Shown here piece by piece: positions 1 to 64,000 of a DNA stretch of 64,000 bases. Source of the DNA: Taiwanofungus camphoratus (lineage: Eukaryota > Basidiomycota > Agaricomycetes > Polyporales > Taiwanofungaceae); assembly GCA_003999685.1 (NCBI GenBank), contig CP021230.1:434001-498000 (forward strand), read 5' to 3'. The notes under the pieces were generated by a model. That model worked only from the letters and a program-made list of their open reading frames with translations. It was not told the origin of the DNA and searched no databases. A program made the position numbers and the translations under genes. The stretch's first letter is position 1; each line of letters opens with the position of its first letter.

Positions 1-3000
1 ACTCCCACTTCCCATGTCGGGCATGATGCCCGTGGAGGGCCTCAACTTCGTACTCTTTTTCCCCTTCAACCAGATCAGGTGGTGGTTTCAGAAAGTTGGG
101 TCCGTGTTCTGCTGTTTCCCTGTATGGGGTGAGCAGCGATGCATGGAACACCAGGTGAATCTTTCAGGTTCTCGGGAGCTGTAGCTTGTACGTTAGTGGC
201 CCCTTGGCTTCTGTGATTTTGAAGGGTCCAAGCCGCTTTGGGTCAAATTTCTGACTTATTGTTCTTAGCCAGAGGTTTGTGGCTTCTAGCCAAACCTTGT
301 CACCTTCCTGGAAAGGTTTCCAGGGAAAAGGGGTTCGTTCCTCCATCAGCTTCTGGGCTAGCTCTTGTGCTGTGAGGGCCTCTTTGTGGGATTCAGAGAT
401 CTGGGTCAGGTGGTCTTGGAGTGCGAGGTATTTGTCAGAGGGTCGTGGAGAGCTGATGGCCTTCGGGTCATACCCCATAGTGAGCTTGAATGGTGATTTC
501 TTCCTTTCAGCATGTGGCACCTGATTGTGTGCAAATTTGAACTTGGGGATGTGTTTGACCCAGGTGTGGGGGTCATTTGCGCATAGGATCCTCCAGGCCA
601 CTTCTAGTTCCTGGTTGACCTGTTCTGTACTCCCATCTGATTGGGGGTGGTGGGTGGTGGACATTGCTGCCTTGACTTCTGTCAGCTTACACCATTCTCG
701 AAATGCGGCCACCGTGAACTGTGGCCCTCAGTCAGATATCATCCAATCAGGTAGGCCATATCGCCTATATACATTGAGGTGTAGGACCTCTGCCGTCCCT
801 ACTGCATCTATGTTTTTGGTGCAGGGTATGAGCACAATGCCCTTGGTGAGTTCTCTGTCGACCACTACCATGAGCGCATTGAAGCCCTGTGACTCTGGTA
901 GATCAGTGATGAAGTCTACCAATATGTGAGAGAATGGCCTTGAATTTGGTTCTGTGGGGATGGCCATCAGGAGGGGTTTTGTGAGGTGTGTGTTGATCTT
1001 GCTCTCCTGATATTTGGTGCACCCCTCAACGTATCTTTCGATAAATGAAGACATTCCATGCCAAAACCAGTCCCTTCGGGCGATGGCCATCGTACCTTGT
1101 GCCCCTGGGTGTGCCATGGCTGGTGTGTCATGGCAGAGTTGAATGACTTCTCAGTGCAGGTCATCGTCAGGGAGTACATAAACTTGGTTTTTGTATAAAA
1201 TTAGTCCCTCCTGAATGTCCCAGTCTGCCAGTTTTGTGTGCGTAAAGCCTGTGCCCTTAAATGGTGGTACCTTTCCCCGTTTTAAAGTGTCAATCATCTC
1301 GATGACCATCCTGTCATGACTATGACATTCACATATCTTTTCAATGATTGCAGTGTTGGTGGCATTGACAAAGAGGTCTGTTGGTAGCAGAATGACACCT
1401 TCGTTGTCATGCTCCCCACCAGGGTGGTCAGGTCACTGGGAGAGTGCATCGGTGACTATGAGTTGACTGCCTTTTTTGTTCAGTAGTTGCAAGTCAAATT
1501 GCGACAGGAATAACTGTCATCAGGCCTGGCATCGGTTGAGCCGTTGTGCTTCTCGGAAATAGGTGAGGTTCTTGTGGTCGGTGATCACTGTGACTGGGTG
1601 TCCACTTTCCTTAAGGTGGTGACGCCATTCCTCAAGTGCTCGAACAATGGCCAGCAGCTCTCTGTCATATACTTGGTAATTCCGCTCTGCCTCTTTCAGG
1701 CTCTTTGAGAGGAAGGCTATAGAGTGTAGCCGCCCTTTCTCATCGAGTTGTTGAAGCACCACACTGGTGGCTACCAGAGAGGCATTGGCCTCAATGGTGA
1801 AAGGTTTGGATGGGTCAGGCATGCGTAGGATTGACATGCTCTGGAAACACTGTTTGAGCTCAGCAAAGGCCTCCTGGCAGGCTTCAGTCCAGTCCCACTC
1901 CACATGCTTCTTTTTGATCACATTCAAGGGGTGAGCGATGTGGGAGAAGTTGTAGATGAAGCGTTGGTAGTAGTTGGTGAGGCCTATAAATCGTTCTACA
2001 TCCTTGACCTTGATAGGAATGGACCAATCTGCCATTCCTGCCAGTTTGTCCTTGTCCATGTGCACCTGTTCGGGTGAGATGGTCATTCTCAAGAAGTCAA
2101 CTTCAATGACATTGAATGCGCATTTCTCTGGCTTTACAAATAGGTCCCATTCCTGCAGCCGCTGTAGGACATGTCTGGTTCGTTCCCGATGGGCTTCCAT
2201 GTTGTCAGAGAAAATGAGAATGTTGTCCATATAGATCACGATCCACCCTTCAGCCAGCATGTCCTGGAATGCATAATTCATCATTTGTTGGAATGTGGCT
2301 GGTGAATTGCACATCCCGAAGAACATGACAGTGGGTTCAACGATCTTGTTCTGATTTCCATGTTTTACCATAAATGCTCCTTTCCATTGATCACCTTCCC
2401 TGATCTGGATGTTGTTGTACCCATTTCGGAGGTCCAATTTAGTGAACACAGTGGCTTTTTGGAGCCTGTCGATTAGCTCTCCTATGAGGGGTAGGGGATA
2501 GGCATCTTTGATTGTGCCTTTGTTCAGGTATCGGTAGTCCTGACATGGGTGTAAGGTACCATCCTTCTTTTTGACGAAAAAGGCTGGAGACACCATAGGT
2601 GAGTTCAATTTCCAGAGATAGCCCTTGACCAGGTTCTCTTCCAGGAATTTGTCCATTGCCACCTGCTCCTTTGATGACAAAGGAATTACGGCGCATTTCC
2701 TGGAGATGAAGTCTGGCCTCAACTCAATGGCATGGTCCCAGGGCTTGGATTCTAGAAACCGGTTAGAGGCCTCCTTCTCAAACAACCATTTATAGTCCCA
2801 CAGGTACTCTGGAATGAGGTCTTCTACGGATGAGGGTGGGTCCATGGGGATCACCAATTCTGTGAGCTCCTGGGTGTCCCATACCATATGTGGAGAGTCA
2901 GAGAAGTGTGTCAATCGATTGAGCCCCACTTGCTGGGGCTTTAGGGTCTGCAGCAGCCCGTTTTCACGTGTGAGTGGCTGCTCTTTCTGTTGAAAAATCC

Positions 3001-3112
3001 CCAGAACCCCTTCTCCTTGTATGTAAGCACACAGTATGTCCGAAAACTCATCATCGTCTTCATGAATGGAAGCTCGGCACAGGGGAATTCCGTCTGTGGT
3101 GGGTTGACTCAT
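1..3112 (-). pseudogene. gypsy pol remnant (RT, RNase H, integrase)
   Basis: From right to left the minus strand reads a reverse transcriptase with a YMDN-type active-site box near 2230, an RNase H segment near 1640-1850 and an integrase with an HHCC zinc-binding region near 1000-1110 and part of the catalytic core near 730-950. More integrase C-terminal sequence follows to the window edge. These are standard parts of Ty3/gypsy pol. The remnant is decayed and not expected to be functional. Confidence 0.85.
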
Positions 3113-3207
3113 GATCCAGGCATAGTATCCTTGCCATTTTGTGAGTTAAGCTTGGTCAATTTCAAGTGTTCCCTCTACTCAGTCAATGCATGGGTTGACT
3201 TGTACGA

Positions 3208-4242
3208 TGATAGGCGCCAGGCACTTCTAGGCCCCGTGGAGCGCCCTCACTCGACCCTAGGACCTTAGTCATGGCTTCGATGCCACTTGACGCATCCGAT
3301 ACAGCCCGAAAAGCCACTGCGGAACTCTCCGATAGCCTCAAATCACGCCACCGCCACTCCGCCAGTTCCGGTCCGATGTTCCGATGTACCGGTCCCTCTA
3401 CGCACAATATGCCGCACGCAGTTGCCACTCAATGTCCTCGCACGTGACTGGTCTCGCCACTCCGATATCGCTCAATCTGCTACAACGCGCCACTCGATGT
3501 ACTCGATAACGCTACGACCCCAGGTCTTGTTTTAGTATATTTCATGTATGTTCCTTTGTTTCAGCCTTTCTAGTGATGACAAGTAGCCACCCCCTCTACA
3601 GGCCACTCCGTAGTTTGTAGTACGCAAGTAGTTAGGATGCCACTCATACTATACCACTCCCGATGCGCCTTACATTATAGTACAGTAGTATAAACGCGAT
3701 GTATAGTGTCTCGGAATGACAGAGAAGTTTTCCCCCATCCTGCAGAGCTCAAGAAGAGCACCTTCAATTCAGTCACCTACTGTGTTCTACTGCGTCCTTC
3801 CATCTTCGATTACGTTCGAAGAGTTGCGTCTACTATCCGCCTTCTACAGTATTTTGAAGGGTTGCATCTTGTCCGTCTTCGACATCCGTTGAAGAGTTGC
3901 GTTCAGTCTTACGTCTGCCTTCGAGCCACATCAAAGGGTTGCGCTAGCATCTCTCTCTAACCCAAGTCCGCCTTCTACAGTATTTCGAAGGGCTGCGTAT
4001 CAGCTAAGTTCTCACGTTTAAGCCTCTCCTTAGTATAGTACAGCATAGTAGTGCATCGAAGCTATGTCGAGCAGTCATGACACACACTGAAGGTCATCGA
4101 AGACCTTTGTAGACGTCTCTCGACCCATTTGAGATCGGGAACCCTTTGCTGCTGACTCTCCCCTCCACACTAACTAGTTCTATAGCCTTCCAGCTTCTCT
4201 AGGTCGTACCCCGTTGGGGTTGGAGTGTTATAGTGCACATCA
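3208..4242 (+). repeat. solo LTR, family A (copy A0), inside the gypsy fossil
   Basis: A 1035-bp segment starting TGATAGG and ending CACATCA. It matches the two LTRs at 35685-36666 and 46609-47590 along its length. It is flanked by a perfect 4-bp duplication ACGA (3204-3207 and 4243-4246). No internal region is present, so it is a solo LTR formed by LTR-LTR recombination. Its orientation is opposite to the host fossil. It keeps many CpGs, so it is of intermediate age. Confidence 0.9.
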
Positions 4243-4325
4243 ACGAGTCAGGGATTGCCAAGCACAACATCGAGCGTTCCAATGTTTGAGACGTAAAAGT
4301 TGGTTGGAATGTCATTCCCTTCAAA

Positions 4326-5803
4326 TCATATACTTCCTTCAACTCTGTGGGTAATCGGTCCCCTCTTGTTTATAGAGCCATCAATGGTGGTTGAGGTTAC
4401 TGTCCTGGAGAGCGGTCGAGTGAGGAGTCCCCACTTTTTTACGAAGTTGGGGTGAATTAGGTTGGTGTCAGCCCCACTATCCAACAAGAGGCATGTGGTG
4501 ATGGCTTTCTCTCCTACTACGATGTAACCTGGTAAATAAAGTGTATTGCGCTTGCACGTTCTGGTAATTACATTTCGTACAGAGAGTTTAGGCGACTTGT
4601 GCATCGTGTCGGGTCACCCTACAGAAAATCCACAAGGTCGTGGTGCTGAGAGAAGTGGGGGAATCTGACCCCTTTCATTTCTTGCCCCTGCTCCTCCTGT
4701 TTGGAGGCTTCATCATCCGTCTCATTTTCATCTTTCACGTTGGCCCTTTGGTTTGGGGGTCCTGTTCTCTGGTCTGAGGTTTGTTCGGGGCAGTCTTTGG
4801 CCAGGTGCCTCTTATTGTGGCATTTGTAGCAGGAGCCTGTCCTTCGGTCTTGCAAGTGCTGATGGTCTGGCTTTCCACTGTCAAATGCCCTTGCTGTGAC
4901 TTGTGAGGGGGTCTTTGAAGCTCTCTGAGCGGCATCAATGGCCTTGTTGTTCTGATAGGCCCGGTCCCGTTGGGCAGCAGCTTTCTTCCATTCTTCTAGG
5001 GTTGTAGGGGCTACATCTTGTTCTATGATTTAGACTCACATGGCGCTGGGTAGTTTTTCCCTGTACCAGGCCATAAGGGCATTCTCCTTGGTGATCTCTG
5101 CCCTGCAGGCCAACCTGTTGAACTCCTCGTTGAAGTCAGCGATGGGTTTGTCGTAGGTGTAGACCAAGTTCCATAGTCCGATGGCTGCAGAGATCTCCTC
5201 CTCTATTACCCTGAACCTTTTGATGAACTTGAGAGCAACGCTCCTGAAAGTGCCATACCCCTGGCTTGCTCCTCTGATGAGGGGATGGGGCTCGAGTGCC
5301 CTTTCAGTAAGGGTATCGACCCATGCACCGGCATGATCTTCTAGATGGCCAAGGAAGTTGCTGACCTTTTCTCGTTCAGAGGCAAAGGCCCATCATTCCA
5401 TGTCAAATCTTTGGGCAAACTGAATGAGGAAGTGCCAGGCATCTTCTTGTTTTCCAGAGAATTTAGTTATCTCTGGCTCTTTTTGGTTGAGTACCCATGC
5501 AGTTCCTTGTGGGAGGGGTGTTCTTCCAGGAGGCTGCCTCCCTCCGGGGGGTCCTCCTCCAGGGGGTCCTCCTCTCCCAGGTGGTCTCCCCTGACCAGGT
5601 GGTCCTCCTTCACTGGGTGGTCCTCCCCCGCTGAGAGGTCCTCCTCCTCCAGGTGGTCCTCCACCACCAGGTGATCCTTCTGGGGGTCCTCCGCTTCCAT
5701 CATAAGGTGGCCCTGATTCCCCTATTCCTGATTGAAAAGAGCCCATGCCATGGGGCATTTCTGGGGTGAAAGGGGATGCTTTTTCCATTCCTTCAGTTTT
5801 CAT
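4326..5803 (-). pseudogene. gypsy gag-protease remnant
   Basis: The minus strand carries a Pro/Gly/Ser-rich N-terminal segment (about 5480-5800), a capsid-like middle, a CCHC nucleocapsid knuckle (about 4790-4840) and an aspartic protease motif reading LLDSGADTNLIH (about 4460-4500). It belongs to the same fossil as the pol remnant. The two are separated by the solo LTR inserted at 3208-4242. It is decayed. Confidence 0.8.
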
Positions 5804-6036
5804 TTGTCATTCTGTCTGTTCGATGTCAAGGTCAGTCAGCTCTGAGCTGGAGCCTTCATCAGAAGGTGGCTCAGTTTCGTCAAAGGTTGTAAAGTGGGCC
5901 TGGATGAGGGCGCAATTGATTAGGGTACAAGGTTCGAGATCGCTTCCTCTGTAGAGTGCAGAGTTGTAGTGGTGAGGGCATGGTTGCGTTGAGCAGACCC
6001 TCCAGTTAGAACTCTTTGCGTAATATCAGTGTACGT

Positions 6037-7575
6037 TGATAAGTCTGATACTCCTCTGCACCCCGAAAGCACCCATTTTTGGTTTTATATGCACTTCTAG
6101 ACTACTCTATAGATCATCAGGACAAAGACCCACCATCCGTGCATCATAACGCCACCCGAGAAATCCAGTCAATGCGCCAAAACATCATTATTTGGACTTC
6201 AGATATCGAAAGTTCTACAGCGCACCTCAGAAGCCTCTATCCCACAGAGCAGTCCCTCATACTTTGTAACGCACTCGTTCATCTCATCCTTGCATCCCTT
6301 GTATGTCCCCAAGTCCCTCTTATTGGCCCAGAAAAACCGAGCAAAGGTCCTTTGGTCTTCAGTTTTCAGTCCTCGATCTCCGGTCCTTCGGTTATTGGTC
6401 TTCGGTCCTCGGTTCTGGTTCTCAGTCTCTCAGTCCGGAGTCCCAGCCTCTTGTTCATGACATCCATATGATCCCTTGGTATTGCCTAGACTCTCTACGC
6501 ATCGGCTTGACAGTTCAGCACTCTTAGGTCTCTGTTCCCCCCAAGACCTGGTTAGATAGCCCATCTTCCATATGATGATCTCTAGATAAGAATCCCCCAC
6601 CTTGTGCCATTCCTCCGTAACCTTTTTACCACATTCAGTGTCCCTGTTTCATGTCCTACTTTAGTTTAGTTCCCCATATGGTACGCTGATCGGATCCTAG
6701 ATTTTATGATTTTCGGTTTGTTTTCGGTTTCTTTGGTTTTATTTTGCATAAGATACTTTGACACCACGGACCCCTTATGTAGTCTCCTGTACCTATCAGA
6801 TGAGAGAGAAGATACGCGCCCCCATCTTGTCTCGCAGAATCTACAGACTTGTCCCCCAGAGTTCAGATTTGGGTTTCCCCTGCTCTAAGGCTTCCCTACA
6901 GTCTGACAAGGTTCCTCTCCATCATATCTATGCCTATCGCCAGCCAGCAGTCCTATTATATCATATATCGCAGCAGTTCTATGTCTTCTACGTCCTATGT
7001 TCCCAAAGTTGGAGTAACTTCGGTCTGAGTAACCAGTCCCCCTCCTCCTCCCCATCCGGCATGCCTCCACCCTCGTTATACCCCATAGGCACGTGTTGCG
7101 CACAGTCTAGTCTATCAGTCATCGCCTACGCCAGCCCTACGTACCATTCCTACAACATTAGCCCTCAGCAGTATTCTCTATCCTGATTACATCAGTTTTC
7201 GGTTTATCTTTCAGTTCTTGGTTCACCACCAGTGCGCCCTCAGTTCCTTTGACTCCTTTGCACCTGGCCAGCATTCAACCAGCCCGCTGCCATCGGATTA
7301 GAAGACCATGCTCCTACCTTTCTGGGACTGCCCGCACCTCGGCATAAGATCCTGTCACGCAGGATTCATTGGCCCCTTACTCCTCTGCACACACTAGACT
7401 TTTAGGCCCCTGACAGTGGTCTAGGTAGTTTCTCTGTCGTGTCCCTTCACTTATCTTTCCCCCTGGTATCCTTCACAGGTACCCCACTGCTTTAGCTCAC
7501 TCCCTACTCATTGGGACGTGTCGGACCTACTCCCTAGATTCATCCCCTCAGTCCAGGACTCTCTAGGTCGTATCA
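6037..7575 (+). repeat. solo LTR, family C (copy C1)
   Basis: A segment beginning TGATAAG and ending GGTCGTATCA. It is homologous to the split copy at 32812-34093 plus 47952-48191. The flanks are ACGT (left, 6033-6036) and ATGT (right, 7576-7579), a 4-bp duplication differing by one CpG-type transition. Position 7332-7335 holds an undisturbed CCGC where the other C copy has been struck by an LTR B, so C1 is the empty-site allele for that insertion. Confidence 0.8.
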
Positions 7576-8768
7576 ATGTCCTGATTGTTCTCTGCTTGAT
7601 ATCGATGAACCTTTCTCGTGCACATCAGGGTCGACCTCCACCTTGTTTTGGAGGATGGATCCAGCTTGCCAATGATGATAGAAATCTCGAATGCTCAGCA
7701 GCCTTTGATATAGGTTCACAATTATGGGAACGGCTAACTGAAATGAGAAACGCAGATTTGAGAGCACCTTCTGAGCAGTGAGGATGCGGTGATCGAGGAC
7801 TTCGTCGAAATCTTCAGAGAGAGTGGGAGGCAGAGGTCAGCTCCCTTCCCTACTTGTCAGCCTGTCGTGATTTTCTAATATGGCTTGCCAAGCGTCACTT
7901 GCCCTGGAGATGTGGGAGTGGATGTAATGAATCAGCTCCCTCTGTTCAGCTGGGAGGAAACTGATGGAACTATCAGCGTGAAGAATGGCTCTGAGGTTGC
8001 GCTCAGCTCAATCTAAGACCTCTTCTAAAGTCGGGAGAGTAGGGCGAAAAGCTGTGTGATCCAGCTTTTCCTCTTGTTCGTAGTTGATATCAAAAGGTCA
8101 TTGATAATCCGCGGTGGTCAGTACTAGTCCTATGAGTATGCTGACCTCACCTTTTCTGAGACCAATACGGGTCTTCAGGCACTGTCTTCTTGTGGCTTCT
8201 CGAACCTGGATGGGTTTGGGTTTGTGAAGTTGTATTCTAGTGTTACCAGGGGGTTCACCCTGGTAATGCCACAGAAGCTTAGAGTGGTGTGCAGCGAAGG
8301 GTCGAGGAGGAACAGCAGCGACGACAAGCCACGTTTCTCAGTAGTCTTCAACTATAAGCCCTATGTAGTCGTGATAGTCTTTACGGGCTCTTTGTGGGTG
8401 CAAGAAGATGTGTAAAGAAAAGCATATATTGGTACTAATACGTAGTACACTTCGGAATGAATGAACAAAGAGAATACGACTAGGGAAACCTCCAGCGGAG
8501 GGTCCCCCCTTTATACTGCTACCACCAACCCCCAGGTATAGCTAAGCAGTCCCCCCAGAGACAGCGTAAGGTGAAAAAAGTCAGTGGTCCAAAAGTACAT
8601 AACTACCATGGTGTAAGTGGGGATGGTCAGTCTGTCAGTCAATCTGGGTGAGTAATGCATGGAAGGGATGCCGCGCGTCCATGGTGTGACAAACAAAGGA
8701 AAAGAAAAAATGTTTTAGTCCCTAGCCCTACCCATCGGTAACAGCAACCTTAGGGCCATCCTCCAGAC
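7576..8768 (-). mobile_element. probable 5' leader/LTR of the gypsy fossil
   Basis: Sequence between the C1 solo LTR and the B1 solo LTR has no coding signal. It continues the fossil to the left across the C1 insertion, because the C1 target duplication joins the two sides. A TATA-like box lies on the minus strand near 8510. I could not fix the LTR ends or a primer binding site, so the extent is an inference. Confidence 0.4.
8510..8515 (-). promoter_or_regulatory. TATA-like box of the fossil LTR
   Basis: The minus strand reads CAGTATAAAGGGG here, followed downstream by a GC-mixed segment leading towards the fossil gag region. This is where a 5' LTR promoter of the minus-strand gypsy element would lie. 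It rests on sequence resemblance only. Confidence 0.3.
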
Positions 8769-9637
8769 TGATGAGTCCTGAAGTCTTCCGGGCTCTGAAT
8801 TGCAAATTTAGAAGCTTTCTAATTCTCTCACAGGCCAATCTACAATTCCTCTAGAGCCTATGACAATTGGGATACCTTTTTAAAACTCTTCTAACACATC
8901 TTTCACATCCTAAACATCTCTAAATGCTTATGAAGCCCTACAAAGTTACATGAAGTCATGCAAAATGTTCTGAAGCTTCTAAATCTAGCTACAAACTCTC
9001 TAATCTGTGCTATATCCTCTATAAGACACTTTTGACCCTTCTATACTGTTCTATCTGGTCCAGGTTATATCTTCTATATCATCTATTGGCTCTCAACTTA
9101 GAAATCTTAGCTAAGTCTCTTTGATTTCTGCTGTGATGGTATGCACCTTTGATGACCTCTGAAGCAGTCTGAGATTCTAAAGTCTAGACTTAGAATGCCT
9201 CATGCACTCCCTCTCAATTTAGCAAAGTCTCACTGATAGAAACTTCATATGCCTTTAGCTTGTGATAATGGCTGATCACTACACATGCCCACCTCCTGAT
9301 AATCACCCCAACTCTATGCCTGAACTTAGAAACATTTCTACCATAATCAGTTATTCTGTTTCATTTTCTAAATAGTTTCTATTGCTTTGAAGTTTGTGCA
9401 CTTTTAGTACATATTTTGAACTTTTAAATACCATGTAAGATAGTTGGTCTTATCTTATTCTATTTAGCCAGATATACTCTACTATGTATAAGAGAGACTC
9501 CTCGATACACACTTTCCCCTTGAGAATACTAGTTCCTTTTCTAGATCTGATCTTATAGCATACTGCAAGTGTGGACTTAAGAACCATTCTAAGCCTTCAA
9601 GTCTCCAACCCAAGCTTCATCTCAGTCCATCTAACTA

Positions 9638-11252
9638 CAGTGACTCACAAAATCATTGCAATGTTTGTCACTTTCTGACTGTTTGATCTATATCTCAGTC
9701 ACCAGATATGTGATAGCTTCAAATGTTAGACCATTAGAAAGCCCTGCATCATGGCTTTCCAACGTGATATCTATCATAAAAAATGGACAAGTATATGAGA
9801 AGTTATCTATCATTCTTTCAGAAAGTTTATTGCAACGATTTCATTGCTAGCATAATATGAAATAGAAAATACAAATGATTAGTACTTAGTATATTCTCCT
9901 TTTGCCTTTATCACAGCCTCTACCCTTCTAGACATACTTTCTATCAAATTTTGATACACAGGAGCATCAATTGCATTCCATTCCTTCTCCACACACTCCC
10001 AAAGTTCCAAAATCCCACTTGAAGGCTTTTCATATTCTGCAAGCCTTGTTTTCAAGTGTTGCCAAACATGCTCAATAGGATTGAGGTTGAGAGACTGATC
10101 TGGCCATACCATGACATTAAAATCATGGTCTTGAAACCACCTTTGGGCCTTTTTGCTAGTGTGCTTGAGGTTATTGTCTTGCTGAAAGATGACATCTTGA
10201 GGGGTTAGACTATAGTAATCAAGTGATCCTTGAAGTTCATCCTCTAAGATGCTGACATAAAGGTCTGCATCTATCCTCTCATAAATCTTGCATGTCAATC
10301 TAACTCCTTCCTAAGTCATACAGCCCCATACCATGACATTCCCTCCACCAAACTTGACTGTTCCCTCCACCAGTCTGGCACTAAGACCCTCTCCTGGCTT
10401 TTTTCATGCCCATTTCCTTCCATCTGACCCCAGGCAATTGATTTTGGTCTCATCAGACCATATAACCTTCTTTCAATCATCCACAGTCCAGTGCTGATAA
10501 CTCACAGCAAAGTCCAACCTCTCCTTCTGATGGTGCTTTGATAATAGTGATCATTTCTTCTTCATCACAGCCTTCATACCTGTTTTTCTCAGAGAACGAT
10601 GAATGGTCTGTGGGGATATAGGTGTGTTCTTAATATCCTGAAGTGTTTTAGACACTTGAACAGCACTTTCAGCCTTTCCAGTGCTAATTAAGTGAATAGC
10701 ATGATGAATATCAGTGGAGGAAAGCTTGGCTGGGCAGCCACCAGAGGACTTGAGAAGGGTAGAACAAAGTCTAGGGTGTATCCTGGTGATAGTACTATAA
10801 TGTACACCAGTAGAGCTGGATATTTGGCAAGCAGATTGACCTAAATCAAGCAGAGAAAGAATTTGATTGGTAATGTCTGTAGAAAGGGATTTCATGATGA
10901 TGAAAGTGTGGTTCAATTTGATATTATTGCTTGTTTGTGCTATGTTGAACTTCTCTTAAGGTCACATGACTTGCATAAAAAGATTCAAGCCCAGCAAGCA
11001 TGATGTCCTGCCACTGTCTACCAATATTTGATTTGCAAAATGTCAGCAACAAAACCATTGCAATGAACTTTCTGAAAGAATAATAGATAACTTCTCATAT
11101 ACTTGTTCATTTTTTATGATAAATACCACATTGGAAAGCCATGATGCAGGGCTTTTTAAAGGTTCAACATTTCAAGTTATCACATATTTGTCTGCTAAGA
11201 TATACAAACAGTCAGAAAGTGACAAACATTGCAACAGTTTTGCGAGTCACTG
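9638..11252 (-). mobile_element. Tc1/mariner-superfamily DNA transposon
   Basis: A 1615-bp element with long terminal inverted repeats (about 9638-9843 against 11050-11252, roughly 200 bp). The termini read CAGTGACTCACAAAA at the left, with the inverted complement CAGTGACTCGCAAAA at the right. It is flanked by TA on both sides (9636-9637 and 11253-11254), the target duplication of this superfamily. It interrupts LTR B1: LTR sequence resumes exactly after the right TA. One decayed transposase gene on the minus strand fills the interior. Confidence 0.9.
9879..10916 (-). pseudogene. Tc1-like DDE transposase pseudogene
   Basis: The minus strand encodes an N-terminal helix-turn-helix region (ITNQILSLLDLGQSACQIS, with GVHYSTITRI following) and a DDE catalytic domain. 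The first Asp lies in VIWSDETKIN, the second in FQQDNNLKHT and the Glu in NPIEHVWQHLK. One frame can be followed the whole way. Between about 10300 and 10560 it has four stop codons, each where the family would have tryptophan (for example before KKVIWSDET, and between RKWA and KKPGEG). TGG to TGA/TAG is G-to-A change, the pattern expected from cytosine deamination on the opposite strand. The catalytic triad residues survive, but the gene cannot make a full transposase. Confidence 0.85.
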
Positions 11253-12046
11253 TACGTTCTACACCCTATGAAGTCACTGTGACTTCGTGCACTATGCATA
11301 TTCATCCAGTCCCCCTATCTGGTGTGCCTCTGCCTTAGTTATACCCCATAGACCCACGTTGTGTCAATACTATGTTCTCCTACATCTTATTCCTTGCCCT
11401 ACAATCTTCAATCTTATTCCTACCTTTCCATTACACTTCTAAATTCTTCAAAACACATACTATGCTTAGCAGCTCTATCATCATCTCTCACAACCTCAGA
11501 ACCTTCTATGAGAGCCTATACATCTCTATAGCACCTTTCAGACTTTCTATATACTCCCTATCTTGTTCCTATTTCTCTTATCACCTTTTATGATCATCTG
11601 AAATCCTTCACAGTTTGACTGACTCTAGCTGACTTGTAAGGCTTTAGGAAGTCCATCTGCCCAATTTGTTACCCTTTGCACCCCATCTCACTTCCTTATG
11701 CATTATTCCTTATCTCCTATCTCCTCCCTATGCTTCTATCCCTCTTTTGATTCCTTCTACAAACTTCACCCTACATTGCAGCACTTCAAAGCACTTCGGA
11801 CTATAATGCAAGGCTTCAAAGGTGTTCAAAGGATTTTGTATCTCTTAGGGACCCTTAGCACACAGAAGTAAGTTCCTGAAGCACAAGACCCTTGACCCCT
11901 TATCATCTCACATAACAATAACAAGACATACAGGCTACTCAGTATCATACAGGCAGTGCTCCCCCTCTCCTACAGCTATTCACACACACCACTCACTGAC
12001 CAGCCATTTCAGAGCACTTCCTAGATACCAGGGTTAGATCATATCA

Positions 12047-12400
12047 CCAGATGGTACATCTGTGGATGTAACTTGTGTGGATACAGATATGGATGCAGAT
12101 ACTTTCTCACAAATAGATGGATCCATCCACAGTATCCACTCATCTTTTGGAAGATCACAAGGACACCAACTTGCAGGTGAGCTTATTGCTGATGCAACAA
12201 TTACCATCATGTGATACCTCACTTGTTAATACATGATTTTGACATTTAGTGTACTTAACCCATGGTGTTTACTATCAAATATACACCTCCGCAACCATAC
12301 GGATTGCCATCCATGGATGGCGGAGTTTGAACGTATCCGCAGATATACATCCGGATGGCTATCCGGATCATCCATGCTAGTCCCTAGTCGAACGTGACCT
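12047..12400. repeat. GGATNNNGATAC-rich imperfect inverted repeat region
   Basis: Short words such as GGATACAGATATGGATGC at the left (about 12078-12100) and GTATCCGCAGATATACATCC at the right (about 12328-12347) form a loose inverted arrangement, with further ATCCGGAT palindromes at 12344-12375. It looks like the ends of a small, decayed DNA transposon or MITE. There is no coding sequence and I could not define clean ends. Confidence 0.35.
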
Positions 12401-12639
12401 TTACAACACTGGTGGCGACTGGTAAGCTTGGCAAGGCATGTGGCAGGAAGCTGTGGTGCCTCTGAGGCATTCATTCTTGTAGACTTCAGACTCCATACCG
12501 CCGCAAATCGGCTCATCGGCAACCAAGATCGCTTGCTCCTTGCTTCGAATTCTCAGAACGTGATGGAGATGCCAACTGGGTAGTTGTCACAACAGCATTG
12601 CCACTTGTCCGAGTCTTGGAGCTTCTGACTAGATACGGA

Positions 12640-13010
12640 TGTCGCATGTCCTAGGGCGCATCACTGACCGGTACACTTTGGCGCCTCCCGTTTTCATTAA
12701 ATATGTCGACTTTGTGGCAAAGTCATATACGATTCCACAGAACTCTTCCTGCAACTCGTCATGGGTGGTAATCTCAATGGTATGCCATCCGAATGTGTTC
12801 AGACCTACTCATTGTCCATTTGTTCTCAACATCGACACTGTAGGGAGGCCCTTCTTGATAGAGACGCGTGCATTGACTGAAGAACCGGCTCCACTTTTGC
12901 GAGCAACCACTTCGCGCTTGTTGCTCATCAATCCGGCGGTCCACTGGGGTAGAGAGATTCCCGACCCTGAAAACGGCGCTGCCAATAACTCGGGCAAAGA
13001 GTCTGGCCCT
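12640..13010 (-). pseudogene. decayed fragment of an unrecognised gene
   Basis: The minus strand reads a protein-like stretch with Ser/Ala/Val-rich sequence, then KKGLPTVSMLRTNGQ, an in-frame TGA (near 12808), and on in the same frame VGLNTFGWHTIEITTHDELQ. The stop stands where a tryptophan codon (TGG) would read smoothly, suggesting a nonsense change in a once longer gene. I do not recognise the family. It sits between a TE graveyard and an intact host gene, so it may be a gene remnant caught at the border. Confidence 0.3.
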
Positions 13011-13099
13011 CGAAGAAAATGTACGCTATCAAAGACGCCTCGTAGCCTGCGCTGTGTTTCTCAAATGGTTCATGTCTCATAGGGACCCAAAGAGATCAG

Positions 13100-13809
13100 G
13101 ATGAGACCGACGCTGAGCTGCGCAGGAGAATCATGAAAGATTTGGTCCAATCGTGGATGGATCGATTGCAGCTAATAAGCGTCATCGTATGTATATCGCT
13201 TTCATTGAAGGTGGTGGCTACTGGTTCTTACCTCCACGCAGACGACATTTTTCGCCACAATGGAAGCACAGTTGCTGGTCATCACAACGCCTGACCGGGG
13301 TGAAAAGAGTCCTCCAATCGAACAAGCTGCAAATGCTGGTCTTGCCGGTGCACTAGCGACTCACTTATTTGCAGGTGAGTGTTTAGCCTCGTGTCTTCCT
13401 TTCATTAGTCTTACCTGCTTGCTTGTCCACAGCTATAGTATCGTTTCTGTCGGCCTTCTTTCTGATCCGTTACAGGGTCAGAGAAGCTAAGCGGGAAGAG
13501 CAGAAGGTTGAGACAGGGATCACACCTCCCTCCACGACATCATCGGAGCTTCCCGTAATCTTCAGTTCCAACCCTCACCTTGAGCAGGTCGGCCCGTTCA
13601 GCAAGAGACAACCCCCTACTCATTTACTGCATCACTTGCATTCCTTGTGCATGGGGCTCGCTGCAGTGGGCTTCGTGCTCGCACTGACGGGGACGCTGTG
13701 CTATACGTGGGCTCGCTTGCCAAGGAGCGTAAGCACCTTTGCTACAGCTTGCATGGGGGTATGCGGAGTTACTACTGTCTTCACCATTGTTTTGGCAGCT
13801 TATGATTAA
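13100..13809 (+). CDS. fungal multi-pass membrane protein, copy 1 (5' end not fixed)
   Basis: Three exons are clear: 13100-13196 (ending WMDRLQLISVI), 13242-13374 (starting TTFFATMEAQLL) and 13433-13809. The protein has a first hydrophobic helix at the exon 1/2 junction, a second reading AAIVSFLSAFFLIRY, a hydrophilic loop, and a C-terminal pair of helices (LCMGLAAVGFVLALTGTLCY and the stretch ending at AAYD). It is a paralogue of the genes at 57187-58169 and 59251-60295, sharing W-x-x-RLQLIS, the TTFFA start of exon 2, GALxxHxxxA and PKSVSxFxTAC-like blocks. The function is unknown; the family looks fungal-specific. The start codon is unclear, because no ATG lies upstream in frame before a plausible splice acceptor at 13098-13099. 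Confidence 0.6.
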
Positions 13810-14059
13810 ACGGACCTGTACGTTGTCCTTCACGACTGCGCACCAGTCTCTTGAGACTTTAACAAGACTTTCTAATGGAATGACGCATAATGATTGCATG
13901 TAATCTCCGCTTGGCTTCTTGAGGAGTGAGCGTATACAGCATATCTTACATAATCATCAATGATGAATGTTTAGACAGTGTAAGAAACCCAACTATGCTC
14001 TTTATAGGTTGCTCTTGAACTGTGCAAGAGCGAGAGGTTGATCTGACGATACGATTAAC

Positions 14060-16313
14060 CTAACAATTGGTAAATAAAGGGTATTTGCACAGCTTACACG
14101 TGGACTTGAAGAGGTGGTCTTCCGGAGTCATCACGAAGTGCGATGTCAGAGCACTCGCATCCACCATTTCTGGAACAAGCTCGTTCACTGTGCGTGCGCC
14201 CAATAAGCGCATGTCCATTTCGAACTCATCCTGCAAAACAGTAGATCAGAAGGCTTGTCGTGGTCGGTGCTCGTTTAGCACCTACACGGAAGATTTGGAT
14301 GGCTCTCTCCACTCCTGCCTGCCCATAGCTACAGAAGGCATACAAGAACGGCCTACCGACGCCTACAGCCTTCGCGCCGAGCGCGAGTGCCTTGAGCACG
14401 TCACTAGCACGCCGGACACCACCATCGACGTATAATTCGAAGTTGGGATTCGGGAAGTATCCACGGGCCTTGAGAGCAGCAACCACTTCAACGAGGATCT
14501 CCAAACCAGAACGGGAGGTGTCGAGCTGGCGGCCACCATGGTTGGAGCACACAATGCCTTGAACACCGGCTTCGTATGCAAGGATGGCATCTTCGGCTGA
14601 TGCAATGCCTTTTAGGATGATCGGCACTTGGAAAAAAAAGCAGATATGAATGGACAAGCACGTTGAAGTTACGGCAAAATGACTCACTTTTCGTGATGCT
14701 CCTGAACCACGGGATATCTTTCCATGAGAGACTGGGGTCAATGAACGACTGGTCGGGCACGTACTCAGAAGATTGAGCGGTGTTAAACGGTGGAAAGACG
14801 AACGCTAATGGCCCTGGCGACTCCTTCGTCCTTCTTGACCTTCTGCCCCTTCTCCTTCTGAACCTCAGCAACGCCATCGTCATCAACAAACTTCATACGC
14901 ATGTCCTTCTCACGTCGCGCAAGCTGAGGAGCATCAACGGTGATGAACAATCCCTTGACACCTCGTTTCTCCGCATGTTGAACGTACTTCTTCGTGATCT
15001 CACGGTCGCCGTTGACGTACCTGAATCCTGTTAGAAACAATCCTCAACTTATGCAATTTCTGAAAACAGTACAATTGTAGGAAGAATGGCTGGCCAGGGC
15101 TAGCTGCATTGACAATGTCATCGAAAGAGCAGGACGCCAATGTTGCGATCTAATGTTCACAAACACCTGCTAGATAAACAAAGTTGAGCTCTGAATGAAC
15201 GGATGAACACACCATCTGAATTACTCCATGCTTGGCAGCCGCTCGCGTGAGACAGAGCTCACCATCGGGGTGGCCGAGCTTTCCCAGAGCAGTCGCTGAC
15301 TACTCACAGTCGCAGATCAGACGATATTTATCACCTTGAATGTGACGCTTACAATATACACAGGAAGACTCGATTTTTGGCCTAGGATTGTCGTTGACCA
15401 GTCTATGGTAGAGACATCGCGGAGGATGCGCGGGCGGAACCAAACACTGCACCGGGCAAAATGTGAAGCACACTGTGCACATGATGCTTACAGATATATA
15501 GTGCCCACCGTTGGTATGCCATGCGGTTTTCTCTGAGAGATATCTCGTCATCCGATCCTGAAGAATAGTACGCCTGTGAAGCAAAGTAAGTAGATATACA
15601 TCGTTTCTTTGAAATAGGAGAACTTTCATACCCAGCCCTTAGCTGGAATAACCGTTTTAGCCACAGTCTAGGGTCACAATTAGAAGTGCTATAGAGTATA
15701 TCTGATATGCATGCGAACCTCGAAGTCGTGGAGGTTGAGAATGTTGTCCAGAGGCGGCCGCGCGTCCATGAGGATTTGTCGTTGCTTCTCCTCTTCCGTG
15801 ACTTCTTTGGTCGCTTTGACTATGGTGTTGGTATCAACGACACCAAGACTATGCGTAATCGGATTCGTCAATGGCTCAGGCAACTTTGGCATGGTCGACA
15901 CTTACTGTTTCTCAATGGGTAAGTTGGTGGTGATGGCATCAGGTGGATGAATAGGCTCATAAGCTTCACTACCAAAGCGAATGAGTAAAAGTTGCACGAT
16001 AACTTCGGAAGACAATAACACAAAAACACCTACGTTGCATCCCTGCCGGCGTATTTGAGAATGATCTTGCTGCCTCCAGGATGTTCTGGCGAGACAGCGT
16101 GATAAGCATCCTGACACATCAGATGTTCACGTGAAACTCGCCATCAAGAAAATCTGTCACATCGTACACTTTACCTGTAAATTAATCGCTCATCAGAATG
16201 ATTTTTTGTGTTGGCAATGCGCTAAAGGACTTGCCATGCACAATGATCCAGCAGCTCTCTCGGCTTGCGTGAGCGGCAACCTCTGGACCAGTAAGAACAC
16301 GAATATCGGACAT
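14060..16313 (-). CDS. flavocytochrome b2-type FMN 2-hydroxyacid dehydrogenase, copy 1
   Basis: A many-exon gene on the minus strand, starting at the ATG at 16313. The N-terminal cytochrome b5 domain has haem ligands in DEHPGGSKII and in YEPIHPP, 23 residues apart as in yeast cytochrome b2. The C-terminal FMN barrel carries AYYSSGSDDE (substrate-binding Tyr), LYVNGDR, VTVDAPQL-type (ITVDAPQLARRE) flavin loop, PIILKG (catalytic Lys region), SNHGGRQLD (active-site His/Arg) and VDGGVRR. Family members oxidise L-lactate (yeast CYB2) or glyoxylate (glyoxylate dehydrogenase of brown-rot fungi), passing electrons to cytochrome c. All motifs are intact. The first two introns appear to use GC donors (CATG|GCAAGT and GATG|GCGAGT). 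There is no obvious mitochondrial presequence. It is paralogous to the gene at 20815-23644. Confidence 0.88.
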
Positions 16314-17239
16314 ATTGATAAAGTCTAAGTACTGATATCAGAATGATATCACCCCTGAACATGGAAGCCTTTTCAAGTTGATGCAACGGAATATGCGGCT
16401 CCCGTTTTCATCCCGTTGACGCACAAGACCCTGATCGACGACGGAGCTGTGGAGGCTCGGGATTATATTCCTGCTCCGCAGGAAAGACGACGAAAAGCTG
16501 CGACCGGTGTTAGATCGGCGAGGCTACGAACACATAATTTACCTATCTTGTTGCGAAGCGGAACCTGACTGAATCGCAGTTTGACCAATGAAGCATGAAA
16601 GCCCGCCTCAGCAATTATAATGTAGAACAATAGCTGCAGATCCCGCTGCTATTTTCTATGGCACAATACCGCATCAGATATCCTATTCACATATCTCGAA
16701 TGCACAGCGTTCATGAATAAGCTTGCCTTATTTCCCTTCTCATGACTTGTCCGAATTTCGGGAACTTCGTGTACCACGTCCTCTTTAACACCGTAAAATG
16801 GGTAAGAACCGCCACTCTGGCGCCGAGAGCAGTCTAGCTATGGATATCCTGCTCGGTCACAACACGTCAGTAGAGTGTGTCCGGCACCGGGGCCCATCGG
16901 AGAAGGCGAGACATCAGAGTCGAATACATCGTCTACTCAGCGGTGAGCATCTCATTCACATTTTTCCTATGGAGCGTGATTCTTGCCTCTTTAGTTGGAA
17001 TATGCGTCCTTCCATGTTACACTGAACATAGCGGAAAGTCTAGTAACTTTGGCTTGTCGGTCACGCGCTATAACGTAGTAGGTACCGTGACGCTTGCCAG
17101 TGAAGTCACGTGACAAAGACAAATGGGCAGATAAGATTAGATGAGATCTATTCAGTAAAAGGACCTTTAAGATACATCAAAGATGCTGTTTCTTGACTTG
17201 GGTGGGCTAGACTCTACTTATAAACACAATAGCATTGTA
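16314..17239. other. intergenic, no gene recognised
   Basis: Upstream of the minus-strand dehydrogenase. It should contain that gene's promoter, but I see no convincing TATA or repeat. Short open frames here (for example 16798-17113) have no family resemblance or splice support. Confidence 0.4.
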
Positions 17240-18038
17240 CCACCAGAGATGGCACATCATCTTCTGCCATGAACTATGATCAGCAAATATGATTGCATAT
17301 TGTGCTGGGACCTTTATCTGTGTAACATATGGCTCCACAAATTTAAACATATTTATGAGTATCTATAAGTTACTGGAGCACAAATTCTGGATTCTTATTG
17401 TTCTAGCATGTACAATTTACCTATCTGAATATGTGAGCAGCCAATAGTCTTAATCACATTGTAAATTTAATACCAGATATGACAGTTCTCTCACTATTTT
17501 TTGAATATACCAACATGGGCAATCCTAAATATATTTATCTAATATTCTGCTGTAGAATATATGTCACACATTCTAAATGTGGATCCACATATACAATAGT
17601 AAAAATGCAAATTCAAGGTATATTGATGTCATGTAGTAATTCACTGCCAGAACAGTCCTATATGACATCAACATATCTTGAATTGGCATTTTCACTATCA
17701 TATCTTGACAATCCACATTTAGAATGTGTTATGTATATTGGACAGCAGAATATTAGATAAATATATTTAGGATTGCCCATGTTGGTATATTCAAAAAATA
17801 GTGAGAGAACTGATGTCATATCTGGTACTCAATTTACAATGTTATTAAGACTGCTCACATATTCAAATAGGCAAATTGTACATGCTAGAACAATAAGAAT
17901 CTAGAATTTGCACTTCATAACTTGTGAATACCCATAAATATATTTGGGATTTTCACACAGGCAAAGTTCTCAGCATTGGTCACAATATGCAACCACATTA
18001 GCATTTCACGGTCAGAGATCATGTGCCGTCTCCAGTGC
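17240..18038. mobile_element. ~800-bp near-full-length palindrome (foldback/MITE-like element)
   Basis: Two arms of nearly 390 bp are inverted copies of each other with a loop of about 20 nt near 17640. For example, a segment around 17379-17440 (ATTCTTATTGTTCTAGCATG) returns inverted around 17855-17905, and CCTAAATATATTTATCTAAT near 17525 returns inverted near 17755. The outer ends, CCACCAGAGATGGCACAT and the inverted complement GCACTGGAGACGGCACAT, are flanked by TA (17238-17239 and 18039-18040), pointing to the Tc1/mariner superfamily. It is AT-rich with no credible gene. A transcript across it would fold into a long hairpin and could feed small-RNA production. Confidence 0.75.
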
Positions 18039-18040
18039 TA

Positions 18041-18598
18041 GTCGCTATCCGCCCTATCTCCGCTCGGATTGAAAGTACATTCGACAGGAACTGTCTTGTC
18101 TTACATCAGCGCCCTCTTCTTTCAAGAACGCAGGAAGCCGTAATAGGCAGATCTGAACTTGTGTGTCCCCGTCTGACTTGTATAAACAACATTTCATGTA
18201 CCGGACATATCATTTGCCGAGACCACGTAAGGAGCTGTGTACGTCCATTTCCCAATCTGCAATCGCCAAGGCCAAGCAAGAGTACCAAGAGTAACTTACG
18301 AGCGCGCACACTGAAGACGTTTTAGCAGTTCGGAACCTTAATTTCCTCCGGTCGTCTCCATATGGATTCTGTCGGTCTATGGCCGCTCTAACGCCCCAAA
18401 ATGTCGTTCCGCGGCACAGCATGCATCATGAGCATGGTTGCATAACCTTGGCCCAGGCATGTGGAATACAATGTTCTACTTCTCATCGCCTTGCGGGGCT
18501 CAGCTCGGTGTTACTGTCCATTGCGCGATCCGGTTTTCCGGACCAGCAAACTTTGACTGACGCCTTAGTCCGGTATAGTTTATGATTATTCCTGCAGA
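18041..18598. other. intergenic, no gene recognised
   Basis: Single-copy-looking sequence between the palindromic element and the ICL/PEPM gene promoter. Short overlapping frames on both strands look random. It probably holds upstream control sequence for the gene at 18720. Confidence 0.4.
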
Positions 18599-18719
18599 TA
18601 TAAAAATGAACGGAAGGGAAAGCTTTATACCTCCAATCCAGCCCTCCCTTTTCCTGGACGGACATCTTTCTCCTACATCTTCTATATCTTTATTCTCCTC
18701 CCATTTGCATTATTAGACA
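18599..18719 (+). promoter_or_regulatory. core promoter of the ICL/PEPM gene
   Basis: A TATA box (ATATAAAAATG context, 18597-18607) lies about 120 bp before the ATG. A long pyrimidine-rich tract from about 18646 to 18700 (CTCCCTTTTCC, then CTTTCTCC and CTCCTCCC words) follows, as is common at transcription starts of strongly expressed fungal genes. This is inference from sequence only. Confidence 0.55.
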
Positions 18720-20237
18720 ATGCCCGGTCTCGACTACTTCAGGGAGCCGCAGCCGATCCAGACTACGACCGATGCTAGCGCAGGCACCGGGGTAGAGATA
18801 GTCACGCCAGTCTCGGAGGCCACGAGCCCGCTGGATGGTGTTGTTCATCGCAATCTGAACGTGTACTCCAATCCGCGACTCGACCCAAAGAACTACCTTG
18901 AGGGGCCGCTGTCGTGGAACCCCGCTACCCGTCTCCGACAGATGCTTGCAAGACCTGGTATCGTCGTAAGTGTTCATTTGGATTTCCAGCCCTTCGCCAC
19001 ATCTCATCTCGCACCGCGCGCAGATTGCGCCAGGTATTTGTGACGGCATCAGCGCCCGCTGCGCACTGGAGGCAGGGTTCGATTGCTTATACCAAAGGTA
19101 GCGCTGAAGCGTTGAAGTCATTTGCAATACTCATAATTTTCCTTAGCGGGGCTGCCACCACGGCTTCGCGCCTTGGCATGCCCGACTTGGCCATCGCTAC
19201 CCTAAACGACTTCGTTCAGGTACGCGTCTTTTGAAAACTGTTAGCATGTTCCCTCTGACCTTTGTGTAGAGCGCGCAGATGGTGTGCAGCCTGGACCCCA
19301 CCGTGCCTGTCATCGCCGATGCCGATACTGGGTGAGTCAAGTCCGATCAGTGTGATGCTGGATGTGGGTTGCTGAGATACTTGTCTAGATTTGGTGGTCC
19401 CGCGAATGTGGCGCGCACAGTCACGCAGTACGTCCGTGCAGGCGTGGCAGGGATGCACATCGAAGACCAAGTGCAGACCAAGCGCTGCGGCCACTTGATG
19501 GGCAAGCAAGTCGTCTCCAGGGAAGAGTTCATCACTCGCATCCGCGCAGCTGTTATTGCACGTGACTCGATCCCGGGTGGATCTGACTTTGTAAGGAAAT
19601 CCATTAGCTGCCGGCTGTTACGGCGATGATTGATCGATGACGTCAGGTCATCATCGGGCGGACTGACTCTGCGCAAGTTCTCGGCATGGAAGAAGCTGTC
19701 ACGCGGCTCAAGCTTGCAGCAGATGCTGGCGCTGATGTGTGCTTCATCGAGGGCGTGAAGACCGCTGACCTTCTCAAGTCAACAGTCGAGGCTCTGGCCC
19801 CTAAGCCCGTGAGCTGTTTGTGTGGTTCACTTGATGGTCACGGGCTGAGAAGGTTTTCAGGTCCTCGTCAACGTCATATCTGGCGGTCTCACGCCTTCCT
19901 TTACTTGCCAGGAAGCCGAAGCCATGGGAGCCAAGATTATCAGTATGTTCTCCGAATACAGGCACGGGCACGCAGCTGATTGCACTGGGCACAGTCTTCT
20001 CTTTGGTCTCCTGCGTAGCGGCTGTGCACGGCATCCGGGCTGCTATGCAGTCATTGAAGAAGACTGGGACAGACTTCTCTTCCGCGAAGGGGATGGATCC
20101 CAAGGCCTTCTTCGAAGTCATGGGTACGTTGACCAGCTACATACTCGGACTTGACTGAAGGCTGATATCTTCTAGGTCTCGACGACGTCGTCCGATTGGA
20201 CGCTCAGGCAGGCGGAAAGGCGTTCCAAGTCGTGTAA
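18720..20237 (+). CDS. isocitrate lyase/PEP mutase superfamily lyase
   Basis: Nine exons can be spliced in frame: 18720-18965, 19024-19097, 19147-19219, 19270-19331, 19389-19590, 19647-19808, 19861-19942, 19995-20123 and 20176-20237. They give about 363 residues ending KAFQVV. Motifs of the superfamily are all present: PGICDGISAR near residue 85, QSGAATTASRLGMPD, VIADADTGFGG (metal-binding Asp), HIEDQV, the catalytic-Cys loop KRCGHLMGK, and IIGRTDS. This fits methylisocitrate/2,3-dimethylmalate lyase-like enzymes, or oxaloacetate acetylhydrolase, which makes oxalate. It is much shorter than true glyoxylate-cycle isocitrate lyase (>500 residues). The OAH marker serine needs alignment; the relevant loop reads NVISGGLTPS. 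It sits between two flavocytochrome b2-type genes. Confidence 0.88.
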
Positions 20238-20814
20238 TTTCCCCCTGTTGCGCATACTCTGGCCTGGTTACCCTGAGCGTGTTTGTTCGCTGCATACATG
20301 CTATCTTCTATCACGGAATCATTTTTATCTCCAAGCAGTGGTACCTGCAAGTGTGTAATACGTGTCCTCCTAGATCAATCGCAATATATATGTCGTGTGC
20401 TTCGGTCTTGTAACGTGTGTGCGGGGCTATGCGGGGCCCCGCACTAGATGGTCGTATCACGATCAGGCCGACAGTAACAAGGTGGCCGCCATTCGTCGAG
20501 CGGAAGAAGGGGGATGATCGTGACTCCGCGCCTGTCGTTCGGCTTTCCTATTCCGCTGCTCGTTTGCCGCTCCCCGTTTGCTTGTGATCTCTGGTACGTG
20601 CGACGTTGGCTACCCGCTCATGACCGCCGCACGCCCTCGCGATATAACCTCGGGCCTCCGTAGCGCCTCCGTCTCCGCCGGCAGGCACGGCCCGGCATAT
20701 CGGAAAAGCCATTCAACGCCCCCATGGCTGCAGCGTTCTCCGCATTTCGGGTGTCTGTCGGGCTTTCGTCCTTGACTCAGACGGTCACTACCACTGTTCA
20801 CTCTGGGATCCAAT
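20238..20814. other. intergenic, promoter region of dehydrogenase copy 2
   Basis: GC-rich sequence with a small palindrome (GCGGGGCTATGCGGGGCCCCGC near 20421 is partly self-complementary). No gene is seen. It probably holds the terminator of the ICL/PEPM gene and the promoter of the gene at 20815. Confidence 0.4.
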
Positions 20815-23644
20815 ATGGCGACGTCGCTGGGAAAGATGCTCTCGGGGAAGACGGTTGCGGAGCACAATAGTCGGGACAGTTGTTGGATCATCGTGCATGG
20901 TATGTTCCGGTCTCTTGTCTGTTCACAGTCGCGAGCATTACCACGCAATCATGCTGCGAAAGCACATTGCACGCATTTACTTGACCATGCACTTCTGCCT
21001 CCTGCAGGCGAACATCGAGATAATGCGCAACCGATGTCGCTCTGTTAGCGTGAAGTTCCTTGTTGACTTGGATGGAACATTGCGCTCTATTAGCAAGTTG
21101 AACTCTACTGGACCTGATGTTAACTGAAATAGTGCGCGGGTTTGAGATGTCTGTCCGTTCCGAATTCGCTGTCCACGTTGTCGAGAAGAGATATGCCCAT
21201 TGGAGCGCACTCTTGGGCAATGGGACTGTTCAACATTTGCATAGATGACCTGAATGAGACGCTGATAAGCATGCAATGACAGGCAAAGCGTACGATGTCA
21301 CAGAGTTTCTGCCTCGTAAGTCTTCATTTGCGAATCATATGTGCAGCTTGATCCTCACGTCCGCGTTTATGCATCTAAAGACCATCCCGGTATGTGGGTT
21401 CAGCCTGGACGCTAAGACGCGGGGATTAAGTACATGTATAGGGGGAAGCAAGATCATCTTGAAGTATGCTGGGAAAGATGCTACGTGAGTTACCTATCAG
21501 AACCAACTGATGGCGACATTGACGGTACTCTATAGAGCCGAATATGACCCAATACACCCCCCAGATGCGATTACGAAGCACTTGCCGCCTGAGAAGCAGT
21601 AAGCAGGCATTATATAGCCCAAACCATCTGCCTCACACCCTGCTTTAGCTTAGGCGGTGTGGACCCGGATACGATATCGAAGGTTGAAGTTCAAACGACA
21701 GATGAAGAGAAGGCTCGTCAGCAACGGGTGGCACTAAGACCTCCGCTCACTGAGATTCTCAATCTGCATGATTTTGAGGTATTAGTTTCGGTTTCGTAAG
21801 TTGAGGAACATGACCGAACCCGCATTTCAACCTCCTGTTGTAGGCGATAGCTCGGCTGGTCATGTCAGAAAAGGCTTGGGCGTACTACAGCTCAGCTGCA
21901 GATGATGAAATAACTCACCGAGAGAATCATGCAGCCTACCACCGGTTAGTCATTTCTGACCCTATGTCAATTGGCATTCGTGTTCTCACTGTCGACTAGG
22001 ATATGGTTTCGACCACGCATTCTGCGCGACGTGAGTCACCTAGACTGGTCGACAAAAATTCTTGGGCACTATTCTAGCATGCCAATATACATCGTAAGTT
22101 CGCCCAGCTTAGCTCTTTCAAAGATCTGACATACGGAAATCAGACCGCGACTGCCCTCGGCAAACTGGGGCACCCGGATGGCGAGCTGAATCTGACCAGG
22201 GCTGCCGCGAAGCACAATGTCATTCAAATGGTCTGTCTGCTGTCTGCTCATTCTTTCTCAGGCAGATCCTGACATAGATGCAGATACCCACTCTGGCTTC
22301 ATGCTCTTTTGACGAGATGGTCGACGCGGCGCAGCCGGGCCAAGTCCAGTTCCTTCAGCTGTAAGTGTCAGGTTCGAGACAGGGCTTCCCTGTCAAGTGG
22401 TACCTAGAATAACCTATATGTGCCTGATTCTGCAGCTATGTAAACGGGGACAGAGAGATTACCAAGAAATTCATCCAACATGCGGAGAAGCGTGGGATCA
22501 AGGGCCTGTTCGTCACTGTCGACGCCCCTCAGCTCGGCCGTCGCGAAAAGGTACGGGTTGCCACCGTGTGTGGCCTATGCTCACTGATCTGGTCACGACA
22601 GGACATGCGCATGAAGTTCGACGCGGAGGATCCTGCTGAAGTCACGGATAACAAACAGCAAGACAAAGTCGACCGTTCTCAGGGAGCGGCTCGCGCTATC
22701 AGTGTGAGTGGTTCTGCTATTGAGATGTTGGTTCACCTGGCTGAACATGCGTCCTACGACAGTCTTTCATTGATACAACCCTTGATTGGAAAGACCTGCC
22801 CTGGTTCAAGACTATAACGAAGAGTACGTGAATGACAAGCAGGGCGGACAGCGCGTGTTGACAAGGCGAAAATTACAGTGCCTATCATCCTCAAGGGCGT
22901 GCAATGCTGGGAAGTGAGTGATATTTCTACTTTCAGATGGTCATCTTCCTCATGCTCTCGAATAGGACGCGGTGCAAGCGTATGATGCGGGCGTCGCTGG
23001 ATGCGTCTTGTCCAATCACGGCGGCCGGCAGCTCGACTTTGCGCGTTCCGGCATCGAAATCCTTGTCGAAGTCACCACGATGCTCAAGGAGAAGCGGGGC
23101 GTGACCTTCCCAAACGAGAGGTTCCAGCTCTTCGTTGATGGAGGGGTGCGACGTGCGACGGATGTTCTCAAGGCTATCTCCCTCGGAGCTACTGCCGGTG
23201 CGTCGATCACACCCATTCGGTCCTGCATGATGATAACTCATGGCGGATGATATTGATAGTGGGCATCGGACGTCCGTTCTTGTATGCTTACTCGGCGTAT
23301 GGGCAGGAGGGTGTTGAGAGAGCACTCCAGATCCTGCACGTGGGTATAATTTCCGTTGGGCATGCTGAGCAAGAGTCTGATCTCGTTGCTTTCTCGATGT
23401 GCAGGACGAGTTCGAGATGAGCATGCGGCTGCTTGGTGCCAGGACAGTCAAGGAACTCGTCCCCGAGATGGTCGATGCTTCCTCCATTCACCAGCATATT
23501 GTCTCCGTTCCGACAGACCGGCTGTACGAGTCGAATTGTGAGTGGTCTTCTCATCGCTGAAAACGCGACTGCCCTACTTATCAACGCGTTGCAGACGAGA
23601 GTATTTCGTCTGCCCGACTCAGAGAGACCAAGCCCAGGTTATGA
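20815..23644 (+). CDS. flavocytochrome b2-type FMN 2-hydroxyacid dehydrogenase, copy 2
   Basis: Hand-splicing gives 18 exons and 509 residues, close to mature yeast cytochrome b2 (511). The cytochrome b5 domain begins at once (KTVAEHNSRDSCWIIVHG). The haem ligands are His41 (HHPGGSK) and His64 (YDPIHPP), 23 residues apart. The His41-Pro-Gly core depends on a 9-nt micro-exon, 21381-21389. The FMN barrel has AYYSSAADDE, LYVNGDRE, VTVDAPQLGRRE, PIILKG, SNHGGRQLD (His near 363), VDGGVRR and GIGRPFLYAYSAYGQ, so it looks catalytically whole. The substrate may be L-lactate or glyoxylate; sequence alone does not decide. The last residues are KPRL, a weak match to a peroxisomal PTS1. Intron 1 (20900-21282) is unusually long at 383 nt. 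Confidence 0.9.
21381..21389 (+). other. 9-nt micro-exon encoding the haem-ligand core
   Basis: ACCATCCCG lies between an acceptor (CTAAAG) and a donor (GTATGT). Joined to the exons at 21283-21315 and 21442-21484 it gives FLPHHPGGSKIILKYAGKD, a textbook cytochrome b5 haem motif. Skipping it loses the axial histidine. Confidence 0.8.
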
Positions 23645-25440
23645 TATTTGGTAGTCTTGCAAGCTTTGATATGCTACGCATGTAATTTAGATGCTACGCT
23701 TACATCTGCCACATAAGGCAAATCCCAAAATGGGTCGACGTGCCGAGTGACGATGACGTCAGCTATGGATGTCACGAATGATGTAAACGATCGGCAACTC
23801 ACGATTGGTCAGGCCAACAGGGGCAGACCCTTGATTATGGACTTGTCTTTCTTAGTACATCGATACACGCCATGCGCAGACAAAATAGATACTTGTTTTC
23901 TGGGCGGTTCATAGATGTGTACGAGCCATACTCAGGATTCTTATCGTCATCGTCCACATATACGCATCTGCTATTCGTACAGGCCTCGATATCAGTGCTT
24001 TTGTTGTCTCTCACTGGTTATATGCTTGCTGCCGTTTAGGTCTTTCCCAAACACGACCACTGAGGGGCAATTGTAGATACGTCTACCCATTTCCACTGCA
24101 CCCGCCTCTCTGTCATACGCGTCTCAACATGGCTTTTTCTGGAGATTTTGTGGGTTTTCACTGGCTATGTGCTGGCTGAGACGCATCCATCCTATTCATT
24201 CTTCTGGATCCGACGATCTGGTAGCAAACCTTGGGTTGTTCCTATAGTCAACAGCCGTCAAATTCCACGGCTCATCGAGTTGTGCTGGTATTGGCACCTG
24301 TTGCGTCGTGGTCAGTCAAGTTGGATTCTGGGTTGATAGCTGTCTGGCATCACCAGTTTGCTTTGCTCAATTTCCACTGTTTACCAATTCCGATTCATAG
24401 TCGCACTCAAAATGTTCATTGTCTCTCAAGTTACGTGGCTCTTGGCGGATGAGGTCTAGCTCTGCAACATCCGGTACTAAATTCACTTATACAGTCCAGT
24501 TGAAATTGAATCACCTGAAAGCCACCTAAAGATCACTGGATCACTGAATCATGTGCATTTTGCTATGTCCTTGGTAAGTTCTTATCAAGAAGTGGGATCG
24601 GTTTCCGAAGACAACAGGTTGACTAGAACTGGAATGATTTGGCTCAAACAACAGCAGGCTAGTGATCTGTGGGCCTTATCTACTGTAAATTTTGACATTT
24701 TCCTCAGACTTTTTTTCGCGGACATTTACCTGTGTGAATCAGGTAGGCAGTTCTCAATTTCAGACAAGGTCCAGATGAGTTCTGTGTATATGCATTCAAT
24801 GTACTTGTGTAAGGTATGCTTAACACTGAACTACGAGACATCACGCATTCAATCATTTTCCACGACTAGATATTCTGAAAGTATCCAACCCTGCCCCACC
24901 TCTGGATGTCTATGTGATAAGCCTTGTTCCGGTCTGTGGGGCAAAGTGAATTTCATTTGCAATTAGTGTACAATCAGGTCTCCATTGGTCTACCTCTCAA
25001 TATCCATGTATATACATCAGCCACGGAGGAAACAATCCAGACATCATTCTGTTCCAATTGTAAAGAGTCAATATGTCATGAATGACCATCGGTTCCGTAT
25101 TCCGCTACCCACGGTGTCCCACGTGGTGTCCGGGGTCTCCGGGTATTGTGCTGATTTTTGGTTCGGTGTCCTTGCCACTGCTGCCTCCGTCTTCCAACTG
25201 GACAGACACCTCCGGATTGCTGCACGACCAGCATCCGATTGTTGTGCTTTTTTTCGACCCATAACTCGCGACCATTCGTTCGCCTGCAGGCAGGTCATCT
25301 TTTACGACCGACCCTCACGCGAATAAAAGCAAAAAGTCATCAATCAAATCACCGTGCCATCGTCACAATTCGTGAGTGTTCTGTCTTGACGACGAGGCGT
25401 TCTGTGCTGACTTATTCCGTGCGATTTTTGTGCGATTAGA
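23645..25440. other. long intergenic stretch, no gene recognised
   Basis: About 1.8 kb between dehydrogenase copy 2 and eIF4G. Scattered short frames show no family resemblance. The last ~350 bp (25090-25440) is CT-rich and probably contains the eIF4G promoter and 5' leader. The middle (about 24060-25060) is richer in AT and could hold a decayed repeat, but I found no ends. Confidence 0.4.
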
Positions 25441-28400
25441 ATGAGCAAATCTTCTACTGCATCTGCACCAAAGATTCCGACCCAGCTACCGCAAAAGTCA
25501 GCTTGGTCCAAGGGCCCGCCGCAGAACACCTCTTCAGGGTCAACTCCTCGTTCTCAGTCTCCCGCGCCGAATGCAAGTGCACCGCAACCGACTCACTCTA
25601 GACGACCGAGTGCGCTAGGCCAAGGAGTCTCTTTCAAAGATGGCGTGGCTGGTGCTCGAACACCAACGGGTGCCGTAAAATCAGGTGCGTGTGTGTAAGT
25701 AGAGCGCGAGGTGAGGACCGCCTTGTTGATACGGTTTGGATGGACTGTCAGGTTCCTCTGTGACCTTCGGGTCGATAGACGACGTTGCTGCACCTATCTC
25801 ATCCTCTCCTGCTGCTGTACCGACTATCAAGTCGGAAGGTGTCAAGTCGTTTGGCTCTGTGCCAGCGACACCTACTTCTGCACCGGCCAATGGCAAGCTC
25901 TCTACAAGCTCAGCTGCACCCTCTTCACTATCGTCATCGTCACAACAGTCGACAGCACCCTCGACGCCGTCGAAGCCTAATATAGACATCAAAAAGTTCT
26001 TCCAAGGAAGCAGCGGACCTGCCCCTTCTACATCATCCTCGCAGTCTGCATCTGACATCACCTCCCCCTCGAATCGTCCATCACCACTACCACACCCGCC
26101 ACCACAGGCTGCACCTTCGCAAGTTGCGCCACATCAGTCACAGCCTTCGCAGCTAGGCGCGCATTCTTACACACCCTTCGTTCCTGGTGGGGGATTCCGC
26201 GCGCAGCAAAATGGTGGACAGCCAGGACCCGGCGGTGTCCCACGGTCGCCGGTTTATTCACGTCAGGTGCTCAACGGCCAAGTGAATGGGGCGAACGTCA
26301 GCGGCCGACCGAATGGTATGCCTGGAGGACCAGGGTCAGCGCCGGGAGTGATGCCTGCGGGGATGTCTAGCCCGCGAATGGGACCCCCGCACGGTGGACA
26401 GCCCGCAGGCATGGCACATGCACCTCCACCTGCGCCCATGCAGGTGCCAGGATGGCCCGGGTATTACGTTCGTGTTTTTTCTATTGGTGCATCTCATTAC
26501 GCATTCGCTTACGACGATTTTTCACAGTACCCACAGTATCCTGGTATGCCACCGGAGCACTACATGTCGTATGCACCGGCGTGGCACGTCCCGCAGCACG
26601 CCGTTCCACCGCCACACCAACACCACCCTTCCCAAGGACCACCTGGGCCGCCACACACTGGAATGCCAATCTCACCACGAAATCCCCCTCCTCCCCTTCA
26701 CACTCCTGGAACTCCAACTCTGACTCCTGCCATCCCAAGTACGGGCCACCCGCCACACGCGACTCCATCACCACGTTCCCATACGGCCAGTCTCAGTAGC
26801 GTCTCGTCGCCGCCTCCCACACCATCCGTGAGCACGCCCGGCGGGGCGGGGCGATTGAATACGAACGCGAGTGCGTTCATTCCACGGAAGCCCGTCAAGA
26901 TCACCACGGTGACCGGGACAGAGGTCAACCTGGAGGCACTGAAAAAGCAGGGTACGGCTGTGCCGTCGCCCACGGTGCCTAGCTCGCCTGCGCGGAAGAC
27001 AATCGTGCGGATGGAGACTGAGGAGGCGAAGAACAAGCGGCTTGAGGAGGAGCGCCTGAAGAAGGAGGCGGAGGAGAAGGCGCAGCGGGATGCTGAGGAG
27101 CAGCAGAAGAGGCAGAGGGAAGAAGAGGAGCGGAAGAAAGCGGAGGAAGAGCGTTTGCGTAAGGAGAAGGAGAAGGAGGAGGCAGAGCGGTTAAGGCAGG
27201 AGGAGGAGGAGGAGCGGAAGCGGGAGGAGGAGGAGAGGGATCGCGTGAGGAAAGAAGAAGAGAAACAGCGAGCTCTGAAGGAAGAGGAAGAGCGCTCCCG
27301 TAGGGAAGCTGATGAGCAGGCCGCGAAGGAGGCGGAGAGACAATTAAAGGTCGATTCTCTGGAGCCCTCGAACGTCGAGCAGGAAGACGGCGAGGTGGAG
27401 GAGAAGGACGAGCTGAAGCCGCTTCCTGAGCCAGCAGTTGTGGCTGCCAAAGAGGAGGCCTCAGAGCGACCGCAAGACAAAGCTCCGTTGCGTATCGACA
27501 CTGCAGTGGCAGTGGCAGGTCCTGAGCGCCGCCGACCTGGTCCCCTTGATCTCTCATCCACCAAGAACCAATCCATCTCCCAGCCCCTTCCGTCAGCCCT
27601 GGCCACTGCACGCGTTATCGAAGACCTGGGGAGCGTCTCATACCCTGAGGGCATCATGAGTCCTAAGGTTGAACTCAATGTGAACGCAAAACAGGGCAAA
27701 TTCAGGTGCGATATTTTTCTCCTATTCATCCGACGGGATACTTAACGTTAATCTGATATACGACGATCAGATACGACCGAGATTTCCTCCTTCAATTCAT
27801 GGCTATCTGCAAAGAGAAGCCCGATTCCTTACCACCCTTGGACGCCATCGGCCTCGAGCCCTCCGATCAAACTTACCCAATGAGTCGTGGTGGATCTGGT
27901 CGCCGCTCATCTTCAACGTCGATGCCCCCTCCTCCCTCCACAGTAGCTCGCCAAGCCATAGGCCTCGGTATCTCTGGCTTCAATAAGCCTGGTTCAAATC
28001 CATTCACGATGGGCCAATTTGCTACGGCCAATACCAAAATGTCGAGTGAGGAGCGATTCCAGATGGCATCACGCTCGACGTCCATGTCTGGCACCAGTAT
28101 GCAGTTTGGTCGGCCGGCACCCATGGTGCGTTCATCAAGTCAGGGTGGTCCAGGTGGTGTTCCTATGGGAAGTAACCGCACTCGAAGTAAGCGTGGCGAA
28201 AAGCGCGGTGATGCGAACAGAGCGAATACAGGCATGTCTGGCCCAGGGTCGTCGTTCGCATCGATGTCTGCGTCGCAACATGGCATATTGCTGGAACCTG
28301 TCGCACCTTTGGAGGTATCCGCGAACCGCTGGCAGCCAAACAGTCTCGGGAAGAAGCCGCAACAAGTGGACACAGATGCTCCTGAAGTTGTGGACCGGAA

Positions 28401-30284
28401 AGTCCGGGCACTTCTCAACAAGCTCACGATGGAGCGATTCGATTCGATCTCTGATCAGATCATTGCATGGGCGAACAAGTCCGAGAAGGAGAAGGATGGG
28501 CGAACACTCATCCAGGTCATCCGACTTGTGTTCGAGAAGGCTACCGATGAGGCGACGTGGTCCGAGATGTACGCCCGTCTATGTCGTAAGATGATGGAGC
28601 AGATCAGCCCGAAAGTGCAGGATGATGGGATCAAGAGTGCGGAGGGCAAGCCGATCGCTGGCGGTCAGCTATTCCGCAAATACCTCCTCAACCGTTGCCA
28701 AGAGGACTTCGAGCGAGGGTGGGTGGCAAAGGAGGCTACGGCAGCAGCAGCAGCGACAAGGGCTAGTGAGGACCAAGCTGTGAAAGCCGCCGCTGAAAAG
28801 AACAACACCGCCGAAGAGAGTGTTTTCTCGGACGAGTACTATGCTGCGCAAAAGGCAAAGCGACAGGGACTCGGTCTTATCAAGTTCATCGGTGAACTGT
28901 TCAAGCTGCAGATGCTGACGGAACGCATTATGCACGAGTGTGTCAAAAAGTTACTCGGGAATGTGGAGAATCCGGAAGAGGAAGAAATCGAGAGCTTGTG
29001 CAAGCTGTTGACCACCGTCGGTAGACTCCTTGACACTCAGAAGGCGCGTGCGCACATGGACGTATACTTCTCACGTATGAGGGAGCTGGCAAAGAACCCG
29101 AATGTTAATTCCCGTATGCAGTTCATGTTACAGGTTGGTTTCATGCTATACGTCCTTACATTAACTGTAACCTGACATTTGACCTACAGGATGTCATTGA
29201 GCTGCGCGAACGCAACTGGGTGCCGCGTAATGCGATAGCTGCACCGACGACGATTGCTGCAGTTCACGAAGCTGTGGGTCTTGTTTATTTCATTCTGATT
29301 CCGTCACTAATCATCCGATGAACATTGCAGGCTGCAAAAGAGAAGGCCGCCCACGAGAAGGATGCCTATCAGCGCACGATGAGCATGTCTCGAGGCGGTT
29401 CTAGACGCGGTGGGGAGCGAGGTGACCACTCTCAGGTCGGTCCTGACGGTTGGGCAGTCGCTGGCTCTGCTCCCAGGCCTCCACCTAAAGCTGGTGACTT
29501 GTCTAACTTCGGGAAGATCAGCAAGACCACGTCCATGACCTTCGGGCCTACCAGTGTGTTCACTAGCAAGGACAAGAGCAAGAGTCGCGAGTCCACGATT
29601 ACTCGCGCTGGGTCGCAGAACATGTTTTCGAAGCTGATGGAGAACCCAGAGTTGGCGTCGGAAGCTGCGACGTCCAAGTCCAGCCGACCGCCGAGTCGCA
29701 AGCCGAGCGTCGACCTTGGGGGAACTGGGCTACCTGAGGCTACCCCTCAACGCAGGAAGCTCAACCTCCTTCCTCGCTCGAAACCCTTACAGACGGAGGA
29801 AGGCAAGGCAGACTCTACACCTGCTGCTTCAGAAGCGAATTCCGACGACGAGGATTCTCACGTGCCGTCGATGTCCGAAGAGGAGGCCAAGACGAGGATT
29901 GACGAAGACTTGAAGGAGTTTTTCAGTATCCGAGATCTAGATGAGGCTGAGATTTACTTTAGCAAGCTGCCATCGGAGCACAAATGGCGTCTCGTAGACA
30001 AACTGGTCATGTCGGCACTCGAGTCGAAGGAGGCGGATGCGCAGTTGGTGGCGGACTTTTTCAGTCGAGCGGCGTCGAAGAATCTTTGCTCACCGGATTC
30101 ATTCGAAGCGGGATTCATGCCAGCAGCGGAGACTCTTGACGATGTCGCCATCGATGCGCCTAAGGCGTTCAATCTCATGGCCACGATGATGAAGGGCGCT
30201 CGCCTTGGTGAGGATGAGGAACGCCGTACACGGCTTGCGACCAAGTCGATGGATAGTGACAAACTAGTTGCGCTGCTTTCATAG
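25441..30284 (+). CDS. TIF4631: translation initiation factor eIF4G
   Basis: Six exons (25441-25684, 25752-26467, 26528-27705, 27771-29133, 29190-29273, 29331-30284) give about 1512 residues. This is the scaffold of the eIF4F cap-binding complex in the cytoplasm. The N-terminal half is disordered, rich in Pro/Ser/Gly/Gln. A PAM2-like PABP-binding motif, LNTNASAFIP, lies near residue 430, followed by IPRKPVKITTVTGTEV. A Glu/Lys/Arg-rich charged helix spans about 480-595. The eIF4E-binding motif YDRDFLL (Y-x4-L-hydrophobic) is near 714, at an exon junction. A MIF4G domain spans about 915-1170 (RKVRALLNKLT to MQFMLQ) and a C-terminal MA3 domain about 1375-1490. The 60-nt second intron (26468-26527) is in frame without a stop, so retention would add 20 residues. 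The symbol follows the yeast orthologue. Confidence 0.93.
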
Positions 30285-32161
30285 ACTTTCATCTGATGTG
30301 CTTCGTTGCTTTCTTCCTCGTTTCTGGCCGTTTTCTCGTGTTCCATCCTTATCATTTGCATTCTTGTTATTATTCCACGCACCCGCGATGGATGTCCTGC
30401 ATCAGTGTGTATCCTTACATCGCACAATACTGCACCGTGACGATAATCGCATGTTCTACCAGGTTTCTCAGATAGTCATCACATGATCTAGGGGTCTTGT
30501 GTCTTATGTAATGTAATACTTATGCGACCTAGTGTTGCCGCGAGGTGAGATACCTCGACCTCACGTGAAAGCAAGCTAAATAGCCCCCTTTGCCAAGCTA
30601 ATTAGCTCAGAAAGTCATGAGTCATGTAGCTCACAATAATCCTTCCAATAATCCTGACCTCCTCAGCAAATACAAGTCATAGATTACCTGACAAGTAAAG
30701 GCTGCCAGCAATAACCCGAGCGCTGTGTCTAGTGTGTCAACCAGTGATATCTGATGGCTGCAACTAGATGTGCTCATTGTTGTGTTATTATTGATGATGA
30801 GCTCAACTATGAGCCCAATTCTTCATATTTTAGTCCGCTTTTTTTGCTGTCCCTCTTATTTATGCTTGTTATAAATTCATTGCACTCAGCTCACCCATTT
30901 ACCTTATTTAAAGCTTGTAATATCAAACTTTGTCTTCTATGATGGCAAAGCCATTTTCCCTTAAACAGCAGACAGAAGTTATATCAGATAGCTCAGATAT
31001 ATTATAATTTGGCATGTTAATATACACAGGGACTCTATAATCCATCAAAACATAAAAAATATGGACTAAGAAAGGGAAAATAACACCTACTGTCTTCTAG
31101 ACAAGTTTCACAAGTTCAAAAATGCCCTGGGATGAATATAGAAGCATTCAGAAGATATGCAAACATGTAGGCTATAGTCTGTGTACAGAAAGACTCACTT
31201 AGAGAGGGAAAAAGCAGACTAAGAGCATAGGATAGACCCTTAGGCCTTAGGGATGCCTTCTGAGAGCTCAGAAACATCATAAGATAGACCTAGAAGTCAT
31301 GCATATAGAGGGGAATGAGTATAAGTAGTAGCTACTGATGCACTTATCCAAAAATCAAAAAAAAAATTGAACTGAGAGGGCAAGAAAACTTTCCACCCTT
31401 TTCAAGGCTTCTGTAGACCACCATAAGAAAATGAGTACATATATGCAAGCCTGGAGAGCTTAGGAGTGAAGTAAGACTGTACATAATGGAGAAAGAGATC
31501 AGAAAAATCACAATAGGTCATACAAAAACCTGGGACTCACCTAGGTTCCATCAGCCCAAAACCACATCTCAGGGCTACATCCAGCTGTCCTAAAGCTTCA
31601 TAGGGCACCTAGTTGTCTCAAAATACTCATCAGAAGGTTCTGCAGGGACAAAACAGCAGTAGAAGGTCAAGGATAGCTGACAGAAAGTTGCCCAAGCATT
31701 CATTTTAAATTGTCAGAGTGCAACAGATGGAAAGGAATTAATATAGATACTGGCATGCATAAACAGTTAGACAAATACAACTGACTACAAAGTACAGAGG
31801 TTACAATGAAGCAGTGGCCTAAGAACAGAAAACAGGTCAAAGTGCACTGCAGTGTGATCAATCAAGAGTTGAGCAACTGGAGTGCATGTGAATTTTTTGA
31901 CTGTATGAGTCTCACAGCTCATTCTAGAACAAAGATGAATAAATACTCAGTCTCACATTATATGAGTACTCTATGGGATTGCTAACCTAGAACAGAGACA
32001 AATAAATACTACTTTATGTCAGTAAAAGTAGTATACTCTAGAATTAACTCTACTCACCTCAGTCTTGCATTATGTGAGTACTGAGGTGTATTGCTGAAGA
32101 CTTTGCACACATACTGTACTGATTATATAAGCACATGCCATATCATAATGTCTTAGTCTGC
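30285..32161. other. eIF4G 3' region, then AT-rich decayed repeats
   Basis: The first ~250 bp is likely the eIF4G 3' UTR and terminator. From about 30540 the sequence becomes AT-rich and CpG-poor. Around 31920-32090 a word like TAGAACAAAGATGAATAAATACT recurs with variation about 70 bp later (TAGAACAGAGACAAATAAATACT). This looks like decayed transposon sequence, but no protein motif or clean end is visible. Confidence 0.5.
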
Positions 32162-32811
32162 TGATAGGTGTCAGGCCCTTTTAGACCTCACAGAGTGCTT
32201 TAACTTGATGCTGAAGCCTTTGTTATGTCTTTGATGCCACTCGACGCAGCTGCTACAGTCTGTACATCATTGTGGGATTCTCTGATACCTTTGATTCACA
32301 CCACAGCCACTTCAACAGGTCCAGTCTGATATTCCAGTGCACTGTTCCCTTTGCATGCAAGATGTCACATGCACCACAACTCAATATCCTCTCACGTGAC
32401 TGGCCTTGTCACTCTGATATTGCTTGATCAGCTATAATGTGCCACTTGATGCACTCAATAGTGCTACATATGGTAGCAGGATTTGCCTTAGTCTATTCTG
32501 TGTATGTTGCATTGTCTTATCCTTTCTAGTGATGTCAGTACAGTAGTCTCTTTCTCTATGAGCCACTCTATATATCATAGCATGCAAGTAGTTTAGGATG
32601 CCACTCATACTACGCCACTCCCAATGCATCTTACATTGTTGTATAGTAGTATAAACATAATGTACAGTGTCTCAGAATAAAAAACTTACTTTCCCCTTAT
32701 TCTGCAGAGCTCAAAAAGAGCCCTTCAATTTAGTCTTTTACTGCATTCTACTGTGTCTTGCTGTCTTCAATTACATTTAAAGAGTTGCATCTCTATTCTG
32801 CTGATAGGTCT
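32162..32811 (+). repeat. old LTR, family A (copy A4), left part
   Basis: Begins TGATAGGTGTCAGGCCC and follows LTR A of 35685-36666, but with most CpGs changed to TG or CA. It stops at 32811, where LTR C2 was inserted, and resumes at 48192. It is the outermost and most decayed layer of the nest. Confidence 0.8.
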
Positions 32812-34093
32812 GATACTCCTCTGCACCCCAAAAGCACCCATTTTCAGTTTTATATGCACTTCTAGGCTACTCTACAGATCATCAGAACAAAGACCTGCTG
32901 TCCATGCATCGTAACACCATTCGAGAATCCCAGTCAATGTGTCAAAACATCATTATTCAGACTTCGGATATCAGAAGTTCTACAGCGCACCTTGAAAGCC
33001 TCTATCCCACAGAGCAGTCCCATCATACTCTGTAACACACTCATTCAGCTCATCCTACCATCCCTCTTACGTCCTCAAGTCCATCTTATTGGCCAAGAGA
33101 AACTGAGCAAAAGTCATTTGGTTTTTGGTTTTTGGTCCTTGATCCTCAGTCCTTCAGTTTTTGATCTTCAGTCCTCGGTTCTGGTTCTTGGTCCCTCGGT
33201 CCAGAGTCCCGGCCTCTTGTTCATGACATCCATATGATCCCTTGGTATTGCCTAGACCCCCTACGCATCAGCTTGACGGTTCAGCACTCCTAGGTCCCTG
33301 TTCCTCTCAAGGTCTGGTTAGATAGCCCATCTTCCATATGATGATCTCTAGATAAGCATCCCTCACCCTGTGCCATTCCCCAGTAACCTTTCTACTGCAT
33401 TCAGAGTTCCTGTTTCATGTCCTACTTCAGTTTAGTTCCCCATATGGTATGCTGATCGGATCCTAGATTTTACAATTTTCAGTTTGTTTTCAGTTTCTTC
33501 GGTTTTATTTTGCATAAGATACTTTGACACCACAGACCTCTTATATAGTCTCCTGTATCTACCAGACAGCAGAGAAGATACACACTCCCATCTTGTCTCA
33601 AAGAATCTACAGACTTGTCCCCCAGAGTTCAGATTTGGGCTTCCCCTGCTTTAAGACTTCTCAACAGTCTGACAAGGTTCCCCTCCATCATATCTATGCA
33701 TTTTGTCAGCCAGCTGTCATATTATATTGTATATCACAGCAGTCCTACGTCCTCTACATTCTACATTTGGAGTAACTTTGGTCTGAGTAACCAGCCCCCC
33801 CCTTCTCCTTATCTGGCATGCCTCCACCCTCGTTATACCCCATAGGCACGTGTTGCGTACAGTTCAGTCTATCAGTTATTGCCTATGCCAGCTCTATGTC
33901 CCATTCCTATGCCAGCAGCCCTTAGCAGTATCCCTTCTCCTGATTACATCAGTTTTCAGTTTATCCTTCGGTTCTTGATTTACCATTAGTTTGCTTTCAG
34001 TTTCCTTCGACTCCTTTGCACCTGGCCAGCATTCTACCAGCCTGCTGCCATTGGATTAGAAGACCACATTCCTACCTCCCTGGAACTGTCCGC
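32812..34093 (+). repeat. LTR, family C (copy C2), left part
   Basis: Begins TGATAGGTCTGATACTCC and aligns with the solo LTR C1 (6037-7575). It is interrupted at 34093 by LTR B2 and resumes at 47952. The outer flanks are CTGC (32808-32811) and CCAC (48192-48195). Both are one CpG-type transition from CCGC, the duplication read at other insertions here. Confidence 0.8.
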
Positions 34094-35684
34094 TGATGAG
34101 TCCTGTAGCCTCCTGGGCCCCGAATCACGATTTTAGGAGCTTTCTAATCCCCCAACCGACCACTCTAAGACTCTTCTACAGTCTACGACAGGAGGGATAG
34201 GTCCCTATAATATTCCTAATGCCCCCTTTCCTTCCTAAACCCTCCTAACACCCTACGAAGTCTTGCGAAGTCACACGAGGTGCTACGAGGTTTCGAATGC
34301 TAGATGCGAAGTCTCTAACTCCTGCTAAGTCCACTATCGGACACTGCCAGCCCTCCCATACTGTTCCATTGGATCTAGGTCCTATCTACTACGTCACTCA
34401 TCCCGGGCTTAGCTAAGAAGTCTTAGCTAAGTCTCTCCTAGCTCTTGTGATTGCAGCTACCTCCGATAGGCTCCGAAACGGTCTGAAGTTCTGGAAGTTG
34501 GACTTAGGAAGCCTTGCGCACCCCATGGGTCTCGATCCTATGCCATAAGGTCATTCTAGGGCGTATCCATATGGCCCTCCACCCAGTTAGGACACCTCCT
34601 ACCCCGATTAGGCCAAGTCCCGCTGCTAAGAACTTCATGCGCTCTTAGCCCACTAAGATAGGTGATCACGGCGCATGGCTGCTCTCGAATAGTCATCCCG
34701 CCCTCGTGAATGAAGTTGGTCACCTTTCTACTGTACGTAGTTCCCCTGTTTCAGTTCCTAATTAGTTCCTATCCTCCTCGTGTTCACTTCGGATTCCATG
34801 CGCTTTGGTACACATTTCGGACTCGTAAGGATCACTTCGCGCAAGAATAGTTCACCTCACGCTCCCCTATTTAGTCAGAGGTAGTTTACTATGTACCAGG
34901 GACCCCTCAGTGCACGCTTCTCTCTTTGGAATACCAGTTCCCCTGTAGCTCCGATCTCAGGAAAGCGCCGCGAGTACAGCCTTAGGAACGGTCCTAAGGT
35001 CCCTAAGTCTCCACCCCAGCTTCGTTTCAGTACCTTTGAACTACGTCTATGCTCGCGATATATCTACGAACCACGTCTACGCTTCCCGAACTACGCACTA
35101 CGATCCACAAAGTCGCCGTGACTTCGCACCTTTCGGCACCTCATATAGCATCTACCCGGTGGGCCTCCGCCTTAGTTATACCCTTAGGCTCACGTTGCGT
35201 CATCCCTACGTCCTACGAATAGCCCTACGACTCTCCCATAGCCTTAGTTTCAGGCTATAGTACATCTCCCTACGCCCTCGAACTCTCCGACCTCTCCTAC
35301 AGGTCTCCTACGCTAGCCAAACCTCGCCCACCTCACTCTAACAAACCTCTAAGCCTTACACCCTTTAGCTAACTCTAGCTAAAAGGACTTTGCAGCATCT
35401 ACGAAGTCAGCTTGTGCGACTTAGCTAAAACTTCGAAGGACTTCGCAGAATCTCGAAGAACTTCACGTATTTCGGAGGGCCTCGCAAGGCCTTAGGGATA
35501 GTAGGAACAAGATCCTGTTGTGCAGGACCCTTGACCCCTTACTCCCCTACTTACAAAAACAAGACATACAGGTTTCCCGGTATCATACAGGTTGTAGCTC
35601 CTACCCTCACACCCTCACAGTTATCACACTACCCCACAGCCACGTTGCGGAGCACTCCCTAGGTACCAGGGTCCCCTAGGTCGT
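34094..35684 (+). repeat. LTR, family B (copy B2), left part
   Basis: Begins TGATGAGTCCTGTAGCC, matches LTR B3 (39395-41159) and is interrupted near its 3' end by the full-length A element. The last four LTR bases, ATCA, are found after that element at 47595-47598. It keeps its CpGs, so it is younger than C2 and A4. Compared with B3 it lacks two internal blocks. Confidence 0.85.
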
Positions 35685-36666
35685 TGATAGGTGCCAGGCC
35701 CTTCTAGGCCCCGTGGAGCGCCCTCACTCGACCCTAGGACCTTAGTCATGGCTTCGACGCCACTCGACATGTCCGATACAGCCCGAAAAGCCACCGCGGG
35801 ACTCTCCGATAGCCTCAAATCACGCCACCGCCACTCCGCCAGTTCCGGTCCGATGTTCTGGTGTACCGATCTCTCTACGCACAATACGCCACGTGCAGTT
35901 GCCACTCAATGTCCTCGCACGTGACCGGTCTCGCCACTCCGATATCGCTCAATTTGCTATGATGCGCCACTCGATGTACTCGATAACGCTACGGCCCCAG
36001 GTCTTGTCTTAGTATATTTCATGCCACTCCATAATTCGTAGTACGCAAGAAGTTAGGATGCCACTCGTACTATGCCACTCCCGATGCGCCTTACATTATA
36101 GTACAGTAGTATAAATGCGATGTATGGTGTCTCGGAACAACAGAGAAGTTTTCCCCTATCCTGCAGAGCTCAAGAAGAGCACCTTCGATTTAGTCACCTA
36201 CTGCGTTCTACTGCGTCCTTCCGTCTTCGATTACGTTCGAAGAGTTGCGTCTACTATCTGCCTTCTACAGTATCTTGAAGGCTTGCGTCTCGTCCGTCTT
36301 CGACATCAGTCGAAGAAGTTGCGTTCAGTCTTACGCCCGCCTTCGAGCCACATCGAAGGGTTGCGCTAGCATCTCCCTCTCTAACCCAAGTCCGCCTTCT
36401 ACAGAAATTCGAAGGGCTGTATATCAGCTAAGTTCTCACGTTTAAGCCTCTCCCTAGTATAGTACAGCATAGTAGCGCATCGAAGCTACGTCGAGCAGTT
36501 GCGACACATGTAGAGGGTCGTCGAAGACCTTCGTAGACGTCTCTCGACCCATTTGAGATCGGGAACCCTTTGCTGCTGACTCTCCCCTCCACACTAACTA
36601 GTTCTATAGCATTCCAGCTTCTCTAGGTCGTACCCAGTAGGGGTTGGAGTATTATAGTCCACAACA
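35685..36666 (+). repeat. 5' LTR of element A1
   Basis: 982 bp, TGATAGG...CCACAACA. It lies next to the TCGT target duplication at its left and the primer-binding-site-like sequence four bases beyond its right end. It contains the direct repeats of CTTCGA/TCGAAG words common in this family. Confidence 0.92.
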
Positions 36667-36670
36667 TTTC

Positions 36671-36689
36671 TGGAGCCCACCGCGAGGGG
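36671..36689 (+). other. putative primer binding site of element A1
   Basis: TGGAGCCCACCGCGAGGGG begins four bases after the 5' LTR. TGG matches the complement of a tRNA 3' CCA end, and the next bases could pair with an acceptor and T-stem. I cannot name the tRNA without the genome's tRNA set. Confidence 0.5.
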
Positions 36690-36720
36690 ATTTCAGGCAA
36701 GGAATCCGCCGCTTTCAGAT

Positions 36721-39394
36721 TTGCCGAAGACGTCTCCAGTATTCACCCGCTCACAAGCGCGTGAGGCTGCCAGTTGTAGCGCAAGCGAAAACCTCGACAA
36801 CAGTTCTACCACCCTTTCCACAACTCCTGACACCTTCGACCACGAGGAAGAAGACCTCGTAGATCATGAGCTAGAGTTTCCTTCAACCTCCGACGAACGT
36901 ACTTCGTCTCCCGAGCTTCTAGGGCTATCTACGCCAGAAGTCAACCTCTCGTCCCCCGATCCCTATGAACAGTCCGGTTCATCGCCTGAGCCAGAGGACC
37001 CAGTAGAATCAACATTGCATACCACTATCCCCACTACTACAACTCTACCCTCGTCCCAGCAGACTGTTACTCCATACATTCTTCCCAGTTCTTCGAATCA
37101 CCCCACACCAGCCACCGTCAATCCCTCTAAACCTACAATGAATCAGAACGCGGCACCTACGCCTTTTATGCCCCCTCGAGGCCATTCGACAGCCCCCATC
37201 TTCGACCCAACAGAAGTCCGATCGCTTCGACGTTACTTTCAAGACATCGAAGTCTTATTCACCCAGTGCAGAATAGTCGATGACGCAGAAAAGAAGTCAT
37301 GGGCCATTCGTTACCCCTCGATCGACGTCGCAGACCTATGGGAAACCCTTGAATCCTTTTCCGATCAGACCAAGACATACGCACAGTGGAAAGCCGACAT
37401 TCTAGCACTCTACCCAGGTACCGATGACACCAGGAAATGGTCCCTTGCAGACATGGACCAGTTGATTGGGGAGCGCGCACGCATTGGAATCCACAACGCC
37501 GCAGACCTTGGAAGCTACTACCGTGACTTCGTATCTATTACGAAGCACCTAATCACGCAACGACGACTCTCCAACATCAAACAAAGTCGAGCGTTCCTAC
37601 GAGGCTTCCAGCCTTCTCTACTCGCGCGACTCGAGGCCCGACTTCACCTGAAACATCCTGACCACTATCCCGATGACCCCTATCCACTTTCCGATATTCA
37701 CGCAGCGGCCACGTTCATTCTTCACGGTACTTCGAGTACGCCGACAGTCGCAGCACCGCAGACAACATCTTCAACAACTACCCCACCTGGCATGATTAAG
37801 ACCGAAGACATCTCAACGATCATCGAGAGCCTATCGAAGACCATCGCCACCCTTATCCAGCCCAGTAGTAACAAATCGAACGTAGCCGCTAGGCTTCCGT
37901 CAACCCAAGGTAGTACAGAACAAACCTGCCACTTTTGCGGCGACCAGAACCATAGTATTCGAAGCTGCCCGCACGTAGAAGCAGACATAGCCGCCGGGAA
38001 ATGCAAGCGTAACACCGAAGGAAAGGTCATACTCCCAAATGGTCTATTCATCCCGCGTAGTATCCCTGGCATTACGATCCGCGACCGCCTCTACGAGTGG
38101 ATTCGCCGCAACGTGCCAGCAGCACCTGGCCTGCTCTATGGCATCAACAAACAAGCCAGCGTCCAGACCTTCACGCTCAACATGGAAGGAAGAATCGAAG
38201 CCCTCGAAAGAGAGCTCCTACAGCTTCGAAAACGTAGGGAGGTCTTCGATGGCGTCGAGATTTTACAGCGCAAGAAATCTACTACGACAGCGCCGCAGAC
38301 CACAGAAGTTTCTGATACGACCCCCATCTCACGCAGTACCAATAATCCAGCGCCTGACACAGTCAAGTCAGCAGCTCCTACCGAAGTCCCAGTCCCAGCG
38401 ACCCCAGCTAAACCTTTGACGAGTACCTCTGCACCTTCGACGATCCCCACAGCTATAGTTCCCCCGCTGTCCGTACCCTCGACACAGCCCGCTACCGTAT
38501 CTACTCCATCAGCCCCCCCAGTCCATCCCTTTGCAAATGCTCGAGACGCGACCTACGCTCCGCCGAACCTTCGAAACTTCGCTACGCCACCTAAGCCTTC
38601 GAACGACAAGGGCAAGGACCCAGCTTACAAGACCATAGTTCCCATCCATCAGCCCAAGCTAGCCGACGACATCTTTGTGCGCTCAATGAGAGCTCCTCTC
38701 GTCACGCTGACGCCAGAAGAACTCCTTTCGATCTCGCCCGATGTACACAATAGGTATCGAGAAGCAGTTACACCCAAGCGAGTATCAGCGGAACCCGTCA
38801 ATGCGGCACACATCGTAGAGATTACCGACGAAGACGAAGCAAAAGAGGTACACCAGCTATCCTGCTCTGGTGCAGCGCTACAGCCAGGAGCTACTATCGT
38901 TCCCGATCCCTACGAAACTTATCTCAAGCACGTCCCACATGGCGAACATCCCGCCGATCTCACGGTTGCCCGCGACTCGAACGCTATCCGTTCGATCTAC
39001 GCGCTCGTCGACAATAAAGAACAGATCGAATGCATCGTAGATCCAGGCTCACAAATTGTAGCAATGTCGGAGGAAGTCTGTTTAGGCCTGAAGCTTCTCT
39101 TCGACCCTACGATACAGTTAAACATGCAGTCCGCCAACGGTGAAGTAGACCGATCTCTAGGGCTCGTACGCAACGTACCCTTCCAAATTGGTGAGGTAGT
39201 GTTATATCTTCAGGCTCACGTCATTCGAAACGCAGTATACGACATTCTTCTCAGACGACCCTTCGACGTCCTTACGCAAAGCATCGTAAAGAACTTTGCG
39301 AACGAAGAACAAACCATCACGATAGTATGTCCCAACTCCGGTGAAACCCTCACAATTCCTACGTATCCGCGCGGAAAACCACGCTTTCGACCGC
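36721..39394 (+). pseudogene. gag-protease region of element A1
   Basis: Long gag with an acidic Ser/Thr/Pro-rich N-terminus, a conserved capsid-like core (region of PIFDPTEVRSLRRYFQDIEV), a CCHC knuckle (CHFCGDQNHSIRSC, about 37926-37970) and a protease-like segment with VDPGSQIVAMSEEV (about 39040-39080). The segment from AYDILL-type RNAVYDILL onward is the C-terminal side of the protease, just before LTR B3 cuts in. This matches the DUF4100-type gypsy family. It is interrupted by the LTR insertion and is not expected to act alone. Confidence 0.85.
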
Positions 39395-41159
39395 TGATGA
39401 GTCCCGTAGCCTCCTGGCCCCCGAATCGCGATTTTAGGAGCTTTCTAATCCCCCAACCGACCACTCTAAAACTCTCCTACAGCCTACGACAGGAGGGATA
39501 GGTTCCTATAAAGTTCCTAATGCCCCCTCTCCTTCCTAAACCCTCCTAACACCCTACGAAGTCTTGCGAAGTCACACGAGGTGCTACGAGATTTCGAATG
39601 CTAGACGCGAAGTCCCTAACTCCTGCTAAGTCCACTATCGGACACTGCCGGCCCTCCCATACTGTTCCATTGGATCTAGGTCCTATCTACAACGTCACTC
39701 ATCCCGGGCTTAGCTAAGAAGTCTTAGCTAAGTCTCTCCTAGCTCTTGTGATTGCAGCTACCTCCGATAGGCTCCGAAACGGTCCGAAGTTCCGGAAATT
39801 GGACTTAGGAAGCCTTGTGCACCCCCATGGGTCTCGATCCTATGCCATAAGGTCATCCTAGGGCGTACCCATATGACCCTCCACCCAGTTAGGACACCTC
39901 CTGCCCCGATTAGGCCAAGTCCCGCTGCTAAGAACTTCGTGCGCTCTTAGCCCGCTAAGATAGGTGATCACGGCGCATGGCTGCTCTCGGATAGTCATCC
40001 CGCCCTCGTGAATGAAGTTGGTCACCTTTCTACCGTTCGTAGTTCCCCTGTTTCAGTTCCTAATTAGTTCCTATCCTCCTCGTGTTCACTTCGGAGTCCA
40101 GGCGTTTTAGTACACATTTCGGACTCGTAAGGATCACTTCGCGCAAGATTAGTTCACCTCACGCTCCCCTATTTAGTCAGAGGTAGTTTACTATGTACGA
40201 GAGAGACCCCTCAGTGCACGCTTCTCTCTTTGGAATACCAGTTCCCCTGTAGCTCCGATCTCAGGAAAGCGCCGCGAGTACAACCTTAGGAACGGTCCTA
40301 AGGTCCCTAAGTCTCCACCCCAGCTTCGTTTCAGTACCTTTGAACTACGTCTACGCTCGCGATATATCTACGAACTACGTCTACGCTTCCCGAACTACGC
40401 ACTACGATCTACGAAGTCGCCGTGACTTCGTGCCCTTCAGCACCTCTTATAGCACCTATCCGGTGGGCCTCCGCCTTAGTTATACCCTTAGGCTCACGTT
40501 GCGTCATCCCTACGTCCTACGAATAACCCTACGACTCCCCCATAGCCTTCATTACAGGCTATAGTACATCTCTCTACGCCCTCGAACTCTCCGACCCACA
40601 CCTCGACGTCATCAGACACTTCAGAGCTTCCAGCAACCTCGTTCCCTCATTCCTATTCCAAGTATTAGCTCTCCGAACCATCCGACCTCTCCTACAAGTC
40701 TCCTACGCCAGCCAAACCTCGCCCACCTCGCTCTAACAAACCTCTAAGCCTTACACCCTTTAGCTAACTCTAGCTAAAAGGACTTCGCAGCAGTCTCGTA
40801 CCCTCTGCCGCTTAGTAGAAATTATAGTCCATTGGCTTATTGCTCCCTAACTCTATACAGCCTACGAAGTCAGCTCGCGCGATTTAGCTAAAACTTCGAA
40901 GGACTTCGCAGAATCTCGAAGGACTTCGTGTACTTCGGAGGGCCTCGCAAGGCCTTAGGGATAGTATAACACTTAGGAACAAGATCCTGTTGTGCAGGAC
41001 CCTTGACCCCTTACTCCCCTACTTACAAAAACAAGACATACAGGTTTCCCGGTATCATACAGGTTGTAGCTCCTACCCTCACACCCTCACAGTTATCACA
41101 CTACCCCCAGCCACGTTGCGGAGCACTCCCTAGGTACCAGGGTCCCCTAGGTCGTATCA
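39395..41159 (+). repeat. solo LTR, family B (copy B3), inside element A1
   Basis: A 1765-bp LTR, TGATGAGTCC...GGTCGTATCA, flanked by a perfect CCGC duplication (39391-39394 and 41160-41163). It is the best reference copy of LTR B here and the innermost, so probably the youngest, insertion of the nest. Promoter words (TATATCTACGAA near 40370) are present but no gene is. Confidence 0.92.
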
Positions 41160-44100
41160 CCGCAACATCATAGAAGCTGTCCGCATGCGGGTTTTCACAC
41201 TTCAAGGATTTGATACCCCATCGTCAAGGAGAAGCAGCCCTAGTCATCGACTACGATGGGGCAAAGCCAAGTATTTCTTTCGTCGCTCCGATAAATTCTT
41301 CGATCTCTGGCGCAGTCCAGTCCCTTTATCTCTCTGCTTGTTCTTCATTCTCCTCACATTTGCAGTCTCTCTATACCGCAGACACAAAAGCATCCAGTTC
41401 GGCCACATCGAACGCTTCGACGTGGGCTTCGACACTTCTATTTTCAGCCCCTTTTGCTTCACTTCCTAATCCGTCCTTTTCGAACTCTTCGAATTGTGCT
41501 TCGACCTCTCAGCTTCTTAATTCCATTCATCCGACATCTTCTACGTCGACTCACGAAACCTACGCAGCTACTAAGAAGAAGTACAAGCCAGTCGCACTCA
41601 AGACTTGTCCCGTTCTAGGAGCGGTCCCCAAGCAGTTTTGAATAATTCGAGATATCAAGGGGGACCCCCTATCCATTATGCCAGTACTCTCAGCTGACCC
41701 CCCACCCTTCGAACCTACTGGCCGTTATACGCATGAACGCTTCGAAATTACGGAGAAACTTCACGACGGCACCTTCCTGCTCCCCGACGAGCGTCGAGTT
41801 CTCCATCACTTCATGTGCTTGCACAATGAAGCCTTCGCATGGACCGACGAAGAAAGGGGATGCTTCAAACCAGAATACTTCCCTCCTGTAGATTTCCCCA
41901 TCATTCCACATACGCCCTGGGTGCAGAAGAATATCCCAATTCCACCTGGGATCTACAATCAAGTCTGCGCAATAATCAAGCGAAAGATCGACGCAGGTGT
42001 CTACGAGCCTTCGAACTCGTCGTATCGATCGCATTGGTTCTGCGTAGTAAAGAAGGACGGGAAATCTCTTCGACTCGTACACTCCCTCGAGCCCCTTAAC
42101 GCAGTTACTATACAGCACTCCGGCGTACCACCAACGCCAGAATATCTCGCAGAACAGTTTGGAGGAAGGCCGTGCGGTGGCATGCTCGACCTCTACGTAG
42201 GCTACGACGAACGACTCATCGCGGAGTCTTCAAGAGACCTTACGACGTTCCAAACTCCCTACGGTGCCATGCGACTCGTCACCCTTCCGATGGGTTGGAC
42301 GAACTCAGTCCCTATATTCCACGAAGATGTCACGTACATTCTACAACCCGAAATCCCGCACTCTACAGTCCCCTACATCGACGACGTTCCAGTCAAAGGC
42401 CCCGCATCTGACTACAACGATGAGCAGCTGCCTTCGAACCATGGGATTCGAAGATTCGTATGGGAACACTTCGAAAACTTGAATCGAATCGTTACTCGAA
42501 TGCGCTACGCAGGAGGAACCTTCTCCGGCGTAAAGAGCGTTCTAATCTCGCGCGAAATCATGGTCATAGGGCACCGGTGTACTCCTGAAGGACGGTTGCC
42601 CGACAACTCTCGAGTCTCAGCAATACGCAACTGGGGCCCCTGCGCTACGCTCTCCGATGTCCGAGCGTTTCTAGGAACTATCGGAGTTGTTCGAATCTTC
42701 ATACGCAACTTCGCCCATCGTGCCGAGGCCCTCGTACGCCTTACGAGGAAGGATGTAGAGTTCGAATTCGGTCCTGAGCAAATCGTAGCACAAGAAGACC
42801 TCAAGGACGCTCTACTCTCCTCCCCTGCACTACGAGCTATCAACTACAATTCCCCGTCTCCCGTAATCCTCGCAGTCGACACTTCATTCATTGCAGTTGG
42901 GTACCACCTTTGTCAGTGCGACGAAGCCAACACTCGAATCCGCTACTACAACCGCTTTGGCTCTATCACGCTGAACGATCGCGAGCGAAGGTTCTCTCAA
43001 CCTAAACTCGAGATCTACAGTCTATTCCGTGCCCTTCGATCCCTTCGACTTTACCTTATCGGCGTTCGAAACCTCATCGTAGAAGTCGATGCTCGCTACA
43101 TCAAAGGCATGCTCAAAAACCCAGATATCGCCCCCAGCGCAAGCATCAACCGCTGGATAGTAGTCATCCTCACATTCCACTTCACGATAGTACATGTTCC
43201 CGGTACAATGCATGGCCCTGATGGTCTCTCTCGACGTACACCACAGCCAGGCAACACGGTCGTAGAAGAAATCGACGAAGACTTCGACGACTGGATTGAT
43301 CACATGCACTCCTTTGTACATCAGATACTACCTCCCCCTCATACCCCTACGATGTCCGTGCTAACCAACGCAGAAGCCGAGGACGGCTCCAATGTCAAAA
43401 AGGAGGAAGATAGCTACAAAATCGTCCCGCGTTCAGAGCAAGCGCAGCTCGCAGATGCAAGACTCGATGAGGTCCTCGAGTTTCATCGAACACTTTCGAA
43501 GCCAGAAGGCATTTCGGACAGCGAATACGAAGGGTTTCTCAAGTACTGCGTGCTGTTCTTCTTGGATAACGACACTCTATGGCGAAAAGACAACCACGTC
43601 GCGCACAAGTTGGTCGTCAAGCCTGGCGATCGCCTTCGAATCCTTCGAGAATGTCACGACCGCACCGCTCATCGGGGCATCTACGCAACAAAAGTCTTCG
43701 TCAACGAACGATTTTGGTGGCCGTTCCACTACGCAGATATAGCATGGTTCGTCCGAACGTGCCATCTATGCCAGTCTCGACAAGTTCAGCAAATCCTTAT
43801 TCCCCCTACCGTCGCAATGCCCGCCCCTATCTTCGCAAAGATATATATCGATACGATGCATATGCCCGCATCAGGTGGATACAAATACCTCGTACAAGGA
43901 AGATGCTCCCTCACGACGTACCCGGAGTTTCGAATGCTTCGAAAGGAAACAGCGCCAGCGCTCGCTGACTGGATCTTCGAAGACATCCTCTGTCGATGGG
44001 GCGCACTCAGCGAGATCGTTACAGACAATGGTGCAGCGTTTATCAAAGCGGCAGACTATCTGTCGAAGAAATACCACATCAACCACATTCGAATCAGCGG

Positions 44101-44827
44101 CTACAACTCTAGAGCGAACGGACTCGTCGAACGACCGCACTTCAGCACGAGACAAGCCTTGTTCAAAACCGCCGACGGAGACGAGAAGAAGTGGTCTCGC
44201 GTGGCGTACTTCGTATTCTGGTCCGAACGCATTACGACTCGACGACGCATGGGTTGCTCACCGTACTTTGCGGTAACGGGCACCCACCCCCTCATCCCTC
44301 TCGACATCGTAGAAGCCACGTACCTTCAGCCCCCTCCCACTTCAATTCTTTCTACGACAGATCTCATCACACGTAGAGCAATCGCGCTCCAGAAGCGCGT
44401 AGAGCAAGTAGCCGAACTCAGCTCAAAGGTCTACGAAGCTCGTCGAACAGCAGCACTTCGCTTTGAAAAGGAGCATGAGCACTCGATCAAGGACTTTAAT
44501 TTCAAACGAGGAGACTTAGTGCTCGTACGAAACACGAAGATCGAGAAGTCCCTGAATAGCAAGATGCGCCCCCGCTACTTAGGCCCTCTCATCGTTGTCT
44601 CACGCAACAAGGGCGGCGCGTACATCATCTGCGAACTGGACGGCACAGTCCTCGATCGGCCCATCGCAGCATTTCGAGTCATCCCCTACTTCGCTCGACA
44701 ATCCATCCCTATCCCAGACAACCTAGAAGACATCTCAACTGAGCGTCTTCGAGAACTTGAACGATCCAGTTCGCTCGGCGACGATGACGATGACATCGTC
44801 GAAGACGTCGAAGAAAGCGAGCAGTAG
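41160..44827 (+). pseudogene. pol region of element A1 (RT, RNase H, integrase)
   Basis: After the solo LTR the protease-pol linker continues, then pol proper. The reverse transcriptase has YIDDVPVKGP (about 42373-42405), RNase H follows with LAVDTSFIAVGYHL, and the integrase has its zinc finger (HRGIYATK to CHLCQSRQ, about 43670-43790) and catalytic core (IYIDTMHMP; IVTDNGAAFI; NGLVERPH). The C-terminus has a GPY/F-like stretch (RPRYLGPLIVVSRNKGGAYI), and the tail is acidic. I see no chromodomain. YIDD in place of the usual Y-x-DD variants is normal for this lineage. Confidence 0.88.
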
Positions 44828-45221
44828 AAGCCCCTGTCTCTTTACTTATACTACTACGATGCGTACTTTTAACGGTCTCATTTCTCTTACTATATGCTTG
44901 ATTTCACCTCTCTTTCTATTTGATCTAGCGTCATTTTTACCTGTACCATACTCGATTCAACTCGACTAAGTCGCGATATCGCTTCGACGTTCTACGAACG
45001 TTTCGATTTGAACGTTGCGCGGAGGCTCACATTCTACGAGTCCTCCTAGGCAGTGATGACAAACTGAGCCTACCAACGCTACCATTTTTCTTACCAAGTC
45101 CTTCGATATGTTCTTCTTCTTCGAACACTTCTATTTCCTTCTAACACGCATTTCACAATTGGAACAAAGAATGTTTAAATTTTCTATAGTACAAAGACCA
45201 CGACCCGCCACAAGACAACGA

Positions 45222-46589
45222 CTACTCCTCATTGCCCGACTCTGCACCCACGTCGAAGCCGCCGCCCGCAATCACCTCCTGTTCTATGCGAATCAGCTCC
45301 AGATCGAGGTCATGGAGCATGGCGCGGCGAAATGCAATGTTCGCGCGCTCCGCCCGAATCATGCGGATGGCGGTGCGCGACTGCTCATCGAGGTCGAGCG
45401 AGTCCAGGTCGTCCTGCTCGAGGCCCAGGCGACTACCGCCATCCAGGGGAACCTTGATAGCGGGGCGAGGCGGCTGGGCCACTCGACGGTGCTTCGATCC
45501 GCTGACCTCTCCCGTCGAAGGTCCAGGCGAAGGAGGGGGGGCTGCAGAGAAAGACAAGTCAGGGACAAACGCAAGAAAGAAGAAGAAGAACTCACCCTGC
45601 TTCTTCGCACCACCGCGAGTCTTCTTCGTACGACCCAAGACCGAGACCCCACCGAAATAGCAGCCCTGCGCTGCCTGGATGCACCGCTCACACGCAGTGG
45701 CGCCCTCCGCCCAGACACACTCGACGGTCTGAATACGGATTCGACATCGATCGCACTACGAAGAAGCATTAGCTCAGGAAAGTAGCTGAAGAAACAAATC
45801 ACATACCTTTTCCCCCGCCTGCTGCTTCATCCGCGCGACTCGTGCCCAGTCAGTCTCGGGCGCCGTCGAGCCGTCGCGGTCGCTCTTCGACGCCTTCTAC
45901 AAGCCGGTCAGTAATCGAATAGGAGGGCAAGACTCCATAATGTACCGCCGCAGCGTCATCATCCCGAGCCCGTTTCTTTCCCTTCGAAGTGGCAGCGGCC
46001 CCTTCGACGTGCTCCCCAGTACCCTCCACCATCCTAGACACGTCGGCATCTGCCAACTGCGCGGCCTCCTCCGCCTCTCGTTGAAGGGCAGCCTCCTCCT
46101 CCTCACGCACCCGAGCCACACGCGCGGCTTCTTCTTGGTGGCGTTCTTCTTCGACACGACGAGCCTCGGCCGCAGCAGCACGGAGGCGTGCCTCTTCTTC
46201 GCGACGCCTCTCCTCTTCAATGCGACGAGCAGTGACGGCGTCGATCGCAGTGGCCAGGGCCGGCCATTCATCGTGGACCCACACGGCCCACGACTCGGCG
46301 GCAATCTCGGCGAGCTCACCAACCAGCGTCGACACACGCTCATCCACCTCTACGTCCTCAACGGGCCCCCGCGCCTTGCGATACGTACTCTACGACAGAG
46401 GTAGTTAGCAAATAGGAAAGGACGAGCTGATAAGAGACGTACCAGCAAATCCGCAATGTCCTGCGCCCAAGCTTCGACCTCCTCGGGGACGGTGTCGGCA
46501 CAGGGTGTATTGAGTACCGCGATCAGACGGTCCCGAGCGCGCTGAACGCGCGAAGCGACGACAGTGGGGGTAGCAGAACGAGAAGGCAT
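45222..46589 (-). CDS. antisense accessory gene of element A1: coiled-coil and zinc-cluster protein
   Basis: Between pol and the 3' LTR, on the opposite strand, lies a gene with about five exons and short GT-AG introns. Its start is 19 bp inside the 3' LTR border (ATG at 46589) and its stop at 45222. In order: a short N-terminal domain with several Trp (WAQDIADLL; SWAVWVHDEWPALA), a long Glu/Arg/Ala coiled coil (about 46000-46250), a basic KGKKRARDDD signal resembling a nuclear localisation signal, then six cysteines spaced C-x2-C-x8-C-x8-C-x2-C-x6-C (about 45670-45755). This spacing is near that of fungal Zn2Cys6 clusters. A basic RTKKTRGG stretch and an acidic helix-forming C-terminus follow. 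The frame stays open through all exons, so it looks whole. Similar unplaced proteins are common in agaricomycetes from memory. The role is unknown; a nucleic-acid-binding regulator is my inference. Confidence 0.7.
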
Positions 46590-46593
46590 TGTA

Positions 46594-46608
46594 AGGAAAA
46601 GGAGGAGA
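46594..46608 (+). other. polypurine tract of element A1
   Basis: AGGAAAAGGAGGAGA-type purine run directly before the TG of the 3' LTR, the usual primer for plus-strand DNA synthesis. Confidence 0.75.
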
Positions 46609-47590
46609 TGATAGGCGCCAGGCCCTTCTAGGCCCCGCGGAGCGCCCTCACTCGACCCTAGGACCTTAGTCATGGCTTCGACGCCACTCAACATGTCCGA
46701 TACAGCCCGAAAAGCCACCGCGGGACTCTCCGATAGCCTCAAATCACGCCACCGCCACTCCGCCAGTTCCGGTCCGATGTTCCGGTGTACCGATCCCTCT
46801 ACGCACAATACGCCACGCGCAGTTGCCACTCAATGTCCTCGCACATGACCGGTCTCGCCACTCCGATATCGCTCGATTTGCTACGATGCGCCACTCGATG
46901 TACTCGATAACGCTACGGCCCCAGGTCTTGTCTTAGTATATTTCATGCCACTCCATAATTCGTAGTACGCAAGAAGTTAGGATGCCACTCGTACTATGCC
47001 ACTCCCGATGCGCCTTACATTATAGTACAGTAGTATAAATGCGATGTATGGTGTCTCGGAACAACAGAGAAGTTTTCCCCTATCCTGCAGAGCTCAAGAA
47101 GAGCACCTTCGATTTAGTCACCTACTGCGTTCTACTGCGTCCTTCCGTCTTCGATTACGTTCGAAGAGTTGCGTCTACTATCTGCCTTCTACAGTATCTT
47201 GAAGGCTTGCGTCTCGTCCGTCTTCGACATCAGTCGAAGAAGTTGCGTTCAGTCTTACGCCCGCCTTCGAGCCACATCGAAGGGTTGCGCTAGCATCTCC
47301 CTCTCTAACCCAAGTCCGCCTTCTACAGAAATTCGAAGGGCTGTATATCAGCTAAGTTCTCACGTTTAAGCCTCTCCCTAGTATAGTACAGCATAGTAGC
47401 GCATCGAAGCTACGTCGAGCAGTCGCGACACACGTAGAGGGTCGTCGAAGACCTTCGTAGACGTCTCTCGACCCATTTGAGATCGGGAACCCTTTGCTGC
47501 TGACTCTCCCCTCCACACTAACTAGTTCTATAGCATTCCAGCTTCTCTAGGTCGTACCCAGTAGGGGTTGGAGTATTATAGTCCACAACA
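46609..47590 (+). repeat. 3' LTR of element A1
   Basis: 982 bp, nearly identical to the 5' LTR and of equal length. It ends CCACAACA and is followed by the TCGT duplication. It may also supply the promoter side for the antisense gene, whose start codon is only 19 bp away. Confidence 0.92.
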
Positions 47591-47594
47591 TCGT

Positions 47595-47951
47595 ATCACC
47601 GCTTAGTAGAAACTATAGTCCATTGGCTTATTGCTCCCTAGCTCCATACAGTCTACGAAGTCAGCTCGCGCGATTTAGCTAAAACTTCGAAGGACTTCGC
47701 AGAATCTCGAAGAACTTCACGTACTTCGGAGGGCCTCGCAAGGCCTTAGGGATTGTATAGCACTTAGGAACAAGATCCTGTTGTGCAGGACCCTTGACCC
47801 CTTACTCCCCCACTTACAAAAACAAGACATACAGGTTTCCCGGTATCATACAGGTTGTAGCTCCTACCCTCACATCCTCACAGTTATCACACTACCCCAC
47901 AGCCACGTTGCGGAGCACTCCCTAGATACCAGGGTCCCCTAGGTCGTATCA
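47595..47951 (+). repeat. LTR, family B, remainder of two joined copies
   Basis: ATCA (47595-47598) completes the inner LTR B. It is followed by CCGC and then by the 3' third of another LTR B (47603-47951, TTAGTAGAAACTATAG to GGTCGTATCA). In B3 the matching point reads CTCTGCCGCTTAGTAG, so the inner LTR B had inserted at that CCGC of an older LTR B. The older copy's 5' part was then lost, probably by recombination between the two. The right flank is CCGC (47952-47955), matching CCGC at 34090-34093. Confidence 0.7.
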
Positions 47952-48191
47952 CCGCACCTCGGCATAAGATCCTGTCATGCAGGATTCATTGGCCCCTTAC
48001 TCCTCTGCACACACTAGACTTTTAAGACCCTGACCATGGTCTAGGTAGTCTCTCTGTCATGTCCACCCACTTACCTTTTCCTCTGATATCCCTCACAGGT
48101 ACCACCCCGCTTTAGTCCTCCCTTCTCATTAGAACATGTCAGATCTACTCTCTAGGTTCATCCCTTTGTTCAGGACTCCTAGGTCGTATCA
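47952..48191 (+). repeat. LTR, family C (copy C2), right part
   Basis: Resumes with CACCTCGGCATAAGATCC, matching 7336 onward in C1, and ends AGGTCGTATCA. Together with 32812-34093 it makes one solo LTR split by the B and A insertions. Confidence 0.8.
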
Positions 48192-48690
48192 CCACCTTCT
48201 ACAGTACTTAAAGGGTTGCACTCTAGTCTGTCTTCAACATCTGCTGAAGAGTTGTGTTCAGTTATCATCTCAGCACATATCCACCTTTGACTCTGTCAAA
48301 GGGTTGCATTCAGTCCATCTTTGACTTTTGTCAAAAAGTTGCATTCCAGTATCCCAGTCTTGTGTTCACCTTTGAGTCACATCAAAGGGCTGCATATTAT
48401 ATCTCACCTCTAACCCAGTCCACCTTTTACAGTAATTGAAGGGTCATGTATCAGCTAAGTCTTCACCTCTAGTCTCTCCTATCTCAGTACATTATAGTAG
48501 TGCATTGAAGCTACATTGAGCAGTTGTGACACATGTCATAGGTTGTAGAAGACCTTTGAAGACATCTCTCAAGTAATATGAGACTGAGAACCCTTTGCTA
48601 CTGACTCTCCCCTTGCATACTACAGTTCTATAGCCTTTCAGCTTCTCTAGATTGTATCCAGTAAGGGTTGGAGTGTTATAGTTCACATCA
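48192..48690 (+). repeat. old LTR, family A (copy A4), right part
   Basis: Resumes with CCACCTTCTACAGTACTT, matching the middle of LTR A, and ends GTTCACATCA. It is heavily CpG-depleted, as is the left part. The outer flanks (CTGC left, ACAT right) do not match, so A4 may be a product of recombination between elements. Confidence 0.75.
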
Positions 48691-49620
48691 ACATGCAGTC
48701 ATGACTTATGAGAGAAAAGACGGAGAGAAGGTTGTCACTAAGTTCTGGTACATAGTAGATCCTCTGCAATATCATAGGGGTTGTACCTTCATCTGTTGTC
48801 TCAACATTCAAGCTAATCTGCCCAATTCTGGTGGCTTGTATAAAGTGTTCATCTCCAAACCAGACTCATTTAGGAGAGGCAAAAGGGGTGAATGTCACAA
48901 ATCAGCTACATTGTGAGCACATTAATGCAGATGCTCCAGAGTCGACTATCTATTTCATAAACATGCCACAATGCTTAACAAGAGCCTCTGCAGTGAACAC
49001 CTGTATATATTCATTGTTCTCAGTTCTCGTTATTGCAACCTTGGCCATCAGTTTTCTCCTTTTCCATCTTTTTGGTCCTAGTTGCAAGATCTGCCTTGCA
49101 TTTTTAGCACTCATCCTTGGTGTGATTTAGCTTCTTGTAGTAGTTGCATTTCTTTTCCTTCTTTTTGGCATTCTTTTTGCTCTTTGACTTCAATGCTGCT
49201 GGACCTGATAGCTTGGCTGCAAGTGCATGCTGCAATCTGGAGTCTCAGCATGTTTTCTTCTTAGTAAGGACTTGTGTGACAACATTACATAGGTGGTCCA
49301 AGAGGACCCGTTGAACAGACAAAGGTATTGGGGCCTAAGCCCAGTTGTAAAGTACAAATGATAATGACAGTACCAAAGTATGTGGTGTAACTAAGGAGGA
49401 CAAGATTGGGGTACTCTGCAGTGAGTTAGCCCCTTAAGTACTATGGTGGGTTTAGGGCAGACCAGCCCTCATTTCCCCAGATATTGATACCTATGTCTAC
49501 TAAGTGTTCATGAGTCAGAGGTCCGAGTGGCCCCTTCTGAGTATCAGTCCATAACTAAGTGGGTGATGGTCAGCCCATTGAGAATGATGATGGTAATCGT
49601 AAGTGTACACGACCTGCTAG
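48691..49620 (-). mobile_element. Ty1/Copia-type fossil trace
   Basis: The minus strand holds short, badly decayed protein traces: a Lys-rich stretch followed by a CCHC-like knuckle (region 49090-49180) and, further along, a segment reminiscent of the GAG-pre-integrase domain of Copia elements (region 48700-48780). Order and strand agree with a Copia gag-pol. No LTRs are recognised. It is heavily broken. Confidence 0.45.
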
Positions 49621-49691
49621 TCCAGTATAGTGAAAAGAAATGAAAATATATGTTTATACCATTACTGCCTTGTAACATATTTGATTGATAC

Positions 49692-49810
49692 CAGTGATAT
49701 GTCCCCAGCCCCAACTCAACAGCTCAGCTCAGAAGCCAGGCCATGAGCCCTTTTAGGCTGTATATGCAGGCCTGACTGATGGTCTAAAGCTGGGCCTGGG
49801 ACATCACTAT
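49692..49810. mobile_element. short inverted-repeat element (hAT-MITE-like)
   Basis: A ~119-bp segment with ends CAGTGATATGTCCCCAGCCC and the inverted complement of GGGCCTGGGACATCACTA. The CAGTGAT start recalls hAT termini. I could not confirm an 8-bp target duplication. Confidence 0.4.
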
Positions 49811-49901
49811 ATATGACAAAGAAACAGGTAGATGAGGATCATCCTGACACCTAACACATCAGACACAGCCAACAGAATAAGACCAAACACCAATGTATCT
49901 A

Positions 49902-50079
49902 CAGTTAACTCCCTCTAAACCCATACCCCTTTGGTGGAAGCTATGAGCTATGGGTTATCAGAGAGTATGGGTTATGGAGAGACTATTACACCCCACAAAG
50001 CAATTTGGTGAATCAAAAAAGCTATGGGTTCAGAGGGAGTATGGGTTTTGAGAGGTATGGGTTAAGAGGGAGTTGACTG
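49902..50079. mobile_element. 178-bp MITE with TA target site
   Basis: The termini CAGTTAACTCCCTCTAAACC (left) and, inverted, CAGTCAACTCCCTCTTAACC (right) match at 18 of 20 bases and are flanked by TA (49900-49901 and 50080-50081). The words TATGGGTT/AACCCATA recur inside as subterminal repeats. It has no coding capacity. The termini and TA point to the Tc1/mariner/pogo superfamily. Confidence 0.75.
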
Positions 50080-50081
50080 TA

Positions 50082-50612
50082 CTATATAAGTTCCCCAACT
50101 GAACTGCCTTCACCCAACCCAACAGAACATTATCCTAGTGTGATAGAGATAAGTGACACATTTTAATGCCTACTGTTTGTATATACTGGGAAATACCATG
50201 TCTTAGCACTTGTTTGCTTGTGGCAGTATATAAATGCTGATTTCATCATCATCCCTCAAGCACCTCAAGTTGACCGAGGTGTGCCACCAACCAAGGTCAC
50301 CTTCGCCTCATCTCACGGCAGCACTAATGCGACCACAGCGGAGATTGAACATTTGGAACGGAGTCGCAGATTGGAGGATTGTGGCGGCGCGCCAGCCACC
50401 ACATCTGGTAAACATGCACAGCCAACTCGTGTAGAAACGGGGTTTCCATGTTTTCCATGTTTCATGGCTGACGTTCTTAATGCTACCATCGACTTGTGCA
50501 CCGCATCCGAAGACTACATACGAAGGTCACGTATAGCATTACCATCTGCCAATTTTCGGCGTCTCAGCTACCGAAAGCATTTGATCGTCTTGTCCAGAAA
50601 CGTTCTCAGCGT
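50082..50612. other. intergenic, TRK promoter region
   Basis: No gene is recognised. CpG content rises from about 50270, marking the end of the decayed transposon zone. It probably includes the promoter and 5' leader of the gene at 50613. Confidence 0.45.
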
Positions 50613-53600
50613 ATGCCCTCGTCGCCTTCGCGCCGCCTTTCCGGATCTCGGTTGAAAGCCATCTCCTCTTATGCCGCTAATCACCTCAACTTCTTTCGTG
50701 TACATATACTCGTATTGTAAGTGTTTTCCGCTGACGGACTTATCTACTTGTGTCTACTGGTCTTATAGACGGTTTCCCGAAGCACCGTTCGAGGTGATGT
50801 CCCCTATGCGCCCATCATTGACGGGCGTGACTGGTACGCAAGTACTAGCTTGCAGGCGCATGTCCCCTAGGCGCTGCTCGAAAGGCTCATTGCACGTCCG
50901 AGTCTGTAGATGTGCGTATGGGGGAATTCAGATTTGGTTCCTTTCGCTAGCTCCACGATCTGAACGTCACCCATTTGTGGACATATTCTTGAATCAAGAG
51001 CCCGCAAGGATTTATCATGCCATTTGGTTTCAGAACCATGTCCTTCCCTTTGACTTGCAGACAGTGTTGTGTTTGACAAGGTTTTACCTATTATCAGGCG
51101 GACATTAGGCTTTGACTTGGCAATCCTTATTACTGTCGCTCATTGATATTATCTGATTGCAGTACCTTCCTACCTTTAATATTTTCGGGCATACTGTGCG
51201 CGGCCAATGGAGAATTCACCATCGGTTACATCGACAGTCTCTACAATTGCGTCAGCGCTATGACGGTGTGCGGTCTGACGACCATAGACCTGAGCTTATT
51301 GACTGGATTCCAACAAGCTCTGTTATTCATTCTGATGTGCTTGGGTAGTCCAGTATGTTCAATCCGTCACTTTAGCTTCTTGTACCAATCCAGTCCATCT
51401 AGGTGACGGTGTCATGGGTCATGGTTTATATCCGACGGTCAGTGCCTCATACTGTGCACTTTCATTCAATTAATACCCTGTGCAGGAGCTTCTTTGCCAA
51501 GAAGTTCCGACACATAATAGAAGCAAGTTTGAGTGGCGAACTTTCTCGTGGGGCCCAGTATCCTGTCAAAGTGAGATTCGTTCCATGGTGGCAACGAGCG
51601 GCCCGATCACTGCTCGGACGCAAGCACTCCACTGTCAAGGACGTAAATGACAGTTCCAGCAGTTCTGTGAATGAATCTAGTCGTAACCAAGCTTCGCGCC
51701 TCCGAACTGATATGATACGTCGGATGGACGATGCCCCGCGATTAGTGAATCCGAGCGGTTGGATCAGCGAAGGCCGATCGGAGCCCAATACAGCGCGTCA
51801 TCGCAATGGTGATGCTCATGCACCAGATATGCAGTCACCCCTACGTTTCCTGGCCTTTGCGGATATAGACAATTCCGATCTTACTTCATCTGCCGAACCC
51901 CAGTCTCAGATTGTAGCTGAACCGGAAGTCCTATCTGACCCCGAATCTGATTCGGCCTTAGAAAGAGATTCGACTGAAGAAGACCGTCATCATGACCTCA
52001 ACCAAGCAAGTCATAGAGCGATGTGAGTCTCAAAATGACTTTATGCGGGTGAAGCCTTCTCATCAAATTGTAGACCTCCACGTGTGTCCTCAAGAGGTCA
52101 TTTGATGGAAATACCCGTCTCTGGTGGGTAGCCTTGATATGTGAGGTCATTCGTGGTAACCGAGACGTATTCGCAGATGAGCATCCCCGCCCAATTCCAC
52201 GGTCGGACTCAATCAATGTTGCAGGAAGACACCCGACCGTGCCCCGGACACAGACAGTAGAATTCGCTGCTACTCCCCGTCCTCTTCGCCATATGCATTC
52301 TACAGACCATGAAATGAGGCAACAATCGAGGGCTTATACCACTGATACCACAGGTACCGACATCTACGCGCACGACCGGAGTCAGTCTCAATTGTCTCGA
52401 GCTTGCGTCTCGTACTCATGCACATGTCAGGGTCAATGCGCAGACCAACCGTATCCATATCGCAGAGTATAGGTTCACATTCTTCCACACCCCGTCCAGT
52501 GTCATACACTTTACACAGAGATTTCGGAGGCTTCCCTATGCCTCACGAGATTGCTTCAAATCTCGTCCGCCGGTATTTTCCTCAGCTGGAGCGTAAATTT
52601 ACGCGTACTATTACGATGCCTCGTACAAGGACAATCGCGTCGCAGCATGGAACAGTAGCTCCTGGTACCAGACCCGTTCCCTATATCAGTTTTGAAGCAG
52701 TCGTGGACCGTAATTCAGCATTCAAAAGACTAACAAATGAACAGCTGGAGGAACTTGGGGGCATTGAGTACCGTGCGCTCAGTGCGCTTCTCTGGATCGT
52801 CGGCGGGGTGAATTGCGATACTCTTTCCGCAGCATGACATTCATTGACTGCATTTCAGTATCACGTTATATCGCAACTATTAGCTTTCGTGGTTATAGCT
52901 CCATATATGTCGATTTCTCGATGGAGTAACGACTTCCGCCCTCCTATACTTCATCGATCCGTTTCACCCGTGTGGTATGAAGGCCAGCGCTGTATAAATC
53001 GGATATATCACTGACATAGCTACGACAGGTATTCTGCCTTTCAAGTAGTATCTGCTTACACAAACTCGGGGATGTCTCTTCAGGATCAGTCCATGGTCCC
53101 CTTTCAAGAAGCATACCCCATGATTGTTTTCATGATCTTCCTTATCCTTGCGGGAAACACTGCTTTTGTAAGCTCATTGACCTTCTCCTGGACAGTTCCG
53201 TGCTGATATTAAGTTTCTCTCTAGCCTGTTTTGTGAGTAGCTCACATCTACCCATTTTTTGGTTTTAATGATGGTAACCACTGCGCATTAGCTTACGGTT
53301 GACAATGTATAATCTCGCCTAAGTCTCTTCCACTGTTCTATCATTGATGCGTTCATAGATGGATATTGACTAAAATGGTACCGCAACGTTCGCGTGCGAA
53401 CGAGACACTACATTTTTTGCTTGATCATCCCCGACGATGCTTCATATACCTTTTCCCTTCCCATCAGACGTGGTTTTTGGTGACAGTTTTGTTTGCCCTT
53501 AAGTGAGTGATTTAAAACATACTTCAGCCTTCGCGCGGGCACTCAGTCTCTCCTGCAGCGCAACGGATTGGTTCTTCTTCGAAATACTCGATTTGAGCAA

Positions 53601-54832
53601 CCCAGCAATCACTTCTATACCCACTGGAGTCCGTGTCATCATTGGTCTCCTTCAAGCCACCGCCGTTCGAGCTGCAGGTTTCGGCACAGTTTCGCTATCG
53701 GCTTTAGCTCCCGCTGTGAAGTATGACATTCATTCCTATACCAACATAATGACTCAGATTCCTCCCAGGGTTCTCTACGTGATCATGATGTATGTCAGTG
53801 TATGTGAGTACAATGATCTTCACGAATATGCCAAGATTATGACCTTTCGTCAGACCCAATCGCCATGAGGTATTGATTTCAAATCTGGTGTCTAGGATGG
53901 TGTTCTAAGTATGTGGCTCTTCTTCAGTGTGCGTTCGACAAATGTATACGAGGAGAAATCTCTTGGGGTATTTGATGACGATGAATCAGTGGATGAAGAA
54001 TACTTCAATCCCACCGGCAACCGGGTCACAGTTTGGAGTCGTTATCTTGCGATGCATATGCGAAAACAGCTGTCCTTTGGTGAGCAAAGTTGTAGTTGAG
54101 GGTTTGTCTCAAGTAATTGCTGATCGTGCCATGACAAGATATGTGGTGGCTTGGGTTAGCATCGTTTCTAGTTTGTATCATCGAGGTGAGTGTCGCCTTG
54201 CGTCCTCTAGCTATTTTGATAAAAACTCTTCTGCCAGCGAGACGGCCTTGAAGATGAAGCAAATGCCACCTGGTTCAACATTTTCAGGATTAGTAAGTCA
54301 TGGTGATAGTAACACGTCGATTAATGGTGATATCCTTGTGCGTTAGTATTCGAGCTAGTCTCCGCGTATGGGACCGTTGGTCTTAGTTTGGGCGTGCCCT
54401 ACGTAAGTGCCCCCACAGTACCTCGCCATTGTTGTGTTTGATTTCCATATACAGGCGAACTACTCCTTTTCTGGCGCGCTGAGACCATTATCCAAAGTGA
54501 TCATCTGTGCAGTCATGTTGCGAGGGAGACATAGAGGTTTGCCAGTGGCTATTGACCGGGCTGTCATGCTACCATTCGAGTTCAAGGAGTCAAGCCATTA
54601 TCAGACCTCTGGTGCTGAAGAGGATAACGACTTTACCCGCACTGAAACAGTGAATGGATCAGTGAGGAATGGTGATGCAGGCGATCTCAAGGAAAAAGGT
54701 CTGATAGGAGGATCCCAGCCGCGGCGTCGGTCTACTTTTCAGCCTGTGGGTCGCCAGGAGACGACAGCTCATGAGAACAAGGCTGATGAAATGCGACGGC
54801 AGGGAAGCACGGTGAGGGATGAGGAGGGATAA
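50613..54832 (+). CDS. TRK1: TRK/HKT-family potassium transporter
   Basis: A many-exon gene for a plasma-membrane K+ uptake protein. All four pore loops of the family are visible, each with its filter glycine: NCVSAMTVCGLTT (exon 51163-51352), VSAYTNSGMSL (about 53040-53080), TAVRAAGFGTVS (about 53660-53700) and VSAYGTVGLSLG (about 54360-54400). The start MPSSPSRRLSG leads into NFFRVHILV, a typical first helix. A long hydrophilic loop (about 51490-52500) separates the first two pore units, as in fungal Trk1. The C-terminal tail is charged. Two micro-exons, 53225-53232 (8 nt) and 53292-53306 (15 nt), restore PVFLRLTIWILTKMVP. Intron 1 (50717-51162, 446 nt) is long. Exons in the hydrophilic loop are not all fixed. 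The symbol is by family. Confidence 0.88.
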
Positions 54833-55525
54833 AATCAATCAGACTGATTTCTGCGATTGATCACGATGACGGACCTTACGGCTCTGATTTATAGACCTTT
54901 GCATGCACTTGCTATCTTTATGAACACACGCTGTCTTACGCTTTCTTGCATTTGTATGCTTATAATTACATAGATTTAATCCCTTGTCCAAACTTATCCC
55001 AACTACCACGGTTCACCTTACTGCTGCTCGACTAATCACTTACCGAAGAGAGCATATTCCAGCCCTGACTGTCGACTTCACCGCAACCCGTGAAGCCTCC
55101 AAAGCATGCAGTACGACTCGCAACAATCGTATAATTCACGTGCTCTTCACAAGTCATCATGATCGCCTTGACATGCATATTTTAACGCGACATTGCTGTG
55201 CTCACGATGAGATATATTTGTCCTACTATTTGTGCCAAACTATATGAACGGGAGTCGCGATCAATTTGACCAGATTGTATAACTTTCAAACTGGCATTAC
55301 TTCCACTGTTCTTACATCTCATTCCAAACCCCTAAATCGAGCCGCTCATGCGACTTGGATATCATAGTCATTCACTTATTGAACATGCGGGAGTGGAACT
55401 ATTAGCGAGCTGAGTTAATAGATGTCTAGCGTCTGAGCTCAGTTACTAGGAATGAAACATCGACGCGGCGTCTACCCTTCCCCTGGTATGCAGTCGCCAG
55501 TGGTACAGGGGAGTTTCCTCAGGTC
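54833..55525. other. intergenic, no gene recognised
   Basis: TRK 3' region followed by AT-balanced sequence. One plus-strand frame (54984-55247) has no splice or family support. Confidence 0.4.
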
Positions 55526-56137
55526 CTACCATGCATTTGCAATGACCCACGCCTCATGTCTGAAAGCCGCTACCGCCTCCGCATCTCCGTCTCTGTCCGA
55601 CCTCGCCGCCCGCTGCTCCAGGTCCATAGCTAGGTCGCTGAAGCCCAGCGCGCATGTGCGGTGCCCCTGAGGGAAGGCGCAGAACACCTCGCGGTGAGTG
55701 AAGATGGCCTCCAGGTACTCGCCGCCAGTGGTGGGGTAGAGGCCCGCACAGACTTGCCCGCGGATGGCTTGAAGCAGAGCGCAGCCGCAGGGCGGCGGCT
55801 CGCTTTCGGTCACGGTGGATTTTGAGGACGCCGACTGGTTTGACTGACAACGTGGTAAGTTTAGGGCATGGTTGCAAAGTATCAGACGGGACGGAAGCGC
55901 ACTTGGCAGATCGAGTCCTCTGTGTCTGATGAGTCGGACATGAGTGCGTCGTGATTGTCGGATATTGGTGATGTCGGCGGTCGCTCTTCGCTTTCCTTTC
56001 TCCAGATAGCAGTGCCGTCTCAGAATCAACAATCCTCCGCCGCACCAAGACAAGAAACTCACAATATCTGTTTTCCGCCATGTCGTCCCGAGCGTCATGT
56101 TACCCAGCAAATGCGTCAAGTGCATGTCAATATCCAT
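55526..56137 (-). CDS. hypothetical protein, function unknown
   Basis: The minus strand is open from about 56137 to a stop at 55526-55528. The C-terminal ~110 residues look real: a Ser/Thr-rich start, then EPPPCGCALLQAIRGQVCAG, HREVFCAFPQGHRTCALGFS, and an acidic Ala/Asp/Arg-rich helix. Five or more cysteines cluster there. A GT donor and AG acceptor (about 56060 and 55845) suggest that the middle may be intronic, with the true start at the ATG at 56098 (MTLGTTWRKTDI). I do not recognise the family. Confidence 0.4.
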   Translation of the reverse strand: MDIDMHLTHLLGNMTLGTTWRKTDIVSFLSWCGGGLLILRRHCYLEKGKRRATADITNIRQSRRTHVRLIRHRGLDLPSALPSRLILCNHALNLPRCQSNQSASSKSTVTESEPPPCGCALLQAIRGQVCAGLYPTTGGEYLEAIFTHREVFCAFPQGHRTCALGFSDLAMDLEQRAARSDRDGDAEAVAAFRHEAWVIANAW

Positions 56138-57186
56138 TATCTGCTGGCTCAGTCAATCCTAGGAGCGTCCATTGTCATGCAGCCTCCCTCACAACAGAAG
56201 CGTCCATGGTAGCGTTTGTCGGATGCAATCGATAGTATCGGGTAGAGGGGTATTATCGTTATAAGGCGGGGAGTGGGCAGAAGGAGCATGCATCAGCCTA
56301 TATACCGTCCGCCATGTTCAAAGCACGCCGTTTACGAGCGTCGGCCTCGTTGCACGCTGCTCCCCCATCAGACGAGTCATGACTTATCGGATGATTGCCT
56401 CGAGGCAGGAGAAGCGCGCGCAGGAACCCATATTTGTTCAGATCTCAGGTAATGGATCCCCTAGTTCTCTACTACAGTTTTGTGCTGGATGATCACAACA
56501 ATCTATCGAACAGTGTACCGTACATGTGCTCGACCAGCTAAATACAAAGCACAGTCAACAAGACAAGGAATATTCGTCTGCGGACTAACTGGACCAAGAA
56601 GGCTCGAACTCACATCACAAGCCTCTACAGGTGGTCGTTGATATGCCTTATTCATGGTGAGTGCAAGAGTAGGCCGGTACAACAGTCACTCGCTAGAGCA
56701 TACTTGTCCCAGATTCATTCATTCGTCCCGGGATGCTAGGTAGTATGGAACTCCAATTGTATCCCTAGTGATTTAACATAGCAAGAGTACCTGAAATCTA
56801 TTATCCTTATACGAGAATGGTCTCTAAGAATCTGGATACATCCTATAATTCATAGTCCATCTTCGACGTCGCCGGTCAAGTAGACGTCTGAAGAATTGCG
56901 ATGAGCATTGATAAAGCACAAACGCTCATGCATTCATGTTCGGGTGCGTCAGATTTCCGAAACCAGTCGTCTTCCATTTCTTCTGCATCTTTGCTAGGCT
57001 CCGGAGCCCACGTCGACCGATTTGAACAAGTTGACTGAGGCTCGTAAGGGATTGTTTTCCTGGGAAGTCTACAGCTCTCTCTTTGGGATTTTACCTCCGT
57101 GTTCATGGATACGAGGTATCAACATTCATTTTCTCGTTCGAAAGGACGTTTATATCATGGTATGTTTTTCCTTTTCTGCCTAAAGA
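56138..57186. other. intergenic, no gene recognised
   Basis: About 1 kb with no supported gene. A small minus-strand frame (56876-57106, 76 codons, Ser/Pro/Glu-rich) has neither homology nor splice support. Confidence 0.4.
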
Positions 57187-58169
57187 ATGTATTCAGCAAC
57201 TGCTTTCACCTTCATGGTCCCAGAAAGTGGAAGGGACACGAACGACGACGCTGTGAGGCAGGCTATTCTCGCCGTTGTACAGGTCTGGTTGAATCGACTG
57301 CACCTAATTAGTACCATTGTGAGCCTTATATCTATTACCTTGATCGTTTCGGCGAGATGTGTACCAACGTCGCAGTGCCTGCTCCTAACGAAGCCCGCAT
57401 TTATGTTCACTGCTAGACGACATTCTTTGCGTCCATTGACGCCCTACTGTTCTCGCTTGCCTCTGCCGCTACGCATGTTGGAGAACGTACTTACACCGGC
57501 TGGAGTCCGATCGACCAGCTGACGAGCGCGAGTCTAGCAGGCGCGCTTATCTTTCACGTCTGCTCAGGTATGTCCTCCCCGGACTCTTTATCTGCGCGTT
57601 TCTAACAGACTGCATCAGCGATCGTAGCGTTCGTCGGCTCGTTCGTGCTTATCCGGCTGCAGCTGATCGACGCAGACCAGCATGCGCACGAACAGGTAGA
57701 TGTAGTGGAAAGCGATCCGTATACGAACTTCCCGCGCAGGTCGGAAAAGCTACGGAAGAGCCGCGGTCATAAGCACCGACCGTCAGGATCAGGAGCAACT
57801 CTTACAGAGCTACCAGCCGGCCCATACATTGGACCCTTCACAGCGCCTCTTGCAGATGTGTATGACAACATTTTCCGACGCGTCATAGTCCGCCGTACGC
57901 ACCCGCTGTATTTTCTTAGCAGACGCCAGCACCCCAGACCACGCCCGGCCCCATTGAGCACGTGCTAGCCGAGCGACACGTTAGACCCGCCCGTGCGGCT
58001 ACTTGAGCGGTACCTCATGTTGTCGGTGATCATGGCTACAGTTGGTTTTGCACTTGCTGTGCTGGGAGTCTTGGCGTATGCATGGAAGACGACACCGAAA
58101 AGTGTCAGTGTATTCTCGACTGTGTGTCTTGGAGGTTGCCTACTAGCAGGCATCATTGCTGCATGGTAG
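57187..58169 (+). pseudogene. fungal multi-pass membrane protein, copy 2 (one in-frame stop)
   Basis: Exon 1 (57187-57318) ends VVQVWLNRLHLISTI. Exon 2 starts TTFFASIDALLFSLAS. Exon 3 starts AIVAFVGSFVLIRLQLID, runs through a basic loop and ends in two helices (VIMATVGFALAVLGVLAYAW and FSTVCLGGCLLAGIIAAW). The closest relative is copy 3 at 59251-60295. An in-frame TAG at 57966-57968 (after RPAPLSTC) interrupts the loop. The frame continues beyond it as DPPVRLLERYLM, collinear with copy 3. This is either a young pseudogene, a read-through stop or a base error. No intron can remove it that I can see. Confidence 0.6.
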
Positions 58170-59250
58170 AGCCGCCATCTACCGCCGATTTGGGGCTCCA
58201 CAGATGTCTTGAGTTTTCTTTGAGGCGTAAATGGTCCAACGCATAGCACAGTTGAACATCAAATGGAAGCTGCTTAATCTGTTGGACGCGTGGGTTGTTC
58301 CATATTCTGTATTCCTGTATCATTTCACCCAATCCATTACGTACGATACGCCAGCGATCACTGCCTGGACTGAGTTGGCACCGACCGGGCTCTCGACTAG
58401 GCATTGTTGACGAGCTTCTTGGAGTTCGTCAATCAATTGGAACCCTTGACGTTGATGCGCACAAGTAGTGAACAAAGACGACGTCCTGGCAGCTGAAGAT
58501 ACCTCCAAGAACACCGAATAAATTGTGCGAGTAGCATGAAGGGGTTCTTGGCAGGATCGTCCTCATGAGCTGTCTCAGGCTTCTAATTCGCTGGCCTGTC
58601 CAAATAAAGCAGTTTGTCAGCTACATAATCTATAGACGAACGAAGCCAAAACCGATATACGATCAGAGAGAAGATCACGCCTCCACCCTGGTGTAAGGCG
58701 TAGTCATGCGAAAGCGCTCGCTCCCGAAAGGGACGCGGCCTCCCATCAGAACAAGAATGACGATACAATTAACTTTCATCAGGTAGTAGTAGACAAGGAG
58801 AAGAAAGCGAGTTGTAAATGCTTACCTAGCACAGGCAAACAAATTGCGTCGAATCTCCCCTCCTTCTTGTGCAACTCTGAAGAGTCCCCAAAAGCGATGG
58901 CGGTTGAATAACTTGGAAGCTAGCGCACAGACGTGAGACATGTCCCAGTAGGATGCTTCATTCGTCTATTCCGGTTTCACAAGTCTGCGTGCATTGGGGC
59001 ATGAAGACTGTTTTCATGCATCAGACTCTCCGCAACCACCTCGAATGCATAGTAACTCGAGGGTGCCGGTCAGCAATGGTAAGCGTCAAACTGGCATGTC
59101 GAGAATTGTTACCATACAGCCGGAGATTGAACACTCTGATGACCCTATAACCGCTCATCGCTGCGTCTCGGGTATATGATTTCCAAGTGATCGCTGGTAT
59201 ACATGGGCACCAAAGACGGTACTTCCAGGAGAATCTCACAGAGCCGTCAC
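58170..59250. other. intergenic between convergent paralogues, no gene recognised
   Basis: About 1.1 kb between the 3' ends of copies 2 and 3 of the membrane-protein family. It should hold both terminators. Short frames here lack support. Confidence 0.4.
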
Positions 59251-60295
59251 CTACCATACTGCAAATACGCCCGCCAGTAAACAGCCACCGAGGCATGCGG
59301 TCGAGAATATGCTAATGCTCTTCGGCGTCGCTGCCCAGGCATACGCCAGTATGCCAATCACTGCAAGGATGAATCCTAAAACCGCCATCCACACCGCCAA
59401 CGTATGGCACCTGCTAAGCAGTGCCACTGGCACATCTAAGATGCTGTCTTCAGCTGATGGCGCAGGCTTAAGTGCGTCCGGACGCTGTGAAAGCTTCAGG
59501 AACGAGAAAGGGCGAATGCAATGAATCGTGACGCGGCCGAAGACAGCGCTGTACGCTGCAGACGGTGGCAAATCGGTCCCGGGCTCGGTCCCGGGTTCAG
59601 GTGGCTCATCGGGAATCGGGACTGAGGGCATGAGAACAGTATTGAAAGGCGGAGAATTGCGATTGATAGGATGTCGGAGCGATGTACGCTGCTTCCCAAA
59701 CACACGCCGGCCGATGTACTTCCGGCCAAGCGTACTGATGCCTACCTCCACTTCTTGTTGGTCCGTGTCAACCAACTGCAACCGGACGAGGATGAAGGAA
59801 GCAACGAATGCCAGAATCGCTGCACACAGTTCGCTTATTGAGACTGAAGCATGAGGTTTAATTTAAGCAAAGCACACCTGAACAGACATGAAAGATCAAT
59901 GCGCCGCAAAGACTGGCGGTAGTCAGCTGGTCGACGGCACTCCAATCGCCAAGGTCAGGGTCCCCAATGCGCTCTGCACTTGAAGCAAGAGAGAAGAGAA
60001 GCGCATCGATTGAGGCGAAGAACGACGTCTACATAGTGAATACTCATTTTAAGAAAGTCTTGACACATCAATGGCAATATGACTCACAATTCCGCTGACG
60101 AGTTGTAGTCGATTGAGCCAGACCTGGACAACCGCGAGAACAGCTTGTCTTAGCTCTCCGTCGTCGCTGCCTTGGTTGTTCGCCGCAACTGATACAATGC
60201 GCGCGTTTGTATTCCTAGGTAAATAAAGAACTTGTCACGGAAAGTCACGGACACTTACACTGACGATACGAAGACCGTTTTTGTTGACTATTCAT
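59251..60295 (-). CDS. fungal multi-pass membrane protein, copy 3
   Basis: Exons on the minus strand: a short first exon from the ATG at 60295 (MNSQQKRSSYRQ), an exon with AVLAVVQVWLNRLQLVSGI, an exon TSFFASIDALLFSLASSAER to GALIFHVCSA, and a long last exon. The last exon carries AILAFVASFILVRLQLVDTD, a Pro-rich loop (PDEPPEPGTEPGTDLPP) and the final helices WMAVLGFILAVIGILAYAW and FSTACLGGCLLAGVFAVW. Four transmembrane helices in 2+2 arrangement are predicted. It is uninterrupted, unlike copy 2, to which it lies tail-to-tail. Function is unknown; the family looks restricted to fungi. Confidence 0.75.
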
Positions 60296-60913
60296 AAACA
60301 AGGTAGGGGCTGTACCTGCGTGATGCCACAATATTTTATTGCCGAAGCATTTGCTGCATGAACGCTTCTGCTTCCACCAGCAGAGACGAGCGCTTTGGGA
60401 AACCGCCGAAGACTGCAGACCGTAATGGCTCTCACTGGCAGGATAACGAGCGACCAAATTGAGGTCAAACCCGGCGCCTATGTCATGTGACAGAACGATT
60501 TCTGGAACGCCTCGATGACCCGTCTCAGACGAAAGACTCTGGTAACATCGTCGGTCTTGCCCTATGTATGAAAACCCAGGGTTCTGTGCGTTTAGTACTC
60601 CAGGACAATAACTTGATGATATCACTTTGTGTTAATGTTTAACCTGCAAGACCTTTGCCAAGTTGCAGTTGGCACGACAGACCATTTCGAGTGGGAACTC
60701 CACCATTCTGCGAAAGAAGCCGCGTCGGAGGGTTTACAGGCGTCGTAGGTCAACTCGGGATCAAGTTTCACGTCCAGAGGTAGTTGATAATATATTGGCA
60801 CTACAGATATTACAAGGTATTGGTCAATATTACGATCATCAGAGCGACCATTAATTCACATCTACAAAGCAGAGAGAGCATAACAGCAAGCACATGAATC
60901 CACAATCTAATTC
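60296..60913. other. intergenic, no gene recognised
   Basis: Between the 5' end of membrane-protein copy 3 and the 3' end of the aldehyde dehydrogenase. A minus-strand open frame (60326-60625) shows no recognisable family. Confidence 0.4.
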
Positions 60914-62822
60914 CTAGCCAGTGATAGGGTACGGTGGCGGGTTAGATGGATGAATAATGATCATCCGTACATCAGTGAAGTTATCGACGTTAAAGGACCC
61001 GTATCCCGTCGCTCCTCTACAATGGCAGTTTCGGAAGTTTCCATCAATGATGCGATCGTGGTAGCAAATGAGAAGATGGAATCGATAGACAGGTCGGAAG
61101 ACTCACCCAAGGCCTTGATGCTCTCTTGCAGCCTCAACATGTACAGTTGGGCCATTGACATTCACGCAACCTGATCGTTTTAATATCATTTTCAGTGAAT
61201 CTCTCCTCAAATGACTAGCACTAGACGACATTTACCTGAGCGAATACGCATAGCGACATCCATCGCTGCATTTATATCTTTGGTCCATACCGCCGCTGTC
61301 AGGGAGTATTCTGTATCATTCGCCAAATCAATAACCTCATCGATGGTGTCAACTTCCGCAAGCACAATAACTGCAAAGACAGCATTCTAGACATCAGACC
61401 AGCTCGATAGGGTGAAAATCAATAGCCGCACCTGGACCAAAGCTCTCCCTCTCCCACAGCCGCATTCCTGGTTTCACCCCGGTGACGATGTGTGGTTGCA
61501 CAACAGCGCCTTCGTTTTTTCCATCACCGAGTAACAGTTTTGCACCTAACTGTATCGCCTCGTTGAGCATGGACACGAGATTTTCTGCTGACGTTTGTGT
61601 GAAAAGGGCCGAAAGAGTCTTTTCTGGACCTCCCGCCTTCATTTTACTGAAGTGCATGGTGAGCGCTGATGTCAGGGCAGGAGCAACCTTTCTCTGCACA
61701 ATCACGCGTTCGGTAGACATGCAGATTTGGCCAGAATGGACCAGCGCAGATGATGTTATTGCTCGGGCGGCATGAGCAATGTCACTATCTTCGAGTACCT
61801 ATTACACTATCCACATTCAGCTGCCAAAACGACGCATTCAAAAGCACGTACAAGTACAGGAGCCTTTCCGCCCAACTCAAAGACGCAGGGTTTGAGGTAT
61901 CTCGCAGCCTCCGCAGCGATCAATTTACCGATGCAATCACTGCCAGTAAACTAATGAGCATATGGTCAGTAGTACACATCTGTATAATTATGAGATTGGT
62001 CTGACGGTTATCTTTCGCACAGCGGGGTGGGCAATCAACTCGGCCGTTCTTGCTGGAGCATCCTCTTTTGACGTATGGATGAAGTTGAGAACACCTTTCG
62101 GCAAGCCGACCTTTCGAGGACAACAAGTCTGTCATAGACCTCTAGGTATAAGGTACAGACGGACCTCGTGAAACAGTTCTGCTATGACGCCTTGAACACG
62201 AGGGCTAACTTCCGAGGACTTCAGTACGACAGTATTACCACATATTATAGGGATTGCCATGGCCCTGACTGTCAGTATGATGGGTGCATTCCAAGGCGCG
62301 ATGGAGAAGCTATTCCAAGAGATGCATCAGCGATCTATACGGTATTGGCCCCACCCAAAACAATACGGGAAAATGCCTGTACATGACACCTTGAGCCCTT
62401 CTCTGTGCTATCACTTGTCCGCCGGGTACCATGGATGGAAATGTCTCTCCTCGAAGCTGAGTTACCAAGGATGCCGCTTCATGTAAAGCCTCATCTGCAA
62501 GGTACAAATTGAAGTCGGCTACCGAAGCACCGGCGGCAGTTTCATCCTGGATGGCAGTATGGACTTTCTCTTTGAATCTTTCCGTGGAGAGGAGGTCGGC
62601 AGCCTTCAAGAAATATTTCCGCCTTGTGGAGAAGGGAGTGTGTTCCCAGATACCAAAGGCGCGAACGGCTGCCTCCACTGCGTCCTTGCAGTCTTGACTC
62701 GAAGCGGAAGCTGCAAGGGTAACGACAGCCTTGGTATATGGGTTGCGCACCGTAAAAGTGGCATGGGTACTTGCAGCACGTTCTTGGCCGTCGATATAGA
62801 GCGGTGCAAACGGGGTAGACAT
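60914..62822 (-). CDS. NAD(P)-dependent aldehyde dehydrogenase
   Basis: A multi-exon minus-strand gene starting at the ATG at 62822 (MSTPFAPLYIDGQE) and ending YPITG at 60914. Signature sites are in order: IAPWNAPIILTVRA (cofactor-binding Asn region), ITFTGSD, FELGGKAPVLV (general-base Glu), VHSGQICMSTERVIV (catalytic Cys), ESFGP and the C-terminal GATGYGSFNVDNFTD. The length is near the usual ~480-500 residues. It oxidises aldehydes to acids; the closest-looking relatives are bacterial/fungal aromatic aldehyde (salicylaldehyde/vanillin-type) dehydrogenases, which would suit a wood-decay fungus, but the substrate is inferred. No targeting signal is apparent, so it is probably cytosolic. All introns fit GT-AG. 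Confidence 0.88.
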
Positions 62823-64000
62823 GGGAGCTCAGATATAGCTGTACGTTAAATCTGCCCTCCTAGTGCTCATCCTTATATCTCGAGGCCCCCAATCAAAGTA
62901 TGGGAGTCGACTATACAAACTCATCAAAAACTAATTTGTTGACCACAGAAATCTCGACACATAGCGATGACGATCCAGGAACGACGTCTTCAATATAGTC
63001 TGAGACCGGCATCTCTTGTGACGCGTGTTGCTGTGTTACGTTAAGCTATTAACAGGCGGAGTGCTGGGGCTGTAAGTACGCCCTCTAATTAGACGGTAGC
63101 TTCCGATGACCCAGCCATGGCTTATGTCCTTAGTGGGCACTGACAATTGAACGCTTCACAGCGGATCGACTGGCATGCTTTGACCTTGCTGTCAAAACAG
63201 CGACTGGTGGCTACTGACCTGTCTGAGTCTTCGACATTACTCACTACCTCGCCCATCATACCTTGCCGAGGTTATGAGCTTTGCCACCTTCCGAGTCCCT
63301 GACAGTTACTGGTCGATAAGCATCTCCCGACTAAGACTTGTGTACAGCGGTCTTCTCGTAACTGTGAGAATGTCATGATGCGTAACCATTTGGCAAGACA
63401 ATTTGTCCAGGCCAATGATCGCCTGTTTCAATACCATCATTCTTCTTGAGTACAGGTTAGTGTGATTCTCTTCAAGTTGACAGGATAACCCTAGAACATC
63501 GCCAACGGGTGCTAGACGAATACTAAGGATCTAGATGATAAGTAAGCTCACGGCCTAACAACTCACTCTCGAGCGCAATGCCTTCAACCAGTTTCGGATA
63601 CCGCGTATGGCTGCTCCGATGTTGACTGGCACATAATTTGGCTGAAGTCAAGATGACTGCTTACATGAAATGGAGACCAGACGTTGGCCCAAAGGTCCCA
63701 TATAGTAGCCACAGCGGTGTGCAGATCCTACACAGCGATCTGTAGTGGCTCTGCTGACAGCGCCATTAGCATATTTTCGCAGGCGTCAATCAAGAGTGCT
63801 AACATACTATATAACATGAGCTGCTAGCCGCTTATGTTTACAGAAGCAAAGCAACCGTCCTCCGTTCCCATGATCCGTGCCCTGAGACCCAATCTGAGTC
63901 AGGACGTCGTTCCCTGATTTGCAAGTGTCGCGTAGACTCGGTAACTTGTGAACGCCAGCCCCAAGGGGTGGATACAGTAGCTTGGTCCAAGCATCGTAAT
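62823..64000. other. upstream of the aldehyde dehydrogenase, no gene recognised
   Basis: The first few hundred bases probably hold the aldehyde dehydrogenase promoter. The rest has stops in all frames at high density and no visible repeat or RNA gene. Confidence 0.4.

Follow-up and report, generated by a model that had tools for sequence, protein, structure and literature searches.

The locus described here raises the question of what selected the targets of the LTR elements that lie nested within it. The window, i.e. the whole stretch of 64,000 nucleotides of Taiwanofungus camphoratus DNA that was analysed (contig CP021230.1, positions 434,001 to 498,000), carries copies of three LTR families, here named A, B and C, for which the initial annotation had claimed 4-bp target duplications with a central CpG (NCGN). 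The features needed for the analysis are given below in positions of the window.

3208-4242 (3204..4246 with the duplication), plus strand: A0, solo LTR of family A (TGAT...ATCA), read directly
6037-7575 (6033..7579 with flanks), plus strand: C1, C-family LTR-like copy
8769..12046, plus strand: B1, old B-like copy interrupted by an inverted-repeat element, with flanks CCAGAC/CCAGAT
32162-32801 and 48196-48690 (span 32162..48690), plus strand: A4, outermost old A-type LTR in two pieces
32798..48195, plus strand: C2, C-family copy inside A4, flanks CTGC/CCAC
34090..47955, plus strand: X, split B copy inside C2 at CCGC
47599..47602, plus strand: inner B junction, CCGC, the right duplication of a second B copy (Y) within X
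35681..47594, plus strand: A1, Ty3/gypsy element with two LTRs and a TCGT duplication
35685-36666 and 46609-47590, plus strand: 5' and 3' LTR of A1, 982 bp each
36658..39501, plus strand: first reading frame of A1, aspartic protease, extending beyond the B3 insertion point at 39395
39395-41159 (39391..41163 with the duplication), plus strand: B3, 1,765-bp B-family copy, CCGC
41642..44827, plus strand: pol reading frame of A1 with reverse transcriptase (RT), RNase H and integrase (H2C2 and catalytic domain)

Every duplication that had been named in the initial annotation was found at its position. Direct reading of the junctions gave ACGA on both sides of A0 (3204-3207 and 4243-4246), TCGT for A1 (35681-35684 and 47591-47594), CCGC for B3 (39391-39394 and 41160-41163), CCGC on either side of the split B copy (34090-34093 and 47952-47955) and CCGC at the inner B junction (47599-47602), so that NCGN is present in all five unambiguous targets of the window. 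The flanks of C1 (ACGT at 6033-6036, ATGT at 7576-7579) and of C2 (CTGC at 32798-32801, CCAC at 48192-48195) are unequal, and the count rises to seven of seven across the three families if these two are read as decayed CpG. The sample comprises 5 to 7 insertions in a single window, three of which are supplied by family B. The two exceptions noted initially, B1 and A4, fared differently: A4 indeed has flanks that do not match (CTGC vs ACAT), which leaves its target unreadable, whereas those of B1 come close to a match under a 6-bp duplication (CCAGAC on the left vs CCAGAT on the right), with AG and not CG at the centre.

The nested arrangement was read as follows. A1 sits in a B copy, which it entered 4 bases short of the B 3' end, and is itself interrupted by B3 between protease and RT. 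The left part of X appears to have merged with Y, which would have entered X; no left duplication of Y was seen. When the flanks of A0 are joined and translated from the minus strand they give DVVLGNP*LVQVNPCID, which we take to be a protease-like motif, and the host of A0 resembles the protease frame of a gypsy element on the minus strand. A scan for further insertions, performed on the plus strand with matching 4-mers around TGAT[AG]...ATCA at a distance of 300-2600 bases and blind to A1 and to the other split copies, returned 11 pairs in the window, including A0 and B3. Among the 9 others one is flanked by NCGN (21263-23583, ACGC) and was taken as a chance match. A B- or C-like LTR end was additionally observed at 12650-12663, where it coincides with no end of the 11 pairs.

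Uninserted relatives of the target sites were identified for four insertions. The entry point of the split B copy in C2 corresponds to one CCGC in C1 (7332-7335), that of the inner B copy in B to CCGC in B3 (40808-40811), that of A1 in B to TCGT in B3 (41152-41155) and that of C2 in A to CCGC in A0 (3837-3840). The duplications of these four are therefore target DNA, since the relatives carry the site without the insertion. At the C2 entry point CCGC is present in A0 only, both A1 LTRs carrying CTGC with a decayed base, and this restriction, the misfit of B1 and the unreadable target of A4 weigh against an integrase with a preference for CpG at the centre.

The position of the CpG is sharply defined. 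It occupies the centre of the duplication in 6/7 sites as read, and in 7/7 with C2 as the inferred CCGC, and was found at only 3/112 positions at the remaining 16 offsets up to 8 bases away. A tether acts over a range of tens of bases or more and is unable to pick the dinucleotide between two cuts. An exactly central CpG with no enrichment around it argues for recognition within the complex of integrase and target and not for a tether, which was rejected as the sole cause on the exact centring. Of the initial proposal that an integrase or a tethering partner prefers CpG, the first half fits well and the second is unsupported, in view of the centring and of a Pfam search that found no chromodomain in A1 pol.

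With regard to background, CG accounts for 5.1% of the dinucleotide steps in the window, or about 1 in 20, in place of the 1 in 16 assumed initially. In the hosts of the insertions it ranges from 2.1 to 8.3% of steps, with 4/7 sites measured on the uninserted relative. The product of the host CpG frequencies amounts to 1.8e-7 for five sites and 3e-10 for seven; at the top host value of 0.083 the chance of 5/5 is 4e-6, and it is 3.8e-4 for 5/9, with A4, B1, C1 and C2 all counted as misses. The post-hoc chance that any one dinucleotide is common to 5/5 sites is 1.8e-5 with window frequencies and 2.7e-5 with those of the pooled elements, widening to 5.4e-5 to 8.0e-5 when three positions are allowed.

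CpG preference had also been invoked to explain the insertion of elements into elements. This agrees with the hosts of A1, the inner B copy and C2 (all three measured on relatives) and of B3, which have 5.7-8.3% CpG, equal to or above the gene regions (5.4-5.7% of steps), and not with the poorer hosts into which A0, C1 and the split B copy went (2.1-3.2%, below the gene regions). The host figures are mixed; thus young elements could draw slightly more insertions, and the present figures give no general sign of it.

An integrase of retroviral type is carried by A1, which is a Ty3/gypsy LTR retrotransposon. Its LTRs are 98.9% identical, have TGAT...AACA ends and enclose an internal region with the order protease, RT, RNase H and integrase that defines Ty3/gypsy elements. 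The protease match (E 6.4e-5, 24.0 bits) lies just below the Pfam cut-off of 24.3, the RT (107-532) has Ty3 as its best PDB match (E 3.5e-28), and the integrase part has PFV integrase, a 4-bp-stagger enzyme, as its best PDB match. A candidate polypurine tract, AAGGAAAAGGAGGAGA, adjoins the 3' LTR, and a candidate primer-binding site, TGGAGCCCACCGCGAGG, lies 4 bases past the 5' LTR. No chromodomain was found in the pol reading frame or in two smaller frames behind it (45060-45785 and 45790-46404; Pfam, E up to 1), and A1 was accordingly rejected as a chromovirus. The integrase fold predicted from the single sequence without an alignment had a mean pLDDT of 37, too poor for use. Searches with A1 pol, two degenerate pol patterns and the start of the A LTR returned 0 relatives in viral contigs, and the A1 pol query against genome contigs gave 6 pattern matches, 0 of them confirmed.

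The observations are probably best explained by related LTR-retrotransposon families A, B and C whose integrases make cuts staggered by 4 bp and have a strong preference for a central CpG, recognised in the integrase-DNA complex. The integrases of the three families would cut the target with the CpG in the middle of the stagger; no B or C integrase is present in the window, where these families are known only as single LTR-like copies. An integrase with a 4-bp stagger would impose a sharp bend at the central step of its target, where it would favour a flexible pyrimidine-purine (YR) step; the A, B and C enzymes would restrict this to CG. We infer that this would proceed independently of methylation. 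Family preferences may be added at the outer bases, as CCGC was found in 3/3 B sites and ACGA/TCGT, one site read on opposite strands, in 2/2 A sites. If true genome-wide, this would be a group of LTR retrotransposons with a near-fixed central CpG, sharper than the retroviral YR preference and useful for studying central-step recognition by integrases. Moreover, because CpG is the methylated step, it would allow a direct test of whether methylation promotes, blocks or is ignored by retrotransposon insertion.

Methylation itself is the basis of one alternative, namely that methylated CpG is recognised, either by the integrase or by a reader of methyl-CpG or heterochromatin that recruits the integrase, so that elements are sent into silenced elements. 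Differences between the A1 LTRs are CpG transitions in 10/11 cases, and the observed/expected CpG ratio is 0.00-0.31 across the oldest copies A4, B1 and C2 (0.08 in the B1 region, 0.15 and 0.00 in A4), so the elements of families A, B and C are probably methylated, as judged from their base changes. The hosts that were identified, that of C1 not among them, are furthermore other elements. The exact centring without flanking CpG enrichment counters a reader acting as a tether, though not direct reading by the integrase, and no chromodomain was found in A1 pol. Lentiviral sites are reported to be disfavoured in CpG-methylated regions, and those of other retroviruses similarly (PMC3185549). A sequence cannot reveal the methylation at the time of insertion, and the present one lends no support to methylated CpG as a guide; we consider this alternative unlikely. 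In an extension of it, speculative and of low probability, the integrases of the clade would themselves recognise CpG, perhaps as 5-methyl-CpG, in the middle of the cut; the host silencing mark would then serve as landing signal, and elements would accumulate in silenced ones and have fewer targets with the decay of CpG.

It also appears improbable that the integrases share only the general preference of 4-bp-stagger enzymes for a YR centre (CG, CA, TG or TA), the centres being all CG by chance and through CpG-rich hosts. All seven readable centres are YR steps, decayed copies included, the two unmatched A4 flanks (CTGC and ACAT) are YR-centred too, and it has been established that four retroviruses whose duplications are 4 bp long have such a preference (PMC4422553). 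However, CG makes up only 0.347 of the YR steps in A1 and 0.211 in the window, so five of five CG beyond a plain YR preference has p = 0.005 with the A1 share and 4e-4 with the window share; retroviral use of YR, averaging 63% above background, is also far from absolute (PMC4422553).

In a further alternative B, and perhaps C, would not be LTRs and would instead recognise CCGC in another manner, as a Ginger-like DNA transposon or through a site-specific recombinase, the pattern then joining two unrelated things. The window is without a B or C pair flanking a coding region, which solo LTRs cannot show, B is found at CCGC 3/3 times in constant orientation, and Ginger1 duplications are likewise 4 bp, CCGG/CCGT (PMC2836005). 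Of the first 24 end bases, 13 match in inverted orientation in B3 and in C1, compared with 9 in A1 and 11 in A0. However, B and C start with TGATRRGTC and end with ATCA, near family A, CTAGGTCGTA is common to the three families near the 3' end, and the related uninserted sites reveal real target duplications. No terminal inverted repeat of at least 40 bases was found in B3 or C1 by in-register comparison of the ends, the inverted matches over 40 bases being 18 in B3, 16 in C1, 18 in A0 and 15 in A1, and an inverted match in B3 was found only 150 bases inside its ends. Ginger1 was accordingly rejected for B and C, which have 4-bp NCGN duplications (C by ACGT/ATGT and the decayed CCGC) without inverted repeats of 40-270 bp, and Crypton-like site-specific recombination was put aside for B because the uninserted relatives show duplicated target DNA. 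This reading is very improbable. Chance, with the pattern noticed post hoc in a handful of sites, is scarcely credible in spite of the small sample, a pattern picked after looking and the misfit of B1, given a post-hoc probability for 5/5 of roughly 5e-5 to 8e-5 when three positions are considered and the agreement of the uninserted relatives (foremost A0 at the site of C2), which the initial annotation does not mention.

The preferred explanation, a central CpG recognised by the integrase, can be set beside known systems, and among the literature matches listed (titles and abstract openings) none described an LTR element of a fungus whose duplication is centred on CpG. A close likeness is offered by Ginger1, which like A1 has a Gypsy-type integrase, in its case with H2C2, DDE and GPY/F, and whose 4-bp duplications are reported as nearly all NCGN (CCGG 75%, CCGT/ACGG 24%; PMC2836005). 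Unlike A1, which starts with TGATR and carries LTRs and an RT, it is a DNA transposon described in four animal species, with TGTNR at its ends and inverted repeats that measure 40-270 bp (PMC2836005). PFV and MoMLV share with families A, B and C the 4-bp duplication and the flexible YR centre, the PFV consensus being VYRB within the duplication with the central YR unstacked; the retroviruses moderately prefer YR steps of any kind, whereas the readable centres in the window are CG (PMC4422553). Plant LTR retrotransposons have 4-bp duplications at 61 nested and 1661 non-nested insertions that are reported as GC-rich at the central dinucleotide amid AT, with CpG not specified in that account (PMC6911290). 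The retrovirus-like integrase of ZAM, an LTR element of Drosophila, binds the CpG-containing CGCGCg and favours it as target, but this target is longer and cleavage by the integrase requires a second binding site (PMC2527525). The Drosophila Gypsy clades 412, gypsy and Idefix likewise have 4-bp duplications with palindromic, clade-specific motifs, which are AT-rich (ATAT, TATA) and hence opposite in composition to NCGN (PMC3276498). Compared with these systems, CpG-centred insertion looks like a sharper form of a preference known from relatives.

The window carries nested, related LTR-type copies of the families A, B and C, together with eIF4G and FMN-dehydrogenase genes. These genes and the type of retroelement suggest a fungal origin. 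The following features were located:

32162-48690, A4, an old A-type LTR, outermost of the nest
3208-4242, A0, a solo A LTR apart from the nest
6037-7575, C1, a C copy apart from the nest
8769-12046, B1, a B copy apart from the nest
9636-11254, element inside B1 with inverted ends of ~213 bp (86%), starting with TACAGTGACTC and ending with GAGTCACTGTA
1-3203 and beyond A0, minus strand, second gypsy element, host of A0, truncated by the window edge
17238-18040, near-palindrome of 800 bp, 79% to its own reverse complement
14292-15023 / 22433-23333, inverted pair of stretches sharing two short ~75% matches, one within an FMN-dehydrogenase frame

From the outside, the nest was read as A4, C2 inside A4, the split B copy X inside C2 and the inner B copy Y inside X; judging by the 47599 junction, X and Y appear to have merged in their left parts. 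The innermost copy, B3, sits inside A1, a Ty3/gypsy element with paired LTRs. All copies start with TGAT and end with ATCA, except for the A1 LTRs (AACA). In copies of families A, B and C alike, CTAGGTCGTA was observed at the 3′ end or close to it (4198-4211, 7562-7575, 36622-36635, 41146-41159, 47546-47559, 47938-47951 and 48178-48191), and CCTAGGTCGTATCA at up to 3 mismatches gave 17 matches vs 4.4 expected, including all seven of these sites; blastn within the window yielded no match between the three families. B3 contains an inverted match of ~49 bases (39545-39593 / 40912-40959), 150-200 bases inside its two ends, which beat 200 of 200 shuffles. The element within B1 is presumably similar to TA-flanked Tc1/mariner-type elements. 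The targets of A0 (3192-3207/4247-4258) and C1 (6021-6036/7580-7591) contain short arms in inverted orientation, TGACT...AGTCA and ATCAG...CTGAT respectively, which lie one or two bases away from the centre.

The initial annotation had claimed 4-bp target duplications with a central CG (NCGN), and those listed were borne out by direct reading: ACGA on both sides of A0, TCGT on both sides of A1, CCGC on both sides of B3 and of X, and CCGC once, at the right end, for Y. The flanks read ACGT and ATGT for C1, CTGC and CCAC for C2, and CTGC and ACAT for A4. Besides these seven insertions, all from one window, B1 was the single misfit to the CpG-centred pattern. Its flanks, CCAGAC (8763-8768) and CCAGAT (12047-12052), form a 6-bp near-match with five of six bases equal, possibly a 6-bp duplication, though the B family otherwise yields 4 bp. 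Outer bases also recur within families, with CCGC in all of only three B sites and the only two A sites being mutually reverse complement; CCGC plus GCGG account for 12% and ACGA plus TCGT for 15% of NCGN in the window.

Related uninserted copies were compared for four of the seven targets (X, Y, A1 and C2). The sites corresponding to the targets of X in C2, Y in X and A1 in B read CCGC in C1, CCGC in B3 and TCGT in B3, respectively. The proposal that C2 was originally CpG-centred gained support from A0, a copy not used for this before, which reads CCGC at the site corresponding to the C2 target in A4, but both A1 LTRs carry the decayed form, CTGC.

CG makes up 5.1% of dinucleotide steps in the window and 2.1 to 8.3% in the insertion hosts, four of seven being measured on the uninserted relative. 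Multiplying the host CG frequencies gave 1.8e-7 across the five unambiguous sites; with all seven included, the product was 3e-10. At the highest host value, five of five sites gave 4e-6, and five of nine, with every doubtful copy scored as a miss, 3.8e-4. Correction for the post-hoc choice of dinucleotide resulted in 1.8e-5 to 2.7e-5 for five sites, and in 5.4e-5 to 8.0e-5 when extended to three positions within the duplication.

The A1 LTR pair differs at 11 of 982 sites by transitions only, 10 of them at CpG (binomial 6e-5, even counting only G and C bases). The CpG-type share was smaller in other pairs: 32/72 and 34/69 for A0 vs the A1 LTRs, 60/268 and 66/252 for A4, 48/204 for C1 vs C2, 19/65 for B2 vs B3 and 2/12 for the tail of X. 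Inside the nest, CpG o/e drops broadly, not strictly, with the age of a copy (A1 1.16-1.25, B copies 0.72-0.93, C2 0.31, A4 0.00-0.15); as an exception, the innermost B3 is lower than A1, and starting CpG content may have differed between families. Outside the nest, the values are 0.99 for A0, 0.59 for C1 and 0.08 for B1. CpG cytosine methylation, reported for repeats in a mushroom (PMC9674265), is the natural explanation. The decay pattern speaks for methylation following insertion and does not show methylation as the insertion cue. Compared with gene regions, CpG was lower in three of the seven hosts and equal or higher in four, a mixed picture for the idea that a CpG preference contributes to the nesting.

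As read, CG occurs at offset 0 in six of seven sites (exception C2, CTGC) and at 3 of 112 positions over the remaining 16 offsets up to 8 bases away. CpG placement thus has base-pair precision without CpG-rich surroundings, which implicates the two-fold assembly that the integrase forms with the bent target. Of the suggested integrase or tethering partner, the precision favours the former and does not point to a factor delivering the complex to a region. With integrases of a 4-base stagger, the target DNA is reported to be bent at its central step, which in PFV is unstacked, with YR favoured (PMC4422553). Of all YR steps, CG accounts for 21% across the window and for 35% within A1; since CG in five of five is unlikely on these shares (p ~4e-4 to 5e-3), the preference exceeds a general YR preference, on the weakest of the tests. 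Among the three families, an integrase was seen in A only (A1), and its best match among solved structures was PFV integrase (E 3.3e-10), with Ty3 lower (3.1e-6). No chromodomain was found in the A1 pol ORF and the two smaller frames after it (Pfam, E up to 1), and scans of viral contigs with A1 pol, pol patterns and the A LTR start, and of genome contigs with A1 pol, confirmed no relatives. The gypsy host of A0 has an SH3_Tf2-1-type integrase tail and a CpG o/e of 0.36.

Target motifs that are specific to a clade and determined by its integrase are already known, and the CpG-centred fungal group would therefore be a sharp variant of these. For Ginger1 transposons, which have a Gypsy-type integrase, 99% of cases are reported to use either CCGG or CCGT/ACGG (PMC2836005). 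In plants, GC-rich centres are described for those LTR elements that give a 4-bp duplication (PMC6911290), ZAM is reported to choose CGCGCg via its integrase (PMC2527525), and for Drosophila Gypsy clades AT-rich motifs specific to each clade have been described (PMC3276498).
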